Of a stretch of 64,000 bases of DNA, positions 1-64,000 are shown piece after piece. This DNA is from Prevotella sp. (GTDB lineage: Bacteria > Bacteroidota > Bacteroidia > Bacteroidales > Bacteroidaceae). Under the pieces are notes generated by a model that saw nothing but the letters and a program-made list of their open reading frames with translations, was not told where the DNA came from and made no database searches. The stretch spans positions 1 to 64,000 of the forward strand of contig JAGAPR010000002.1 of assembly GCA_017623155.1 (NCBI GenBank). The letters are read 5' to 3'. The first letter of the stretch is position 1, and each line of letters starts with the position of its first letter. A program made the translations under genes and the position numbers.

Positions 1-270
1 CCCGGCCAATGCCCTGCATTGCTCGTTCAGCAGATCGTTGCGCTTCTCTATCCGCGACACCAAGGCATACCAACGCATGCGCAACGCCTTGGGACATTCC
101 ACGCCACGGACATGCAAACGCTCGACAGCAAAAAAACCGACTCCTATCAACGCCTGACGCTTGCAGAACTCAAACAAAGCATGCCAGTCGCCATCGGTAA
201 TTTCGGAAGGAAAAGAAGAACACCCGCCAACGGCCAAGCGCAAAAAGTCAAAGCAAAACTTGTTTTTCAT
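1..270 (-). CDS. Nucleotidyltransferase family protein, N-terminal part (runs off window start)
   Basis: An open frame of 90 codons runs leftward from the ATG at 268-270 off the left edge without a stop. The N-terminus begins MKNKFCFDFLRL, and the stretch RWYALVSRIEKRNDLLNEQC matches my memory of the uncharacterised nucleotidyltransferase family (Pfam NTP_transf_5 type). Members are common next to Bacteroidetes polysaccharide loci. The catalytic part would lie outside the window, so function is by family resemblance only. An in-frame upstream ATG at 310-312 falls inside a palindrome, so 270 is the likelier start. The gene is divergent from the ATPase at 411. Confidence 0.6.
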   Translation of the reverse strand, partial: MKNKFCFDFLRLAVGGCSSFPSEITDGDWHALFEFCKRQALIGVGFFAVERLHVRGVECPKALRMRWYALVSRIEKRNDLLNEQCRALAG

Positions 271-300
271 AAAAGCACAACAATAAAGCGAAGCCCATAG

Positions 301-322
301 ATTGCACTGCATTTAGTGCAAT
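301..322. promoter_or_regulatory. Palindromic operator-like site 1
   Basis: A perfect inverted repeat, ATTGCACT-6 nt-AGTGCAAT, lies in the divergent gap between the truncated nucleotidyltransferase and the ATPase gene. Its centre is 33 bp from that of a second copy of the core. Confidence 0.6.
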
Positions 323-335
323 TTATATCAAAAAC

Positions 336-353
336 TGCACTTATTGTAGTGCA
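336..353. promoter_or_regulatory. Palindromic operator-like site 2
   Basis: A second inverted repeat, TGCACT-6 nt-AGTGCA, has the same core and the same spacer length as site 1. It sits just upstream of the predicted -7 element at 372-379, where a bound protein would block polymerase. Confidence 0.6.
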
Positions 354-371
354 AATTTGAATAAATATGAG

Positions 372-379
372 TATATTTG
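372..379 (+). promoter_or_regulatory. Predicted -7 promoter element for the ATPase gene
   Basis: TATATTTG fits the Bacteroidetes TAnnTTTG consensus and lies 31 bp before the ATG at 411. Transcription would start near 386. Confidence 0.55.
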
Positions 380-410
380 CACCAGAAAAAGTATATAGAG
401 GTATAATCTC

Positions 411-1583
411 ATGGAAAAGTTACAGGCAACATTTGATAAATTGCTGAGAGAAACCAGCACAAAGTTCCACAGATATATGTATAGTCGGATTAATTGGGAT
501 ATACGTATGATAGGTCTTATCGGGCCTCGTGGTATAGGTAAAACAACTTTGGTGTTACAACATATCAAGGAACAGTTGCCACGAAACGAGTCGCTTTATG
601 TACAGGCAGAAGACTTTTACTTTGTGTCCCATCGCCTGATTGACCTTGCCGGTGAGTTCGCACGATTAGGAGGAAAATATCTGTTCATTGACGAAATACA
701 TAAATATAAAGACTGGTCACGTGAACTGAAACTTATTTACGACTATTATAGTGAGTTGCATATAGTGTTTACCGGCTCTTCCGTTCTTGACATATCCAAG
801 GGAGCCTTTGATCTCAGTCGCAGGGCTTATGTCTATGAGATGCAAGGGCTGTCATATAGGGAATACTTGCAGCTGTTTCATGGCATCACTCTTCCCGTAT
901 ACAGTCTTGACCAACTGCTGCGTAATGAAGCGGAGATACCAGAAGGCTTCCTTCCACTGCAATACTTCTCTGATTATCTGCGTCATGGTTATTATCCGTT
1001 TGGCAATGCTGAAGATATTGACAGATATGTACAGCAAATAGTTAATGCAACCCTTGAAACAGACATACCGCAATATGCGGAGCTCTCGGTCGGTACCGCA
1101 AGAAAGTTGAAGAGGCTTCTTGCCATTATTGCCCAAAGTGCTCCTTTCAAGCCAAACATGAGCCAAATAGGAGGACAGCTGGAGGTGTCGAGAAATAATA
1201 TCGCAGACTTATGTGTATTACTTGAAAAATCCGGACTCATAGGACAGTTACACACATCCACCCAAGGCATACAGGGACTTGGTAAGGTTGACAAAATATA
1301 TTTAGATAATACTGTATTCATACATGTCCTTGGCAATCCTCATGTGGAGATAGGTACTGTACGTGAGACATTTTTCTTCAATCAAGTCCGTATCGCCAAA
1401 TCCGTAGTATCATCACCGATTTCCGATTTTCTTGTTGACGGTCAATACACATTTGAGGTGGGAGGCAGGAAGAAAAAGCAGAAACAGTTGCAGGATGTTC
1501 AAGACGGATATGTTGTAAAGGACAATATAGAAACCGGCTATGGCAACATCATTCCGCTATGGTTATTCGGAATGTTGTATTGA
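411..1583 (+). CDS. AAA-family ATPase with C-terminal DUF4143-like domain
   Basis: This 390-residue protein has the layout of the AAA_14/DUF4143 ATPases common in bacteria. It has a Walker A GPRGIGKT at 38-45, a Walker B LFIDE at 91-95, a sensor-like FTGSS near 120-124, and a C-terminal part (about 210-390) like the winged-helix plus nuclease-like DUF4143 region. The cellular role of this family is not established. It is monocistronic and converges on the end of the capsule operon. Two palindromes and a TAnnTTTG promoter lie upstream, suggesting tight or self-regulated expression. No transmembrane segment or signal peptide is visible. Confidence 0.85.
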   Translation: MEKLQATFDKLLRETSTKFHRYMYSRINWDIRMIGLIGPRGIGKTTLVLQHIKEQLPRNESLYVQAEDFYFVSHRLIDLAGEFARLGGKYLFIDEIHKYKDWSRELKLIYDYYSELHIVFTGSSVLDISKGAFDLSRRAYVYEMQGLSYREYLQLFHGITLPVYSLDQLLRNEAEIPEGFLPLQYFSDYLRHGYYPFGNAEDIDRYVQQIVNATLETDIPQYAELSVGTARKLKRLLAIIAQSAPFKPNMSQIGGQLEVSRNNIADLCVLLEKSGLIGQLHTSTQGIQGLGKVDKIYLDNTVFIHVLGNPHVEIGTVRETFFFNQVRIAKSVVSSPISDFLVDGQYTFEVGGRKKKQKQLQDVQDGYVVKDNIETGYGNIIPLWLFGMLY

Positions 1584-1716
1584 TGCGTTTATTTTCCTTT
1601 GCCTAATCTTCACTGCTATACATAATCTTTAACTTTTGTTTCGCAGCTAAGGTTGAAATTCTAAAATATAGCATAGCCATAAATTGAAGAACTTACAATA
1701 ACTACTAATTAAAAAA

Positions 1717-2859
1717 TCAAAGCACCCATGTATCAATTTCTTCGTACACTTTCTCCATCGCTTTTACCATGTGCTTCATAAGGAAATTATCCCTCACACG
1801 CTCATGGGCTGCGATAGAATATATCTTTCTTAGTTCATTATCTGTAACCAACTTGTCTATTGCTGCTGCATATTCCCGATCCAGATTGCTGTCTTGCGGA
1901 ACTTCAATGCCAGTCACGCCATCCTTATTCACCCAGTTCACTCCACTGCCCTCGATTGTGAACGTGACCGCAGGGGTATAGCAATACATAGCTTCAGCCA
2001 ATGCAACACCAAAAGCTTCATTCTTTGTAACCGAGGGGAAAGCAAAAACATCAGCAGCATACAAATGGCAACGCAGGTCGTCATCTGATAACTGGCCTAC
2101 AAAATGTATGCGGCGGCTTCCCCGCCTCTCTGCCTGAAACTTCAATTTCTCTGTCAAAGGGCCTCTACCGCCTATCACTATCACGCAGTCTGATTTCATA
2201 AACCGCTCAGCCTCTATCAGATGAGGCAAGCCTTTATATCTCGTATGTCTTCCCATGAAAAACACTATCGGCTTTCCTCCATATCGCTCCCGAATCTCCA
2301 TTATACGTCTTTCGTCTTCCGGTCGCTTCTCAAACGAACTGTCTTCTATTGCATTCGGTACAATCCTCACTTTATCTACCACATCGCGCAACGGTTTGGA
2401 ACCATCACGATACTGAGGACTTGTCACAACAATACGGTCAGCTCTCTTTATGAGCCACTTCTCCCAAGGACGTACCGCCCAATAAAGATACCACTGGCGT
2501 ATGATGTCCATGTGCCAATGGAGCACCAGTCTTACATTTCTCGGCATCACCATCCTCAACAGGATGGCAGGAAACGGATTTGCCCAATGGAACTGTATCA
2601 CATCCGGCTTCTCGGCAAGTATAGCCCATTGCAGACCGTTCTTATAAGACATCGACAATGCCTGACGTGCAATATTGACAAAAGCACCGGCACGATATAC
2701 ACGGTGTCCGTTCACATCATCCACGGCATTAGCCTTACCGTCGTTGAAGCATACGACACTTGTCTCATGCCACGGCATACGCTCAACAAGATATTTACAG
2801 ATATTCTCTACTCCGCCCATGTAGGGGTAGTAGTATTTGGAGATGTGAAGTATTCGCAT
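1717..2859 (-). CDS. Glycosyltransferase family 4 (GT-B), capsule locus
   Basis: The 380-residue protein starts MRILHISKYYYPYMGGVE, a typical GT4 N-terminus with a glycine-rich nucleotide-sugar loop. The C-terminal half has the VFFMGRHTRYKG segment and the donor-binding region around PSVTKNEAFGVALAEAMYC, including the EX7E-type glutamates. It would act at the cytoplasmic face, adding a sugar to the lipid-linked capsule repeat unit. The sugar cannot be told from sequence. It is the last gene of the leftward capsule operon, separated from the pyruvyl transferase by about 225 bp, and its base composition is less AT-rich than the genes before it. Confidence 0.88.
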   Translation of the reverse strand: MRILHISKYYYPYMGGVENICKYLVERMPWHETSVVCFNDGKANAVDDVNGHRVYRAGAFVNIARQALSMSYKNGLQWAILAEKPDVIQFHWANPFPAILLRMVMPRNVRLVLHWHMDIIRQWYLYWAVRPWEKWLIKRADRIVVTSPQYRDGSKPLRDVVDKVRIVPNAIEDSSFEKRPEDERRIMEIRERYGGKPIVFFMGRHTRYKGLPHLIEAERFMKSDCVIVIGGRGPLTEKLKFQAERRGSRRIHFVGQLSDDDLRCHLYAADVFAFPSVTKNEAFGVALAEAMYCYTPAVTFTIEGSGVNWVNKDGVTGIEVPQDSNLDREYAAAIDKLVTDNELRKIYSIAAHERVRDNFLMKHMVKAMEKVYEEIDTWVL

Positions 2860-2960
2860 CTTAATATAGTCATCTAATTTAAATAAAATGTTAGATTAAA
2901 AGACAAGGTAATGTCATGTAAACTCACCTATTACAACTTCAAAACCTGTTAATAACGTAT

Positions 2961-3095
2961 TTAATTTATGATATGCCTCTGTTTAAAGAAACCTTTACCC
3001 TTGATCAAACCGTGCAATTTCCACAATGATTCTCTTCTACTTAAATCAAAACATAACGTATTAATAATACAATTCTTTACTACATTAACATTCAT
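2961..3095 (-). pseudogene. 44-codon ORF, possible remnant of a transferase gene
   Basis: A short frame starts with an ATG that overlaps the stop of the pyruvyl transferase gene and ends at the TAA at 2961-2963. It encodes MNVNVVKNC and later LSRRESLWKLHGLIKGKG. Just after the stop another frame reads TLLTGFEVVIGEFT, so the two may once have been joined. The composition vaguely recalls the N-terminus of capsule-locus serine acetyltransferases, but that is a guess. It may be a genuine small protein, a decayed gene, or chance. Confidence 0.3.
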
Positions 3096-3984
3096 ATAAA
3101 TCATAAGGGAAAACAGCTTTTTGCTTCTCTCTCAATTCATGTAAATTTGGTAAATCAGGAGGAGCTATTTTCAATATTTCGCTTAAATTCTTAGCAATTG
3201 GGAATGTGTATCTACCCGTACTATAATACCAATCACTATATTTTAATAGTGGCTCAACTGTTGGCTGATGCATAAGAACAGGTACGCCATAAGATTCAGA
3301 TATTATTATTCCATGCAATGAAGATGAAATGATTTTCTCACAACACATAACTTTATCAACAAACTCTTTATAATCACGAGTCTTTATATCTATCATTAAT
3401 ACATCATTGCGCTTAATGAATTTTTCATCGTCTTCTGATATAATCTTTTGTTCCTTGTGAATCACCACTCCATACTTATATATCTTATCTATCCTTGACG
3501 GTGTATATATTTCAGGTAAAATAATCACAGGATCTCCATATATTTCAGGAACAAAATACCCCATATCTACAAGCATTATACGTGAAACAGGTCCTCGGAC
3601 TGAACGAATATCTAATTTTCGTCCTTTCACTCGATTAAGCATCGTAGCACAAAGGACACCACTTCCCCATACAGTACAATCTTGTAATCCTGCTGTTATT
3701 ATACTGCCTACAGCATAAAGGTGTTTACGTCCATACACTTCTTTATCAAACGGTATATTACGTAAACTTAACATGTATTCAACAATCACACGTGAAAGTT
3801 CGTCACCAAGATTCGGCTTTTCATACCAATAATTCAAATTCACTCTATTATTCTTTGCCTTAGCACTAATATTGAAAAGAATGAATTTATTTCGAAATGG
3901 GAATAGTAACTTTATTAGAAAGTTCTTGAAACAATTGCCCAAAACTTTCTGTTTAAGGAATACATTAAAACTATTTGTTTGCAT
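3085..3984 (-). CDS. Polysaccharide pyruvyl transferase family protein
   Basis: This 299-residue protein carries hallmarks of the polysaccharide pyruvyl transferase family (PF04230): NYWYEKPNLGDEL near the N-terminus (the N-x-GD motif), WGSGV in the middle, and SSSLHGIIISESYGVP near 230-245. Such enzymes transfer pyruvate from phosphoenolpyruvate onto a sugar hydroxyl, giving an acidic ketal on the capsule; some members have other roles. Its start overlaps the end of the upstream glycosyltransferase gene by 14 bp, which suggests translational coupling. The gene is very AT-rich. Confidence 0.85.
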   Translation of the reverse strand: MQTNSFNVFLKQKVLGNCFKNFLIKLLFPFRNKFILFNISAKAKNNRVNLNYWYEKPNLGDELSRVIVEYMLSLRNIPFDKEVYGRKHLYAVGSIITAGLQDCTVWGSGVLCATMLNRVKGRKLDIRSVRGPVSRIMLVDMGYFVPEIYGDPVIILPEIYTPSRIDKIYKYGVVIHKEQKIISEDDEKFIKRNDVLMIDIKTRDYKEFVDKVMCCEKIISSSLHGIIISESYGVPVLMHQPTVEPLLKYSDWYYSTGRYTFPIAKNLSEILKIAPPDLPNLHELREKQKAVFPYDLYEC

Positions 3985-5266
3985 AAAATTTTACAATATT
4001 AATAAAATCGTTATATACATTACGTTGAATTGTTGCTATGTTATGATTTCTTACGCCACACGCCCATGATTTTTCCGAATATTCCATAATAAGATTGGGG
4101 TTCTCCACAAGCTCTATCAATCTATTCTTTATATTCTTTTCATCAAGTTCAACTATTCCAGCTTTATTTTCTTTTAAATATCTCATGGACGCAGTTTCAC
4201 CACCCATTGCCAATATACATTTGGCATTATAAAAGTAATCTACCAATTTTGTAGAGAAAGACAATCTGAACATAAGTCTGTCTTTAGTATTTGTTGGTTC
4301 AACATGGATCAAGATATCGGCTTTCTTTAACGTATTCATCTTCTCCGTTTCAGAAATAGGCTCCATTAAATGTGAAGCCCCTACATTTAGTTGATATTTT
4401 ATTCTTTTTGAAATTGGGGATAACGTAAATATTAAAAGTTCTAATTTCTTTTCTATGGAATTTATATCATTGATTGCTTCTACAATTTTTGCGAGAATTT
4501 TCCATCTTCCAGAACCTATATTACCCATATATATAAGCTTTAAAACGCTGGAAGATTCATTGATTGGGGGCTTCTTGTCAAAGTTAAACCCTTTATATAA
4601 TAATCGACATTCTTTGTCGAAATATTGAGCATATTCCTCTTTCATTAATGATGTGATGGTGTACAAATATTCACTTCTTCTTGCACAAGCCCTTATAGCA
4701 TAACGCTCTATGAATAATTTAATCCAAAATACAGGAGACCAACTTTTTTTATGTAGGGAATAATGATCATCCCAAGGATAAGTAACTAAGGGAATATTAT
4801 GCTTGTCATGTAAATAAGACATAATATTATTCACAATGGGCATTCTTCCCAAAGGTCCAAATACCAAATCCGGATTAAAATCAACAATAAACTCATCCAA
4901 AGCCTTAGATTTCCAGTTTCCCATTAAACCAATCATATCCTGTATAAGGAGAAAAATATCCCATCTCATCCTTCTGGCAACATTATATGAAACAGAAAAA
5001 TCTTCCCTATTGCCCTCACGAATCATAGAAAAGATCTCTTTACCTACATTTTTTCTAGTAAAAATGCTTTTTGCCAATTCTTTTTCTGAAATCTTAAAGA
5101 AGCGAGATACAATTTTGTTACAAGGTTTATCATCTCGTATATAAATATTGGCAAATTCAAGTTGGTCTTCCATTCCATGGAAAATATTACTTAATGTATT
5201 CCCAACCGAAATATCATCTCTCCAAGGATGATATGTTATTGTCAATATTTTTATTTTTCTATTCAT
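3971..5266 (-). CDS. GT-B fold glycosyltransferase (GT4-like), capsule locus
   Basis: The 431-residue protein begins KIKILTITYHPWRDD and has a C-terminal donor-binding half with LIYMGNIGSGRWK and a later FSTKLVDYFYNAKCILA segment, as in GT4-type enzymes that bind a nucleotide sugar. The KLVDYF stretch is frequent in capsule glycosyltransferases. It probably adds one sugar to the repeat unit at the inner membrane. The acceptor and donor are unknown. It overlaps the following pyruvyl transferase gene by 14 bp and is preceded by a gap of about 176 bp with no recognisable gene. Confidence 0.8.
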   Translation of the reverse strand: MNRKIKILTITYHPWRDDISVGNTLSNIFHGMEDQLEFANIYIRDDKPCNKIVSRFFKISEKELAKSIFTRKNVGKEIFSMIREGNREDFSVSYNVARRMRWDIFLLIQDMIGLMGNWKSKALDEFIVDFNPDLVFGPLGRMPIVNNIMSYLHDKHNIPLVTYPWDDHYSLHKKSWSPVFWIKLFIERYAIRACARRSEYLYTITSLMKEEYAQYFDKECRLLYKGFNFDKKPPINESSSVLKLIYMGNIGSGRWKILAKIVEAINDINSIEKKLELLIFTLSPISKRIKYQLNVGASHLMEPISETEKMNTLKKADILIHVEPTNTKDRLMFRLSFSTKLVDYFYNAKCILAMGGETASMRYLKENKAGIVELDEKNIKNRLIELVENPNLIMEYSEKSWACGVRNHNIATIQRNVYNDFINIVKFYANK

Positions 5267-5442
5267 ATCTTCGTATTATACACTTTGTTTTACACCATCA
5301 AAGAACCATCTTTGTTTATCATCATTAAGCAATGATGATTATTATTTATAGTTCCTATTATATATCTCTTCTAGCAAGGAGCGGTAAGCACTATCATTTT
5401 AGACTCAAAACAAAAGAGTATTGTATATAATTAAATTAGGCT

Positions 5443-6288
5443 CTATTTGATAATCTTCCTTAAAAATAAAATAAGCTCTATCACAAGTCCTTTAATCGTG
5501 CCTTTTATCCCCAATAACTTTAATGAGAATAAAAATAGAGAAATCTCATTATTCTTAATAAAACAAGATTTAATTTTTTGTATCTCGTTTAAATCTAAGC
5601 TAATAAATTTCTTAATACAAGGTTTATATAAAGGTATCCCATGAGTCTTTGCTTTCATTGGGAAATAAATTATATTAGCTTCGTTATGTCCCTTTTTCAA
5701 CAAAGTAGACTGAACAATATCACATTCCGACTTTGTCGGATACATATAAACAATATTTCCTTTACATATATTTGTTATATCATACCATTTTGAATACAGA
5801 CAATCATTTTCATGTTTCAACAATAATTCTTTTGTCGGATATGCAAAATCATCTTTCAGAGAGAATTGCCCGGAAAAACAAAAACTACAACGTGCTTTAA
5901 TCTCCCCACCTACTATTGCTGAAATATATCCACCGGCAGAACTTCCTACTGTAATAACATCGAAACCAAACGTTACTTTTTTCAAAAAAATAATGAGTTT
6001 ATCTATATTACAAATTGTTTTATTTATACCTTCTACATAAAACTGCTTTCTTATATCCCTTACAAAAACATGCCTTTTAACATGGGGCAATCGTCTTTTA
6101 TACCACTCAAAAACATTCTTCTGAAAAATTTTATCCTTAAAATTCTCTTCTGTTTCCGGGTAATAAACCCCATGACTTGAAAAATAAATACAACACAGTT
6201 TGTTCGTTACATGCGGATTATCTTCTATCAAAAAATTATCTTTCTCCAATTGTTCTTCTACAAAAGGACTTTTTACTGGGTCAAACAT
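5443..6288 (-). CDS. Alpha/beta-hydrolase-like protein in the capsule operon
   Basis: This 281-residue protein has no close named family that I recognise, but it shows an alpha/beta-hydrolase pattern. The nucleophile elbow GSSAGG is at 115-120, with Ser117 after a hydrophobic strand (FDVITVG). A possible acid is Asp190 and a possible catalytic His is H216 in KTHGIP. No signal peptide is seen, so it is probably cytoplasmic. In this context it might add or remove an acyl group on the repeat unit or its precursor. It lies 11 bp upstream of nothing else on its strand except the next capsule segment, and follows the flippase gene by 11 bp. Confidence 0.6.
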   Translation of the reverse strand: MFDPVKSPFVEEQLEKDNFLIEDNPHVTNKLCCIYFSSHGVYYPETEENFKDKIFQKNVFEWYKRRLPHVKRHVFVRDIRKQFYVEGINKTICNIDKLIIFLKKVTFGFDVITVGSSAGGYISAIVGGEIKARCSFCFSGQFSLKDDFAYPTKELLLKHENDCLYSKWYDITNICKGNIVYMYPTKSECDIVQSTLLKKGHNEANIIYFPMKAKTHGIPLYKPCIKKFISLDLNEIQKIKSCFIKNNEISLFLFSLKLLGIKGTIKGLVIELILFLRKIIK

Positions 6289-6299
6289 AAATCAAACTA

Positions 6300-7676
6300 T
6301 TATTTCTTTATTCTCAATACAGAAAAAATATATTCAAAAAATATGTGTCTTGCATCTTTCATTAATAAAGATACTATTAAAACGAAACTCACAAGATAAA
6401 AGCAAAATCCCAAGAAAGGATTTCCCATAGTTCCACAAAACAAATACATACAGCTTAACGCAACAATAGCCAAAATTTCCTTTATTCCATATCTTAATCT
6501 TCTGTCTTTAAATTCACAAATAATTAACCAAATTAGCGAAACTATAAAAGTTGCAATCGCAATACTTATCATATTTCTAAAAATACCATAAAATGCCAAA
6601 TCTAACAAAACAGCAATAACAAGCATCGTTATCATTTGTTTGAAATATACTTTTTGCTTCCTTTCTATTTTATATATATTAAGATACACTCCTTTTATTA
6701 CAGTATGAATTGCCATGGCCGCAAACAACACAAAAATCAACCCAATTGCTTCTTTGTATTTTGGTAAATACATATTCACAATATACTGTGTCGGGAAACC
6801 TAATATTATGAGAAGAAATCCCCAACATGTAACCAAATTCTTAATAACTTTTATTCTATGATAATCGGTATACTTACATAAATAATTATACATAGAAAGT
6901 GTGACGGGAGATATAAAAGCATTGACGATTTGTTCCATACTGACAGCAAAAGCATATATAGCGAATGCTCTTTTATTTATGAAAAGTAAAACAACCCATC
7001 TATCTATTCCCGAAAAACAAACTGTAGCAAAATTACCCAACATGAGCAAGATACCTTGCTTTATATTATCTACTATATTTTCTATTACATTTTTTATCTC
7101 ATTTATATTCACCTTATGCAATTCCAAACTGAAATAACAAAATAGACATAAAATACAAAGAACTGCTACTCTATTTGCAATATAAGGAATTGCATTATCA
7201 TCAATACCTATATAAATAAGCAATAAATAGCAGAAAAAGACTACTATTATTTCACAGCTAAGTATCCATGAATATTTACCGAAAAGCCCCACCGCAGAAT
7301 AAAAGTTCTTGAAAAATCCGAGTGTATTGAATGATATTATTCCTATCGAATAAGCCATTAATATTTCAGAACTTGCCATAAAACCCATACCCAATATAAT
7401 AAAAGCAAAAAATAAAGAAAGTAAAATAAGACCTGTTAAATCAGTCTTGCATTCACTCTTTTGCACTTCACTAATATCTTTACCGCCATACTTTAAATAT
7501 ATCCCATCAATAATTCCTAAATGAAATAAACCTGCATAATTTATATATAGAATATATGTTTTCAATACAGCATATGACTCCAACGTCATAAACTTTGGCA
7601 ATACTAAATTTATTAATGTTGATATTAATAAATATATAATATTTCCCAATATGATTTGCAATATACCTTTTTTCAT
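6300..7676 (-). CDS. Wzx-type polysaccharide flippase
   Basis: The 458-residue protein is almost entirely hydrophobic, with about 12-14 transmembrane helices and an N-terminus (IILGNIIYLLISTLINLVLPKFM) typical of the oligosaccharide flippase (MOP/PST) family. It should move the undecaprenyl-linked repeat unit from the inner to the outer leaflet of the cytoplasmic membrane. Its start overlaps the end of the acyltransferase gene by 4 bp (ATGA-type), so the two are probably translationally coupled. Pairing with a Wzy-like protein two genes upstream supports a Wzx/Wzy-dependent capsule. Confidence 0.88.
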   Translation of the reverse strand: MKKGILQIILGNIIYLLISTLINLVLPKFMTLESYAVLKTYILYINYAGLFHLGIIDGIYLKYGGKDISEVQKSECKTDLTGLILLSLFFAFIILGMGFMASSEILMAYSIGIISFNTLGFFKNFYSAVGLFGKYSWILSCEIIVVFFCYLLLIYIGIDDNAIPYIANRVAVLCILCLFCYFSLELHKVNINEIKNVIENIVDNIKQGILLMLGNFATVCFSGIDRWVVLLFINKRAFAIYAFAVSMEQIVNAFISPVTLSMYNYLCKYTDYHRIKVIKNLVTCWGFLLIILGFPTQYIVNMYLPKYKEAIGLIFVLFAAMAIHTVIKGVYLNIYKIERKQKVYFKQMITMLVIAVLLDLAFYGIFRNMISIAIATFIVSLIWLIICEFKDRRLRYGIKEILAIVALSCMYLFCGTMGNPFLGFCFYLVSFVLIVSLLMKDARHIFFEYIFSVLRIKK

Positions 7677-8707
7677 TTAGCCAATCTCTTAAATAATTCT
7701 ATTCCAAGAATAGGAAAAAAGCATCCTACAATAACATATATCAGCCTCAATTCTGGATGTGCGATAGGCCATATTGCATTTACTGATACATCTGTGTTGT
7801 TTATTATTCCATATATTCCATCTATAAGTTTAAAAGCAATAAAATGGTATGCCATAATATATAGACTATATCTACCACAAAGTTTTACTATATCTCTTAC
7901 ATATATAGATATTTTACTATTTGCTTGCATAAACACTTCTGATAAGGAAATGGAAAATATTAATCCTATAAACACTATCGGATAAAAAAGATAGCCACCA
8001 TATATAATATTTCGACTTAGATCAATTTCTTGCGAAAAGTACTTATTCATAATTGTTATCAACAGAAAAGAAGCAACAAGCCAAATAACGTTTGTACTAT
8101 TTCCTATTTCAACAAAACAATTATTTCTCATATATTTTCCTAAAAACATAATAGGAAGCATTAGAACTGATATATTAATATTATAATAATGCATATATTT
8201 ATTCTCTGTCAAAAAAACTCCAATAATCATTGCCAGTATTATTATGAATACTTGCCTTCGAATAGATGTTCCAATAAATTTTATACATATCCAATATAAA
8301 AATTGAGTAAAACAAAGAAAAGGTATAAAATACATTGCATGAACAAATATTCCTGATGGCCTAAATAAGAGTATCCGAAATATTTTTGTGACTAAAACTT
8401 TTACTGAAATTACATCATTAATAACCACTAATTCATACCACAATGGCAATAACAACAATGAAGATAAAACAATGATTATAAATTTTATATACTTCTTCCA
8501 TATAGATTTTAATAAAGATATAAATGTTTTATTTTCATTAAACAAAAATCCCGAACATAAAAAGAATACTGGTAAATGATAAATATATACAAAACGCTTT
8601 ATATCTTCACTAATAACAGAAAAAAAAATATCTGTATTGAAAGCATGCCCAATAACAACAGATATAATCCCAATCCCTTTTAATATATCTAATTTTGAGT
8701 TTCTCAT
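7673..8707 (-). CDS. Acyltransferase 3 family membrane protein
   Basis: This 344-residue integral membrane protein starts with LDILKGIGIISVVIGHAF, the conserved first helix with a catalytic-type His in acyltransferase 3 (PF01757) proteins. It has about ten membrane segments. Family members O-acetylate or otherwise acylate surface sugars from the membrane. Here it probably decorates the capsule repeat unit. It overlaps both neighbours by 4 bp, the polymerase before it and the flippase after it. Very AT-rich. Confidence 0.87.
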   Translation of the reverse strand: MRNSKLDILKGIGIISVVIGHAFNTDIFFSVISEDIKRFVYIYHLPVFFLCSGFLFNENKTFISLLKSIWKKYIKFIIIVLSSLLLLPLWYELVVINDVISVKVLVTKIFRILLFRPSGIFVHAMYFIPFLCFTQFLYWICIKFIGTSIRRQVFIIILAMIIGVFLTENKYMHYYNINISVLMLPIMFLGKYMRNNCFVEIGNSTNVIWLVASFLLITIMNKYFSQEIDLSRNIIYGGYLFYPIVFIGLIFSISLSEVFMQANSKISIYVRDIVKLCGRYSLYIMAYHFIAFKLIDGIYGIINNTDVSVNAIWPIAHPELRLIYVIVGCFFPILGIELFKRLAK

Positions 8708-9909
8708 ATATAGTTATATGATTTTGTCTTAACTTGATTGTGCTCCATGAGTAATTTTAAATAAGGCAATATAAATAAAAAACCAGATAAAAATCGCTGT
8801 TCCCAAGTAAATGAATATCCAAAATCAAATAAAAGAATAAATAGTATAAATAAATTTCTATTATTATATATGTTTTTCTTTATAAAACGTATGACAACAT
8901 ATGTATATGTTACTAACAACAATACACCTCCTCTCATCATATTTATCAAGTAACTACTGTCTATATACAAAAGCCATTTCCCCTCATATTTTATATCATA
9001 AAGACCTGTTGGAATATTTATATCTGTGATGAACTTTATACTTGAAGCCAAAGCTCCGTCCAACGAAAACCGTCCGATTAATCCATTTCTATCAGAAGAC
9101 AATATCATTATTATTATATCTATATTAGATATAACAAGACCGGTAAACAACAACACTGACAATAAAATTATCAAAAACTTTGAATTCTTTTTACCTTGTT
9201 TTTTCATATATGTAATATACATCACAAATAATATTAATAAGAAAATAATACTACTATTACTTCTTAAAAAAAGCATAGACAGAATAAAACCAAGTATAAA
9301 AACCTTATTTATTACTTGACTTTTATAATACCTATCTCTTATGAATAATACAACAATAAACAATACATAATTAAATGCTGCAATAGAATGTGATACAAAA
9401 AAAGACACTGGCTTATATTGAAGCAACATATTATTTAAAAAATAATTAAGATGATCCACATAATAAATTCTCAAAAAATGGTTTAAGTATTCTATGTTTA
9501 GAATTGTTCCAAAACAAAACAATAGAATAATACTCATCATCAACATAAATAATGTGTCCCAAAACTTTGTCGCCTTTATTTTGGAGAAAGTAATATTACA
9601 ACATATAATATTAGTACCATAAAGAAGCAAAACACCTGTTTTTAGTCTCCCCACGTAATTAACAGACGCATATTCAGAAAATATCAGAAGAATAAATAAC
9701 GTGAAAAAACTAAAAAGTAAACGCCTTATATCGAATTTTCCTTCATATAAAATTATAAATAACGCTACTGCATCAAGAAAGAAAAAACAATTATATCGCA
9801 TTTGCGGATTCATAGTAAACTCCGCTTGTGATGTAGGTAATATATAACCTATTATTAATAAAAATCCTAATATATTAGATATTAGCCCACTGCTTTTATA
9901 TACACCCAT
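8704..9909 (-). CDS. Wzy-type capsule polymerase (O-antigen ligase/polymerase-like)
   Basis: The 401-residue protein has roughly ten to twelve predicted transmembrane helices and a large loop around residues 275-320 (DRNGLIGRFSLDGALAS), the topology of Wzy polymerases. Primary sequence conservation in this family is poor, so the call rests on topology and on the neighbouring flippase. It would join repeat units at the periplasmic face. It overlaps the acyltransferase gene by 4 bp and is followed upstream by the GT2 gene, 9 bp away. Confidence 0.75.
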   Translation of the reverse strand: MGVYKSSGLISNILGFLLIIGYILPTSQAEFTMNPQMRYNCFFFLDAVALFIILYEGKFDIRRLLFSFFTLFILLIFSEYASVNYVGRLKTGVLLLYGTNIICCNITFSKIKATKFWDTLFMLMMSIILLFCFGTILNIEYLNHFLRIYYVDHLNYFLNNMLLQYKPVSFFVSHSIAAFNYVLFIVVLFIRDRYYKSQVINKVFILGFILSMLFLRSNSSIIFLLILFVMYITYMKKQGKKNSKFLIILLSVLLFTGLVISNIDIIIMILSSDRNGLIGRFSLDGALASSIKFITDINIPTGLYDIKYEGKWLLYIDSSYLINMMRGGVLLLVTYTYVVIRFIKKNIYNNRNLFILFILLFDFGYSFTWEQRFLSGFLFILPYLKLLMEHNQVKTKSYNYI

Positions 9910-9918
9910 TTTTTAGTA

Positions 9919-10926
9919 TTATTTAGGTCGAACTATTCTTAATAATGCAGCTACTATGTTATAGCATTTATAATCTGATAGCAACCAAACCAGCCAAAGC
10001 ATCCAAAAGTATGGATTATACTTTTTATGAAATAATCTTTTTGTTTTATATGGAATTAAAACTGAATATATCTTTTCCCAAATACTTCCATTAGCACAAT
10101 CAATTTTATTATCTTTCAAGTAATAAAAAGACTTTATTCCTAACCTGATACAATACAAAAATACATCCGATTTATACTTACTTCCATATACTTTATCAAA
10201 AGAAGTAAACATCTTATTTACAAAATAAGAATAGTCTTCTAAAAAATGCTCGTTATATTTAGTGGATGTACTTACATTCAATCTTCTTGAATAGTCATAT
10301 ACGATATCGTTTGCTAAAATAGCATCCTTACAATATACCCCATACTCTATATTAAACATTGTGTCTTCCATTCCGAATCTAAATGTCTCATCAAAGCGTA
10401 TACTATATTTCTCTATTATATCTCTTCTATATAAGCAGTTCCATATATGCAATAAACTTATATTTCTATCTATATTAAGTATTAAATCTATTATTTCTTT
10501 ATCACCGATAGCTTTATCTCCATAACGATAAACTCTATCATTGATTATTTTACCTTCATTGTCTATCTGTTTCAATCTTTTTCCCGCAATAACTAAATCA
10601 AAAGATTTGGCATGTGATGCTTTTGCAAAAACAGAGTATGCTCCATTCACAATTTCATCATCTTGATCACAAAACGATATATAGTCGCCTTTTGCTGCTT
10701 TCATGCCTGCATTTCTTGCGGAACAGATTCCACCATTAGGCTTATTTACAATCCTTATCCTATCATCTAAACTTGCATATTTTTCACAGATAGCAAGACT
10801 ATTATCGTTCGATCCATCATTGACAAGTATCAACTCTATCTCAACATCTTTTTCCTTTAAAATATTTGAGATGCTATTGTCTATGAATTTTTCGCCATTA
10901 TAAATTGGCATTATCACACTTATCAT
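9919..10926 (-). CDS. Glycosyltransferase family 2 (GT-A)
   Basis: The 335-residue protein starts MISVIMPIYNGEKFIDNSI and carries the GT2 signature: NDGSNDNS at 36-43, GICSARNAGMKAAKGDYISF at 66-85, and the metal-binding DQD at 87-89. A C-terminal hydrophobic patch (PYFWMLWLVWLLSDY) may touch the membrane. It would transfer one sugar to the growing repeat unit. It is the first recognisable biosynthesis gene of the operon, following the two uncharacterised genes. Composition shifts to strongly AT-rich here. Confidence 0.9.
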   Translation of the reverse strand: MISVIMPIYNGEKFIDNSISNILKEKDVEIELILVNDGSNDNSLAICEKYASLDDRIRIVNKPNGGICSARNAGMKAAKGDYISFCDQDDEIVNGAYSVFAKASHAKSFDLVIAGKRLKQIDNEGKIINDRVYRYGDKAIGDKEIIDLILNIDRNISLLHIWNCLYRRDIIEKYSIRFDETFRFGMEDTMFNIEYGVYCKDAILANDIVYDYSRRLNVSTSTKYNEHFLEDYSYFVNKMFTSFDKVYGSKYKSDVFLYCIRLGIKSFYYLKDNKIDCANGSIWEKIYSVLIPYKTKRLFHKKYNPYFWMLWLVWLLSDYKCYNIVAALLRIVRPK

Positions 10927-10990
10927 AATAATTCAATTATTAAAAAACATCATTCTATTTTCACTACAAGCCATTAACGCTCGCAAACAA

Positions 10991-11578
10991 CTATTCATTT
11001 TCACTCCGCTCCATGGCATACTGAAAACCATACCAGCTATCTGCGTCCATGCCATCCATACAGTTGTCTTCAAGCCATTTCACTATGTTCGTTTGTTGTG
11101 AGATATCAAATGTATATGAAATGTCGGAGACGGTATAGACAACTGTCCGCAAAGGGCCGTGGTCGTTGACTGTAAAAAAGTTCAAGGCTTCGCCATTTCC
11201 TTTTACTGCCTGCACCAATTCATACATCTCATGATAGTTTAAATCAAATGCCGACGATACAAAATCTTCTATGGATTTCGCTTTATATGTATATTCTTGC
11301 TCTTCGTCTGCCTGTTTGTTTTGAAGGCAGAAATAATAAAACGATTGCAGATGCTCTATCAGAATAATTTTATCGCTGATAAATTCTTCACGTTTTTGCT
11401 CATTCCATTCCGGATGTACATCATTAAGTATTGAAGCAAGGTCTTCTGAGATAATAGTATCTTCATAGATACATGATTCTCTGACAAAATCATACAGTCT
11501 CTCCGTGTCCAGCGGATGCGACGTGTCCGGGTACAGACTTAGCCAAAGAACCAATTTCCTCCTTGTCTCAGAATTCAT
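10991..11578 (-). CDS. Uncharacterised 195-aa protein downstream of upxY
   Basis: I do not recognise this family. The protein is acidic and soluble-looking, with no signal peptide or membrane segment. The N-terminal third reads RKLVLWLSLYPDTSHPLDTE, and the rest is rich in aromatic and acidic residues. It starts 5 bp after the preceding 363-aa gene and lies between upxY and the first glycosyltransferase. In Bacteroides capsule loci this position holds the regulator upxZ, but I see no sequence match to UpxZ. Coupling to the capsule switch is therefore inference from position. Confidence 0.7.
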   Translation of the reverse strand: MNSETRRKLVLWLSLYPDTSHPLDTERLYDFVRESCIYEDTIISEDLASILNDVHPEWNEQKREEFISDKIILIEHLQSFYYFCLQNKQADEEQEYTYKAKSIEDFVSSAFDLNYHEMYELVQAVKGNGEALNFFTVNDHGPLRTVVYTVSDISYTFDISQQTNIVKWLEDNCMDGMDADSWYGFQYAMERSENE

Positions 11579-11583
11579 GACTG

Positions 11584-12675
11584 TTATTTATGCCCGAAAG
11601 CCTTTATCAATTCTATTATATTTTCAAAAGGAATGGAAAGCGGGCTCTTTTCTTTTTCTTCCTCTGTCAATGACTTCGCTTCGTCGTCCGACGGCTCGTG
11701 CATCATTATATTGTCTATAAGCTGTGCCACATGCTCTTCGTTCTTCCGCCCATCCGAATATAATTCCATGGATGTTTGCAGAAGAGAGTCCTTGTATTTT
11801 ATTTGGTGTATTCGCTCTGCGAAACGTACCAACTGACGTTGCGCCCTGTTCATCTGATATATAAAGGCCCACAGCAGACCGGCAGATAACGGTATTGGCA
11901 GATAGAGGATGATACATTTAGCCCAATTTTTGGGTGGAAAATCGGCATAAAGATTATTTATCAAAGTTGTTTCCCAAAATATTAATACTGCTACAACGAC
12001 AACTATTAATGCGATATAAACATTAAACATAACGACAAGCCTTTTCTTTTCGCTCTGCAAGTCTTGTAGCATCTCCCCTATATTGGAAGACATCGGATTA
12101 AGTTTCTTTTTTAGTTCTTTTGCCTCGTCTTCGGCATTCTCCTTTTGAGCTATCTTCTTATTCAGTATCTCCAAAGCAGATTTAAGAGCAGAAAGCCTTG
12201 CCGTCATTTGTAAAATTTCCCGGTTGTCTACCTTGTCTTTGCCTTTCAGAACAGACAAATCCGATTCGAGGGTTGATATTTCTTTCTCCGTGTTTTCTTT
12301 TTGCAACACGAGATATTCCTTACTGTTCCTGACTGAATCACGGGCTGACATTTCCTTTTTATACACCTTTTCACCCTCGTCTACGATTTTATCCAATAGC
12401 TCTATTGTGGCGGTTGAGAGAGACTTGTCTTTCAATCTCTTTTGTATATCCAGTATAGTTTCGAACCGGGAGTATAGCCATGATACAGTATCTTCACAAT
12501 GCTCCTCTTCCCGTAATTTCAACGAAAGATTTGATAATTTCAGCGCAAGCTGATTTTGATTTTTATCATATTCATTCCTGTTCCTTATGATTTTTGAACA
12601 GTTATCAAAGAGGTTTACTAAGCGATTCCTGTTTTTTATATAAGAATTCATGCTTTTCAAGAAGTTTATAAGCAC
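11584..12675 (-). CDS. Uncharacterised coiled-coil protein with two membrane helices
   Basis: This 363-residue protein has a long Lys/Glu/Leu-rich coiled coil at about 105-210 and two transmembrane helices at about 213-234 (VVMFNVYIALIVVVVAVLIF) and 252-274. A short charged tail follows. The layout recalls polar or scaffold-type membrane proteins rather than an enzyme. I cannot assign a family. It sits 19 bp after upxY and 5 bp before the 195-aa gene, so it is probably expressed only when the invertible promoter is ON. An internal Met at residue 9 could be the true start. Confidence 0.72.
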   Translation of the reverse strand: MLINFLKSMNSYIKNRNRLVNLFDNCSKIIRNRNEYDKNQNQLALKLSNLSLKLREEEHCEDTVSWLYSRFETILDIQKRLKDKSLSTATIELLDKIVDEGEKVYKKEMSARDSVRNSKEYLVLQKENTEKEISTLESDLSVLKGKDKVDNREILQMTARLSALKSALEILNKKIAQKENAEDEAKELKKKLNPMSSNIGEMLQDLQSEKKRLVVMFNVYIALIVVVVAVLIFWETTLINNLYADFPPKNWAKCIILYLPIPLSAGLLWAFIYQMNRAQRQLVRFAERIHQIKYKDSLLQTSMELYSDGRKNEEHVAQLIDNIMMHEPSDDEAKSLTEEEKEKSPLSIPFENIIELIKAFGHK

Positions 12676-12694
12676 TCAAACTAAGCCATCCCCC

Positions 12695-13279
12695 TCACCC
12701 TATTACCTCAAGATATTCCGGTTCTACGGTTGTGGATACGGCCATTATGCCGGTGAGCAGAACGACGAGTTGTTTTGAGCGTTTGCCGGATACTTTCACG
12801 AAAGAGCCTTCCACCATGTCGAGTGGTCCTCCGTGCACGCGCACTTTTGTGCCTCGGCTGATGTTGATGTCTTCGGGTTTGTAGAAGCGGGTGTTGTTGC
12901 TGTATTGTTGGCAGATTTTGATGAAGCTGTCCATGTCTTTGTCGCGCACGGTGATGTATCGCGGTGTGCTTTCCCTGCCGTTGACGATGAATTGCAGACT
13001 GTTGTATTTTTCTTGTTTGAAATCGATGATTTTGCGATATGAGGCACGCACGAATACGAGATTTGGTATTACGGGCACTAGTCTCAGTGATTTTTTCCCG
13101 TGGTATGTGCGCAAGGCATGTCGCTTGGGAATGAAATAAAGGATGCTGCCGTCGCCGGCCAGTTTGTCTTCGGCCTCTGTCTCATTCTTGTATATGCGCA
13201 TGGCATACCACTTTTCTTCGTTGCTTTCTTCTGCTGTCATCGGGGTGCGGGAGGAGCGTGTTTTTTGCTCGCGGGACAC
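12695..13279 (-). CDS. upxY: UpxY-family transcription antiterminator (NusG-like)
   Basis: This 194-residue protein is a specialised NusG paralogue. The NGN domain starts at WYAMRIYKNE (24-33) and includes IPNLVFVRAS near 71-80. A KOW motif spans about 142-168 (GTKVRVHGGPLDMVEG). UpxY proteins in Bacteroides bind polymerase on the leader of their own capsule operon and prevent early termination. It is the first gene of the leftward capsule operon, separated by about 150 nt of leader from the predicted promoter at 13433-13440 in an invertible segment. Met14 is an alternative start. Confidence 0.9.
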   Translation of the reverse strand: MSREQKTRSSRTPMTAEESNEEKWYAMRIYKNETEAEDKLAGDGSILYFIPKRHALRTYHGKKSLRLVPVIPNLVFVRASYRKIIDFKQEKYNSLQFIVNGRESTPRYITVRDKDMDSFIKICQQYSNNTRFYKPEDINISRGTKVRVHGGPLDMVEGSFVKVSGKRSKQLVVLLTGIMAVSTTVEPEYLEVIG

Positions 13280-13399
13280 ATTCTCAGTTCATCCCAATCT
13301 TTGTATTGGTCTGTAACACAGTGACTTATATACAATATTACCAAGAAGTATATTCTTTGTATGTCTTCTTATATGGCCTATCATATAATAAAAGTACCC

Positions 13400-13426
13400 G
13401 TTCTCTCTCTAATATGGAGAGAGAAC
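13400..13426. repeat. Left crossover site of the invertible promoter
   Basis: This 27-bp site contains 10-bp inverted arms GTTCTCTCTC and GAGAGAGAAC around a 7-nt spacer TAATATG, the layout of a tyrosine-recombinase core site. Positions 13403-13426 match the right site in inverted orientation over 24 bp without mismatch. Confidence 0.8.
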
Positions 13427-13432
13427 CGTGTG

Positions 13433-13440
13433 CAAAGATA
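13433..13440 (-). promoter_or_regulatory. -7 element of the phase-variable capsule promoter
   Basis: Read on the minus strand this is TATCTTTG, a perfect TAnnTTTG match, with transcription expected to start near 13426 at the edge of the left repeat. The upstream -33 element is weak, consistent with a need for an activator. Confidence 0.65.
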
Positions 13441-13524
13441 CATATTTAATTTAAAATAAAGCATAAAATCTTTTTAATAAATTTCATTTGTACAACAATT
13501 TGATACTTTGGGCACAGTCTAAAC

Positions 13525-13539
13525 TCTTGTGTCACAAGA
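13525..13539. promoter_or_regulatory. Palindrome inside the invertible segment
   Basis: TCTTGTG-T-CACAAGA is a perfect 7+1+7 palindrome about 90 bp upstream of the capsule promoter in the current orientation. It could bind a dimeric regulator. Confidence 0.4.
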
Positions 13540-13551
13540 CATGTCACTCCT

Positions 13552-13578
13552 GTTCTCTCTCCATATTAGAGAGAGTTT
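13552..13578. repeat. Right crossover site of the invertible promoter
   Basis: GTTCTCTCTC-CATATTA-GAGAGAGTTT. The spacer CATATTA is the reverse complement of the left spacer, so recombination between the sites inverts rather than deletes the segment. The perfect 24-bp match covers 13552-13575. The site lies 24 bp from the recombinase stop codon. Confidence 0.8.
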
Positions 13579-13599
13579 TTGTTATCTGTCATTTGTCGT

Positions 13600-14838
13600 T
13601 TATTCAAGTGCGTTCATAATTTCCAGATTTGCTTTGTCTATCTCCGATGCGTCTAACGATGCGAGATATATCCTTGTTGTTTTTTCCGAGCTGTGTCCCA
13701 TAGCCTCGCTGATAACGGATAGTGGCACATGTTTTTCCTTTGCGATGGATGCCCAAGCGTGTCGGGCCACGTATGTGGTGAGCGGCCTTATCAGTCCCAC
13801 CATGCAGCCGATGTCTTTCAGTTTCTTGTTTGTCAGGCGCAGTGCGCTTTTATACTGTCTGCGCTTGTCGTCGTCTGCGTTTTTTATTATCGGCAGCAGA
13901 TACGGTCCGGTCTCCGCGGCGTATTTGTCGACGATGTCTTGCATCATGGCTTCCCATCTTATTTTGAGCATTTGTCCCGTTTTCCGGCGGTGATATGTCA
14001 GTATGTCGCCGTGCAGGTCTTTCTTGCGCAGATATGCCATGTCTACGAATGCCATGCCGCGGGTATACACCGAAAACATGAACAGGTCGCGGGCGAGGTC
14101 GAGCATGGGATGCCGTGTGAGGTCGAGTTGCTTTATGCGGCGCAGCACATCGAGCGACACGGCGCGCTTCACGGTCTTGTCGATGCCTGTATATACCTGT
14201 TTGAACGGGTTTGCGTTCTCGGCAAGTCCTTTGCTTGTCGCGTCATTATATATCGCCCGGAGGTTTCGCATATAGAATGATGTGGAGTTGATGCAGAGGT
14301 TGTTTTCTTTGAGATAGTTTTCGTATGCCACGATGACGCAGCTGTCGAGTTCGGCTATCGGCAGGTCTTTGTTGTTGCGGAAGCGGCAAAAACTGTTCAG
14401 TGCGTATGTATACCGTTCCGATTTCTGACGCTTGTCCATCTGCAACAGCAATGCCGCCTGCCGTCGACCGAACGCGATAAAACCTCCGCTTCCATCTTTC
14501 CTGCGATATTCTGCGCAAATGTCGGCCGCCGTATATGTGGGCGAAGAGCGTTCCAGCCGCTCTACGATACGTCGCAGGCGCAGCATGCTCATGCTCAAAT
14601 CGCGTTGCAGTTCATCGAGATACTTCCGGCGGTGTATGCCCGTATCGCCGGGGATGATAATCTCGGCGCGCTCATTGTCCCATTCTGCCTGCGCGATGCC
14701 GTATCCGGAGTTTATAAACCTTGTGGCACGGTTGCAAGTCACTTGATAATACAACGTTCCCTTGTTTCTGTCGCACGAAGACATCCGCAGTTTTAATCTT
14801 ATTGTTGTCATATTGTTTTTGTTAATTAAGCCGCTCAT
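13600..14838 (-). CDS. Tyrosine-type site-specific recombinase (integrase family)
   Basis: The 412-residue protein has the N-terminal SAM-like arm-binding region of Bacteroidetes integrases and a C-terminal catalytic domain. The likely active-site residues are R260 (YTRGM), K286 (RRKTGQ), R359 (YVARHAW), H382 (MGHSSEKTT) and the nucleophile Y391 (RIYL). All are present, so it should be active. It ends 24 bp from the right inverted repeat and is the obvious invertase for the capsule promoter. Internal Met10 (MTTIRLKLRMSS) at 14811 may be the real start. Relatives in B. fragilis act on neighbouring promoters. Confidence 0.92.
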   Translation of the reverse strand: MSGLINKNNMTTIRLKLRMSSCDRNKGTLYYQVTCNRATRFINSGYGIAQAEWDNERAEIIIPGDTGIHRRKYLDELQRDLSMSMLRLRRIVERLERSSPTYTAADICAEYRRKDGSGGFIAFGRRQAALLLQMDKRQKSERYTYALNSFCRFRNNKDLPIAELDSCVIVAYENYLKENNLCINSTSFYMRNLRAIYNDATSKGLAENANPFKQVYTGIDKTVKRAVSLDVLRRIKQLDLTRHPMLDLARDLFMFSVYTRGMAFVDMAYLRKKDLHGDILTYHRRKTGQMLKIRWEAMMQDIVDKYAAETGPYLLPIIKNADDDKRRQYKSALRLTNKKLKDIGCMVGLIRPLTTYVARHAWASIAKEKHVPLSVISEAMGHSSEKTTRIYLASLDASEIDKANLEIMNALE

Positions 14839-15067
14839 CGAATTAAAGAAGTTAAGGAGTTAAGAAATTAAGAAGTTAAGCCGATACTTTCTGAATAGCA
14901 CAAGTTAAAAAACATAAAAACATCGCGCATTTGTTAAAATCAAAAAGTGCGACTTGAAGTCACCGTTTAGAAAAAATCGAGAATTTAAACTGACATTTTC
15001 GTGTCATTATTTGAGGGTTAAGATGCAATTATTCGGGTTACGGCATGAAATTCGGTCGTTTTTGCTC

Positions 15068-15155
15068 TGCAATAAGGCCGTAATTGCATTGCATTTACGG
15101 CCTTATTGCGTTCCAATTACGGCCTAATTGGAATGCAATTACGGCCTAATTGGAA
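15068..15155. repeat. Four-unit 22-bp palindromic array, family A
   Basis: Four head-to-tail units start at 15068, 15090, 15112 and 15134, each exactly 22 bp. Each is an imperfect palindrome of the form TGCAAT-TACGGCCTA-ATTGNAN with a central GGCC. Unit 1 is in the opposite orientation (AAGGCCGTAATTG). A second family-A array is at 40219-40306. Confidence 0.85.
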
Positions 15156-15535
15156 ATGAGTAGGGGCTGTAGGGTTTGTAGGAAAGGTAAATTTTGTAGA
15201 TAACAGGCTGATAAACAATATTTTACGCTAAATACTCTGAGAATGCGTTTTTTTCGCCGAGGAAATTATTTTTTGAAAAGAACGCAATTACAAGGCCTTA
15301 TTTTGTAAATATAATATCAAAATATTAACATTTTTGAGATATATTAAGTTAAGTTAAATTACAATATTGCTGTCCGTCAAAAAATAATATAACGTCATAT
15401 CCACCACAAAAAAATCAATTACATCGGGTTTGCAAAAGGGCTTCTAAAAATATCCCCAAAAACAACCGGCAGGGGGCATATTTTGCGCAAGAGTCTTATT
15501 TTGACACACTTTCGAGCCTCAATTCGTTGAACAAC

Positions 15536-15549
15536 ATGATTTTTATCAT
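15536..15549. promoter_or_regulatory. Palindrome upstream of the ATPase promoter
   Basis: ATGAT-TTTT-ATCAT, followed by a looser ATTAT...ATAAT repeat, lies within 50 bp of the -7 element at 15589. A possible operator in very AT-rich DNA where chance palindromes are common. Confidence 0.3.
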
Positions 15550-15588
15550 TTTATGATTATTATATCGTGATAATTATAAAATAATAAT

Positions 15589-15596
15589 TATCTTTG
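15589..15596 (+). promoter_or_regulatory. Predicted -7 element for the 377-aa ATPase gene
   Basis: TATCTTTG, a full TAnnTTTG match, 29 bp before the ATG at 15626. Confidence 0.6.
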
Positions 15597-15625
15597 CAAA
15601 TACATCGGAACAAAATAAATAAATC

Positions 15626-16759
15626 ATGGCAGATATAAGACATACAAACCCGTTTATACTGAGAGGATATGCCGGAAAAGAATATTTCTGCGACAGGATT
15701 GAGGAGACCAAAAGACTGTGTGAAGAAATCGCCAACGGCAACAACGTGGCCATCATAGCCGAGCGTCGCCTCGGAAAAACCGGCCTGATATATCACCTTT
15801 TCAATAGGCCGGAGATAAAAAAACGATACTATACGTTCGTGATAGACATCTACGCAACGAAAAACATACAGGAGATGGTGAACGAAATAGGACGGAACAT
15901 CCTCTCGGAACTCAAACCCATGGGCACGAAAGCCGTGTCGCAGTTTGTCAACATGCTGCAATCTCTGCGCTCGCAGATAACATTCGACGCGGCCGGCACC
16001 CCGACATGGAACGTCGGATTGGGCGACATCAGCACGCCCGACGTCACTCTCGACGAGATTTTCCGCTACCTGTCTGCGGCCGACAAGCACTGCATAGTGG
16101 CGATAGACGAATTTCAAACCATCACCACTTATCCCGAAAAAGGCATTGAGGCACTGCTCCGCACGCACATCCAGCACTGCCACAACGCATCTTTCATTTT
16201 CTCGGGCTCGCGCCGCACAATGATGAGCGAGATTTTTCTGAGCCACGCCCGACCGTTCTATCAGAGCACGTCGATAATGACAATAGGCCCTATCGACAAA
16301 GAGAAGTATGCCGATTTCGCCACGACCATGTTCCGAAAAGGCGACAAGAACATCGACCGCGACACGATATACGGCATATACCGCCGGTTTGACGGCATCA
16401 CGTGGTATGTGCAAAAACTGATGAACAAACTATATTCAATGACCGCCGGCGGCGAGACATGCACTGCCGACATGGCCGAGGCCGCCCTGTCGCAACTCAT
16501 AAGCGACAGTACAGAGGCTTATCAGTTTCTGCTCTATCAACTGCCGGCCAAGCAGAAAGAGCAGCTCTTGGCAATAAGCAAGGCCGGAAAGGCCACGGCA
16601 ATCACTTCGTCGGCATTCGTGAAGAAATACAGACTGCCAAGTCCGAGCAGCGTGCAATCGGCCGTAAAAGGACTGATAGAAAAGGATTTCGTAACCGTAA
16701 ACAAGGATACATACGAAGTTTACGACCGCTTCTTCGCTATCTGGCTCAACCAATTATAA
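15626..16759 (+). CDS. AAA-family ATPase (archaeal-ATPase-like)
   Basis: The 377-residue protein begins HTNPFILRGYAGKEYFCDR, typical of a large family of bacterial and archaeal ATPases annotated simply as ATP-binding protein. The Walker A region is AERRLGKT (45-52), which lacks the first glycine of the usual motif, as is normal in this family. Walker B is IVAIDEF (157-163), and a sensor FSGSRR follows at 192-197. The C-terminal 100 residues look like a winged-helix domain. Role unknown. It stands alone with its own promoter, downstream of the family-A repeat array. Confidence 0.85.
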   Translation: MADIRHTNPFILRGYAGKEYFCDRIEETKRLCEEIANGNNVAIIAERRLGKTGLIYHLFNRPEIKKRYYTFVIDIYATKNIQEMVNEIGRNILSELKPMGTKAVSQFVNMLQSLRSQITFDAAGTPTWNVGLGDISTPDVTLDEIFRYLSAADKHCIVAIDEFQTITTYPEKGIEALLRTHIQHCHNASFIFSGSRRTMMSEIFLSHARPFYQSTSIMTIGPIDKEKYADFATTMFRKGDKNIDRDTIYGIYRRFDGITWYVQKLMNKLYSMTAGGETCTADMAEAALSQLISDSTEAYQFLLYQLPAKQKEQLLAISKAGKATAITSSAFVKKYRLPSPSSVQSAVKGLIEKDFVTVNKDTYEVYDRFFAIWLNQL

Positions 16760-16937
16760 ATCAGATAGAATTAATGAAGTTCTTTTAAGGAGTTGATGGG
16801 TTATCGCTCGCGGAGCTCGCTTGGAGTTAAATACAATACCGTTCAATACTTGAAAGGTAATCATACCTCTTCGTTTTTCACTCTTCGCTCTTCACTTCTC
16901 CCCACCCCGTTGGGAGGAAAGGTCGGGAGGGGTTCCC
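16760..16937. other. Intergenic gap with a GC-rich hairpin
   Basis: This 178-bp gap between convergent genes includes a pyrimidine-rich stretch followed by CCACCCCG...CGGGAGGGG near 16900-16932, which can fold back on itself. Such text recurs between genes in many Bacteroidales. It has no coding potential and no clear U-tract. Confidence 0.4.
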
Positions 16938-17600
16938 TCAGTAAACCGTGATGCTCACATCCGTGCCGGAAGCGTATTTTTTCAACAGCTCGCCAACATA
17001 CCGCGCGTTTGCCGTCACCCGTTCCCCATTGCCGTCGTAGCCGTTTATCAGCACGAGCACGTGCACGGTGTTTATCGTCATCTTGGTGCGTTCGTTGTCG
17101 CTCGTGGGCGTGCCCACACCGCCGGCGGCATCGCGGTAAACGGGCAGACCGGCGATATTGAGCATCCCCCGCCCTATCCCCTCGTATGGCTCGCCCTCGC
17201 GGCCTATGCCGAGCGTGAGCGTGTCGCCCTCGAAGCGGTCGGCATCGAAACCGCCGATGCTGTATCCGTAGGCTATGCTCGCAAGATTGACAAGGTCTAC
17301 AAGTGTGTCTATCCGGTATAACGACTTGCCCTGAATGACACGGCGCATGAGTGCCTCGGCCGCCGGACGATAGCGGCTCGGATCCTTGCCGCAGGCTTTA
17401 TATACACGGCGCGTGGCCTCAATGCCGGGTATCTGCTTTATCGTCTCGGTGGTATGCCCGGCTTTAAACCGCTCGCAAAGAGCGTCGATTTCGCTCCACA
17501 GCGCATCGCTATACTCCGTATTCACCACCCGGGCCTCTACCGCCGCACCCACAAATCCGGGACAAACGGTCTCTATCTCTTTCGATACTGTTATCTGCAT
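16938..17600 (-). CDS. B3/B4 tRNA-binding-domain protein
   Basis: This 220-residue protein matches stand-alone B3/B4 domain proteins, the fold found in the beta subunit of phenylalanyl-tRNA synthetase. The central part (QIPGIEATRRVYKACGKDPS, then RYRPAAEALMRRV) and the late GIGREGEPYEGIG region support this. Stand-alone members are suspected to bind or edit tRNA, but their role is not settled. It starts 12 bp after the end of ligA on the same strand, so it is probably in the ligA transcript. Confidence 0.8.
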   Translation of the reverse strand: MQITVSKEIETVCPGFVGAAVEARVVNTEYSDALWSEIDALCERFKAGHTTETIKQIPGIEATRRVYKACGKDPSRYRPAAEALMRRVIQGKSLYRIDTLVDLVNLASIAYGYSIGGFDADRFEGDTLTLGIGREGEPYEGIGRGMLNIAGLPVYRDAAGGVGTPTSDNERTKMTINTVHVLVLINGYDGNGERVTANARYVGELLKKYASGTDVSITVY

Positions 17601-17612
17601 GTCTCAAAAAAG

Positions 17613-19622
<2,010 letters not shown>

Positions 19623-19778
19623 TTAAATTTAGGCTGGGATAAGGCGGGGCAATTGGTATATACATTACTCACCAACTTATTACCTGATATTCTTGCGTAT
19701 CTTTTCTCATAATCAATTTCCAACAATCATTGTTATAAAAGAATTGTTTTTACCTATATATAAAAACCGTTATGATTG

Positions 19779-19786
19779 CAAAGATA
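19779..19786 (-). promoter_or_regulatory. Predicted -7 element for ligA
   Basis: On the minus strand this reads TATCTTTG. The predicted start near 19772 leaves an unusually long ligA leader of about 160 nt. Confidence 0.55.
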
Positions 19787-19914
19787 CTCAAATTCTTTGA
19801 AAACATTTCACAGACATAATAAAAATGTAATATCGATTGGAAGTGGAATTCTGTATATAATAAGATGTTACAAAGCTGAATACAACAACTGTCGATAATA
19901 CTTTCAGCCGTATA

Positions 19915-19953
19915 AAAAACAGGCGGCAAAGACTTTGACTTGTCTTTGCCGCC
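19915..19953 (-). terminator. Rho-independent terminator of rny
   Basis: A perfect 12-bp stem GGCGGCAAAGAC / GTCTTTGCCGCC (19922-19933 and 19942-19953) with an 8-nt loop is followed on the minus strand by a T-run at about 19915-19920. Confidence 0.8.
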
Positions 19954-19977
19954 GATATACTATATAATAATGTGGTA

Positions 19978-21513
19978 TTATTTAGCGTATGCCACACTAC
20001 GTGTCTCGCGAATGACGGTGATTTTCACCTGTCCGGGATATGTCATCTCGTTCTGTATCTTATCGGCTATCTCACTCGACAGTGCTTCCGTCTGTGCATC
20101 GTCCATCTTGTCGGCACCAACGATAACGCGAAGTTCGCGTCCTGCCTGTATGGCGTATGTCTTGGTAACGCCGGGGTAGCTCATGGCGATAGCTTCGAGG
20201 TCGTTCAATCGTTTGATATATGCCTCGACAATCTCACGGCGTGCGCCGGGACGCGCGCCACTGATGGCATCGCACACCTGCACGATGGGAGCGAGCAACG
20301 TGTTCATCTCGCACTCGTCATGATGCGCAGCAATGGCATTGCAGATGTCGGGTTTCTCGCGATATTTCTCGGCTATCTTCGCTCCATACAATGCGTGGGG
20401 CAGTTCGCTCTCCTCATCAGGCACCTTGCCGATATCGTGCAACAGTCCGGCACGCTTCGCTTTTTTCGGGTTCAGACCGAGTTCAGATGCCATTACGGCG
20501 CAGAGATTTGCTGTCTCGCGGGCATGTTGAAGAAGATTTTGTCCGTAAGAACTGCGGTATTTCATCTTTCCCACGATACGCGTAAGTTCGGGATGTAGTC
20601 CGTGTATACCGAGATCGATTGCCGTGCGCTTTCCGGTCTCGATTACCTCGTTCTCGATTTGTTTTTTCACTTTCTGCACAACTTCCTCAATGCGTGCCGG
20701 GTGTATGCGGCCATCGGCAACGAGCTGGTGCAGGGCAAGGCGGCAAATCTCACGGCGTATGGGGTCGAAAGCACTGATAACGATTGCTTCGGGAGTATCG
20801 TCTACCACGATTTCCACACCTGTGGCGGCTTCGAGAGCCCGTATGTTACGGCCTTCGCGACCGATGATGCGGCCTTTCACTTCATCGTTGTCGATGTGGA
20901 ACACGCTCACACTGTTCTCTATCGCAGTCTCGGTGGCCACTCGCTGTATCGTCTGTATGACAATCTTGCGTGCTTGCGCATTGGCATTGAGCTTCGCTTC
21001 GTCCATTATCTCGTTGATATAACTCTGTGCATCGGTCTTGGCCTCGTCTTTCATGGCCTCCACAAGACGGTGTTTCGCCTCTTCGGCACTGAGTCCTGAC
21101 AGTTCTTCGAGCTTGGCACGCTCTTGAAGTTGCATCTTTTCAAGTTCCTCATTCTTGATTTGCAAGAGTTTTTTCTCGTTGTCTATGCGCACCTGTTGGT
21201 TGTCGAGCTCGTTCTTTCTGCGGCCCAATTCTTCCTGTCGCTGATTTAACGATATCTCACGCTGCTTCAACTTGTTCTCACTCTGCTGGATATGCTGATT
21301 GCGCACCTGCACTTCCTTTTCGAGTTCGCTCTTCTTGTTGAGGAACTTTTCTTTCACTTCGAGGAGTTTTTTCTCTTTCATCACCTCGGCGTCTTTCTCG
21401 GCCAAGGTTATCATCTCGTTATACTTCCCTTTAATTATATATCGGAAAACAAGATATCCGCCAAGCCCTCCTATAATGAGAGCGGCTGCGGCAATAATTA
21501 TTGTTAGTACCAT
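19978..21513 (-). CDS. rny: Ribonuclease Y
   Basis: The 511-residue protein has the RNase Y layout. An N-terminal membrane anchor ([20 protein letters not shown]) is followed by a long coiled coil to about residue 190, a KH RNA-binding domain with [15 protein letters not shown], and an HD hydrolase domain with LLHDIGK and the later AAHHDE metal ligands. It begins mRNA decay by endonucleolytic cleavage at the membrane. It follows zapA by 29 bp on the same strand and ends in a strong terminator. Confidence 0.96.
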
Positions 21514-21542
21514 AAATTAATAATATGTTGTTGTTAATATTC

Positions 21543-21854
21543 TCATTTCTTTTTCTCTCCGAGCGCATCTTCAATCTCGGCAGTCAGAGTGGCGAGAATA
21601 TCGTTATAAGGAGCGACATCGTTCTTGGCACGTTCTTTCTGGTGCTGAAGCGCGATATCAATAAGCGTCATCAACGCTATTGTGTGGTCACTTTTGCGTC
21701 CCTTGAATATCTGCGAATAGACATTATACCGGTCCGTAATGTGTTTGGCGGCGGCACGATAATATTCCTCTTCCGCACGGTCTACAACCACCTCTATCTC
21801 TTCATCATATACATGCAGGCGTATATGTAACTTATCTCTGTTCTGTTCTGCCAT
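21543..21854 (-). CDS. zapA: Cell division protein ZapA
   Basis: The protein starting at Met 21854 is 103 residues long and begins AEQNRDKLHIRLHVYDEEIE, the ZapA N-terminal strand region, followed by YYRAAAKHITDRYN and a C-terminal coiled coil. ZapA cross-links FtsZ filaments at the division ring. A longer frame from 21893 would overlap the upstream gene by 31 bp; 21854 lies 8 bp after that gene's stop and gives a better ZapA start. It is probably co-transcribed with the coiled-coil gene upstream and rny downstream. Confidence 0.85.
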   Translation of the reverse strand: MAEQNRDKLHIRLHVYDEEIEVVVDRAEEEYYRAAAKHITDRYNVYSQIFKGRKSDHTIALMTLIDIALQHQKERAKNDVAPYNDILATLTAEIEDALGEKKK

Positions 21855-21862
21855 ATTCCTCA

Positions 21863-22159
21863 CTATTTTTGTTCCGTAAGGATTGCTATGCACTTGTTTA
21901 CGTCTCGAATGAGTTTTGACAGTCGGCTTTTGGCTTTCTCCAAGTCTCCGTCTGTTATCTCCATCATTTTTGCCATCTTTAACGAATCATAGTCGTTGCC
22001 CCGCTGCTCCAACTTTTCATGAAGAAGTTTTATATCCTTCTCGTTTTGGTCGACCATCGCATAAAGCTCCTCATTCTCTTTCTTCAATTCTTGAAAACGA
22101 AGTATCATCTGCCTGACACGGGTCTGAAATGTTGTCAATGTTTGTTCGCTCGGGGTCAT
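21863..22159 (-). CDS. Small coiled-coil protein upstream of zapA
   Basis: This 98-residue protein is nearly all coiled coil (FQELKKENEELYAMVDQNEK through KLEQRGNDYDSL), without signal or membrane segment. Its fixed position just before zapA suggests a division-ring partner, analogous in shape to ZapB, but I see no family signature, so this is inference. The TATATTTG promoter at 22246-22253 lies about 87 bp upstream and probably drives this gene, zapA and rny together. Confidence 0.75.
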   Translation of the reverse strand: MTPSEQTLTTFQTRVRQMILRFQELKKENEELYAMVDQNEKDIKLLHEKLEQRGNDYDSLKMAKMMEITDGDLEKAKSRLSKLIRDVNKCIAILTEQK

Positions 22160-22245
22160 TACCTTTTTTATTTTATCTCATTAAAGATTGCGACGATGAG
22201 TGGTGTGAATTGTTCTCACTTTACCGATACGCAAACTTTCTTTTA

Positions 22246-22253
22246 CAAATATA
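22246..22253 (-). promoter_or_regulatory. Predicted -7 element of the coiled-coil/zapA/rny operon
   Basis: On the minus strand this reads TATATTTG, with a start expected near 22239 and a leader of about 80 nt. Confidence 0.55.
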
Positions 22254-22337
22254 TCATATTTTTATCGAATATGACTACTGTTTGATTGTCGTTTAATATT
22301 TTTTAATCTTTAATTTACTTACCGGATTACTGATTTC

Positions 22338-22970
22338 TTATTTCCCGACGCTCTCATTTTGGGGCTTCGGCTCTTTCTTGGCAAGGGTAACAACCGTATA
22401 CACGAAGTCTGTAATCCACTTTTGGCTGAAGCCTAATCTGCGGTCGTATTCACGTATTGCCACAACGGTTTTGATAACTCCGGGATCTTTGTAGTCGTTT
22501 TTCGTAAAGATATCGTTCACCGTTTTCTCCGTCATTGTGTAAAGGGCTTTCTTGAAGAAACCGGGCATACGCAATTTAAACTTCATCAAATTACCCATTA
22601 ACATCATCAAATCTTGTGAAAAGCCTTGGAATTGGAACATGTAGGTTTGTATGTCCTGCATTTTACGACAGTTTCTACGAAGACTCTGGTCTATCTCTTT
22701 GAAAAAGCTGTCGTCCATCGAATAGATTTCTTTCAGCATTTTACGACAACGTGACTTCTCGCCTACACCGAGTTTATTGTTCACAGTCGGCACATGAAGT
22801 GTGGTTTTGAAAACTCTCAAATCGGGAAGCATGGCAAGATTGGTTATACCAAGATCGGCTGCCATTGCCGCCTGAAAGTAAACACGTATCAGGGTCATGA
22901 AATCTTCCATCCCCCCAATCTTATGTGTTTCCTCTTCTTTTTTTCCGAATAATTTAGATATTATGTTCAT
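22338..22970 (-). CDS. Uncharacterised 210-aa protein
   Basis: I do not recognise this family. From the Met at 22970 (MNIISKLFGKKEEETHK) it is a soluble, mostly helical, basic protein with no signal peptide, membrane helix or enzyme motif. A 54-nt longer frame starting at 23024 exists, but MNIISKLFGKK is a more natural N-terminus. It is monocistronic, divergent from rfbA, and has its own TAACTTTG element at 23062-23069. Confidence 0.75.
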   Translation of the reverse strand: MNIISKLFGKKEEETHKIGGMEDFMTLIRVYFQAAMAADLGITNLAMLPDLRVFKTTLHVPTVNNKLGVGEKSRCRKMLKEIYSMDDSFFKEIDQSLRRNCRKMQDIQTYMFQFQGFSQDLMMLMGNLMKFKLRMPGFFKKALYTMTEKTVNDIFTKNDYKDPGVIKTVVAIREYDRRLGFSQKWITDFVYTVVTLAKKEPKPQNESVGK

Positions 22971-23061
22971 ATATTTTATTTTCAATGAAATGTCGGAAAA
23001 AGCACGCTTTTTAAGCCAAAGCAATGGCTTTTCAACCGCAAATCATACGTATTTCAGCATG

Positions 23062-23069
23062 CAAAGTTA
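23062..23069 (-). promoter_or_regulatory. Predicted -7 element for the 210-aa protein gene
   Basis: On the minus strand this reads TAACTTTG, with a start near 23055 and a leader of about 85 nt to the ATG at 22970. Confidence 0.5.
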
Positions 23070-23133
23070 ATTATTTTTCCTCATAATATAATTAAATTCA
23101 CGTAAAATATATGGTAATAATAGAAAAAAGACT

Positions 23134-23141
23134 TACCTTTG
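23134..23141 (+). promoter_or_regulatory. Predicted -7 element for rfbA
   Basis: TACCTTTG lies downstream of the first in-frame ATG (23111) and upstream of the GTG at 23174. If real, it rules out the longer rfbA start. Confidence 0.5.
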
Positions 23142-23173
23142 CGGAAAATTTCAAACTATTACTCAACTACGAC

Positions 23174-24040
23174 GTGAAAGGAATTGTTTTGGCAGGCGGC
23201 AGTGGAACACGCCTTTATCCCATAACCAAAGGTGTCAGCAAGCAGTTGATACCCATTTTCGACAAGCCTATGATATATTATCCTATATCTGTTTTGATGC
23301 TTGCCGGAATTAGAGAGATTTTGATTATCAGTACACCGACAGACCTGCCGGGGTTTCAACGGCTATTGGGTGACGGAAGTGATTACGGCGTGAAGTTTGA
23401 ATATGCGGAACAACCATCACCCGATGGACTCGCACAAGCATTCATCATCGGAGACAAGTTTATCGGCAACGACTCTGTTTGTCTTGTTTTGGGCGACAAT
23501 ATATTTTATGGAAGCGGCTTCACCGGACTATTGAAGAAAAGCGTTGAGAACGCAGAAAAAGATAATATAGCCACTGTTTTCGGATATTATGTCAATGACC
23601 CTGAACGTTACGGAGTGGCAGAATTCGATGAAAACGGCAACTGCATGAGCATCGAAGAGAAGCCCGCTTGTCCGAAATCGAACTACGCCGTGGTAGGACT
23701 GTATTTTTACCCGAACAGTGTTGTAGATATAGCGAAACACATAAAGCCAAGCAAACGCGGAGAGCTCGAGATAACAACAGTAAACCAAGAGTATCTTTCA
23801 CAGAAGAGCCTGAAAGTGCAAACACTGCAAAGAGGATTTGCATGGCTTGACACCGGAACGCACGACAGTCTCAGCGAAGCCAGTACTTTCATCGAAGTTA
23901 TCGAAAAGCGACAAGGTCTAAAAGTGGCATGCCTTGAAGAAATAGCATTCAGGAAAGGATGGATTACAAAGGAAAAGCTACACGAATTGGCTCTACCCAT
24001 GATAAAAAACGACTACGGACAATATCTCATGAATATTTAA
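23174..24040 (+). CDS. rfbA: Glucose-1-phosphate thymidylyltransferase
   Basis: The enzyme makes dTDP-glucose, the first step to dTDP-L-rhamnose. From a GTG at 23174 the protein is 288 residues, the usual RfbA length, starting [15 protein letters not shown] with the nucleotide-binding G-rich loop and [15 protein letters not shown] after it. Later motifs include GDNIFYG and EEKP. The frame is open upstream to an ATG at 23111, but those 21 residues are not RfbA-like and a promoter element lies within them, so GTG is preferred. It is followed 13 bp later by the autokinase gene. Confidence 0.9.
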
Positions 24041-24053
24041 GAAACACATAATT

Positions 24054-26603
24054 ATGATAGAAGAAAAGAATAAAATAGAGACGACAGAGACAATAGATTC
24101 CACTGTACAAAACGAACAGGAGAGTTCTTTTGATTTCAGAACCATAATAACCATTTTCATTCTTAACTGGCAATGGTTCGTTTTATCCATGTTCATTTGT
24201 CTGTGCAGCGCCATGATATATCTCAGATATAAGAGCCCGGTATATCAGGTTTCCACCAAAATACTTATTAAAGACGAAAATAAGCCAAAAGGAGGTGGCA
24301 GTAACCAGATGCTCGCAAACATGCAAGAGTTGGGATTCGTATCCAACAGTGCCGGTATTGACAACGAGGTTGAGATACTTCAAAGCCATTTGCTCTCACG
24401 CGAAGCAGTAAGAGACTTGAAATTGTATGTGGAATATAAGATAGAGGGAAGAATTAAGAACCGCCTCATATACAAGACACAACCCATCATCGTTGATATC
24501 GACCCGGCCAGCCTCGAAAAAATGGACGAGACCATGCAGCCGGTAAAATTAAAAATAATAAAAGATAAAGACACATACAAAGTCACCGGTATGGCTTATA
24601 CAAAAGAAGGTACCGAGCGACCGTTCAAAACCACGTTCAGCACTTTTCCGGCCACATTGAAGACATACGCCGGAGTACTTACATTCCGAAAGAACACATT
24701 AAAACCCATATTCGAGACCAAAGAGGATTACGAAAAGTTCATAAACAAAGATCTTTACGTAACAATATATCCGTTATCATATAAAGCGGCTTCGTACGTA
24801 AAGGCTATGTCTGTGGAACCGACCTCAAAGACCACGTCTATCGCTCTCATGACTCTGAAAGACAAGAATGTAGACAGGGCGGAAGATTTCCTCAACCAAC
24901 TCGCTATATGTTATAACCGTCAGGCCAACGCCGACAAGAATGAGATAGCTGTTAAAACCGAGGAATTCATAAACGAACGTCTCGAAAAAATAAACGCCGA
25001 ACTTGATGTGACGGAAAGTTCGTTGGAAACTTACAAGAAGCGCAACAACCTTACGCAGATCAAATTGGACGCGACCGAAAACCTTGCGCAGTCAAGCCAA
25101 TACTCAACAAAATTGTCTGATGCCAAAGCACAGATACAATTACTCGATTATTTACGCGAATATATAGACGACCCGAGAAACAAATACCAGATAATACCTT
25201 CTAACGTAGGACTGGAAGACAACTCGTCGACTACACTTATCAACAAATACAACCAAAGCGTGATAGACCGCAACAAACTGTTACGCACCGCTTCCGAGAT
25301 TGCCCCGCAAGTAATCACTCTTACAGAGACTCTCGACAATCTTTTAAGTAGCATCCGTGTGGCTCTTTCACAAGCACGTCATAGTGCTGATATCAAGCGC
25401 ATGAATATCGAGAATTTGTATTCTCAATATAAAGATAAGATATCAAACACCCCTGAACAAGAACGCGTACTTACGCAAATCGGACGTCAACAAGAAGTTA
25501 AATCGGGCCTTTACCTGATGCTTTTACAGAAGCGCGAAGAGAACTCCATATCTTTGGCCGCCACAGCCGACAAGGGAAAGCTCATCGACGAGCCCATATA
25601 TGAGGGCAAGGTAAGCCCAAAAGGTAGCATCATTCTGCTTGTAGCCTTAGTGGCCGGCTTCGGTATTCCATTGATTGTAATATACCTGTTGCAATTATTG
25701 CGCTACAAGATTGAGGGACATGAAGATGTCGCCAAGCTCACAAATCTGCCTATAATAGCCGATGTGGCTGTTGCCAACGGTAGCGAAGATACCCCCGGCG
25801 GCATTGTCGTACACGAGAACCAGAACGACCAGATAGACGAAATTTTCCGAGCAATGCGAACAAATATACAATTCATGCTCAAAGGAAATCAGCGTGTTAT
25901 CATGTTTACATCATCAACTTCGGGTGAAGGTAAAACGTTCAACGCGGCCAATCTATCTGTATCGTTTGCTCTTCTCGGCAAGAAAGTAATCCTTATGGGT
26001 CTTGATATCCGCAAGCCTGCATTAGGAAAACTGTTCAGAATGTCGGATCGCAGCAAGGGTATAACAACATTGTTATCTAAGGATACGGTGACAATGGAAG
26101 ATATAAGAAGCCAAATTCACCCGTCGGGAGTAAACAAGAACCTTGACTTGATGTTTGCTGGTCCGGTTCCTCCAAACCCGACCGAGCTTCTCGCACGCGA
26201 AAATCTCAGCCAAATCATCAGTATGCTGAAAACCGATTACGACTATATAATACTCGACACAGCACCTGTCGGACTCGTCACCGACACTCTGCAAATAGGC
26301 AAACTCACAGACGTTACCGTAATCGTGTGTCGTGCCGACTACACCCCGAAAGCGGCATTCGGCCTTTTCAACGGCCTTGCAATCGAGAAAAAGCTACCCA
26401 ATATGTGCGTAGTATTGAACGGCGTAGACCTTTCCAAGAAGAAATACGGCTACTATTATGGCTATGGCAAATATGGCAAATACAGTCGTTATGGCAGTTA
26501 CAGGTCATACGGCAGTTACGGCAACTACGGCTCATACGGCAGTTATGGCAACTACTCAAACAGCCATTATGGCAATGCAAACGATAAATCCATAAAGAAA
26601 TGA
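24054..26603 (+). CDS. Polysaccharide chain-length/tyrosine autokinase (Wzz-BY-kinase fusion)
   Basis: This 849-residue inner-membrane protein fuses a Wzz/GNVR co-polymerase part to a bacterial tyrosine kinase. A first membrane helix is near residues 42-62, a large periplasmic coiled-coil domain follows, and a second helix lies near 523-545. The kinase has Walker A (SGEGKT 623-628), Walker A' with Asp651 (GLDIRKP) and Walker B with Asp735 (IILDTAP). The tail carries 16 tyrosines at 798-839 in YG/GSYG repeats, the autophosphorylation cluster. It controls polymer length and export of capsule or exopolysaccharide. It overlaps the next gene by 4 bp. Confidence 0.93.
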   Translation: MIEEKNKIETTETIDSTVQNEQESSFDFRTIITIFILNWQWFVLSMFICLCSAMIYLRYKSPVYQVSTKILIKDENKPKGGGSNQMLANMQELGFVSNSAGIDNEVEILQSHLLSREAVRDLKLYVEYKIEGRIKNRLIYKTQPIIVDIDPASLEKMDETMQPVKLKIIKDKDTYKVTGMAYTKEGTERPFKTTFSTFPATLKTYAGVLTFRKNTLKPIFETKEDYEKFINKDLYVTIYPLSYKAASYVKAMSVEPTSKTTSIALMTLKDKNVDRAEDFLNQLAICYNRQANADKNEIAVKTEEFINERLEKINAELDVTESSLETYKKRNNLTQIKLDATENLAQSSQYSTKLSDAKAQIQLLDYLREYIDDPRNKYQIIPSNVGLEDNSSTTLINKYNQSVIDRNKLLRTASEIAPQVITLTETLDNLLSSIRVALSQARHSADIKRMNIENLYSQYKDKISNTPEQERVLTQIGRQQEVKSGLYLMLLQKREENSISLAATADKGKLIDEPIYEGKVSPKGSIILLVALVAGFGIPLIVIYLLQLLRYKIEGHEDVAKLTNLPIIADVAVANGSEDTPGGIVVHENQNDQIDEIFRAMRTNIQFMLKGNQRVIMFTSSTSGEGKTFNAANLSVSFALLGKKVILMGLDIRKPALGKLFRMSDRSKGITTLLSKDTVTMEDIRSQIHPSGVNKNLDLMFAGPVPPNPTELLARENLSQIISMLKTDYDYIILDTAPVGLVTDTLQIGKLTDVTVIVCRADYTPKAAFGLFNGLAIEKKLPNMCVVLNGVDLSKKKYGYYYGYGKYGKYSRYGSYRSYGSYGNYGSYGSYGNYSNSHYGNANDKSIKK

Positions 26604-27043
26604 CAATAGCAGTAGATTTCGACGGAACGATAGTCGAGCATAAATATCCGAAAATCGGAGAAGAGATACCTTTTGCGACAGATACTCTCAAAATGCTTAT
26701 CAAGGATCATCACAAGCTCATTTTGTGGAGCGTACGTGAGGGTGAATTGCTTGATGAAGCGGTGGAATGGTGCAGGAACAGAGGTGTTGAGTTCTATGCG
26801 GTGAACAGAGATTATCCTGAAGAGACACTCAGCAACAACCAGCATTTCAGCCGTAAATTGAAAGTAGACATGTTCATTGACGACCGTAACGTTGGCGGCC
26901 TGCCTGATTGGGGAACGATATACCGCATGATAAGCCATCATAAGACATGGAACGACCTCATGATGGAGAATGAAGGCATCCATAATGACAACCCTTATGG
27001 CACTCAAAACAAACAACTGAAGAAAAAATGGTGGCAATTCTGA
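26600..27043 (+). CDS. HAD-like hydrolase, small
   Basis: This 147-residue protein starts MTIAVDFDGTIVEHKYP, the DxD motif I of HAD phosphatases (Asp6 and Asp8), and has VDMFIDDRNVGG near 93-104 as motif IV. It lacks a large cap domain. Overlap with the autokinase gene (ATGA) suggests coupled translation, and a role in sugar-phosphate or polysaccharide metabolism is plausible but unproven. It ends in the terminator at 27067-27102. Confidence 0.75.
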   Translation: MTIAVDFDGTIVEHKYPKIGEEIPFATDTLKMLIKDHHKLILWSVREGELLDEAVEWCRNRGVEFYAVNRDYPEETLSNNQHFSRKLKVDMFIDDRNVGGLPDWGTIYRMISHHKTWNDLMMENEGIHNDNPYGTQNKQLKKKWWQF

Positions 27044-27066
27044 CCACAGAAAGACATATAAGCAAC

Positions 27067-27102
27067 AAAAACCGGCGGCATTGTTTTATGCCGCCGGTTT
27101 TT
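27067..27102. terminator. Bidirectional rho-independent terminator
   Basis: A 14-bp stem AAAAACCGGCGGCA / TGCCGCCGGTTTTT with an 8-nt loop lies between convergent genes and has T-runs in both directions. Confidence 0.85.
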
Positions 27103-27179
27103 GTTTAATGCACTCATGAAAAATATTTATCACAATCGGTTGACAAACAAGTGCTTTATATCATGCCTGCATCTCCTTT

Positions 27180-29114
27180 CTAACTGTTGCCATATTCCAT
27201 TACGGCTGTTCTGAAAGCGGCATGATTTCCCATGTCAAACATTCGTCCCTGTATCCTCACACCAAGCATTCCGGTCTGTTTTCTCACGGCATCGAGAGCC
27301 GCTGTCAGTTCTATTTCCCGGCCATCGTCGGCTGCATCGGCAGCCATAATGTCTGCCGCCAGACGGTCAAATACATCGTGAGTGAGAATGTACTGTCCGA
27401 AAACGGACCAATACACCTTTTTCCCTTCGGGTGTCGACACGTACAGTTCTGTTTCCGCCAATGCCTTATCCGGCTTCTCCGCCATTCGCGACACATTGAG
27501 AACGCACCGCTGCTCATCATCCCACTTGCCACTCAGTATGCCATACTTGCCCACATCCTCCAAGTCTATACTATGTATCGCCACCACAGGTTTGTTGTAT
27601 TTCTCATACTCTTCTATCAGTTGCAGGGCGCATGTCTTGGTCTTGTCGCTGCGATAGAGCGTATCACCGAGCAACAGCAATACCGGCTCATTACCCGCAA
27701 ACTCCGACGCTTGAAACACAGCATGGCCGAAACCGCGTTTCTCTGTCTGATATACATAATGCAGATGCTTGCCTATGTCAAGTATATGATTAGCGTAACC
27801 GCGTTGTTGCGGAGATAATTTCTTTAAATGATCATCCGGCAACGGGGTCTCGAAAAAGTCTGCATACCTGCTGCGCTCTTCCTCCGAGCCGAGCACGATG
27901 CACACTTCCTCTATACCACTGGCCATCAGTTCTTCGAGCAAAAGGAGTATCACCGGACGTACCATACCGTCGGAACACGGTATCGGGAAAAAGTCTTTTC
28001 GTATCGCGCAGGTTGCAGGAAATAGCCGGGTGCCAAATCCCGCAACAGGAATTACAGCCTTTTTCACCGTGTGTACAGGCTGCAAGGTAAACGAATAAGC
28101 TTTCAACCCGCAATCGTTCAAATACTCTTTAAGCCGCGCCTGACTATCTTCATCGCGAGCAAGGAACTGCACCGAGCCGTCGCCATGCGACCCCACGCCT
28201 TTACCACCGTATACGAGCGGTTTTATTTTCTCGTCGCTCAGATACTTATGAAGTTTCGGCGATGCCAGTGCCGGCGACATGGGTGTGACGATACTGTCAA
28301 ACATTTCCTCGGTCTCAGTCATCAGTCTACCGAGATTTTCGGCATCACCGGTAGCGATATACTTCGTCGCCCGTTCTACAATCTCCCGATTTTTAACTCC
28401 GAAAAAGTCGTGCAGCTTACGGCTGTCCTCTTCCATCGCGAACGGATAGCACTTATTCAAGTCTGCCAATATTTGCACTGTATCCTTATGCGAGCACAAA
28501 TCGGCTATCACCCAGTACAATGCTTTCTTCACTGTCATGGGTCTTACTTCCACCTCATCGCCATCGAAAAGCATCAGACTCGGTTTCACACCGAAAGCAC
28601 ATGCTTGGTCGAGACGCCCGCAGCGCGACGCCGTGCGTAACTCGCCGAGATATGCTATATTCATCTCTCCGAGCGTGTTAAGGTTCAGATGGTACAGTTT
28701 GTTGAAAGCCCTCGCCACCAATACACATATAGCGGCGCTGCTCGACAGGCCGCTTTTTATGGGGAGTGTCATCGACGTGATGTTTATCTTCACTCCGCCC
28801 ACCTTATACCATTCGAGCATATACGACGCCACACCGGCGCAATAACAGAAAAACGAGTCGGACTTGGCTGTCTTTTTCAGCTCGACATCGTTCATCCTGC
28901 ACGAGAAATTATTCCATAATCCCTCTATCTCCGGAGCACTGCTCGTCACTTCAAACACAGGCGACCGCTCTATTTCGGCGTATATGCCCTGCTCTATTCC
29001 CGTGACAATGGCAGCACCCGGATATATTTCGGCGTTCATGGTACGGTAATGACCGGCCCAATCCGTATGCTCACCAAAGAGACAAAGCCGTCCCGGCACA
29101 AAAAGTTTTATCAT
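27180..29114 (-). CDS. Bifunctional GHMP sugar kinase - GalU-type nucleotidyltransferase
   Basis: This 644-residue protein joins two enzymes. Residues 1-345 are a GHMP kinase: GEHTDW (14-19), PIKSGLSSSA ATP loop (118-127), Asp169 as likely catalytic acid, and YGGKGVGSHG (302-311). Residues 350-644 are a GalU-type sugar-1-phosphate uridylyltransferase: PVAGFGTRLFPAT with IRKDFFPIP after it, and later EKPDKA. Together they would phosphorylate a free sugar at C1 and make its UDP-sugar, a salvage route. The domain order is opposite to Fkp of Bacteroides (nucleotidyltransferase first, kinase second, GDP-fucose). The substrate cannot be read from sequence; galactose-, arabinose- or uronate-type sugars are candidates. 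Confidence 0.85.
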   Translation of the reverse strand: MIKLFVPGRLCLFGEHTDWAGHYRTMNAEIYPGAAIVTGIEQGIYAEIERSPVFEVTSSAPEIEGLWNNFSCRMNDVELKKTAKSDSFFCYCAGVASYMLEWYKVGGVKINITSMTLPIKSGLSSSAAICVLVARAFNKLYHLNLNTLGEMNIAYLGELRTASRCGRLDQACAFGVKPSLMLFDGDEVEVRPMTVKKALYWVIADLCSHKDTVQILADLNKCYPFAMEEDSRKLHDFFGVKNREIVERATKYIATGDAENLGRLMTETEEMFDSIVTPMSPALASPKLHKYLSDEKIKPLVYGGKGVGSHGDGSVQFLARDEDSQARLKEYLNDCGLKAYSFTLQPVHTVKKAVIPVAGFGTRLFPATCAIRKDFFPIPCSDGMVRPVILLLLEELMASGIEEVCIVLGSEEERSRYADFFETPLPDDHLKKLSPQQRGYANHILDIGKHLHYVYQTEKRGFGHAVFQASEFAGNEPVLLLLGDTLYRSDKTKTCALQLIEEYEKYNKPVVAIHSIDLEDVGKYGILSGKWDDEQRCVLNVSRMAEKPDKALAETELYVSTPEGKKVYWSVFGQYILTHDVFDRLAADIMAADAADDGREIELTAALDAVRKQTGMLGVRIQGRMFDMGNHAAFRTAVMEYGNS

Positions 29115-29269
29115 TTCAAGATTACGTTATTTACTTTTCATTGTCATTCCGACACGCCCTGCGGCGACATCGCACACACAGAAACCATCTGTGTATCTCA
29201 TTTAAATATAGTGCAAGTCGAGCGCAATGAAAACTTGTTTCAAGTTGCCGAAATGCTACCTACCATGTG

Positions 29270-29277
29270 CAAAGATA
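29270..29277 (-). promoter_or_regulatory. Predicted -7 element of the kinase-nucleotidyltransferase gene
   Basis: On the minus strand this reads TATCTTTG, giving a leader of about 150 nt. Confidence 0.5.
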
Positions 29278-29340
29278 AACAAAATATCTTTGAAAAAATA
29301 ATTTTACACCCGATAATTTGGCGGTAAAGAATATTTTATT

Positions 29341-29348
29341 TACTTTTG
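29341..29348 (+). promoter_or_regulatory. Predicted -7 element of the sigma factor gene
   Basis: TACTTTTG, 83 bp before the ATG at 29431. Confidence 0.5.
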
Positions 29349-29430
29349 CATTATAATTTACAGATATCAATAATAAACCATTAAGCCTATCGACGAATAA
29401 TTTTACTTAATAGAAACATAAGGATTAAGT

Positions 29431-30030
29431 ATGATGAAATTTAAAAGTATGACCGATGAAGAATTGGCCTTACTATATGTTAAAGGAGACAACAAGGCTT
29501 TTGATGAGTTATTGGCACGCAATCAATCAAAGTTGTTTACATATATAATGTTCGTGGTCAGAGATCAGGAACTGGCAAACGATTTGTTTCAAGACACGTT
29601 CGTGAAAGTGATAACGAAGTTGCAGGAAGGCAAATACACCGACTCCGGCAAATTCTCGTATTGGATAACGCGAATTGCCCACAACGTTATCATGGACTGG
29701 TACAGAATGCAGAAGAACGAACATATCGTGGAACCTACTGAAGACAACGACCTCTCCAACTTGAACGAGAACTCCGTGATAGACATAAGTATCGAGTCGG
29801 AAATAGTGAACAGTCAGATTATGACAGATGTCAAGCGCATGATGAACAATCTGCCTACACCGCAGCGCGAAGTTGTTTACATGCGGTTCTATCAAGATAT
29901 GTCGTTCAAGGAAATCGCGGAAGTGACCGGTGTGAGCATCAACACCGCTCTCGGCCGCATGAGATATGCCATCATCAACCTCAGACGCATGGCGCAAGAG
30001 CACGACATTTTGCTCAAAATGGAAGCGTGA
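29431..30030 (+). CDS. RNA polymerase sigma factor, ECF type
   Basis: This 199-residue protein has sigma region 2 (ALLYVKGDNKAFDELL through DLFQDTFVKV and FSYWITRIAHNVIMDWYR) and region 4 (LPTPQREVVYMRFYQDMSFK with the helix-turn-helix EIAEVTGVSINTALGR). No anti-sigma factor lies next to it. It is monocistronic, with a 22-bp repeat array directly after its stop codon. Met2 is an equally good start. Targets unknown. Confidence 0.93.
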   Translation: MMKFKSMTDEELALLYVKGDNKAFDELLARNQSKLFTYIMFVVRDQELANDLFQDTFVKVITKLQEGKYTDSGKFSYWITRIAHNVIMDWYRMQKNEHIVEPTEDNDLSNLNENSVIDISIESEIVNSQIMTDVKRMMNNLPTPQREVVYMRFYQDMSFKEIAEVTGVSINTALGRMRYAIINLRRMAQEHDILLKMEA

Positions 30031-30047
30031 TTGAGGTTATCATAAAT

Positions 30048-30135
30048 TGTTACGCGGCCCGGGTAACATCGTTACTTGGGCCGCGTAACATCGTTACTAC
30101 GGCCAAATCACATTGTTACTCGGACCGTGTAACAA
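30048..30135. repeat. Four-unit 22-bp palindromic array, family B
   Basis: Four adjoining units start at 30048, 30070, 30092 and 30114, each exactly 22 bp. The general form is TGTTAC-N10-GTAACAT around a GGCC-type centre. Unit 3 is the least symmetric (GTTAC...ATCAC). The array fills the gap between the converging sigma factor and rpe genes. A second family-B array is at 48381-48468. Confidence 0.88.
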
Positions 30136-30147
30136 AAACAAAAACGT

Positions 30148-30795
30148 TTATAGCATCTTAAGTTCGTGTATTGTCTGCTCGGGAGATTTGCTCTTGAACA
30201 CATAACTGCCGCTCACGAGCACATCAACACCGGCACGCACAAGTCTCGGAGCCGTTCCGGCATCCACTCCTCCGTCTACTTCTATCAATGCGTTCGAGCC
30301 GCTCTGCCGTATCATCTCACGCATGCGCCCTACTTTCGCAATGGTGTTTTCGATGAATGCCTGCCCCCCAAATCCGGGATTCACACTCATCAGCAATACC
30401 AAATCCACGTCACTGATAATATCTTCGAGCATGCTCACGGGCGTAGACGGGTTGAGCGTCACGCCGGCTTTCATGCCTGCCTCATGTATCTCGTGTATCG
30501 TGCGGTGCAGGTGTGTGCATGCCTCGAAGTGAACATTCATCATCATCGCGCCCGAGCGAGCCGTTTCTGCTATATATCGCTCGGGATGAACAATCATGAA
30601 ATGCACGTCGAGCGGTTTGCGACACACTTTCGACACGGCTTTCATTATGGGAAATCCGTACGAGATGTTAGGCACGAAAACGCCGTCCATCACGTCTATA
30701 TGAAGCCAGTCGGCCTCACTGCGGTTTATCATTTCTATCTCGCTGTCGAGATGAAGAAAGTCGGCGGCGAGAAGTGACGGAGATACTATTGTCAT
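30148..30795 (-). CDS. rpe: Ribulose-phosphate 3-epimerase
   Basis: This 215-residue TIM-barrel enzyme interconverts ribulose-5-phosphate and xylulose-5-phosphate in the pentose phosphate pathway. It has the family signatures VSPSLLAADF, HIDVMDGVFVPN, LDVHFMIVHPE, SVNPGFGGQ and a late EVDGGVD. Length is normal. It starts 10 bp after the 42-aa ORF and is the last gene of the leftward cluster. Confidence 0.96.
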   Translation of the reverse strand: MTIVSPSLLAADFLHLDSEIEMINRSEADWLHIDVMDGVFVPNISYGFPIMKAVSKVCRKPLDVHFMIVHPERYIAETARSGAMMMNVHFEACTHLHRTIHEIHEAGMKAGVTLNPSTPVSMLEDIISDVDLVLLMSVNPGFGGQAFIENTIAKVGRMREMIRQSGSNALIEVDGGVDAGTAPRLVRAGVDVLVSGSYVFKSKSPEQTIHELKML

Positions 30796-30805
30796 TGCTT
30801 TGCGG

Positions 30806-30934
30806 TTAATTCAGACAGCAGGCGGTCTGCGTGCCGTCCGACAGTTTTATCACTCTATAAGTATATGCTATCTGCTTTATCAGTTCCAGCGTTTTCTCGC
30901 TCGGGTGTAATGTCTCTTGTGTAAAATACTTCAT
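30806..30934 (-). CDS. Small 42-aa protein between fmt and rpe
   Basis: An ATG at 30932-30934 opens a 42-codon frame beginning MKYFTQETLHPSEKTLELIK and ending at TAA 30806-30808. It fits neatly between fmt (102 bp before) and rpe (10 bp after), all on the minus strand. The pattern of a polar start followed by PSEKTLELIKQIAYTYRV resembles short ORFs I have seen repeatedly in Bacteroidales genomes, but I cannot name a family. No signal peptide or membrane helix. Confidence 0.55.
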   Translation of the reverse strand: MKYFTQETLHPSEKTLELIKQIAYTYRVIKLSDGTQTACCLN

Positions 30935-31036
30935 AGGCTTTCTCTTTTTGATTGACTTGTTCTATCTATCAAACGAGAGTTGCCTTGTTTTATTATACGT
31001 TTCGCGGCATTTTTTAATACACGGCGGAAAAGTTTT

Positions 31037-32053
31037 CTATTTCATACGGTAACAGTTGATATCATTCATGCCGTTAAGGAAATCGGAGGCTGTCATCCGG
31101 CGGCGTCCCGACAGTTGAAGCTCGCATATACGGAGCAGGTTGTCGCCTGCGCATACGTATAAGTTTTTCCTGTCGGCAACTATCGAGCCCGGCACTTCCG
31201 AGGCGGCAAGTTCCGTTTTTTCCGTGGCATAGATTTTTATCATCTTCTCGCTTCCGTCGGGAGCGGTGAGAAGCGACCATGCTCCGGGCACGGGACTGAG
31301 TCCGCGTACGAAGTCGTAAACCTCCTTTGCTGTCTTGTTCCAGTCGACATGGCAGGTGTCGATAAATATTTTCGGTGCCGGCCGCAGTTCACCCATGCCG
31401 GCAATAAGTTCGTCTTGCGGCACGGCCTCGGGATATCCGTCGGCCTCAACTATTTTCTCAAGCGTCATTATACAAATCTTCGCGCCGAGACGCATCAGAC
31501 CGTCATACACGTTCTCCACGTTGTAATCGTCGGCGATGTCAAACGGCAACCTCATTATTATCTTTCCTGTGTCGATGTCTTTGTCGAGGAAGAACGTGGT
31601 GACTCCGGTCTGTTTCTCACCGTTTATCACGGCCCAGTTTATCGGAGCGGCGCCACGATATTGCGGAAGCAGGGCCGCATGCACGTTAAACGTGCCGTAT
31701 TCGGGCATGTCCCATACCACTTCGGGCAACATACGGAAAGCCACTACAACCTGCAAATTGGCGTTATAGGCACGCAATGCCTCGACAAAGTCCGGGTCTT
31801 TCATCTTCTCCGGTTGCAGCACGGGGATGCCTTTCTCCACGGCATAACTTTTCACTGCCGTCGGTCGCATCACGCTTCCGTGGCGTCCCACAGGCTTATC
31901 GGGCTGGGTTACCACTGCCACTACATTGTAATCGTTATCGACAAGCGCACGGAGCGTCTCCACGGCAAACTCCGGTGTGCCCATAAATACTATTCTTAAA
32001 TCTTCTTTTTTCAAAACTTTTATTATTTGTCCGATGAATAAATTGCGTTGCAC
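31037..32053 (-). CDS. fmt: Methionyl-tRNA formyltransferase
   Basis: The enzyme formylates initiator Met-tRNA. The protein has IVFMGTPEFAVETL, QPDKPVGR, HAALLPQYRGAAPINWAVIN (with the catalytic HxxLLP-type motif) and FFLDKDIDTGKII, plus the C-terminal OB-like domain ending near GRRRMTASDFLNGM. As drawn it is 338 residues; most family members start at KKEDLRIVFMG, so a TTG at 32014 is an alternative start. It lies 2 bp after the ClC gene. Confidence 0.95.
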   Translation of the reverse strand: MQRNLFIGQIIKVLKKEDLRIVFMGTPEFAVETLRALVDNDYNVVAVVTQPDKPVGRHGSVMRPTAVKSYAVEKGIPVLQPEKMKDPDFVEALRAYNANLQVVVAFRMLPEVVWDMPEYGTFNVHAALLPQYRGAAPINWAVINGEKQTGVTTFFLDKDIDTGKIIMRLPFDIADDYNVENVYDGLMRLGAKICIMTLEKIVEADGYPEAVPQDELIAGMGELRPAPKIFIDTCHVDWNKTAKEVYDFVRGLSPVPGAWSLLTAPDGSEKMIKIYATEKTELAASEVPGSIVADRKNLYVCAGDNLLRICELQLSGRRRMTASDFLNGMNDINCYRMK

Positions 32054-32055
32054 AG

Positions 32056-33864
32056 CTACTCCTGACTCATGTCGGCCACCATCTTTCTGTATACCGCATA
32101 AAGGCGCTGGCGCGACACATAGCCCTTTAAATGGTTGTCGCTGTCGAGCACCGGCAGTCCGTCGGCCTGTGTGCGGTCAAACACTTTCATCACGTCTGCC
32201 ATCGGCATGCCGTCGCTCAACGTGGCGGCGGGCGGCAACATCAGTTGATGAGCGCGGAAATGATGATACAGTTCCGTGCGGAACACGATGTGCCTTATCT
32301 TTCCTATGTTTATCTCGCCGAGCAGATTACCGGCCGGGTCGAGCACCGGCAGAATGTCGCGACGGCTCAAACTCAGTTTATGCACAATCTCTCCCAATTC
32401 CATGTCGGGCGATACGGTAGTATAACTGTTGTCTACAACGCTGTCGAGGGTCATGAGTGTGAGCACTGCATGGTCTGTATGGTGGGTGATGAGCTTGCCT
32501 TGTTTGGCCAGTCGCATGCCGTAGATACTGTGCGGTTCGAATATGCTTATTGTGAGATACGAACATACGCTCACTATCATGAGTGGCAGAAAAAGACGGT
32601 ATCCGCCTGTTATTTCGGCGATGAGGAATATTCCCGTGAGCGGAGCGTGCATCACTCCCGACATCACTCCGGCCATGCCGAGGAGCGCGAAGTTCTTCTC
32701 GGGAATGTATATACCTATATTATACAGGTTCCATAAGCGGGCAAACAGGAAGCCGCCGAAGCATCCGATGAAAAGACTCGGAGCGAAAGTACCACCGCAT
32801 CCGCCGCCGCCATTGGTCGCCGATGTGGCCACAACCTTCGTAAGCATTACGAGGGTGACATACAATATGAGCAGGTTGCTCTGTCCGGAAAACAGAGAGT
32901 TTCGCAATACGCCATCCCAATCGGCGGCCGATTGCCCGTTAAGAAGAAGGTTTATGTCGCGGTATCCTTCACCATAAAGCGAGGGGAAAAGGAATATAAG
33001 CAGGCTCAACGTGGCACCGCCGATAATCAAGCGCACGTAAGGACGGTTCTTGAAGCGTGCGAAAACATTCTCACACGCATTCATCGTGCGGATGAAATAA
33101 AGACTTATAAGGCCGCATGTGACACCAAGAAGAATACATGCCGGCACACGACCGATGACCCAGTCGCTGTCGATATGGAAAGAGAAAAGTGCCGTCGACC
33201 CCCGGAATATATATGTAAAGCACGTCGCCGTGACGCAAGATATGAGCACCGGGAGCAGGGAAGCCATCGTAAGGTCGATCATCAGCACCTCAAGCGTGAA
33301 CACAAGACCAGCTATCGGGGCCTTGAATATTCCGGCTATGGCTCCGGCCGCACCGCAACCGACGAGCAACATGAGGGTTTTGTTGTCCATCTTGAACAAC
33401 TGTCCCAAGTTGGAACCTATCGCCGAACCGGTGAGAACGATAGGTGCCTCGGCTCCTACCGACCCGCCGAAACCGATGGTTATGGCCGAAGCAATCACCG
33501 ACGACCAGCAATTATGGGCGCGCAAACGGCTCCGTTTGCTGCTTATGGCATAAAGTATACGGGTGATACCGTGACTGATATTGTCTTTTACGACATATCT
33601 GACGAAAAGGGATGTGATAAAAATACCTAAAACAGGATATACGAGATAAAGCCAGTTTGCCGTTTTGCGATTGAAAGACCCGGTGAGCAAAGCCACGATA
33701 TGGTTTATTATCTCATGAAGTGTGTAGGCTGCCACAGCTGAAAAGAAGCCTACAAGGAAAGCGAGAAAAAGCACAAACGTGCGATGACTGACATGCTCTT
33801 CGCGCCATGCCAGCACCCTACCGAACAATGTCGGAGTTTTTATTTCGGTATTATAGCTATCCAT
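32056..33864 (-). CDS. ClC-family chloride channel/transporter with CBS domains
   Basis: This integral membrane protein of about 602 residues has the ClC signatures GGSVGAEAPIVLTGSAIG (with the gating-type Glu), GIFKAPIAGLVF, GGGGCGGTFAPSLFIGC and GVMHAPLTGIF. Two CBS domains follow from about residue 450 to the end. It moves chloride, possibly in exchange for protons. A longer frame starts at 33924, but those 20 residues look untranslated and GGAAAAAG precedes the ATG at 33864, so that start is preferred. Confidence 0.9.
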   Translation of the reverse strand: MDSYNTEIKTPTLFGRVLAWREEHVSHRTFVLFLAFLVGFFSAVAAYTLHEIINHIVALLTGSFNRKTANWLYLVYPVLGIFITSLFVRYVVKDNISHGITRILYAISSKRSRLRAHNCWSSVIASAITIGFGGSVGAEAPIVLTGSAIGSNLGQLFKMDNKTLMLLVGCGAAGAIAGIFKAPIAGLVFTLEVLMIDLTMASLLPVLISCVTATCFTYIFRGSTALFSFHIDSDWVIGRVPACILLGVTCGLISLYFIRTMNACENVFARFKNRPYVRLIIGGATLSLLIFLFPSLYGEGYRDINLLLNGQSAADWDGVLRNSLFSGQSNLLILYVTLVMLTKVVATSATNGGGGCGGTFAPSLFIGCFGGFLFARLWNLYNIGIYIPEKNFALLGMAGVMSGVMHAPLTGIFLIAEITGGYRLFLPLMIVSVCSYLTISIFEPHSIYGMRLAKQGKLITHHTDHAVLTLMTLDSVVDNSYTTVSPDMELGEIVHKLSLSRRDILPVLDPAGNLLGEINIGKIRHIVFRTELYHHFRAHQLMLPPAATLSDGMPMADVMKVFDRTQADGLPVLDSDNHLKGYVSRQRLYAVYRKMVADMSQE

Positions 33865-33954
33865 CTTTTTCCATATTATCCGCCGTTCGGCCGTGCGAAG
33901 AACCGCCGCCGGCACACCGGACAATCTTTTTCGAAAAATAAATCGCCGTCGTTT

Positions 33955-34524
33955 TTATTTGCGGATGATTTCTATTTCGCCGCCTTGGCCGAGCTTTATG
34001 ATTGTCGACGGGGTATGTGGCTTATGCTCCTGACGCCTTGTCCAGCACACATAATCCACCGCATCGAGTATCTCCGGCGATATGTCGCGGTAGTTCTGGG
34101 CGGCGGGCTCACCCGAGACATTGGCCGAAGTGGACACTATCGCTTTCTGAAAACGGTAGCACAGCTCCTTTGAGAACGCCTCTTTTGTTATTCGCAATGC
34201 CACGCTTCCGTCTTCGGCGATAAGGTTAGGGGCAAGGTTCACGGCGCCATCGAGAATGATTGTAGTCGGTTTGTCCACGCAATCGAGCAGGTCCCAAGCC
34301 ACGTTCGGCACGTTTCTGACATATCGTTGCAGTCTTGCGTCGCTGTCTACGAGGCATATCATCGCTTTCGAGTCGTTGCGCTTCTTTATCTCATAAACAC
34401 GGGCCACGGCCTCGGCATTTGTCGCGTCACACCCTATTCCCCAAACGGTATCGGTGGGATAGAGTATCACACCGCCCTTACGCATCACCTCCACGGCTTG
34501 TTTTATATCGTCTTCTATCTTCAT
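33955..34524 (-). CDS. tsaC: Threonylcarbamoyl-AMP synthase (Sua5/YciO/YrdC family)
   Basis: The 189-residue protein is a single YrdC domain: GVILYPTDTVWGIGCDATN near the N-terminus, EIKKRNDSKAMICLV in the middle and STSANVSGEPA near 130-140. It makes threonylcarbamoyl-adenylate for the t6A modification of tRNA position 37. It lacks the C-terminal Sua5 domain, so the TsaC type fits best. It lies between prfC and the ClC gene on the same strand. Confidence 0.9.
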   Translation of the reverse strand: MKIEDDIKQAVEVMRKGGVILYPTDTVWGIGCDATNAEAVARVYEIKKRNDSKAMICLVDSDARLQRYVRNVPNVAWDLLDCVDKPTTIILDGAVNLAPNLIAEDGSVALRITKEAFSKELCYRFQKAIVSTSANVSGEPAAQNYRDISPEILDAVDYVCWTRRQEHKPHTPSTIIKLGQGGEIEIIRK

Positions 34525-34619
34525 TTGTAATCTTAATATTTACTTTTCCTATCATGAGCAAGGCTTTACCTCAATACATCCGACGCTCCGAGAACACGTC
34601 TCAGGCAGCTACAACATAC

Positions 34620-36188
34620 TTAAAACTCGCTCGTAAAATGGAATTTAATGCCTTTAAAGTCTTCCTGCGCCATACTGAGAACGTATCCGCTGTCGGCAAG
34701 AAACACATCGCGCCCGTCCTTGTCCTTGGCCATATACTGATATTTGCGCTTCTTGAAATTCTCCAATTCCGCGGCATCGTCACTCTCTATCCAGCACGCT
34801 TTATACAGATGAACGGGCTCCCAACGGCATTTCGCGTTGTATTCGTTTTCCAAACGATACTGAATAACCTCGAATTGGAGTTGTCCCACCGTGCCGATTA
34901 TCTTGCGGCCGTTGAACTGATTGACAAACAACTGAGCCACACCTTCATCCATCAACTGGTCTATTCCCTTTTGAAGTTGCTTGGATTTCATCGGGTCGGC
35001 GTTTTCGATATACTTGAACATCTCCGGCGAGAAGCTCGGCAATCCGCGGAAATGCAACTGCTCGCCGTCGGTAAGAGTGTCTCCTATCTTAAATATTCCG
35101 TTATCGGGAAGACCCACTATATCGCCGGGATACGCCTCGTCGATGGTGCTTTTACGCTGGGCCATGAACTGTGTAGGCGAAGAGAAGCGCACTGTTTTGC
35201 CCATTCTTACGTGCAGATACGGCTGATTGCGCACGAACTTGCCGCTGCAAACCTTGCAAAAGGCAATACAAGAACGGTGATTGGGGTCTATGTTTGCCGT
35301 TATTTTGAATATAAATCCTGTGAATTTCGGTTCTTCCGGTTCCACCATTCGCTCCTCGGCTTTTGTAGGTCGGGGACTCGGCGCTATCTCGACAAAACAG
35401 TTCAACAGTTCCTGAACACCGAAATTATTTAGCGCAGAACCGAAAAATACGGGAGCGACAGCGGCGGAACGGTAGTCGTCGACATTAAATTCAGGATATA
35501 CTCCATCGACGAGTTCAAGGTCTTCGCGCAACTTTGCTGCATCGGTCTCGCCCACGCGGGCATCAAGCTCGCTGCTTGCGATATCCACCTCCACCTTTTC
35601 CGTCACCCTTTGTTTGTCCGGTGTGAACAGGTCGAGCTTGTTCTCATATATATTATACACTCCCTTAAACTTCACGCCCTGATTTATCGGCCAACTTAGC
35701 GGGCGCACGCTTATGCCGAGTTCCTGCTCAAGTTCGTCGAGAAGGTCGAACGGATCGCGTCCCTCACGGTCCATTTTGTTGATGAATATAATGACAGGAG
35801 TGTTTCGCATGCGGCATACCGACATCAGCTTCCTTGTCTGCGCCTCCACACCCTTGGCTCCGTCGACCACTATTATGGCCGAGTCTACTGCGGTTAAGGT
35901 ACGGAATGTGTCCTCCGCAAAGTCTTGGTGACCGGGCGTGTCGAGAATATTTACCTTGTATCCCTCATAGTCAAACTCCATGACGGAGGTAGAAACGGAA
36001 ATTCCTCTTTGCTTCTCTATGTCCATCCAGTCGGATGTTGCCGTCTTACGTATCTTGTTACTCTTCACCGCTCCGGCCACTTGTATCTGTCCGCCGAAAA
36101 GCAAGAACTTCTCGGTAAGTGTGGTCTTACCTGCGTCCGGGTGTGATATTATGGCAAAGGTGCGTCTTCTTTCTATCTCGCTGTTCAT
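34620..36188 (-). CDS. prfC: Peptide chain release factor 3
   Basis: This 522-residue translational GTPase recycles RF1 and RF2 after termination. The G motifs are clear: [13 protein letters not shown] (G1, near 15-27), [12 protein letters not shown] (G3) and [13 protein letters not shown] (G4, with the RF3-typical tail). RF3 also has the C-terminal domain seen here with [15 protein letters not shown]. Its start overlaps the end of rfbD by 4 bp. Confidence 0.96.
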
Positions 36189-37048
36189 CCTTCCTGTTCT
36201 GTTAAATCCTTAATACATTTTGCGAGCGACTCTTCCCAATAAGGGATTTCCACATCGAAAGTCTCCTTTATCTTTGTTTTGTCTAGCACACTATATGCCG
36301 GCCGGTTTGCTTTCGCGGGATATTCGTCGGTGTGCAACGGTTTCACATTGCATGTTTCGATGCCCGCGATGCGGTGTATGGCCTTGGTAAAATCATACCA
36401 ACTGATAACTCCTTCGTTCGAGAAATGATATACACCGGGTACGATGCCCTTGTTTATCGCCGTCATGATAACGGCGGCAAGGTCGGCGGCATTGGTCGGA
36501 GTGCCTATCTGGTCGAACACCACTCCGAGGCTGTCACGTTCTTTTCCGAGTCTGATCATGGTTTTTACGAAGTTGTTTCCGAAGCGGCTGTACAGCCACG
36601 CCGTGCGTATTATCATCGACTTCGGGCATGCTTTGAGCACGTTTTGCTCTCCTTTGAGCTTGGTGCGGCCGTAAACGCTGTCAGGCGAGGTTGCTTCCGT
36701 CTCGCGATATGGCGTATGATTGGAACCGTCAAACACGTAATCGGTAGACACCTGCACCATCCATCCGCCGCGCGCGGCCACCGCTTCGGCCAGATATCCG
36801 GGTGCCGTTGCGTTTAGCAGCGTGCACAGTTCCACGTTGTCTTCGGCCTTGTCCACCGCCGTATATGCCGCGCAGTTGACGATGCCGTCTATCTCGTTGC
36901 TATTTACGAAATCTGCCACGGCCTCACGATTTGTAATATCGAGCTCGGCCACATCGGTATTAAAATAAACATGCTGCGGATTTACCTTTTCCAACAGCTG
37001 CATTTCATTTCCCAGTTGTCCGTTACAACCGGTTATCAATATATTCAT
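36185..37048 (-). CDS. rfbD: dTDP-4-dehydrorhamnose reductase
   Basis: The last enzyme of dTDP-L-rhamnose synthesis, 287 residues. It has the Rossmann loop [12 protein letters not shown] at the N-terminus, [15 protein letters not shown], and the catalytic YGRTK (Tyr and Lys spaced three apart) near residue 130. It overlaps prfC by 4 bp, an odd pairing of a sugar enzyme with a translation factor. rfbA is 12 kb away and rfbB and rfbC are not in the window. Confidence 0.95.
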
Positions 37049-37088
37049 AAAGATATCTTTTTGTTTCTATTTCATAATAAAGCAGGCT

Positions 37089-37649
37089 CTATCTGCGGCC
37101 GCCGGTCTCGTCAAACAGCGGTGTCTGCTTGTCTTTCAGATAGTAGTCGTTGAGCATTCCCACGAGTGTGGTTATCTCTTTCACCGCATGCGCCGTGTTC
37201 GGCGTTATCTCTTTTTTGCCGAGTCGCAACAGCATCACACCGTAGAGAGAGTTAAAACAGGTTTCTATCTCGCTCTCGTCCTTGGCGGCTCCGCGATTGC
37301 GCAGCTCCACGATAAAGGGAAGAACCTTGTAATACTCCGAGCTGTAAAAAGGGAACTTGGAGCTGCCCAGCAGCATGCCGTGAAGTTCCTCGAGCTGCAT
37401 CATCACCACTTTGTTTATCTGCAAGTGCCCGGTCTCGCGGCATCCTTCCTGATTCATCATCCGTATCAGGTTGCCATACCAGTCGGTCATCTCTTCTTTT
37501 TGCTCGTCGGTATAGTCAAACCGGTCGATATACTCCTTGCGTATTCTCGACAACGAGCATCCGAAAGCCCGTATAGTGTCTTCTATCTGCCACATGTATA
37601 GCAGATACTCGGCTATGTTTCTCTTTCTTAAATCCTGTGATATATACAT
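37089..37649 (-). CDS. DUF4924 family protein
   Basis: This 186-residue protein begins MYISQDLRKRNIAEYLLYMW, which I recognise as the DUF4924 family restricted largely to Bacteroidales. It is soluble and helical, with no signal peptide. No function is known for the family. It lies 40 bp before rfbD and starts 7 bp after the LysE-type gene, so it is probably part of the same transcript. Confidence 0.8.
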   Translation of the reverse strand: MYISQDLRKRNIAEYLLYMWQIEDTIRAFGCSLSRIRKEYIDRFDYTDEQKEEMTDWYGNLIRMMNQEGCRETGHLQINKVVMMQLEELHGMLLGSSKFPFYSSEYYKVLPFIVELRNRGAAKDESEIETCFNSLYGVMLLRLGKKEITPNTAHAVKEITTLVGMLNDYYLKDKQTPLFDETGGRR

Positions 37650-37656
37650 AGTTAAA

Positions 37657-38322
37657 TCAGAAAAAACGATATAAGTTTGTCACCGTGCCGAACAGCATTA
37701 TCACCGAGCACACAATGACCACAAATCCAATGACCTGATTTATCAGTTTTATACCATTGTCATCAAACTTGCCTCGTATTTTGTCTATAAACCAAGTAAG
37801 ACCGAACCACCACAGCAAAGCTCCCGCAACGATGCTCAACAGCCCCACGGCCATCTCGAAAGGATGATTGGGCAGCACGAAAGCAAACTGCGCGTAGCAT
37901 GCGAGAAAGAGGAATATTATCAACGGATTGGAAAACGTCACGATAAAGGCCGTTATCCCGTTGTGCACCAGCGTGCCTTTGTTTCTCCCCGAACGGTGCA
38001 TGTTTCGCGTGGGGTCGGTGCGGTATGTATACACTCCGAAAGCCAGCAAAAGCATGCTTCCCACAATCTGCAAGTAGAATTTGTTTTGTTGATCGTTCAC
38101 AAAATCCATCACAAGACTCATGCCGTAGACCGTGACTACCGCGTAAAACAGGTCGCTGACAACCGCTCCGATGCCGGTGACAAAGCCATACCAGCGTCCT
38201 TTGTTCAGCGTCCGCTGCACGCAAAGCACTCCCACGGGACCCATAGGTGCCGAGGCGATGATACCGATGAGCATCCCCTTGAAGATAAAATCCAATATGT
38301 TGATATGTATCGGAAATGGCAT
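37657..38322 (-). CDS. LysE-family transporter
   Basis: The protein of about 221 residues is an integral membrane exporter of the LysE/RhtB type, with five to six helices and the N-terminal GMLIGIIASAPMGPVGVLC motif characteristic of the family. Members export amino acids; the substrate here is unknown. I chose the Met at 38322 (MPFPIHINILDFIFKG) over the one at 38361 because the 13 extra residues do not look like the family. It may lead the long leftward housekeeping transcript. It is divergent from the ROK kinase. Confidence 0.85.
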   Translation of the reverse strand: MPFPIHINILDFIFKGMLIGIIASAPMGPVGVLCVQRTLNKGRWYGFVTGIGAVVSDLFYAVVTVYGMSLVMDFVNDQQNKFYLQIVGSMLLLAFGVYTYRTDPTRNMHRSGRNKGTLVHNGITAFIVTFSNPLIIFLFLACYAQFAFVLPNHPFEMAVGLLSIVAGALLWWFGLTWFIDKIRGKFDDNGIKLINQVIGFVVIVCSVIMLFGTVTNLYRFF

Positions 38323-38401
38323 AATGACTGCAAAATTGCTAAATTTATGCGAATTATACAAGTTTTTGCGCCTAATTCTTTTGCCCTTTATCTTTTTTTT
38401 C

Positions 38402-38409
38402 TAACTTTG
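38402..38409 (+). promoter_or_regulatory. Predicted promoter of the ROK glucokinase gene
   Basis: TAACTTTG at -7, with TTTTG at 38379-38383 and an 18-nt spacer, is a near-ideal Bacteroidetes promoter 50 bp before the ATG. Confidence 0.7.
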
Positions 38410-38458
38410 TGTAAAGAATAATAATCATATTTTTATTTAATAACATACATTTATCATC

Positions 38459-39439
38459 ATGAGCGAACAATCGATACTCAAACCCTATGTGATAGGATTA
38501 GACCTCGGCGGCACAAATTCTGTGTTCGGAATAGTGGACAGTCGCGGAGAGATAAAGGCCACGACGGCCATCAAGACCCAAGGTTTCGACACGGCGGACG
38601 ACTATGTGGCCGCTTCCGTGGATGCACTGCAAATAATCATTGATCAGGTGGGCGGAATAGAGAAAATAAAGGCCATGGGCATCGGCGCGCCCAACGCAAA
38701 TTTCTACAAAGGCACCATCGAGCACGCCGCGAACATCAGTTGGGGCAAGGGGATAATTCCGCTTGCGAAAATGTTTGCCGACAAGCTCGGCATTTCTGTA
38801 GCCATGACAAACGACGCAAATGCAGCCGCCATCGGCGAGATGACTTACGGCGTGGCGCGGGGTATGAAGAATTTTATAATGATTACGCTCGGAACGGGTG
38901 TCGGCTCGGGCATCGTTGTCAACGGGCAACTTGTTTACGGCCACGACGGATTTGCCGGAGAACTGGGGCATGTAATCATGCGCAGAGAGAACGGACGCAC
39001 ATGCGGATGCGGAAGAACGGGCTGTCTTGAAGCATATTGCTCGGCGACGGGCGTGGCGCGCACGGCGCGCGAGATGCTCGCCACGACAGACAAGCCGTCA
39101 CTGCTGAGAGATTTGAATCCCGAGGAAATCACATCGCTCGACGTGAGCATTGCCGCAGGCAAGGGCGACGAGCTTGCCAACGACATCTATCGCTTCACGG
39201 GCGAGATGCTCGGAGAGGCATGTGCCGACTTTGCCGCGTTCTCGAGCCCGGAGGCTTTCATTTTCTTCGGCGGTCTCGTGAAAGCCGGGGAACTGATTAT
39301 GGACCCCATCCGCAAGACATACGAAGAAAAGGTCATGCCCATATTCCGCGGCAAGGCGAAATTCCTCGTCAGCGGACTCGACGGCGCGTCGGCTGCCGTT
39401 CTCGGCGCGAGTGCCATCGGATGGGATATATCTTTTTGA
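38459..39439 (+). CDS. ROK family glucokinase
   Basis: This 326-residue sugar kinase has the ATP-binding GLDLGGTNSVFGIVD near 12-26, TNDANAAAIGE, GTGVGSGIVVNG, the family motif ELGHVIM, and a zinc site CGCGRTGCLEAYCS near 180-193. Substrate is probably glucose, or another aldohexose, giving the 6-phosphate for glycolysis. It stands alone with its own promoter and ends just before a long inverted repeat. Confidence 0.92.
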   Translation: MSEQSILKPYVIGLDLGGTNSVFGIVDSRGEIKATTAIKTQGFDTADDYVAASVDALQIIIDQVGGIEKIKAMGIGAPNANFYKGTIEHAANISWGKGIIPLAKMFADKLGISVAMTNDANAAAIGEMTYGVARGMKNFIMITLGTGVGSGIVVNGQLVYGHDGFAGELGHVIMRRENGRTCGCGRTGCLEAYCSATGVARTAREMLATTDKPSLLRDLNPEEITSLDVSIAAGKGDELANDIYRFTGEMLGEACADFAAFSSPEAFIFFGGLVKAGELIMDPIRKTYEEKVMPIFRGKAKFLVSGLDGASAAVLGASAIGWDISF

Positions 39440-39494
39440 GGAGTTAAGGAGTTAAGAAGTTAGCTAAGGAGTTAACTTCTTAACTCCTCAAAAA
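39433..39494. repeat. Long inverted repeat of GAGTTAAG-type sequence
   Basis: TTTTTGAGGAGTTAAG (39433-39448) and its exact complement CTTAACTCCTCAAAAA (39479-39494) flank further short repeats that can also pair (15-bp inner alternative, 39448-39462 with 39473-39487). It sits between the converging ROK and TonB-domain genes. T-runs are on the wrong side for a standard terminator. Similar units occur at 14841-14880. Confidence 0.65.
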
Positions 39495-39499
39495 ACTTC

Positions 39500-39904
39500 T
39501 CACAACCTAAATGATATCGGCAGGCTGTATTTCACTTTCACCGGCTTGCCGTTTTGCATTCCGGGGTTCCACCTCGCCATGCCACTAACCACACGCACAG
39601 CCTCTCTGTCAAGCGAGGGGAACACGCCTTTGAGAACAGAGACGTTCGTCACCCAACCGTCTTTGTCCACAACAAACGACACGACAACCCTGCCCTCTAC
39701 TTTCATTTTCCGCGCATCCGACGGATAGCGGATTTGTGTTTGAAGGTATTTGAGCAATACTTGCGAGCCGCCCGGATATGACGGCATCACATCGGGAATG
39801 TTTGTTGCCTTTTCGTAAACGGTGTCATTCTCTACTGTTCTTTGGGCTTTCACGCCGAGACAGACAAGCAACAGCGCGAAAACAACTAAAATCTTAAACC
39901 TCAT
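39500..39904 (-). CDS. Short TonB C-terminal-domain protein with signal peptide
   Basis: From the Met at 39904 this is a 134-residue protein: a hydrophobic signal sequence (MRFKILVVFALLLVCLGVKA) and then almost at once a TonB C-terminal domain (YPSDARKMKVEGRVVVSFVV, then GMARWNPGMQNGKPVKVKYS). The proline-rich spacer of a true TonB is missing, so it cannot span the periplasm in the usual way. It may be a secreted TonB-like domain protein. A 14-residue longer frame from 39946 begins upstream of the predicted transcription start (about 39937) and is not preferred. Confidence 0.82.
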   Translation of the reverse strand: MRFKILVVFALLLVCLGVKAQRTVENDTVYEKATNIPDVMPSYPGGSQVLLKYLQTQIRYPSDARKMKVEGRVVVSFVVDKDGWVTNVSVLKGVFPSLDREAVRVVSGMARWNPGMQNGKPVKVKYSLPISFRL

Positions 39905-39943
39905 AATCGTAGTTCTTTTTTGTCCGTTTAATATAACTTTCCA

Positions 39944-39951
39944 CAAAAGTA
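39944..39951 (-). promoter_or_regulatory. Predicted -7 element of the TonB-domain gene
   Basis: On the minus strand this reads TACTTTTG. The expected start near 39937 lies inside the longer ORF and supports the Met at 39904. Confidence 0.55.
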
Positions 39952-40218
39952 TATAAAAAAAATGGAGATGGTAGCACGGAATATGAAAAATATCTGACGA
40001 CAGATAACATTTAACATTTACCGTAGTTTTTGGTTAAATATACATAAATTAAATGTCAAAAATTAATATGTTAACGTCGCCAAGAATGCCCTTCGTCTGA
40101 AAAAATCTTCTCGAGCTCGCAAATACGCGAATTATGGAGCATTTCGTGTAAATATTTGTATATAAGATATTTACAGAGATTTAATCCGTTTTTTAGCGCA
40201 TTTAAGATCGTCTTGTTT

Positions 40219-40306
40219 TCCAATTAGGCCGTAATTGGAATGCAATTACGGCCTAATTGCACTCCCGTTAGGCCGTAAACGCAGTGCAATTACGGCCTTA
40301 TTGCAA
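40219..40306. repeat. Four-unit 22-bp palindromic array, family A (second copy)
   Basis: Units start at 40219, 40241, 40263 and 40285, each exactly 22 bp, with GGCC centres and ATTAC/GTAAT flanks as in the array at 15068. Orientation alternates (GGCCGTAATTG, then TTACGGCCTAATTG). The third unit has diverged most (CCCGTTAGGCCGTAAACG). Confidence 0.85.
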
Positions 40307-40512
40307 GGCAATAATGTACAAAAAGGAGAAAAGACCGACATGCAATTGTTTACGAATATTAAATAATCATCTTTTGAGTTAAATATTTTAAGTTAATAAA
40401 ACCTACTTCACAAAAATCTTTTGTCACGGGTTTTTACTTTTTGTTTGCATATTTTAAGTTAAACAGAAAGATATTGTGTTAAAGGGAGTATTTATGAGTT
40501 AAGGCCGGGATG

Positions 40513-40548
40513 AAAAAAAAGAGGTTGGCGCAGGACGCGTCCAACCTC
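40513..40548 (-). terminator. Rho-independent terminator of the candidate sRNA
   Basis: On the minus strand an 11-bp stem with one bulge (arms at 40541-40548 and 40521-40528 plus three inner pairs) is followed by eight T (40520-40513). No annotated minus-strand gene lies upstream, so it belongs to an unannotated transcript. Confidence 0.7.
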
Positions 40549-40592
40549 AGAATAAACGATAAGGCCATCGGCAACGGCTGATGAAATCTTAT
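40513..40592 (-). ncRNA. Candidate small RNA, about 80 nt
   Basis: A complete minus-strand promoter (TTTG at 40627-40630, 20-nt spacer, TATATTTG at 40599-40606) is followed by about 80 nt ending in a strong terminator. The 5' part folds as GATAAG...CTTATC enclosing CATC..GATG. The 3' part is GAGGTTGG...CCAACCTC with three more pairs (one bulge) and a run of eight T. No ORF of note fits inside. I do not recognise the RNA family. Confidence 0.6.
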
Positions 40593-40598
40593 CTTCCG

Positions 40599-40606
40599 CA
40601 AATATA
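40599..40606 (-). promoter_or_regulatory. Predicted promoter of the candidate sRNA
   Basis: TATATTTG on the minus strand with TTTG (40627-40630) 20 nt upstream, a full match to the Bacteroidetes -33/-7 pattern. Confidence 0.65.
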
Positions 40607-40723
40607 ATGAATTACATTATAAATAACAAATAAATTAGGTTAAATTTATTTGTCAGAAAAAAAGTAATGGACTTATTTTCAAAAAAAGCACGCCCGACAT
40701 CGTTTTATCCGATAACATTTGCG

Positions 40724-40731
40724 TATATTTG
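40724..40731 (+). promoter_or_regulatory. Predicted -7 element of the DUF6359 lipoprotein gene
   Basis: TATATTTG with a start expected near 40738, which places the start codon at 40751 rather than 40667 or 40736. Confidence 0.55.
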
Positions 40732-40750
40732 CAACATGCAAATTCACAAA

Positions 40751-41260
40751 ATGAGACATTTCAAATTCCTGATATTGCTTTTCGCCATGCTGACAGCCGC
40801 ATGCGAGAAAGCATACATACCGAGCGATGACCAACAGACAAACGGCGGCAATACCGACGACGAATGGCACGAAACATGGGAGACTGACAGTACCGAAAAA
40901 CGATGCCTCACCGTGGCGGAAGCCATCGAGGCCGAGACCGGCAGGGTGATATCGGTAAGGGGATATATCGTAGGGTCCACATCGAGAAGCATGCGAAACG
41001 CAAAATATCTGCCGCCGTTCGAAAGCAAAACGGCACTGATACTTTCCGATTACAAGCTCACTGAGTGCGAGGGATTCTATGAGGATGAACTCCTGCCGGT
41101 ACGCATCGGCGACTTCAATCAGTATTTAGACGCGCTCAACCTCGTGGATAATCCGCAACACTTCGAAAAGCTTACCGTAATAACAGGGATTAAAGACATG
41201 TATCTCGGACAGCCCGGCATAAAACTGATACTGTGGTGCGACCTACTGGAACAACAGTAA
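40751..41260 (+). CDS. DUF6359-type lipoprotein
   Basis: From the Met at 40751 (MRHFKFLILLFAMLTAACEK) the protein is 169 residues with a lipoprotein signal peptide and lipobox LTAAC. The mature part begins with an acidic linker and then LTVAEAIEAETGRVISVRGY, the start of the DUF6359 domain, probably an OB-like fold. The frame is open further upstream to 40667, but the promoter element at 40724-40731 and the signal peptide favour 40751. It is probably surface- or periplasm-anchored. Function unknown. It precedes the pectin locus but has its own terminator. Confidence 0.8.
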   Translation: MRHFKFLILLFAMLTAACEKAYIPSDDQQTNGGNTDDEWHETWETDSTEKRCLTVAEAIEAETGRVISVRGYIVGSTSRSMRNAKYLPPFESKTALILSDYKLTECEGFYEDELLPVRIGDFNQYLDALNLVDNPQHFEKLTVITGIKDMYLGQPGIKLILWCDLLEQQ

Positions 41261-41354
41261 GGCCGTGAACTCGGACATCGCGAAACCGACAAGAGACATA
41301 AAGGAAGCCCCTAAAAAGACCCGCAAAGGGCACAAAGCACCGACAATAATCGAC

Positions 41355-41382
41355 AAAAGCGGTAAAAATCACCGCTTTTTTT
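41355..41382 (+). terminator. Rho-independent terminator after the DUF6359 gene
   Basis: AAAAGCGGT / ACCGCTTTT with a 7-nt loop and a T-run, 95 bp after the stop codon. Confidence 0.75.
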
Positions 41383-41403
41383 GCCGTTTACGTTGATAAT
41401 TAG

Positions 41404-41411
41404 TATCTTTG
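41404..41411 (+). promoter_or_regulatory. Predicted -7 element of the pectinase fusion gene
   Basis: TATCTTTG, 105 bp before the ATG at 41516, just after the terminator. The leader is about 98 nt. Confidence 0.6.
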
Positions 41412-41515
41412 CAGAAGATAGGCGGCATAAGTTCCGCCGATAGCGGCCGCAAGCACAAACGCCGCTATACCAATCATAAATTAAAAACTAATAACTATAA
41501 ACAATTTTCAACGAC

Positions 41516-44500
41516 ATGAGACTATTTAAACTAATGCTTCTGTGTCTGTTGTTTCCGGCACTGGCTCAGGCCGACGACTGGACTACAATGTACAAGCAGA
41601 TAGAACAGAGCATCAAGCAACCGGAGTTTGCCAACCGTGATTTCAACATCACGAAGTATGGTGCGGGCACCAACGCCAAGGCTGCCGTAAACCAAAAAGC
41701 GATAAACAAGGCCATCGCTGCCTGCTCGAAGGCAGGCGGCGGACGGGTCATCGTGCCCGCAGGAACATACAACACGGGAGCCATCACCCTGCTGAGCGGC
41801 GTCAACCTCGTGGTGGAGAAGGGCGCAACGCTGCAGTTTGTGTTCGAGCCTGAGCTCTACCCCATCGTCCTCACACGCTGGGAGGGCCTCGACTGCTGGA
41901 ACCTCCAGCCCTGCATCTACGCCTACAAGCAGAAGAACATCGCCATCACCGGCGAGGGAACGATTGACGGCGGCGGCACCAACGAGACATGGTGGAAATG
42001 GTGCGGCGCGCCGAGATACGGATGGAAGGAAGGCGTCATCAGCCAGCGCAACGGCAGCCGCGCACGCCTGCTGAAGATGGCCGAGGACGGAGTGGACATG
42101 AACGAACGCCGCTTCGGACCGCAAGACGGCCTCCGCCCGCAGCTCATCAACATCAACACGTGTGAGAACATACTGATAGAGAACGTCACGCTGCTGCGCT
42201 CTCCGTTCTGGGTCATCCACCCGCTGCTCTCGAAGAACATCACCGTGCGCGGCGTGCACATCAACAACGACGGCCCCAATGGCGACGGATGCGACCCCGA
42301 GTCGTGCGACGGCGTGCTGATAGAAAACTGCTTCTTCAACACGGGTGACGACTGCATCGCCATCAAGAGCGGACGCAACAACGACGGACGCCTGTGGAAC
42401 AAGCCGAGCGAGAACATCATCATCCGCAACTGCGAGATGCAGAACGGACACGGAGGCGTGGTCATCGGCAGCGAGATTTCCGGCGGATGCCGCAACGTCT
42501 TCGCCGAGAACAACGTCATGGACAGCCCCAACCTCGACCGCGTGATACGCATAAAGACGAACACCTGCCGCGGAGGAGTCATCGAGAACATATATGCACG
42601 CAACATAAAGGTTGGCCAGTGCGGCGAGTCGGTGCTGAAGATTAACCTCGACTACGAGCACAACGAGATATGCTGCCGCGGCTATCTGCCGACGGTGCGT
42701 AACGTGAACCTCGACAACGTGACGTGCGAGAAGAGCCGCTACGGCGTGCAGATAATCGCACTCGACACATGCACGAACGTATACGACATCAACGTGAAGA
42801 ACTGCCGCTTCAACGGCGTGGCCGAAGGAAACACCATAAAGGGACAGACACGCGGCATAAACTTCGACAACCTCTACATCAACGGCGGACTGAGCCTGCT
42901 CAACAAGCCGTACAAGAACTACAGCCAGTGGATGACGGCATCGGAGATGAAGCGCTACCCGAAGTCTTATCTGCTTGACTTCTCGAAGCGCCCGAAGTGG
43001 AGCTACGTGATGGGCATCGAGCTGGAGGCCATGCTCGACACATATCTGAAATATGGCGGCGAGGACATAAAGAACTACTGCCAGATGTATACCGACACGA
43101 TGATCAACGCCAAGGGCGACATCCGCGGATACAGACTTGAAGACTACAACCTCGACCAGATACGCACGGGCCACTTTGTGGCACGCATGTACCAGCTGTA
43201 CCCCGAGAAGAAGAACCTCATCGCGCTGCAAACGCTCATGAAGCAGCTGAAAAATCAGCCCCGCACGGAGGACGGGGTGTTCTGGCATAAGGCCATATAC
43301 TCATATCAGGTGTGGCTCGACGGTATCTTCATGGGACTGCCCTACTACACAATGACGGCTAACATGCTGCTCAAAGACAAGAAGGCGCAGGCCATTTACG
43401 ACGACGCCGTAGACCAGATCAAGAAGACATACGAGCGCACGCTCGACGCCAAGACCGGACTGAACCGCCACGCATGGGACGAGACACGTGACATGTTCTG
43501 GGCCGACAAGACTACCGGACTGTCGCAGCACTGCTGGGGACGCGCGCAGGGATGGTATACGATGGCGCTCATCGAGCTGCTCGACGCACTGCCCGAGAAC
43601 TACAGCCGCCGCGGCGAGGTTATCGAACTGCTGAAGAAAGACCTCGACGCCGTCATCAAATGGCAGGACAAGAAGAGCGGCGTATGGTATCAGGTGATGG
43701 ACAGCCCTGACCGCAAGGGCAACTATCTCGAGTCTACATGCTCGTCGATGTTCACCTACGCGCTGCTGAAGGCTTACCGCAAGGGATACCTCGGAGCGAA
43801 ATACCGCGACGCGGGAATACGTGCCTACAAGGGCATCATCAACAACTTCATAAAGGTTAACCCCGACAGCACCATCTCGCTGACACACTGCTGCGCCGTG
43901 GCCGGACTGGGTCCGGGCATGAGCGACAAGGTGAAGGCCGCCACGGACAAGTATGGAATGAAGCTGAAGGAGAACAAGCGCCGCGACGGTTCATACGACT
44001 ACTACCTCAGCGAGCAGGTGCGCGACAACGATGCCAAGGGCGTAGGACCGTTCATCTGGGCTTCGCTCGAGATGGAGGCATTGGGATATGACACGGACAA
44101 CGCCACGACAGGCATCAACCGCCAGGCCGTGGTGACACGCAACAACCCGGTGGTGACCGAGGCAGACCCGCTCGCCTCGCTCACCGTGGGCAACGGACAC
44201 TTCGCCACGACGGTAGACGTCACCGGACTGCAGAGCTACCCTTTTGACTACGAGGCAGGTGTGCCTCTCAACGCAATGTCGGACTGGGGATGGCATTCGT
44301 TTGAAAACACTGCAGCACTGACGCCCGCCGAAACCGAGAAGGCGTATGACTTCGGACACGGACGCAAGGAGGTCTATGCCGTGGAATACAAGCAGGCAGG
44401 ACGCAACAAGGACGCCACGGAGTATTTCCGGGTGAACCCGCACCGCCTGAACCTCGGCACGATAGGTCTCGAACTGACCGGCGCAGACGGCAAGCAGATT

Positions 44501-46273
44501 CCCCTCAAGGAACTGAAGAACATCCGTCAGGAGCTGGCTCTCTGGGACGGAACAATAGAATCGAAGTTCACCGCCGACGGAACACCCGTCGAGGTGACGA
44601 CGGCCTGCATGGCAAACAAAGACTGCCTCTTCTCGAGAGTGAAGACGGGACTGCTCTCAAAGGGCCGCGCCGCCGTGTCGTTCAAGTTCTCTTACCCCTC
44701 GGGCAAGCACGCCGACGACGCCAACGACTGGACAAAGCCGGAGCGCCACAAGTCTGTAATCATCGCCTCTACCGACCGTTCGGCTACAATCGAGCGCACG
44801 ATAGACGCAACGAAATACTATGTTCTGCTGGAATGGGAAGGCAACGCCACACTGAAAGAGACGGCACCGCACCACTTCACACTCTCGTCGGCCGACGACG
44901 TGCTGTCGTTCAGCGCCGAGTACAGGGAGAAGAACGATGCCAAGAAAGCCGACGTGTCTTACTCATACGACCAAGCATTGAAAGCCGTGATGAAGCACTG
45001 GCCGAGATTTTGGAACGCCGGCGCCATCGTAGACTTCTCCGAGTGCACCGACCCGAGAGCGGCAGAACTCGAACGCCGCACGGTTCTCTCGCAATATCTC
45101 ACGGCCATCAACTGCGCCAACACCACCCCACCGCAGGAGACCGGACTGACATATAACTCATGGTTCGGCCGCCCGCACCTCGAGATGACATGGTGGCACG
45201 CCGTCGACTTCGCTCTCTGGAAGCGCCCGGAGGTCGTGGCCACGATGCTCGACTGGTACAACAAGACGGCCCTGCCCATATCCAAGAAGATAGCAGAGCG
45301 TCAGGGATTCAAGGGCGCACGATGGATGAAGATGACCGACCCGTGGGGCGGCGAGTCTCCGTCGAACGTGGGTTCGTTCCTCACATGGCAGCAGCCACAT
45401 TATATATATATGGCGGAGGAGATGTACCGGGCCAATCCCACAAAGGAGACGCTCGCCAAATACGCCGAGGGCGTGGAGCAGACGGCTCTCTTCATGGCCG
45501 ACTTCGCCAAGGCATGCGCTCCCAAGAAAGGCGACATCAAGCTCTTCGGACAGACCGCCATGCAGGAATCCATGTCTAAGGACTTCTCATTCAACCACCC
45601 GTTCGAGCAGGTTTACTGGCACTACGGACTGACAACGGCACAGAAGTGGCGCGAGCGCCGCGGACTGGAGCGCGACAGCGAGTGGGACGACATCATTGCA
45701 CGCATGGCCCCGCTGGCCGAGAAAGACGGACGCTACATGTCGGGCGAGCCCACAGTCACTTTCGACCCGAAGGCAAAGAGCGCCGGCTTTGACCCGTTCA
45801 AGAGTGCCGAGCAGGGCGGAAAGAAGCAGATTTCCGAAGAAGACTTCGCCCTGAAATCGCGCTCAGACCACCCCGCAGTGCTCGGAGCATGCGGCCTGCT
45901 GCCCGCCACGGGCCAGTATGACGCAGCTACGATGAAGCGCACGCTCAACTGGGTGATGGACAACTGGAACTGGGACACCACATGGGGATGGGACTACGGC
46001 ATGATAGCAATGTGCGCCGCACGCCTCGGCGAGGGCGACACCGCCGTGAAGGCACTGCTCATCGACAAGGGCAAGAACACCTACCTCATCAGCGGACACA
46101 ACTATCAGGAGCCCAAGCGCCTGCGCCTCTACCTGCCGGGCAACGGCTCGCTGCTCGACGCCGTGGCCATGATGTGCGCCGGATGGGACGGATGCAAGGA
46201 CGTGCTCAACCCCGGATTCCCGAAAGACGGACGCTGGAATGTGCGCTGGGAGGGTATCCAAAGAATGCAATAG
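41516..46273 (+). CDS. Three-part secreted pectinase: GH28 - GH105 - six-hairpin domain
   Basis: This 1585-residue secreted protein has a signal peptide (MRLFKLMLLCLLFPALAQA). Residues ~25-460 are a GH28 polygalacturonase with Asp252 (NNDGPNGDG), Asp278-Asp279 (GDDCIAIKSG), His312 (GHGG) and RIK at 345-347. Residues ~490-860 are a GH105 unsaturated glucuronyl/galacturonyl hydrolase, with YQVWLDGIFMGLPYY (Asp602) and WGRAQGWYTMAL. Residues ~880-1585 form a beta-sandwich plus (alpha/alpha)6-barrel part, with GHFATTVDV, RPHLEMTWWHAVDFALW and a C-terminal NWNWDTTWGWDYG. This part recalls GH65/GH95-like enzymes, but I cannot name the family. Together they would cleave and trim unsaturated pectin fragments. 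No T9SS-like tail. Confidence 0.85.
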   Translation: MRLFKLMLLCLLFPALAQADDWTTMYKQIEQSIKQPEFANRDFNITKYGAGTNAKAAVNQKAINKAIAACSKAGGGRVIVPAGTYNTGAITLLSGVNLVVEKGATLQFVFEPELYPIVLTRWEGLDCWNLQPCIYAYKQKNIAITGEGTIDGGGTNETWWKWCGAPRYGWKEGVISQRNGSRARLLKMAEDGVDMNERRFGPQDGLRPQLININTCENILIENVTLLRSPFWVIHPLLSKNITVRGVHINNDGPNGDGCDPESCDGVLIENCFFNTGDDCIAIKSGRNNDGRLWNKPSENIIIRNCEMQNGHGGVVIGSEISGGCRNVFAENNVMDSPNLDRVIRIKTNTCRGGVIENIYARNIKVGQCGESVLKINLDYEHNEICCRGYLPTVRNVNLDNVTCEKSRYGVQIIALDTCTNVYDINVKNCRFNGVAEGNTIKGQTRGINFDNLYINGGLSLLNKPYKNYSQWMTASEMKRYPKSYLLDFSKRPKWSYVMGIELEAMLDTYLKYGGEDIKNYCQMYTDTMINAKGDIRGYRLEDYNLDQIRTGHFVARMYQLYPEKKNLIALQTLMKQLKNQPRTEDGVFWHKAIYSYQVWLDGIFMGLPYYTMTANMLLKDKKAQAIYDDAVDQIKKTYERTLDAKTGLNRHAWDETRDMFWADKTTGLSQHCWGRAQGWYTMALIELLDALPENYSRRGEVIELLKKDLDAVIKWQDKKSGVWYQVMDSPDRKGNYLESTCSSMFTYALLKAYRKGYLGAKYRDAGIRAYKGIINNFIKVNPDSTISLTHCCAVAGLGPGMSDKVKAATDKYGMKLKENKRRDGSYDYYLSEQVRDNDAKGVGPFIWASLEMEALGYDTDNATTGINRQAVVTRNNPVVTEADPLASLTVGNGHFATTVDVTGLQSYPFDYEAGVPLNAMSDWGWHSFENTAALTPAETEKAYDFGHGRKEVYAVEYKQAGRNKDATEYFRVNPHRLNLGTIGLELTGADGKQIPLKELKNIRQELALWDGTIESKFTADGTPVEVTTACMANKDCLFSRVKTGLLSKGRAAVSFKFSYPSGKHADDANDWTKPERHKSVIIASTDRSATIERTIDATKYYVLLEWEGNATLKETAPHHFTLSSADDVLSFSAEYREKNDAKKADVSYSYDQALKAVMKHWPRFWNAGAIVDFSECTDPRAAELERRTVLSQYLTAINCANTTPPQETGLTYNSWFGRPHLEMTWWHAVDFALWKRPEVVATMLDWYNKTALPISKKIAERQGFKGARWMKMTDPWGGESPSNVGSFLTWQQPHYIYMAEEMYRANPTKETLAKYAEGVEQTALFMADFAKACAPKKGDIKLFGQTAMQESMSKDFSFNHPFEQVYWHYGLTTAQKWRERRGLERDSEWDDIIARMAPLAEKDGRYMSGEPTVTFDPKAKSAGFDPFKSAEQGGKKQISEEDFALKSRSDHPAVLGACGLLPATGQYDAATMKRTLNWVMDNWNWDTTWGWDYGMIAMCAARLGEGDTAVKALLIDKGKNTYLISGHNYQEPKRLRLYLPGNGSLLDAVAMMCAGWDGCKDVLNPGFPKDGRWNVRWEGIQRMQ

Positions 46274-46337
46274 CATGACACGACAGCAATAGACGACATG
46301 GATTTTCAACCATGACACATACACAAAAACATAACAC

Positions 46338-46402
46338 AAAGCGGCAAGGAAGATATTTCTGTATATGAATAATATATAAGCGATACCCTCCTTGTCGCTT
46401 TT
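46338..46402 (+). terminator. Possible terminator or attenuator hairpin
   Basis: AAAGCGGCAAGGA (46338-46350) pairs with TCCTTGTCGCTTT (46389-46401) over 13 bp, with one G-U pair and a 38-nt loop. The large loop makes it a weak terminator; no TAnnTTTG element follows before the PL1 gene, so read-through is likely. Confidence 0.4.
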
Positions 46403-46517
46403 CACATTCCTGAAACTACACAATAATCAGGCCGAAACACCGTTATTATTAATAAAATACGACGCAATAGCACATAAATCACGGCGAAAAAAGAGAACAA
46501 TAACAAAAATAACGTAA

Positions 46518-48305
46518 ATGAAAAAACTATTACTTACTGCGGCAATCACAGCCATTACAGGAGCGGCAACAGCTCAAACACCGGCTTTCCCCGGTGCCGA
46601 GGGACACGGACGATACGTGACAGGCGGACGGGGTGGCAAAGTCATACACGTCACCAACCTCAACGACAGCGGCACAGGCTCGTTCCGCTCTGCCGTGAGC
46701 GGAAACAGCAAGAAAATCGTCGTCTTTGACGTGGCCGGCGTGATACCGCTCAAGTCGGATTTGACGATAGGTGAAAACACCACAATCGAGGGACAGACTG
46801 CTCCCGCACCCGGCATCACCCTGCGCTACTACACCGTGCGCCCGGGCAAGAACAACGTGATAAGGTTCATACGCTCGCGCCGCGGACAAGAAAAGGACAT
46901 CAACGACGGCGCCGACGCTATCTGGAACAAGAACAAGACCGGCATCATGCTCGACCACTGCTCGTTCAGCTGGAGCATCGACGAGGTGGCATCGTTCTAC
47001 GACAACAACAACTTCACCATGCAGTGGTGCACCATCGCCGAGAGCCTCAGCAACCCCGGACACAGCAAGGGCGCACACGGATACGGCGGTATATGGGGCG
47101 GCAAACTGGCCAGCTTCCACCACAACCTTATTGCCAGCGTGACCAACCGCGGCCCGCGCTTCAACGGCGCACGCTACGGATGGACGGGATATACCAGCAA
47201 CTACGACTACAACACGTATAAATGGGAGAACCCGGCGCAGGCCGAGAACGTGGACTTCCGCAACTGCGTGATGTTCAACTGCCCCGGAGCATGCTACGGC
47301 GGACCCGGCGGAGGACAGATAAACATCGTCAACAACTACTACAAGGCCGGCAACAGCGGCGTGGGCAACCAAGAGCGCATCACGCTGGTGACGGTTTCTT
47401 CATCGGGAAACTCAGACAGCAAACATCCGGAATACTACGGCATGACAAGCCGCTACTACATCTCGGGCAACACCACTGAGACATCGACAGGAACGAAAAA
47501 GAAGAACCGCGACTGGGCCGGAGTGAGCTACGACAAGGGAGTATACACCCAGAACGGCTCTACTTACTCGGAAGACAAGAACAACATGTACGGCGACAAG
47601 GTGCCGCACACAACCATCAGCGGCAAGTCGTGCGTCAACGTGAAGCTGGACGAGCCGGCCCCCACAGGTGAGGTGACCACGCACACGGCCGAAAACGCAT
47701 TCAGTCAGGTGCTGGCCTACGCCGGAGCATCGCTCCACCGCGACGACGTGGACGCCCGCTACATGGAGGAGGCCAAGACAGGAAAGGCTAAATACAAAGG
47801 CTCCGTCACCGGAAAGTGGGGACTCATCGACCTCGTGTCCGACGTCAACGGATACACCGAGGAGAACTTCGGCACCGGTGAGCACCCCGCAGGCTTTGAC
47901 ACCGACAAAGACGGAATACCCGACGCATGGGAGACAGCCAACGGTCTGAACCCGAACGACGCCACTGACGCCGCCAAGACAACCATCGACCCGAAAGGAT
48001 GGTACTCAAACATCGAGGTATACTGCAACAGTCTGGTGCAGGATATAATGACAGGCGGAAACACAAACGCCACCTCTACGGTGAACGAATACTACCCGCG
48101 GTATGTCAAGGAAGACGGCACCGTAGTGGAAGCCATCGGAGGCGGTGTTGACGCCATCATGAACATAAACTCAGATAAAGTGGTGGCCACGGAATACTAC
48201 AACACACAGGGTATGCGCGTATCTCCCGACACGAAAGGCATAATTATAAAAGTGTCCGTACTCAGCGGCGGAAAGAAGATAAGCCGCAAGATGGTGAACA
48301 AATAA
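46518..48305 (+). CDS. Secreted pectate lyase (PL1-like)
   Basis: The 595-residue protein has a signal peptide (MKKLLLTAAITAITGAATAQ) and a parallel beta-helix of the PL1 type: FPGAEGHGRYVTGGRGGKV, GQTAPAPGITL, DHCSFSWSIDEV and NRGPRFNGARYG, whose arginine is in the catalytic region. A calcium-binding-like segment DTDKDGIPDAWETANG lies near 455-470. The C-terminus (EYYNTQGMRVSPDTKGIIIK then a basic end) resembles a T9SS sorting tail. It cleaves de-esterified homogalacturonan by beta-elimination, giving unsaturated ends that the GH105 domain next door can remove. Tandem with the fusion gene. Confidence 0.88.
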   Translation: MKKLLLTAAITAITGAATAQTPAFPGAEGHGRYVTGGRGGKVIHVTNLNDSGTGSFRSAVSGNSKKIVVFDVAGVIPLKSDLTIGENTTIEGQTAPAPGITLRYYTVRPGKNNVIRFIRSRRGQEKDINDGADAIWNKNKTGIMLDHCSFSWSIDEVASFYDNNNFTMQWCTIAESLSNPGHSKGAHGYGGIWGGKLASFHHNLIASVTNRGPRFNGARYGWTGYTSNYDYNTYKWENPAQAENVDFRNCVMFNCPGACYGGPGGGQINIVNNYYKAGNSGVGNQERITLVTVSSSGNSDSKHPEYYGMTSRYYISGNTTETSTGTKKKNRDWAGVSYDKGVYTQNGSTYSEDKNNMYGDKVPHTTISGKSCVNVKLDEPAPTGEVTTHTAENAFSQVLAYAGASLHRDDVDARYMEEAKTGKAKYKGSVTGKWGLIDLVSDVNGYTEENFGTGEHPAGFDTDKDGIPDAWETANGLNPNDATDAAKTTIDPKGWYSNIEVYCNSLVQDIMTGGNTNATSTVNEYYPRYVKEDGTVVEAIGGGVDAIMNINSDKVVATEYYNTQGMRVSPDTKGIIIKVSVLSGGKKISRKMVNK

Positions 48306-48328
48306 AACTTTTAAAAGTAAAAAGGTAG

Positions 48329-48373
48329 AAAGCCATGCGGATAGCTTATACAGTAATCCGCATGGCTTTTTTT
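48329..48373 (+). terminator. Rho-independent terminator after the PL1 gene
   Basis: AAAGCCATGCGGAT / ATCCGCATGGCTTT, a perfect 14-bp stem followed by a T-run, 24 bp after the stop codon. It ends the first pectinase transcript. Confidence 0.88.
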
Positions 48374-48380
48374 ATTGAAA

Positions 48381-48468
48381 TGTTACGCGGCCGGCGTAAC
48401 ATCGTGACAACGGCCAAATCACAATGTTACAACAGCCGTGTAACATCATTACTACGGCCGAGTAACAC
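48381..48468. repeat. Four-unit 22-bp palindromic array, family B (second copy)
   Basis: Units start at 48381, 48403, 48425 and 48447, each exactly 22 bp. Unit 1 is nearly the same as unit 1 of the array at 30048. Unit 2 (GTGAC...ATCAC, with GGCCAAATCACA) matches unit 3 of that array. The array starts 8 bp after a terminator. Confidence 0.88.
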
Positions 48469-48533
48469 CATAAGTTTTTTACCGAACGACAATATTTTAT
48501 CATAAAAATTGATTGTTTTACAAATTCTTTTCG

Positions 48534-48541
48534 TATTTTTG
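48534..48541 (+). promoter_or_regulatory. Predicted promoter of the pectinesterase gene
   Basis: TATTTTTG with TTG at 48513-48515 and an 18-nt spacer, 58 bp before the ATG. Confidence 0.62.
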
Positions 48542-48599
48542 CCCCGTTAAATGTAATAACAACAATTAATAACCTATTAACAAACCTAAAACAACTTAG

Positions 48600-51500
48600 A
48601 TGAACAGATTATTTACTTTGTTGGGAATGATATGCCTTGCGCTTATCTTCCCGCTGACATCAAGCGCACAGGGCGATGTGGTCGCCGAATGGAACTTCGA
48701 GAAAAATCTCCCGGAGGGCATCTGTGACGCAACAAACTATCAGGGAAAGGAAGCCGACATTCCATCGACAGTGGATGGAATTACGATGCACGTGGATGCC
48801 ACGAACGGTAAGTTGTACTGTGTGGGCAGAAACAACGCACAGTTTAACAACGGAACAATACTCCGTGTGCCCGTAAAAACAGCCAAGGACACCGTAACGG
48901 TGAAAGGATATCCCGGGTACATAAACTACACCATCGGAGGTGTGGCTGCAACGGAAGACATTACCGCACACCGCGCCACATCGGCCGAGGCCGCACAGGG
49001 ATATGTCGAAATCGTATCCACAGGCGGCAGCTACATCTACGGTGTGAAGGTCGTTCATGTGTCTCTGATACAGGAGAAGTTGCTCTACTCCACCGACTTC
49101 TCGGACTGGTCAAAGATGAGCGCCTCGAAAAAAGAGACTGTCGTTGACCAGAAAACGAAATACAGCAAGGAGAATTTCAGCTTCGCAATATACAATTCCG
49201 ACGTCAATCCGGCAGGACAGAACTCTAAGTTCAACAACGGAGAACCCCTCGGATGGATCATGGCCGCAAAGGCTGCCGACCCGTATATACTGACTTCAAA
49301 GCTCGCCTCTGTAAGCAAGGTGCGCTTCGTTCATGCCGCCACCAGTGGAAACCGCGGCTGGAAACTGGAGGCAAAGGGCGACGGCGATGCAGACTGGGTG
49401 GTCATCAGCGATAAAATTGCCGACCCCGCAGCATGGTCTGAGGTTACAGCCGACGTCAACCGTACGAACGTTCAGCTGCGCTGGACGAACCTCAACGCAA
49501 GTCAGAACGCATACATGTTCCAGCTCGACATCTTCGGCATGGTTGACTTATCGAAGAGTCCCACGCTCGGTTCGTTCAAAGTGAACGGCACTACCTATCA
49601 GTCTGCCGACATATTCATGGAGCAGGCCGACGGCACAAACACCGCCACGATAGAGATTTCCAAGTCCGAGTCCATGATTTCCGAAACCAACCCGCTCACG
49701 GATATTTCAATAGACAACGGTGAGATGGAAAGCGTGGCATACGAGCTTGCCGCCGATGGCAAGTCGTGCGTTGCCACAATCAAAGTAAAAGCCGGCGAGG
49801 ATGTTGCCACATACAAGGCAACATTCGTGTTCAAGCCCGACTTCACGCTCACATATTATAATGTAGACGGCAGCAAGCTCGGCACTCAGACAATCGAGAA
49901 AGACTCGAAGATTGCCGAGTTCGCATACGATGTGAAAGCCGTAGAGCCGCTACTGAAAGAGATCGAAGTGTTCCGCGGATGGTTCGTAAGCACCAAAGGC
50001 GGCCGCAAATACACCACCGACGAGGTGATAACCGGCAATATATCTCTCTATGCGATAGCAACCGAGAACGAGACCGAGAACAACGAGAACAAGCGCCTAT
50101 ACTATAACCTCGGCGACATCTACTTCTATCCCGAGGACCACGAGGCTTTCAACCTCATCGGCACAGGCAAGTTCCACGATAACCAGCACGGCTGGACAAT
50201 CGACAAGGGCGACAAGCTGGAACTGACCGTAGGCGGACACGCATACATCATCTTAGGTCTCTGCCGCTATGGAAACGAAGGTAAGGTGACCATCAGCGAC
50301 AACGCAGGCACAGCCTTGTGGTCGGCCAATCTGCCGGCAGCAAGCGATGGCGAGACAGCAGCATTCGAATATGACGGCGAGGCCGCTACATTGGTGCTCA
50401 CCGTAGACAACGGCATGTACATGCACAACATCACCATCATCAACGACAAGAGCAGAAGCATCACCAAGAACGAGCAGGGATACTTCATCGTCAATGCCGG
50501 CGATGCAGACAATTTCCTCGCCACTCTCGAGATAGCAAACGCATCGGCATCGGCAGATGCACGCACATACGTATTCGTGCCGAACGGCACCTACGACCTC
50601 GGCGATAAGTGCCTCACGCCCATCAGTGGCAAAAACATCTCGCTCATCGGTCAGGATATGGACAAGACTATCATCATGAACACCCCGACCGCAGAGGGTA
50701 TCGGCATCACCGCAACAATCCTCAACACCGGCGAGAATACCTACATGCAGGACATCACGCTGAAAGACAATCTCGACTACTACAACTCCAGCACCGCAGG
50801 ACGCGGCGTGGCATTGCAGGACAAGGGCAAGCGCACAATCTGCAAGAACGTGAAACTTCTCTCATACCAAGACACTTATTACAGCAATGCTGTAAGCCAG
50901 TTCTACTGGGAGACAAGTGAAATCCACGGAGTGGTAGACTACATCTGCGGTGGCGGTGACGTTTACTTCAACAAGTGTCTGCTCGTGAACGAGTCGAGAA
51001 AGAAAGACTCTAAGTACGGCGGCGTGACCATCACGGCTCCATATACCGACGCAGCCAACACATTCGGATATGTATTCGAGGGCTGTACGGTGGAAAACCT
51101 TGCCGCCGACTTCAACTTCGGCCGCTCATGGGGAGGCGTATCACGCCTTGCGTTCCTCAACACCATACTCAACCAGCCTAACGAGATTGTCCAAAGCCGC
51201 TTCACGACAGGTGGCATGAACGTTGCGGCAGACAAGTTCAAGGAGTACAACTCGATGGACAAGAACGGCAACGTGGTATCGCCCGCATCAAACGTGTTGA
51301 CGTTCACCAAGGACAACACGAAGAACACCTACGAGACAATCCTCACCGCAGCAGAGGCTGCCGGATATGCTCTCGACAAAGTATTCACCGACTGGACTCC
51401 CGACGCTCTCGCAGCACAGGTGACCATGCCGACAGTGAAGAAGGTTGCCACAACCGTAACATGGACAGCCGCTGAGGGAGCAAAGGCATACGCAATCTTC

Positions 51501-51761
51501 GCCGACGGCAAGCTCGCCGCCATCGTTGACGGAACAGCCACATCTTACGAACTGGCCCAAGAAGCGACAACCGTTGAGGTGCGCGCTGCCAACGAGATGG
51601 GAGGCTTCGGTGTTGCCGCGGTTGCAGGAGTTGGTGACGGCATCAACGAGATAAGCAGCAATGCAAACGAGAAAGAAGTGATATACAACATGCAGGGTAT
51701 CCGCGTGAACAAAGCCACAAAAGGCCTGTATATCATCAACGGAAAGAAAGTAATCAAATAA
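48600..51761 (+). CDS. Secreted pectinesterase (CE8) with N-terminal accessory domains
   Basis: The 1053-residue protein has a signal peptide ending near SSAQ, about 600 residues of beta-rich accessory domains (carbohydrate-binding-like and bacterial Ig-like), then a CE8 pectin methylesterase from about 620 to 900. Likely catalytic residues are Gln740 (ALQDKGKRT), Asp780 (GVVDYICGGGD), Asp787 and Arg842 (FNFGRSWGG). A fibronectin-type segment and the tail VIYNMQGIRVNKATKGLYII follow, ending GKKVIK, a T9SS-like sorting signal of the Prevotella type. It removes methyl esters so that the lyase and GH28 can cut the backbone. Confidence 0.9.
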   Translation: MNRLFTLLGMICLALIFPLTSSAQGDVVAEWNFEKNLPEGICDATNYQGKEADIPSTVDGITMHVDATNGKLYCVGRNNAQFNNGTILRVPVKTAKDTVTVKGYPGYINYTIGGVAATEDITAHRATSAEAAQGYVEIVSTGGSYIYGVKVVHVSLIQEKLLYSTDFSDWSKMSASKKETVVDQKTKYSKENFSFAIYNSDVNPAGQNSKFNNGEPLGWIMAAKAADPYILTSKLASVSKVRFVHAATSGNRGWKLEAKGDGDADWVVISDKIADPAAWSEVTADVNRTNVQLRWTNLNASQNAYMFQLDIFGMVDLSKSPTLGSFKVNGTTYQSADIFMEQADGTNTATIEISKSESMISETNPLTDISIDNGEMESVAYELAADGKSCVATIKVKAGEDVATYKATFVFKPDFTLTYYNVDGSKLGTQTIEKDSKIAEFAYDVKAVEPLLKEIEVFRGWFVSTKGGRKYTTDEVITGNISLYAIATENETENNENKRLYYNLGDIYFYPEDHEAFNLIGTGKFHDNQHGWTIDKGDKLELTVGGHAYIILGLCRYGNEGKVTISDNAGTALWSANLPAASDGETAAFEYDGEAATLVLTVDNGMYMHNITIINDKSRSITKNEQGYFIVNAGDADNFLATLEIANASASADARTYVFVPNGTYDLGDKCLTPISGKNISLIGQDMDKTIIMNTPTAEGIGITATILNTGENTYMQDITLKDNLDYYNSSTAGRGVALQDKGKRTICKNVKLLSYQDTYYSNAVSQFYWETSEIHGVVDYICGGGDVYFNKCLLVNESRKKDSKYGGVTITAPYTDAANTFGYVFEGCTVENLAADFNFGRSWGGVSRLAFLNTILNQPNEIVQSRFTTGGMNVAADKFKEYNSMDKNGNVVSPASNVLTFTKDNTKNTYETILTAAEAAGYALDKVFTDWTPDALAAQVTMPTVKKVATTVTWTAAEGAKAYAIFADGKLAAIVDGTATSYELAQEATTVEVRAANEMGGFGVAAVAGVGDGINEISSNANEKEVIYNMQGIRVNKATKGLYIINGKKVIK

Positions 51762-51770
51762 TACTCATAC

Positions 51771-51813
51771 GCCCTTTGCTCCAAATACGTCACAGGAGCA
51801 AAGGGCGTTTTTT
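51771..51813 (+). terminator. Rho-independent terminator after the pectinesterase gene
   Basis: GCCCTTTGCTCC / GGAGCAAAGGGC, a perfect 12-bp stem with a 12-nt loop and six T after it. Confidence 0.88.
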
Positions 51814-52023
51814 CTTTTGACCAATCCGTAATATTTATAAAAAAAAACGTATTTTGTACACAACGACAATCAAAAAAAATCATTAACTTTACATCCTGAA
51901 ATACCGAAGTTATAAGAACACGCCCTAAAAAGGCACTATAATGATATGAACAATCTGTAAACACTATATATTATATACTGAATAACAAAATAAAACAATG
52001 TATAATTTAAAATCAACAAATCT

Positions 52024-55000
52024 ATGTCTGAACAATTAAAGAGAATTCGAACAACGCTGATTCTCACCTTATTGCTATTCGCAGGAGGGGTAATTTCGGC
52101 ACAGACAGTCAAAATCACCGTCAAAGACAGTAACGGTGAAGCTGTCATCGGAGCCAGTGTGCTCGAAAAAGGCACGCGCAACGGCGGTATAACCGATTTC
52201 AACGGAGTTTGCAACCTGAAAGTTTCCGGCAAAAGCCCGGTGGTAATATCATACATCGGTATGAAGACCAAAACCGTGGACGTGAAAGGGAAAAAGTCTG
52301 TCAACGTCACACTCGAAGACGATGCGACGACACTCAACGACGTGGTTGTCATCGGTTACGGAACGGTGCGCAAGAAAGACCTTACCGGAGCGGTATCATC
52401 CGTGAGCGCAAAACAGATAGAGAACATTCCGGTGAGCAACATCAGCGAGGCCATGACAGGTAAGATGGCCGGTGTGAACATCACGACCACCGAAGGCTCG
52501 CCCGATGCCGACGTGAAAATCCGTGTGCGCGGAGGCGGTTCACTCTCACAAGACAACTCGCCGCTTTACATCGTCGACGGCTTCCCCGTACAAAGCATAA
52601 GCGACATCGCACCGAGCGAAATACAGAGCATCGACATTCTGAAAGATGCTTCATCGACAGCCATCTACGGAGCGCGCGGTGCCAACGGTGTCATCATCGT
52701 GACAACAAAAAGCGGCAAGGAAGGAAAGACTCAGGTCAGCTTCAACGGTTCTTTGGCATGGAAAAAGATTACAAAGACCATCCATACGCTCAATCCGTAT
52801 GACTATGCAATGTATCAGTGGGAAAACAATGGAAGCACGGCATACGGAAACTTCGAAGATTTGGATATATGGAAATCTGTGGAAGGCACCGATTATCAGG
52901 ACATTCTTTTCGGACGTACCGGTTTACAAAAGCAATACAACGTCAGCGTAAACGGCGGTTCGAAAGACTTGAAGTTCAACATCGGATTTTCGCACATCGA
53001 CGAGGAGAGCATCATGCTCGGCTCCGGCTACGCGAAGAACAATGTCAACGCTAAGCTCAACGCTAAGCTCAACAAATGGTTTACCCTCGACTTCAACGCA
53101 CGTCTTGCTTTCACCACGCTGGACGGACTGAGCGGAGGTGCAGACACGAACGAGACAAATGCGGCAAACAGCCTTGTTGCCAACTCGGTGAACTATGAGC
53201 CCATCAGCCAGCTGAAGACAAGCGACGATGATGACGAAGAAAACAGTATGACCACACGCCGCACACCGTTGCAGCGCATCACTTCAACATATAAATATCA
53301 GGAACGTCTGCAACAGAATTATAACGCAGGCTTGAACTGGAAGCCGTTTAAACACTTCACTTTCCGCAGCGAGTTCGGATACAGTTGGAGACATAACAAC
53401 ACCGACCAAGCATGGGCTGCCGATGCCGTGACGAACAACAAGTTCAGCGGACAGGGCGCACAGGACGGAAGACCTCAGCTGATGTTCACACGCGTGGAAC
53501 AAAAAGAGTGGCGCAATGCAAACACCGTGACATACGATCACAACAAACTTTTCAACGGCCACGTGCATCTTAACGTTTTGTTAGGTCAGGAAATGAGTAG
53601 CGCAAAAAAGACAACAACAACCAACTACTCTGTCAACTTCCCGGCATCAATGACCATAGACGAAATTCTCGCCAACCCGACCACCGGCACGCCGCTGAAA
53701 AACGAGCGAGTAATCTCGGCCGACGAGAACCTTCTCTCATACTTCGGCCGTATCAATTTCACACTCGACGAGAAGTATTTGGCTACGTTCACACTCCGTG
53801 CCGACGGCTCGAGCAAGTTCGGAAAAGACAACCGCTGGGGTGTGTTCCCCTCTTTGGCTTTGGCTTGGCGCGTATCGGACGAGAAATTCTTGGAGAGTTC
53901 TTCTTCATGGCTGTCAAACCTCAAACTCCGTCTCAGCTTCGGTACGGCCGGTAACAACCGTATCAACTCCGGTCTGCTCACACCGCTTTACTCATCACCG
54001 AGCGGCAGCGGAACGAAGTATCCTTATTTCGACGAGACTCTCGGAGACATGCTCGAGCACGGCGCAAACCTATACAATCCCAACTTGAAATGGGAAACGA
54101 CCATCACGCGCAACATCGGTATCGACTACGGCTTCTTCAAAGGACGCATCAACGGTACCATCGACCTCTACTGGAACACGACAAAAGACCTGCTGATGCG
54201 CTCGGTAATCCCGTCGAATACCGGATACCAGTATCAGTATCAGAACTTCGGAAAGACCTCGAACAAGGGTGTCGAGTTCACCATGAACGCCGTCCTCGTA
54301 GACAAAAAGAAGTTCGGTCTCAACTTCAACTTCAACATAGCATACAACAAGAACAAGATAGACGAGCTGGCAATGGACAATCCCTGGCAGAGCTCAAGCT
54401 GGGGCGGAAGCACCATCGCCAAGTACGAAGACTTCCGTCTTGAAGAGGGCGGACGCCTCGGAGAAGTCTGGGGATACAAGACCAACGGCTTCTTCACCGT
54501 CTACGACCCCGTGAGCAACCCGAACGGACAGCTCGTGCTCAACGGAACGTCATGGGCACTGCGCGACGGCATCAAGGACAACAGTCCCTCGATAACCGGC
54601 GGCAACCTCAAGCCCGGCGGTCTGCGCCTCGAGGTCGACGAGAACGGCGACCCGATAAAGCAGCGCCTCGGCAACACGATACCCACCACGACGGGAGGTT
54701 TCGGATTTGACGGCCGGCTCCATAACTTCGATTTCAACGTGTTCTTCAACTACTCGCTCGGCAACAAGATTGTCAATGCCACGAAGCTCGCGAACGCCGG
54801 TTTCTACAACACCCGCAGATACCAGAACATCGTCGACGACTTCAGCATGGGTAACCGATACACCAACATCGACCCGGCCAACGGCGTGAACCTCGGCAAC
54901 CCGACCGCAGCCACACAGGCATTGTACGGCGGTGCCGACGGACTGATAGCCCGCCTGAACGAGATTAACGCCGGAGCAACCATCTACAACCCGTCGACCG

Positions 55001-55287
55001 CAAGCCGCATGGAGCTCACAGACTTTGCCGTAGAGGACGCTTCGTTCCTCCGCCTGCAGAACGTTACCATCGGATACACGCTTCCCAAGAAATGGGTTAA
55101 GTCTGTATTCCTCACAAATGTGCGCATCTACTTCACCGGTTACAACCTCCTCTGCATCACCGATTACAGCGGATACGACCCCGAAGTGGACACCAGCAGC
55201 AAGCGTAACCCGATGACTCCCGGCATCGACTACGCCGCTTATCCCAAGAGCCGCTCGTTTGTCGGCGGTATAAACATTACATTTTAA
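52024..55287 (+). CDS. SusC/RagA-type TonB-linked outer-membrane receptor
   Basis: The 1087-residue protein has a signal peptide, an N-terminal carboxypeptidase-D-like domain (VTVKDSNGEAVIGASV-type repeat from about residue 30), a plug with LNDVVVIGYGTVRKKDLTGA near 104-125, and a large beta-barrel ending in an aromatic residue (INITF). It imports oligosaccharides in concert with the SusD lipoprotein 16 bp downstream, probably pectin fragments given the neighbours. A TAACTTTA element near 51884-51891 is a possible promoter. Standard length for the family. Confidence 0.94.
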   Translation: MSEQLKRIRTTLILTLLLFAGGVISAQTVKITVKDSNGEAVIGASVLEKGTRNGGITDFNGVCNLKVSGKSPVVISYIGMKTKTVDVKGKKSVNVTLEDDATTLNDVVVIGYGTVRKKDLTGAVSSVSAKQIENIPVSNISEAMTGKMAGVNITTTEGSPDADVKIRVRGGGSLSQDNSPLYIVDGFPVQSISDIAPSEIQSIDILKDASSTAIYGARGANGVIIVTTKSGKEGKTQVSFNGSLAWKKITKTIHTLNPYDYAMYQWENNGSTAYGNFEDLDIWKSVEGTDYQDILFGRTGLQKQYNVSVNGGSKDLKFNIGFSHIDEESIMLGSGYAKNNVNAKLNAKLNKWFTLDFNARLAFTTLDGLSGGADTNETNAANSLVANSVNYEPISQLKTSDDDDEENSMTTRRTPLQRITSTYKYQERLQQNYNAGLNWKPFKHFTFRSEFGYSWRHNNTDQAWAADAVTNNKFSGQGAQDGRPQLMFTRVEQKEWRNANTVTYDHNKLFNGHVHLNVLLGQEMSSAKKTTTTNYSVNFPASMTIDEILANPTTGTPLKNERVISADENLLSYFGRINFTLDEKYLATFTLRADGSSKFGKDNRWGVFPSLALAWRVSDEKFLESSSSWLSNLKLRLSFGTAGNNRINSGLLTPLYSSPSGSGTKYPYFDETLGDMLEHGANLYNPNLKWETTITRNIGIDYGFFKGRINGTIDLYWNTTKDLLMRSVIPSNTGYQYQYQNFGKTSNKGVEFTMNAVLVDKKKFGLNFNFNIAYNKNKIDELAMDNPWQSSSWGGSTIAKYEDFRLEEGGRLGEVWGYKTNGFFTVYDPVSNPNGQLVLNGTSWALRDGIKDNSPSITGGNLKPGGLRLEVDENGDPIKQRLGNTIPTTTGGFGFDGRLHNFDFNVFFNYSLGNKIVNATKLANAGFYNTRRYQNIVDDFSMGNRYTNIDPANGVNLGNPTAATQALYGGADGLIARLNEINAGATIYNPSTASRMELTDFAVEDASFLRLQNVTIGYTLPKKWVKSVFLTNVRIYFTGYNLLCITDYSGYDPEVDTSSKRNPMTPGIDYAAYPKSRSFVGGINITF

Positions 55288-55303
55288 ATAAAAAGCAACA
55301 ATT

Positions 55304-57250
55304 ATGAAAAAGATATTTTCTATCATAGCATTAGCTGCCGGCATTGCAGGACTATCCTCTTGCTCCGACTTTCTCGACCAAGATTCCCCGTCGGAAATGA
55401 CCGGTACGGCTGTATACAATAACGCATACTATACCGGCCTCCGTGTGAACAAGCTCTACGGAGCACTCGCGCAAGACCGTACCTACGCACAGGATATTCC
55501 AATCAAATGGGGAACAAACAGCGACTGCGAGCTGGTCGACGGCCTCGGACAGAACGCCTACAACCAGACCCACTACCGCGGTGTGGGTAACTACAACGTG
55601 AACTCAGGCTTCGGAAACCTCAACGGCTCATGGACCGCCATGTACGGAATCATCGAAGATGCCAACCTCAACATCGAAGGTATCCGCAACAGCACGCTCA
55701 TGCAGACCGAAGGCGAGAACAAGAAAGCCATGAGACGCTATCTCGGCGAGAGCCTCACGCTGCGCGCCATGATATACTTCGACATGCTGCGCTACTGGGG
55801 AGACATACCCCTCAACCTCACACCGGCAAAGCACGACCTGAGCAACGCCTACAAGCCGAAGACCGACCGCGACGACATCATGGACACGCTCATGCTCAAC
55901 CTCGAGGAAGCCATCGACCTGCTGCCATGGGCCGGCGAGGTAAGCGGCTACACAACGGAACGCATGAACAAGGGATATGCCCACGCACTGCTCGCACAGA
56001 TAGCACTGACACGTGCCGGATATGCCATCCGCGAGAAAGCCAAGGACGGCTACGAGACGGCCGACTACACCGACGCCGTATATCCCACGCAGCGCCCCGG
56101 CGCCGACGAGCGCAAGGCTCTGTATGAGAAAGCGCTGAAGCATCTCACCGCGATAATCACCGACGGGCGCCATCAACTCAACCCGTCGTTCGAGAACGAG
56201 TGGTACCTGCTCAACCAACTGAAGCTCGACCAGACATACAGGGAGAACCTCTTTGAAATCCCGATGGGCGAGAACGCCACCGGAGAGCTGGGCTATACAG
56301 TAGGCGTGCGCATGAACCAGCCCACCACCCTCTATGGCTACGGCAACTCATCAGGCGTGCTCAAAGTGACGGCACCCCTGCTCTACTCCTACGACGACAA
56401 CGACACACGCCGCGACGTGACCGTTTCCTGCATGGAGATACGCCAAAACAGCACTACCAACCTGACCGAGGAACAGATGCTGAAAAACGCTCCTTTCGGC
56501 ATGTACGTAGGCAAATGGGACCCGAGGAAGATGACGCAGAAGTGGCTTGAGAACAATAAGGCCGCAAACGGAAAGCACGCCACGGGCATCAACGTGGTGA
56601 AGATACGCCAGTCACAGGTGCTTCTTTACTATGCAGAGGTGATGAACGAGTTGGCCGGTCCGGACGCAAGCTACCCGGGAGATGCTGGCATAACCGCCCG
56701 CCAAGCACTGGCAATGGTGCACAACCGCGCTTTCGATGATGCACACAAGGCTGATGCCCAGTTATATATCGACAACATCCCGGCCGATAGGGACGCTTTC
56801 TTCAACGCCATCGTTGATGAAAACGCATGGGAGTTTGCCGGCGAAGGCTACCGCAAGTACGACCTGATACGCTGGAACCTCCTCGTCGCCAAAATTCAAG
56901 AGTTCAAGGATACCTACATGCAGCAGCTTCAAGATGGCGTATATCAGGAGACAGTATACTTCAACTACAAGGACGCTGCCAAGACGCAGATTGACATGTC
57001 GAGCGTAACATGGCACGGACTGCCCGCCGGAAAGACGGCTGCCGACTATGACGGAAGCGCCGACTCGTTCGGCAAGGCCAACCCCGCATCGGGCAACGAC
57101 ACGCAGGTAGACACCAACCTGCCGTCTATCTCGAGCGGTCTCGTCGGTCCTGACGTCACCGTGAAGAACCGCTACATCATGCCTATCGGTGCCTCCACCA
57201 TATCGGCATCAAATGGAATGCTGAGCAATTCTTACGGATATTCAAACTAA
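55304..57250 (+). CDS. SusD/RagB-type glycan-binding lipoprotein
   Basis: This 648-residue surface lipoprotein starts MKKIFSIIALAAGIAGLSSC with the lipobox cysteine at position 20. SusD-family features include NNAYYTGLRVNKLYG, YLGESLTLRAMIYFDMLRYW and the late WEFAGEGYRKYDLIRWNLL. It forms the lid of the SusC transporter and helps bind the glycan. It starts 16 bp after susC, so they share a transcript. Confidence 0.94.
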   Translation: MKKIFSIIALAAGIAGLSSCSDFLDQDSPSEMTGTAVYNNAYYTGLRVNKLYGALAQDRTYAQDIPIKWGTNSDCELVDGLGQNAYNQTHYRGVGNYNVNSGFGNLNGSWTAMYGIIEDANLNIEGIRNSTLMQTEGENKKAMRRYLGESLTLRAMIYFDMLRYWGDIPLNLTPAKHDLSNAYKPKTDRDDIMDTLMLNLEEAIDLLPWAGEVSGYTTERMNKGYAHALLAQIALTRAGYAIREKAKDGYETADYTDAVYPTQRPGADERKALYEKALKHLTAIITDGRHQLNPSFENEWYLLNQLKLDQTYRENLFEIPMGENATGELGYTVGVRMNQPTTLYGYGNSSGVLKVTAPLLYSYDDNDTRRDVTVSCMEIRQNSTTNLTEEQMLKNAPFGMYVGKWDPRKMTQKWLENNKAANGKHATGINVVKIRQSQVLLYYAEVMNELAGPDASYPGDAGITARQALAMVHNRAFDDAHKADAQLYIDNIPADRDAFFNAIVDENAWEFAGEGYRKYDLIRWNLLVAKIQEFKDTYMQQLQDGVYQETVYFNYKDAAKTQIDMSSVTWHGLPAGKTAADYDGSADSFGKANPASGNDTQVDTNLPSISSGLVGPDVTVKNRYIMPIGASTISASNGMLSNSYGYSN

Positions 57251-57278
57251 AAAGTAAACATAACTTAAAGAATTTACG

Positions 57279-58922
57279 ATGAAAAGAATAAATTATATAT
57301 TGAACATCGCTTTTGCCGGAGTTCTCGGCTTGAGCATGACAGCCTGCACCGACGGGAACGACTGGGACACGGACGGCTCGTTCAGCCGCCTGTTCGGAGT
57401 AGACGCGAAGAACATATCGGTGGAAGCCGAGGAGACACAGGCCACCGTCAGCTTCTCGACCATCCAAGGCGCGGAATACTACGTGATGGAGTTCAGCACC
57501 GACACTCTTTACAACGACATTGAGCCGGGCGGCCCCAAAGCTATGTTGGTAGGAACCGACGGCAGCATCAAGAAGTCACCCGTAGTGGTAACCGGACTTG
57601 CCGGCGACACGAAATACTACATGCGAATGAAAGCCGTGGCCAACGGCAAGGCCGACTCGAAGTGGGTTTACTACCGCGAGGGCAAGACATTCCGCACCAA
57701 GGCCGAGCAAATCTTCAATGAAATTCCGGCCGAAGACCGCAGCGAAGACCGCATACGCCTGAGTTGGATGTCAAACGCCGAGGTCACATCTATCACCGTG
57801 AGACAAAACGAAGAGTTGTTAGACTCAATCATACTCACAGACACAGACAAGGCTGCCGCCGAATATACTGTTACGCAACTTAATCCGTCGACAACCTACG
57901 TGTTCACCATCTTCAACGGCGAGGCCAAGCGCGGCCAGCTCACCGCCAGCACCACCGCCGCATGGCCGGCCGCCGACTTCAAGTATATGCTTGACGAAGG
58001 CGTCACAGTCATCACCACCGACCTGCTCAACGAGATTGCCACGATGGCACAGGAGGCTGCCGGAAGCGCCGTCAGCTACAGCGCCACGATAGGCATCCCG
58101 GCCGGTACAACGATAGACATCCACGGCACATCGGAAACCGACGGCAGCGCCACGAGCATGAAGATACCCGACGGCATGTCGGTGACGTTCTTCGGAATGG
58201 CCGGCGGCGACGCACCCGTCATCAACCTGTCGAAGTCTATCGGCCTCGACGGTAGTCACGCGTTCATCCGCTTCGAGAACGTGAATGTTACCAACGGCGG
58301 ATGCGACTACCTCATCAACCAGTCGACCGGATGCACCGTCGGCACGCTTGAGTTCAAGGACTTCGTAATGACAGACATGCCCCGCTCACTCGTGCGCCTG
58401 CAGAGCGCTCCTCCGAAGACGATAGAAAACCTCATCATTGACAACTCCATCATCACCAATCAGGGTGACGGCTATGCACTGCTGTACTTCAAAGAGACGC
58501 CTTACACGGTGAGAAACATCACGGTAAAGAACTCTACGTTCAGCACGCTGAAGCATAACTTCATACAATGCCCCAACGCCACGGTCGAGAAGATAGACAT
58601 CACAGACTGTACGTTCTACAACATCATCGGCGGCGGAAGATATCTCATCGACGCACAGGGCTTGAACGTGACGACAAACATCAGCAACACGATATTCGCC
58701 AAAACCAACAGCGAGACGGCGAAAGGCATCCGCACAGACGGTGCTGTGAATTTCTCCAACTCGTACATGACTTCCGACTTCGTGCTGTCAAGCAACAAGT
58801 TCACCACCGACATGACTTTCGAAGGCACTGCCGATGACTTGTTCGCCGACCCGGCCAACGGCGATTTCACCTTGAAAGCATTTATCAATGCCGGTGACCC
58901 GCGCTGGATTAAGTCAGAATAA
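57279..58922 (+). CDS. Surface lipoprotein with Fn3-like and DUF5123/DUF4957-like domains
   Basis: The 547-residue protein has a lipoprotein signal with lipobox LSMTAC, two fibronectin-III-like regions (about 40-240), and a right-handed beta-helix-like C-terminal half (about 300-547, with repeated short polar turns such as NVTNGGCDYLINQSTG). DUF5123-type lipoproteins sit in the SusE position of pectin utilisation loci. It probably binds pectin at the surface. It is the third gene of the susC-susD transcript and is followed by a strong terminator. Confidence 0.82.
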   Translation: MKRINYILNIAFAGVLGLSMTACTDGNDWDTDGSFSRLFGVDAKNISVEAEETQATVSFSTIQGAEYYVMEFSTDTLYNDIEPGGPKAMLVGTDGSIKKSPVVVTGLAGDTKYYMRMKAVANGKADSKWVYYREGKTFRTKAEQIFNEIPAEDRSEDRIRLSWMSNAEVTSITVRQNEELLDSIILTDTDKAAAEYTVTQLNPSTTYVFTIFNGEAKRGQLTASTTAAWPAADFKYMLDEGVTVITTDLLNEIATMAQEAAGSAVSYSATIGIPAGTTIDIHGTSETDGSATSMKIPDGMSVTFFGMAGGDAPVINLSKSIGLDGSHAFIRFENVNVTNGGCDYLINQSTGCTVGTLEFKDFVMTDMPRSLVRLQSAPPKTIENLIIDNSIITNQGDGYALLYFKETPYTVRNITVKNSTFSTLKHNFIQCPNATVEKIDITDCTFYNIIGGGRYLIDAQGLNVTTNISNTIFAKTNSETAKGIRTDGAVNFSNSYMTSDFVLSSNKFTTDMTFEGTADDLFADPANGDFTLKAFINAGDPRWIKSE

Positions 58923-58943
58923 CATTAGCATCACTTATATGAA

Positions 58944-58980
58944 GAAAGGCGGCAGGAAAACCCTGCCGCCTTTCTTTTTT
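58944..58980 (+). terminator. Rho-independent terminator ending the pectin operon
   Basis: GAAAGGCGGCAGG / CCTGCCGCCTTTC, a perfect 13-bp stem with a 5-nt loop, followed by six T. Confidence 0.9.
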
Positions 58981-59066
58981 ATTTATTGCTTATCGATAAG
59001 TCTTTTGTCTGTGATGTACTAAATACTTTCAAACTATTTTATCGGCTGGCAATGATCATTTTTTCA

Positions 59067-59765
59067 TCAGCCTTTTTCCGATATGTCTTGCAATCTTGTC
59101 TCGTCGATAATCTTTATTTTGCGCCCATCGGTCGCAATCAGACATTCGGAAGCGAATGCGGATAAAGTGCGTATAGCATTGCTTGTAGTCATGTTAGCCA
59201 TATTGGCAAGGTCTTCCCTGCTCGGATTTATGTTCAGTGTGAATCCGTCTTCCTCTATTCCATACTTGTCTTTTAGAAAAAGTAAAGACTCGGCAAGCCG
59301 GGCGCGAACATGTTTTTGAGTCAGACTTATGGTCTGTATGTCAGCCGCACCCAGCATCAGCGCAAGCTTTTTTATGAAATAAAATGCCAACTCCGTGTTC
59401 TCGGAAATAAGTTTTTTTATTACATCAATCGGTATAAGACATACCGTGGAATCTTCAAAAGCGGAAGCATTTGTAATATATCTTTCACCGGAGAAAGCCG
59501 CTCTATATCCGAAAAACTCCATGTCCCCAATCATTCTGACGATTTGATTGTGGCTGCATCTGTATTCAATGAATATTTTTACTTTGCCCTTCAAGAGGCA
59601 CATTATGTATTTCGGACTGTCGTTCTCTTTGTATATAGGTTCGTTTTTATGAAATACTCTAATCTCGATATTATCCAACAAGAACAATCTTTGCTCTTCT
59701 GTAAGCGGCTTGCATAAGGCCGATATTGATTTTGTGACATCTTCTTTTATGGTGTTTCCGTTCAT
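59067..59765 (-). CDS. Crp/Fnr-family transcriptional regulator
   Basis: The 232-residue protein has an N-terminal cyclic-nucleotide-binding-type fold (about 25-130) and a C-terminal winged helix with the recognition region SREDLANMANMTTSNAIRTL near 185-205. No cysteine cluster for iron-sulfur binding is visible. It is divergent from the glycogen-operon gene at 60025. Its targets are unknown; the adjacent glucan operon is the first candidate. Its promoter is the minus-strand element at 59798-59805. Confidence 0.9.
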   Translation of the reverse strand: MNGNTIKEDVTKSISALCKPLTEEQRLFLLDNIEIRVFHKNEPIYKENDSPKYIMCLLKGKVKIFIEYRCSHNQIVRMIGDMEFFGYRAAFSGERYITNASAFEDSTVCLIPIDVIKKLISENTELAFYFIKKLALMLGAADIQTISLTQKHVRARLAESLLFLKDKYGIEEDGFTLNINPSREDLANMANMTTSNAIRTLSAFASECLIATDGRKIKIIDETRLQDISEKG

Positions 59766-59797
59766 GCCTATGGATTATTTGTGTTATGTCTACATTG

Positions 59798-59805
59798 CAA
59801 AAATA
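59798..59805 (-). promoter_or_regulatory. Predicted -7 element of the Crp/Fnr gene
   Basis: On the minus strand this reads TATTTTTG, with a start about 26 nt before the ATG. Confidence 0.5.
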
Positions 59806-59920
59806 ATAAAAAACATCTGAAAAGCAGTGCTGTTCCGGTAAAAAACTGTTTTCAGGCCAATAAAAAAGAATTATTCTTTTAATATTTTTATTTTTATTTT
59901 GTCATACCGATGAATTTTCT

Positions 59921-59928
59921 TAACTTTG
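59921..59928 (+). promoter_or_regulatory. Predicted promoter of the glycogen operon
   Basis: TAACTTTG with TTTG at 59898-59901 and a 19-nt spacer, a full match to the Bacteroidetes pattern, 97 bp before the ATG. Confidence 0.7.
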
Positions 59929-60024
59929 GAAATGTTTTATGGATTAATTTTTATGAATTGTTCATGAAAGGGAATAATAAAAGCGAATGCTAACTAATGA
60001 ATTAAAAACCTTAATATAGGAACT

Positions 60025-61971
60025 ATGAGTTATTTACGATTTGAGAAAGCTGTAATGACCAACTTGGAAGAGTCTCTACGTCGTGAATTGCTGAGAACCA
60101 ATCGCTCGGGTGCGTATTCGTGCTCGACATTGGCTGATTGTAATACACGCAAATATCATGGTCTGCTCGTTGTGCCCGTTCCGGAGCTTGACGATGACAA
60201 CCATGTGTTGCTGTCTTCACTTGATGTCACGGTTATTCAGCATGGAGCGGAGTTCAATCTCGGGCTTCATAAGTACCAAGGTAACAATTACAGTCCTAAG
60301 GGTCACAAGTACATCCGTGAGTTTGACTGTGACAAAGTGCCTACGACCTTGTATCGTGTGGGTGGTGTATTATTAAAGAAAGAAGTTGTTTTTCAGCATC
60401 ACGAGGATCGTATTTTGCTGCGTTATACTCTTGTCGATGCCCATTCTGCTACCACATTGCGTTTCAAACCTTTCCTCGCTTTCCGTAGTGTAAGGCAGTT
60501 TACGCATGAGAATTCAACGGCCAGCAGGGAGTATCACCCGATAGACAACGGTATAAAGACGTGCATGTACTCGGGATATCCTGAATTGTATATGCAGTTT
60601 AGTAAGAAAAACGAGTTCATTTTCCAGCCCGACTGGTATCGCGGAGTGGAGTATCCAAAGGAACAGGAGCGCGGTTATGCCTCGAACGAGGACCTTTATG
60701 TGCCCGGATATTTTGAGATGCCGATAAAGAAAGGCGAAAGCATCGTCTTCTCCGCATCTACATCATCCATACGCACGAGTGGATTGAAGAAACTCTTTGA
60801 CGCGGAAGTAGAGGCAAGATCTCCTCGCGACAATTTCTTCCATTGCCTTGTAAACGCCGCCCATCAGTTTTATAATGAAAAAGGGAAAGAGCGTTATATA
60901 CTCTCCGGATATCCTTGGTTTAAGAGCCGTGCGCGAGATACATTTGTTTCTTTACCGGGGCTCACGCTTGCCATTGACGAGCAGGATAAGTTTGAACTTG
61001 TGATGCATACGGCAGAAAAGGCTTTGCGTGAGTTTATGGACGATAAGCCATTGACGGTAAATCTGTATGAAGTAGACCAACCGGATGTCTTGCTTTGGGC
61101 TGTATGGGCTATTCAGCAATATGCCAAGGAAGTAGGCAGCGAGAAGTTCATATCCATGTATGGTAAATTGCTGCAGGACATTATTAAATATATAATAGAC
61201 GACAAGCACCCCAATCTGCGTCTCGATGAAAACGGCCTGTTATATAGCAACGGGCGTGACCGTGCCGTGACGTGGATGAACTCTACTGCAAACGGGCGCC
61301 CAGTAGTGCCGCGTACAGGTTATATCGTCGAATTTAACGCATTATGGTATAATGCGCTGAAATTCAGTGCGGCAATGGCGGCAGAGGCAGAAAAAGAAGA
61401 TGTCGCCAAATCACTTGAAGAGAGAGCGGAATTGTGTAAAACATCATTTGTAGACACATTCCTTAATGAATACGGTTATCTTCTTGATTATGTCGACGGA
61501 AGCATGATGGATTGGAGCGTGCGCCCGAACATGATATTTGCGGTGGCGTTAGATTATTCACCATTGAGCCAAGACCAAAAGAAGAGTGTGCTCGATGTAT
61601 GCACACGCGAGTTGCTCACGCCAAAAGGATTGCGCTCATTGTCGCCGAAGAGCGGGGGATATAATCCGATGTATGTAGGCCCGCAGACACAACGCGACTA
61701 TGCTTATCATCAGGGAACGGCATGGCCGTGGCTTGGAGGATTTTACATGGAGGCCTGCTTGAAACTTTATAAGCGCACGCGTTTGCGCTTTATCGAGCGT
61801 CAGATGGTGGGATACGAAGACGAAATGAACTATCACGCCCTTGGTACAATATCGGAATTGTTTGACGGGAATCCCCCGTTCCATGGTCGTGGAGGTATGT
61901 CTTTTGCCATGAATGTGGCCGAAGTGTTGCGCACTTTGAAGTTACTTGAAAAATATACATATCAAAAGTAA
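60025..61971 (+). CDS. Glycogen debranching enzyme (GH133-type)
   Basis: This 648-residue protein has an N-terminal GDE_N domain (NRSGAYSCSTLADCNTRKYH then GLLVVPVPE) and a C-terminal (alpha/alpha)6 amylo-alpha-1,6-glucosidase domain with LSGYPWFKSRARDTFVSLPG, the acidic DRAVTWMN region and DYAYHQGTAWPWLGG. It removes alpha-1,6 branches from glycogen or imported glucans. It is first in a three-gene operon with the GT4 synthase (15 bp later) and GH57 amylase. No signal peptide: cytoplasmic. Confidence 0.93.
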   Translation: MSYLRFEKAVMTNLEESLRRELLRTNRSGAYSCSTLADCNTRKYHGLLVVPVPELDDDNHVLLSSLDVTVIQHGAEFNLGLHKYQGNNYSPKGHKYIREFDCDKVPTTLYRVGGVLLKKEVVFQHHEDRILLRYTLVDAHSATTLRFKPFLAFRSVRQFTHENSTASREYHPIDNGIKTCMYSGYPELYMQFSKKNEFIFQPDWYRGVEYPKEQERGYASNEDLYVPGYFEMPIKKGESIVFSASTSSIRTSGLKKLFDAEVEARSPRDNFFHCLVNAAHQFYNEKGKERYILSGYPWFKSRARDTFVSLPGLTLAIDEQDKFELVMHTAEKALREFMDDKPLTVNLYEVDQPDVLLWAVWAIQQYAKEVGSEKFISMYGKLLQDIIKYIIDDKHPNLRLDENGLLYSNGRDRAVTWMNSTANGRPVVPRTGYIVEFNALWYNALKFSAAMAAEAEKEDVAKSLEERAELCKTSFVDTFLNEYGYLLDYVDGSMMDWSVRPNMIFAVALDYSPLSQDQKKSVLDVCTRELLTPKGLRSLSPKSGGYNPMYVGPQTQRDYAYHQGTAWPWLGGFYMEACLKLYKRTRLRFIERQMVGYEDEMNYHALGTISELFDGNPPFHGRGGMSFAMNVAEVLRTLKLLEKYTYQK

Positions 61972-61986
61972 AGGGAGGATAAGACT

Positions 61987-63258
61987 ATGAAAGTATTAAT
62001 GTTTGGTTGGGAATATCCCCCTCATGTATACGGCGGACTCGCCACTGCCAATTATGGTATCACGGAAGGCCTGCATGCGCAGGGAGATATGGATATAACG
62101 TTGTGCCTGCCGAAGCCTTGGGGAGATGAAGACAGAAGCGCGGCAAACATCTTGGCCATGAACGCGGTGCCTATCGCATGGCGCGATGTGGACTATGAAT
62201 ATGTTAGAAACCGCGTTGGAAACATCATGTCACCCGAATGCTATTATCGGTTGCGCGATCATATCTATGCCGATTTCAACTATATGAATGTCAACGATCT
62301 CGGTTGCATGGAGTTTGCCGGAGGCTATCCGTCAAATCTTCATGAAGAGATAAACAACTATTCCATAATAGCCGGAGTGGTTGCCCGTGCCGAGGAATTC
62401 GATATTATTCATGCCCACGACTGGCTCACATATCCTGCTGGCATACACGCAAAACAAGTCAGCGGCAAACCCCTCTGTATCCACGTGCATGCTACCGACT
62501 TCGATAGAAGTCGCGGTCAAGTCAATCCTACGGTCTATTCGATTGAAAAGAACGGTATGGATTGGGCTGATTGTATAATGTGTGTCAGTGAACTTACGCG
62601 CCAGACGGTTATTAATCAGTATCATCAGGATCCGCGTAAGTGCTTTACTGTTCATAACGCTGTTTATCCGTTGAAACAAGAATACGCCGATATTCCGCGC
62701 CCGGATCACACAAACAAGGAAAAAGTGGTAACGTTCCTTGGGCGAATAACAATGCAGAAAGGTCCGGAGTACTTTGTCGAGGCAGCCAATATGGTGCTTC
62801 ATCGCACACGTAATGTACGCTTCTGCATGGCCGGTTCCGGCGATATGATGAACGCGATGATATATCTTGCCGCCGAGCGGGGGATCGCCGACCGTTTCCA
62901 TTTCCCCGGCTTTATGCGCGGTAAGCAGGTATACGAATGTCTCAAAGACTCGGATGTGTATGTAATGCCGTCTGTCAGTGAACCTTTTGGTATCTCGCCT
63001 CTCGAGGCAATGCAGTGCGGCACGCCGTCCATTATATCCAAACAGAGCGGTTGCGCCGAAATTCTCACCAACTGTATCAAGATTGATTATTGGGACATAC
63101 ACGCGCTTGCCGATGCCATTTACTCAATATGTGCAAACGACAGCCTGTTCAATTATCTGAAAGAAGAGGGTAAGCGAGAAGTCGATCAGATAACTTGGGA
63201 GAAAGTAGGCTTATGGATACGTGAGCTTTATGAACGCACATTGGGAATAAGACAATGA
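61987..63258 (+). CDS. Glycogen synthase-type glycosyltransferase (GT4)
   Basis: The 423-residue GT-B enzyme starts MKVLMFGWEYPPHVYGGLAT, with HAHDWLTYPAGIHAK, FLGRITMQKGPEYFVEAA and the donor-binding SVSEPFGISPLEAMQCGTP segment (EX7E). It is close in layout to the GT4 glycogen synthases of Bacteroidetes rather than the GT5 GlgA type. It probably builds alpha-1,4-glucan from a nucleotide-glucose. It lies between debranching enzyme and GH57 amylase in one operon. Confidence 0.88.
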   Translation: MKVLMFGWEYPPHVYGGLATANYGITEGLHAQGDMDITLCLPKPWGDEDRSAANILAMNAVPIAWRDVDYEYVRNRVGNIMSPECYYRLRDHIYADFNYMNVNDLGCMEFAGGYPSNLHEEINNYSIIAGVVARAEEFDIIHAHDWLTYPAGIHAKQVSGKPLCIHVHATDFDRSRGQVNPTVYSIEKNGMDWADCIMCVSELTRQTVINQYHQDPRKCFTVHNAVYPLKQEYADIPRPDHTNKEKVVTFLGRITMQKGPEYFVEAANMVLHRTRNVRFCMAGSGDMMNAMIYLAAERGIADRFHFPGFMRGKQVYECLKDSDVYVMPSVSEPFGISPLEAMQCGTPSIISKQSGCAEILTNCIKIDYWDIHALADAIYSICANDSLFNYLKEEGKREVDQITWEKVGLWIRELYERTLGIRQ

Positions 63259-63289
63259 AATAACGATAAACAGAAAAACAGAAACAATT

Positions 63290-64000
63290 ATGAAAACAAT
63301 ATGTCTATATTTTGAGATACATCAGATAATCCATCTCAAGAGATACCGTTTCTTTGATATAGGTACGGACCATTATTATTATGATGATTACGAAAATGAA
63401 CGCAGCATAAGCGATATCGCCGAACGTTCTTATATGCCCGCATTGAACACTCTTCTACAAATAATAAAGGAAAACGACCGCTATTTCAAGGTTGCTTTCT
63501 CGCTCTCTGGAGTGGGCATCGAACAGCTCGAGATGCACGCGCCGCAGGTTCTTGCCAAGTTGCAGGAGCTGAACGAGACAGGGTGCGTCGAGTTTCTTGC
63601 CGAGCCTTACTCGCATGGTCTCTCGTCGCTTGCCAACGAAGAGACTTTTGCTGCCGATGTGAAGAAACAGTGCGAGAAGATTGAGGAGTATTTCGGCAAG
63701 AAACCGACCGTGCTTCGCAACTCTTCGCTGATATATAGCGATGATATAGGAGGACAGGTTGCCGCAATGGGATTTAAGGGTATGCTTACCGAAGGTGCCA
63801 AGCATGTGCTCGGATGGAAGTCGCCGCACTATGTTTACAACTGTAACATAGCTCCCAACTTGAAGCTTTTGCTCCGCGACGTGGAGTTGAGCGATGATAT
63901 ATCATTGCGTTTCAGCAACAGCGATTGGTCCGGTTATCCGCTTTTTGCCGATACGTATGTTAACCGTATCGCGTCGTTGCCGCAGGAAGAGCAGGTGATA
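63290..64000 (+). CDS. GH57-family alpha-amylase-like protein (cut by window end)
   Basis: A 237-codon open frame runs from the ATG at 63290 to the window edge. The N-terminus KTICLYFEIHQIIHLKRYRF (with the IHQ motif), FSLSGVGIEQLEMHAP, CVEFLAEPYSHGLSSL and the LLTEGAK-like MLTEGAKHVLG segment fit GH57 enzymes, which act on alpha-glucans. The catalytic Glu and Asp cannot all be judged because the C-terminal half lies outside. It starts 31 bp after the GT4 gene and completes the glycogen operon. Confidence 0.9.
   Translation, partial: MKTICLYFEIHQIIHLKRYRFFDIGTDHYYYDDYENERSISDIAERSYMPALNTLLQIIKENDRYFKVAFSLSGVGIEQLEMHAPQVLAKLQELNETGCVEFLAEPYSHGLSSLANEETFAADVKKQCEKIEEYFGKKPTVLRNSSLIYSDDIGGQVAAMGFKGMLTEGAKHVLGWKSPHYVYNCNIAPNLKLLLRDVELSDDISLRFSNSDWSGYPLFADTYVNRIASLPQEEQVI

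What the first reader, a model, noticed from the sequence alone, without database searches (positions are those of the whole stretch)
15068..48468. Four intergenic arrays, each exactly four 22-bp palindromic units
Arrays at 15068-15155, 30048-30135, 40219-40306 and 48381-48468 are each 88 bp: four abutting 22-bp imperfect palindromes, nearly all centred on GGCC. The period is two helical turns, so all centres face the same side of the DNA. Two sequence families share this fixed 4 x 22 plan. Constant unit number and period with divergent sequence argue for a structural or protein-binding role rather than simple slippage. I know of no described element with this plan.
Basis: partly seen in the sequence, partly recalled or inferred. 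Interest (0 to 1): 0.85.

Follow-up and report, generated by a model that had tools for sequence, protein, structure and literature searches.

The report
Evenly spaced palindrome arrays in Prevotella
This gut bacterium's chromosome carries many short intergenic blocks, usually of four 22-base palindromes, set roughly every 13,000 bases, and related species have the same 22-base design written in different letters, which suggests docking sites for an unknown protein that may organise the chromosome.

Summary
The four arrays are real: a scan for palindromic structure alone ranks them first in the window. They sample something larger. The genome is a Prevotella relative with about 40 family-1 arrays and 80 scored family-2 matches. 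Four units is the rule, with exceptions (two, five, six). Two family-2 types lie in ~450-bp intergenic repeats whose flanks drift more than the core.

Three two-unit arrays found later fall in wide gaps (CV 0.33). (2) A sequence-blind scan finds the 11/22-bp design across Prevotellaceae in different letters, not in sampled other families of the order. Two other species lack such regularity.

Best explanation: platforms of alternating 11-bp half-sites for a dimeric DNA-binding protein, carried by MITE-like repeats and kept at intervals for chromosome organisation. Arrays, period and spacing are shown; protein and function are inferred. Seven literature searches found no description.

The parts
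15068..15155 (+). Family-2a array, 4 x 22 bp, four GGCC centres
   Evidence: further copies of this core
14904..15349 (+). Approximate extent of the ~450-bp 2a carrier repeat around the array (limits from alignment of 29 copies)
   Evidence: identity falls to background near -165 and +280; its left flank matched own genome only, 1 of 60 genus genomes
30048..30135 (+). Family-1 array, 4 x 22 bp, three of four GGCC centres
40219..40306 (-). Family-2b array, 4 x 22 bp, four GGCC centres (carrier element reads on the - strand)
40015..40485 (-). Approximate extent of the ~470-bp 2b carrier repeat; consensus ends TTTAACAT...ATGTTAAA
   Evidence: (36 copies)
48381..48468 (+). Family-1 array, 4 x 22 bp, three of four GGCC centres, just after a terminator-like hairpin and T-run (by reading)
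13600..14838 (-). Left neighbour of the 15068 array: tyrosine recombinase (Phage_int_SAM_5, Phage_integrase)
15626..16759 (+). Right neighbour of the 15068 array: ATPase_2 family protein
29431..30030 (+). Left neighbour of the 30048 array: sigma factor (Sigma70_r2, r4_2)
30148..30795 (-). Right neighbour of the 30048 array: ribulose-phosphate 3-epimerase
40667..41260 (+). Right neighbour of the 40219 array: DUF6359 protein
46518..48305 (+). Left neighbour of the 48381 array: 595-aa protein without a Pfam match
48600..51761 (+). Right neighbour of the 48381 array: pectinesterase-domain protein

Best explanation
Each array is a double-stranded DNA binding platform: usually eight 11-bp half-sites in strictly alternating orientation, i.e. 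four dyads two helical turns apart, so that four dimers of one sequence-specific protein can sit on roughly one face. The platforms are carried by intergenic MITE-like repeats (a ~90-bp form in family 1, ~450-bp forms in 2a and 2b) and are kept at roughly 13 kb intervals because the chromosome needs one of them, of any family, about once per domain. The proposed role is a loop or topological-domain anchor that organises or insulates the nucleoid. Half-site letters turn over between species together with an unidentified DNA-binding protein, while the 11/22-bp geometry stays. Shown: arrays, period, usual unit number, mostly intergenic location, spacing in this genome, exclusion across families, shared geometry with changed letters. 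Inferred: the protein, dimer binding, and the chromosome-organising role.
For: Spacing in this genome: 58 spacings, CV 0.37, none under 6 kb, against CV 0.875 and 19 under 6 kb for random intergenic placement. More regular than a uniform hard-core model with 6 kb exclusion (CV 0.537; 0 of 2000 draws reach 0.37). Three two-unit arrays found later by a position-blind test all fall in gaps over 19 kb (23% of the length) and bring CV to 0.33 with maximum 24.4 kb. Other contigs, from incomplete lists: 56 spacings, CV 0.49, 1 under 6 kb. Families exclude each other: 0 of 17 family-1 arrays within 6 kb of a family-2 array, null mean 8.5. 59 of 62 arrays are clear of my ORF calls; two overlap ORFs under 100 aa and one overlaps a gene call by 17 bp. 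Period 22/11 bp stands alone: other periods give 0-2 hits per sample. 27 period-11 hits in 80 named Prevotellaceae loci against 0-3 at other periods and 1 in a shuffle; 0 in 258 kb from 16 genomes of other families of the order; 1 in 200 kb of E. coli at that threshold. Species letters differ but share one half-site order of strong and weak bases. Base-level dyads in family 1: 87% (A/T) and 79% (G/C) complementary where class matching alone predicts about 50% (detection favours dyads). No single hairpin fold is shared. Cores are better kept than most of their carriers.
Against: Regularity is clear only in this genome. G016 has at least 111 arrays with CV 1.15 in an incomplete list, though 11 spacings under 6 kb against 20.8 for uniform placement; G001 gives CV 0.54 from 12 spacings. 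Family 1 alone is not regular (CV 1.1, 13 spacings). Without the three short arrays the absence of long gaps is not beyond a 6 kb exclusion model (P 0.057). In family 2 the G/C dyad value is only 48%, because CGGCC is off register. No protein partner was found; the Lrp-type proteins looked at have recognition helices too alike across species. Near-identical 2a copies point to mobility as well as function. No binding or transcription data exist here.
Confidence: 0.42

Rival explanations
1. Selfish mobile repeats (MITE/REP-like) moved by an unidentified transposase. The four-unit plan is copied by descent, and the spacing comes from transposition immunity around existing copies rather than from a cellular role.
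For: 80 scored family-2 matches, many 2a cores identical, although some at contig ends may be one physical copy; 2a left flank matched this genome only, 1 of 60 genus genomes; 2b consensus ends TTTAACAT...ATGTTAAA; GAAA/TTTC-type inverted flanks in many family-1 copies; a minimum spacing near 6 kb is what immunity would give.
Against: Families 1 and 2 have different half-sites yet exclude each other. Spacing is more regular than a 6 kb hard-core model. The core is better kept than most of the carrier. No target-site duplication was evident by eye. The 22-bp plan recurs in unlike letters in other species.
Confidence: 0.3
2. Strong DNA gyrase (or other wrapping-protein) sites read by DNA shape: an A/T run and a G/C run once per helical turn over ~88 bp favour wrapping, making the arrays supercoil-management sites like E. 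coli BIME-2 but evenly spaced.
For: Across 102 arrays, 56 of them from this genome, the half-site shows the same strong/weak order at 11 bp. The E. coli gyrase motif spans 130 bp with 10.75-bp G/C periodicity and BIME-2 behave as strong gyrase sites (PMC6379681, passages). A mean spacing of 13 kb is of the order of bacterial supercoil domains (recalled).
Against: Shape readout needs no base-level dyads, yet these are kept in family 1. In 17 family-1 arrays the periodicity does not clearly extend into the flanks. Strong/weak periodicity is partly forced by the alternating design. Gyrase binding was not testable.
Confidence: 0.15
3. Structured RNA or transcription-level hairpins (terminators, mRNA stabilisers, or a small RNA) encoded by the arrays.
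For: All four window arrays fold far better than shuffles (z -3.7 to -9.8). Some sit directly after gene ends (30048, 48381). The G.T to A.C ratio differs between arrays more than expected (chi2 66.6, 39 df).
Against: The predicted fold differs from array to array (two 44-nt hairpins, one 88-nt hairpin, mixed). Overall G.T and A.C mismatches are close, 118 against 105. Pair counts show no covariation over shuffles in 13 arrays. 22 of 40 oriented family-2 arrays lie between divergent genes. No Rfam match in the window at gathering score.
Confidence: 0.08

Closest known systems
BrickBuilt minisatellite MITE of Porphyromonas gingivalis (PMC4596501; outline with abstract, and sections 5 and 8 read)
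   Same: Same order (recalled); intergenic repeat with leader and tail around a core of abutting short units; no matches outside its species by BLASTn
   Different: 23-nt unit, 1 to 22.8 units per copy, 19 copies; here 22-bp dyads, usually four, about 120 listed arrays, evenly spaced, and the plan recurs in other species in other letters
REP / BIME elements with RAYT transposases (PMC2817692, PMC3733652; passages read)
   Same: High-copy extragenic palindromes in alternating orientation, suggested role in chromosome organisation
   Different: No GTAG or CGTC tag seen by reading; no Y1 transposase found in this genome; strict 22-bp period; regular spacing, whereas E. coli MG1655 REPs show no clear periodicity (PMC12306157, passage)
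Strong gyrase sites and BIME-2 of E. coli (PMC6379681; passages read)
   Same: Symmetric, helically phased G/C pattern of similar length
   Different: Here base-level dyads and species-specific half-sites; the E. coli motif is degenerate
Lrp/AsnC octamer binding arrays (recalled)
   Same: Four dimers on phased palindromic sites
   Different: Recognition helices of the Lrp proteins aligned are nearly invariant while half-sites change

Membership tests
REP/BIME | High-copy extragenic short palindromes | tested here: met
REP/BIME | GTAG or CGTC tag at one end of the palindrome | tested here: not met
   None in the aligned family-1 units or unit listings, by reading; no dedicated scan was run
REP/BIME | Y1 (RAYT) transposase in the genome | tested here: not met
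   PF01797: 0 in G000, 34 of 60 genus genomes positive; G000 is 84% complete, so absence is not final
MITE | Terminal inverted repeats | tested here: inconclusive
   2b consensus ends TTTAACAT/ATGTTAAA; GAAA/TTTC flanks in many family-1 copies; 2a ends unclear
MITE | Target-site duplication | tested here: inconclusive
   None evident by eye in family-1 flanks; no empty site available
MITE | Matching autonomous transposon | not tested
   No transposase search beyond Y1
BrickBuilt | 23-nt unit | tested here: not met
   Structure scan: 48 hits at 22 against 1 at 23 on the four G000 contigs
BrickBuilt | Widely variable repeat number | tested here: not met
   Mostly four; two to six seen in this genome
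BrickBuilt | Leader and tail around the repeats | tested here: met
   2a and 2b carriers; not family 1
Gyrase strong site | Helically phased G/C pattern over about 130 bp | tested here: inconclusive
   Phasing inside the array, not clearly in family-1 flanks
Gyrase strong site | Gyrase cleavage in vivo | not testable with these tools
   Needs Topo-Seq
Lrp octamer site | Regulator whose recognition helix changes with the half-site | tested here: not met
   22 proteins recovered from 30 loci, one of G000's two among them, none from G016; helix nearly invariant within each class
CRISPR | Repeats separated by unique spacers | tested here: not met
   Units abut with 1-bp spacing

The most novel reading that the evidence does not exclude
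Prevotellaceae chromosomes are partitioned by a dedicated, lineage-specific system: arrays of alternating 11-bp half-sites bound by a fast-evolving dimeric protein that anchors loops or supercoil domains about every 13 kb, a bacterial counterpart of insulator arrays whose geometry is fixed while its letters turn over in concert.
Probability: 0.28. Interest if true: 0.93.

Novelty: new variant of a known kind. Interest (0 to 1): 0.8.

Why it matters
Extragenic palindromes have long been suggested to organise bacterial chromosomes, but E. coli REPs show no clear periodic placement (PMC12306157, passage). Here is a genome where such arrays are quasi-evenly spaced, and a family of bacteria where the 22-bp design outlives its sequence. 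That makes the question testable: find the bound protein and ask whether arrays mark loop or supercoil boundaries. It would also give candidate domain-boundary elements in abundant gut bacteria.

Tried and rejected
Even-register palindrome count was off by one base; one search replaces it. A conserved RNA fold was looked for and not found. RAYT partnership: no Y1 transposase in G000. Lrp/AsnC octamer: recognition helix too conserved among the proteins aligned. Position conservation between G000 and G001: few orthologues in the parts fetched, no conclusion. Arrays directly behind rpe appear in 2 of the 80 named loci (L281, L289), about chance by my rough estimate, so none is claimed. Phage carriage: an exact 26-mer of the 2a core gave 0 in viral contigs. 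The three widest gaps were looked at for islands by GC and ORF starts only: one has low GC, two do not stand out; the widest turned out to hold a two-unit array. Regular spacing was sought in G016 and not found overall.

Rows dropped or chosen: the spacing set takes structure hits of 22 or more plus model and DNA hits; structure hits of 20-21 without unit resemblance were left out. Without families 3 and 4 CV is 0.39 from 54 spacings. Of 12 unlisted two-unit runs I accepted 3 by their likeness to families 2, 3 and 4, before computing spacing but knowing the wide gaps; the other 9 look like chance. The looser run count counted AT-rich flanks as units and is not used. The other-contig spacing (55 spacings, CV 0.48) had a wrong place on C17 and one spacing counted twice; one search mends it. 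In one search the G001 list omits three AT-rich hits (1579, 1867, 60043) and the G016 list one (93492). In one search, 19 of 20 G016 arrays were used; one more (21845) was left out of the model. The G016 positions were typed from the listing, which was cut. Of 8 carrier/core mismatches that flags among 74 classified rows I accept 2 (L185, L188); the rest look like loose matching. In one search the five-unit rows are L198 (one real array in several frames and strands) and L215 (not confirmed).
Full report
OBSERVATION. Each is four units of a 21-bp odd-centred palindrome plus one base. 14 of 16 units have GGCC at the centre. A scan that scores only arm complementarity at period 22 ranks the four arrays first in the window at 23 to 28 of 32 pairs. 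Peaks away from them reach 20, and 20 shuffled windows reach 22 at most.

GENOME-WIDE. The window is part of a 2.74-Mb, 104-contig, 84%-complete genome. A covariance model from 13 family-1 arrays lists 93 rows, both strands counted; I count about 40 family-1 places and a few of other families. It scored 150 of 418 candidates. A family-2a query and the 40219 array gave 40 full-length matches each, with only 40 of about 120 candidates scored in each search. Several of the 80 lie at contig ends and could be one physical copy seen twice. The pattern of three GGCC at 21-23 bp occurs 261 times against 7 for its reversed control. Unit number: one of 39 family-1 arrays has a fifth unit. On 852 kb a strict test gives clean runs of four for 48 of 62 listed arrays, five for two, six for two of families 3 and 4, and ten split by a weak unit or a shift. 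It also shows three unlisted two-unit arrays. In 2a carriers, in-phase half-like stretches such as TGCAATTATTCGGGG lie just outside the array (by reading), so four may be the kept core of a longer array there.

CARRIERS. 2a arrays lie inside a ~450-bp intergenic repeat. In 29 copies the core is 98% identical and the flank bins 61-89%, with one block at 96%. In 36 copies of 2b the core is 93% and the flank bins mostly 58-79%, with one block at 93%. The 2a left flank was found in no other of 60 genus genomes. The 2b consensus ends in TTTAACAT and ATGTTAAA. Two copies (L185, L188) have a 2a carrier with a 2b-like core segment (by reading), so cores can move between carriers. Family 1 has only short GAAA/TTTC-like inverted flanks. 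Of 41 family-2 arrays on four contigs, 40 could be oriented and 22 lie between divergent genes. Of 257 intergenic gaps of 100 bp or more, 73 are divergent. Gene calls are simple long-ORF calls, not a curated annotation.

SPACING. On C42, C89, the first 180 kb of C102 and 81 kb of C99 (851.6 kb) I listed 62 arrays: 17 family 1, 41 family 2, 4 others. The 58 spacings average 13.2 kb, CV 0.37, minimum 6.1 kb, maximum 30.1 kb. Random choice of intergenic gaps of 150 bp or more (20,000 draws) gives CV 0.875 (lowest 0.557) and on average 19 spacings under 6 kb (lowest 8); observed 0. A uniform hard-core model with 6 kb exclusion gives CV 0.537 and never reached 0.37 in 2000 draws; the longest gap is within that model (P 0.057). 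None of 17 family-1 arrays lies within 6 kb of a family-2 array, null 8.5. Family 2 alone has CV 0.43, family 1 alone 1.1. The three two-unit arrays at C42:149841, C102:50308 and C102:127378 all fall in gaps over 19 kb, which make up 23% of the length. With them: 65 arrays, 61 spacings, mean 12.5 kb, CV 0.33, minimum 6.1, maximum 24.4 kb; null CV 0.873, lowest 0.547; hard-core model CV 0.511, longest gap now P 0.0005. On other contigs, from incomplete listings, 56 spacings have CV 0.49 with one under 6 kb. Of 70 intergenic gaps of 400 bp or more, 43 hold an array.

OTHER SPECIES. The nearest named rpe proteins are from Prevotella, 83% at best. A sequence-blind scan for palindrome centres every 11 bp (threshold 36 of 63) gives 60 hits in G000's 852 kb, 17 in 400 kb of G001, 20 in 200 kb of G016 and 3 in 139 kb of G010, a few of them AT-rich and doubtful; periods 8-10 and 12-15 give 0-2 per sample. 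In 80 named Prevotellaceae loci (917 kb) there are 27 hits at period 11 in 24 loci, against 0 to 3 at other periods and 1 in a shuffle; several of the weakest look like AT-rich chance hits, and at threshold 38 it is 20 against 0-1. Other families of the order: 0 in 258 kb from 16 genomes. E. coli: 1 in 200 kb at 36, 0 at 38. A model of G016 arrays lists at least 111 places in that genome (150 of 1581 candidates scored, list cut). G016 spacing is not regular (CV 1.15), but spacings under 6 kb are rarer than uniform placement gives, 11 against 20.8. G001: CV 0.54 from 12 spacings. Even spacing is therefore shown for one genome only.

WHAT IS CONSERVED. Across 102 arrays (56 from G000) the half-site has the same order of strong and weak bases: an A/T run of about five and a G/C-rich centre. 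Letters differ: TGTTACGCGGCC, TGCAATTACGG, TGTAATCAGGCC, TGTAATTTGACGC, TGCAAAAGACGGCC. Base-level symmetry exceeds what strong/weak matching alone would give in family 1, 87% and 79% complementary; in family 2 the G/C value is 48% because CGGCC is off register. Detection favours dyads, so these values are upper estimates. Folding differs from array to array, and counted pairs do not exceed shuffles. What is kept is the geometry of alternating half-sites, not one hairpin. This favours recognition as double-stranded DNA by a two-fold symmetric protein.

MECHANISM. I take the arrays to be docking platforms for about four dimers each, carried by intergenic repeats and kept at intervals for chromosome organisation (0.42; unchanged by the later check, which adds regularity but loosens the count of four). 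The main rival is mobile repeats spaced by transposition immunity (0.30). A gyrase-type shape site is possible (0.15): the E. coli gyrase motif has a 10.75-bp G/C period over 130 bp and BIME-2 behave as strong gyrase sites (PMC6379681, passages). An RNA role is least likely (0.08). No protein partner was found. Lrp-type regulators were considered because they can form four-dimer octamers (recalled). Among 22 proteins from 30 loci, one of G000's two included and none from G016, the recognition helices hardly change between species.

LITERATURE. Searches list no paper on such arrays. Read: outline with abstract and sections 5 and 8 of PMC4596501; passages of PMC3733652, PMC8040213, PMC2817692, PMC6379681, PMC12306157 and PMC12393610. 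The library lacks most subscription journals. Rfam has no match in the window at gathering score. PMC8040213 lists palindromic candidate RNAs of human microbiomes; its tables were not searched, so single arrays may be there.

LIMITS. One genome per species, so strain variation and empty sites could not be seen. The genome is a draft, and many contigs end in arrays. Family-level counts are partial. Functional steps are inference.

Noticed in passing
G000 C20:41152-41239 and C99:65200-65287 (L003, L015): Identical family-1 arrays with nearly identical flanks on two contigs: a recent duplication or an assembly redundancy.
   Followed up: no
G000 contig ends (C3, C8, C11, C21, C23, C26, C39, C85, C90, C93): Contigs begin or end at a family-2 array, so these arrays probably break short-read assemblies of this species.
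   Followed up: partly
L185 and L188 (G000 C8:118.8 kb, C11:32.6 kb): 2a carrier flanks on both sides around a core with a 2b-like middle: array cores seem to move between carriers.
   Followed up: partly
G070 (L107 and others): A different high-copy repeat in a congener, GGCCATTTTTCTGAGATTTTTGGCC, with a 21-bp GGCC ladder.
   Followed up: no
G048:C34:98011 and C89:76694: Tandem direct repeats with GGCC ladders (GGCCTTTCTCCCGGTTAGGTAC and others) in another congener, possibly unrelated.
   Followed up: no
window 26463-26555: 9/18/27-bp tandem repeats inside the long ORF 24054-26603, probably a repetitive protein segment.
   Followed up: no
G000 C42 100.7-124.9 kb: The widest array gap left (24 kb) has low GC (0.433 against 0.467 for the contig), possibly a recent insertion.
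   Followed up: partly
2a carrier at -120 to -100 and 2b carrier at -104 to -84 from the core: A second strongly conserved block in each carrier (TGCGACTTGAAGTCACCGTT; GAAGTAGGTTTTGTTAACTT), 0.96 and 0.93 identity, function unknown.
   Followed up: no
G000 C23:653-871: An Lrp/AsnC gene lies next to a 2a array at the contig end; its recognition helix is conserved across the genus, so the adjacency may be chance.
   Followed up: partly
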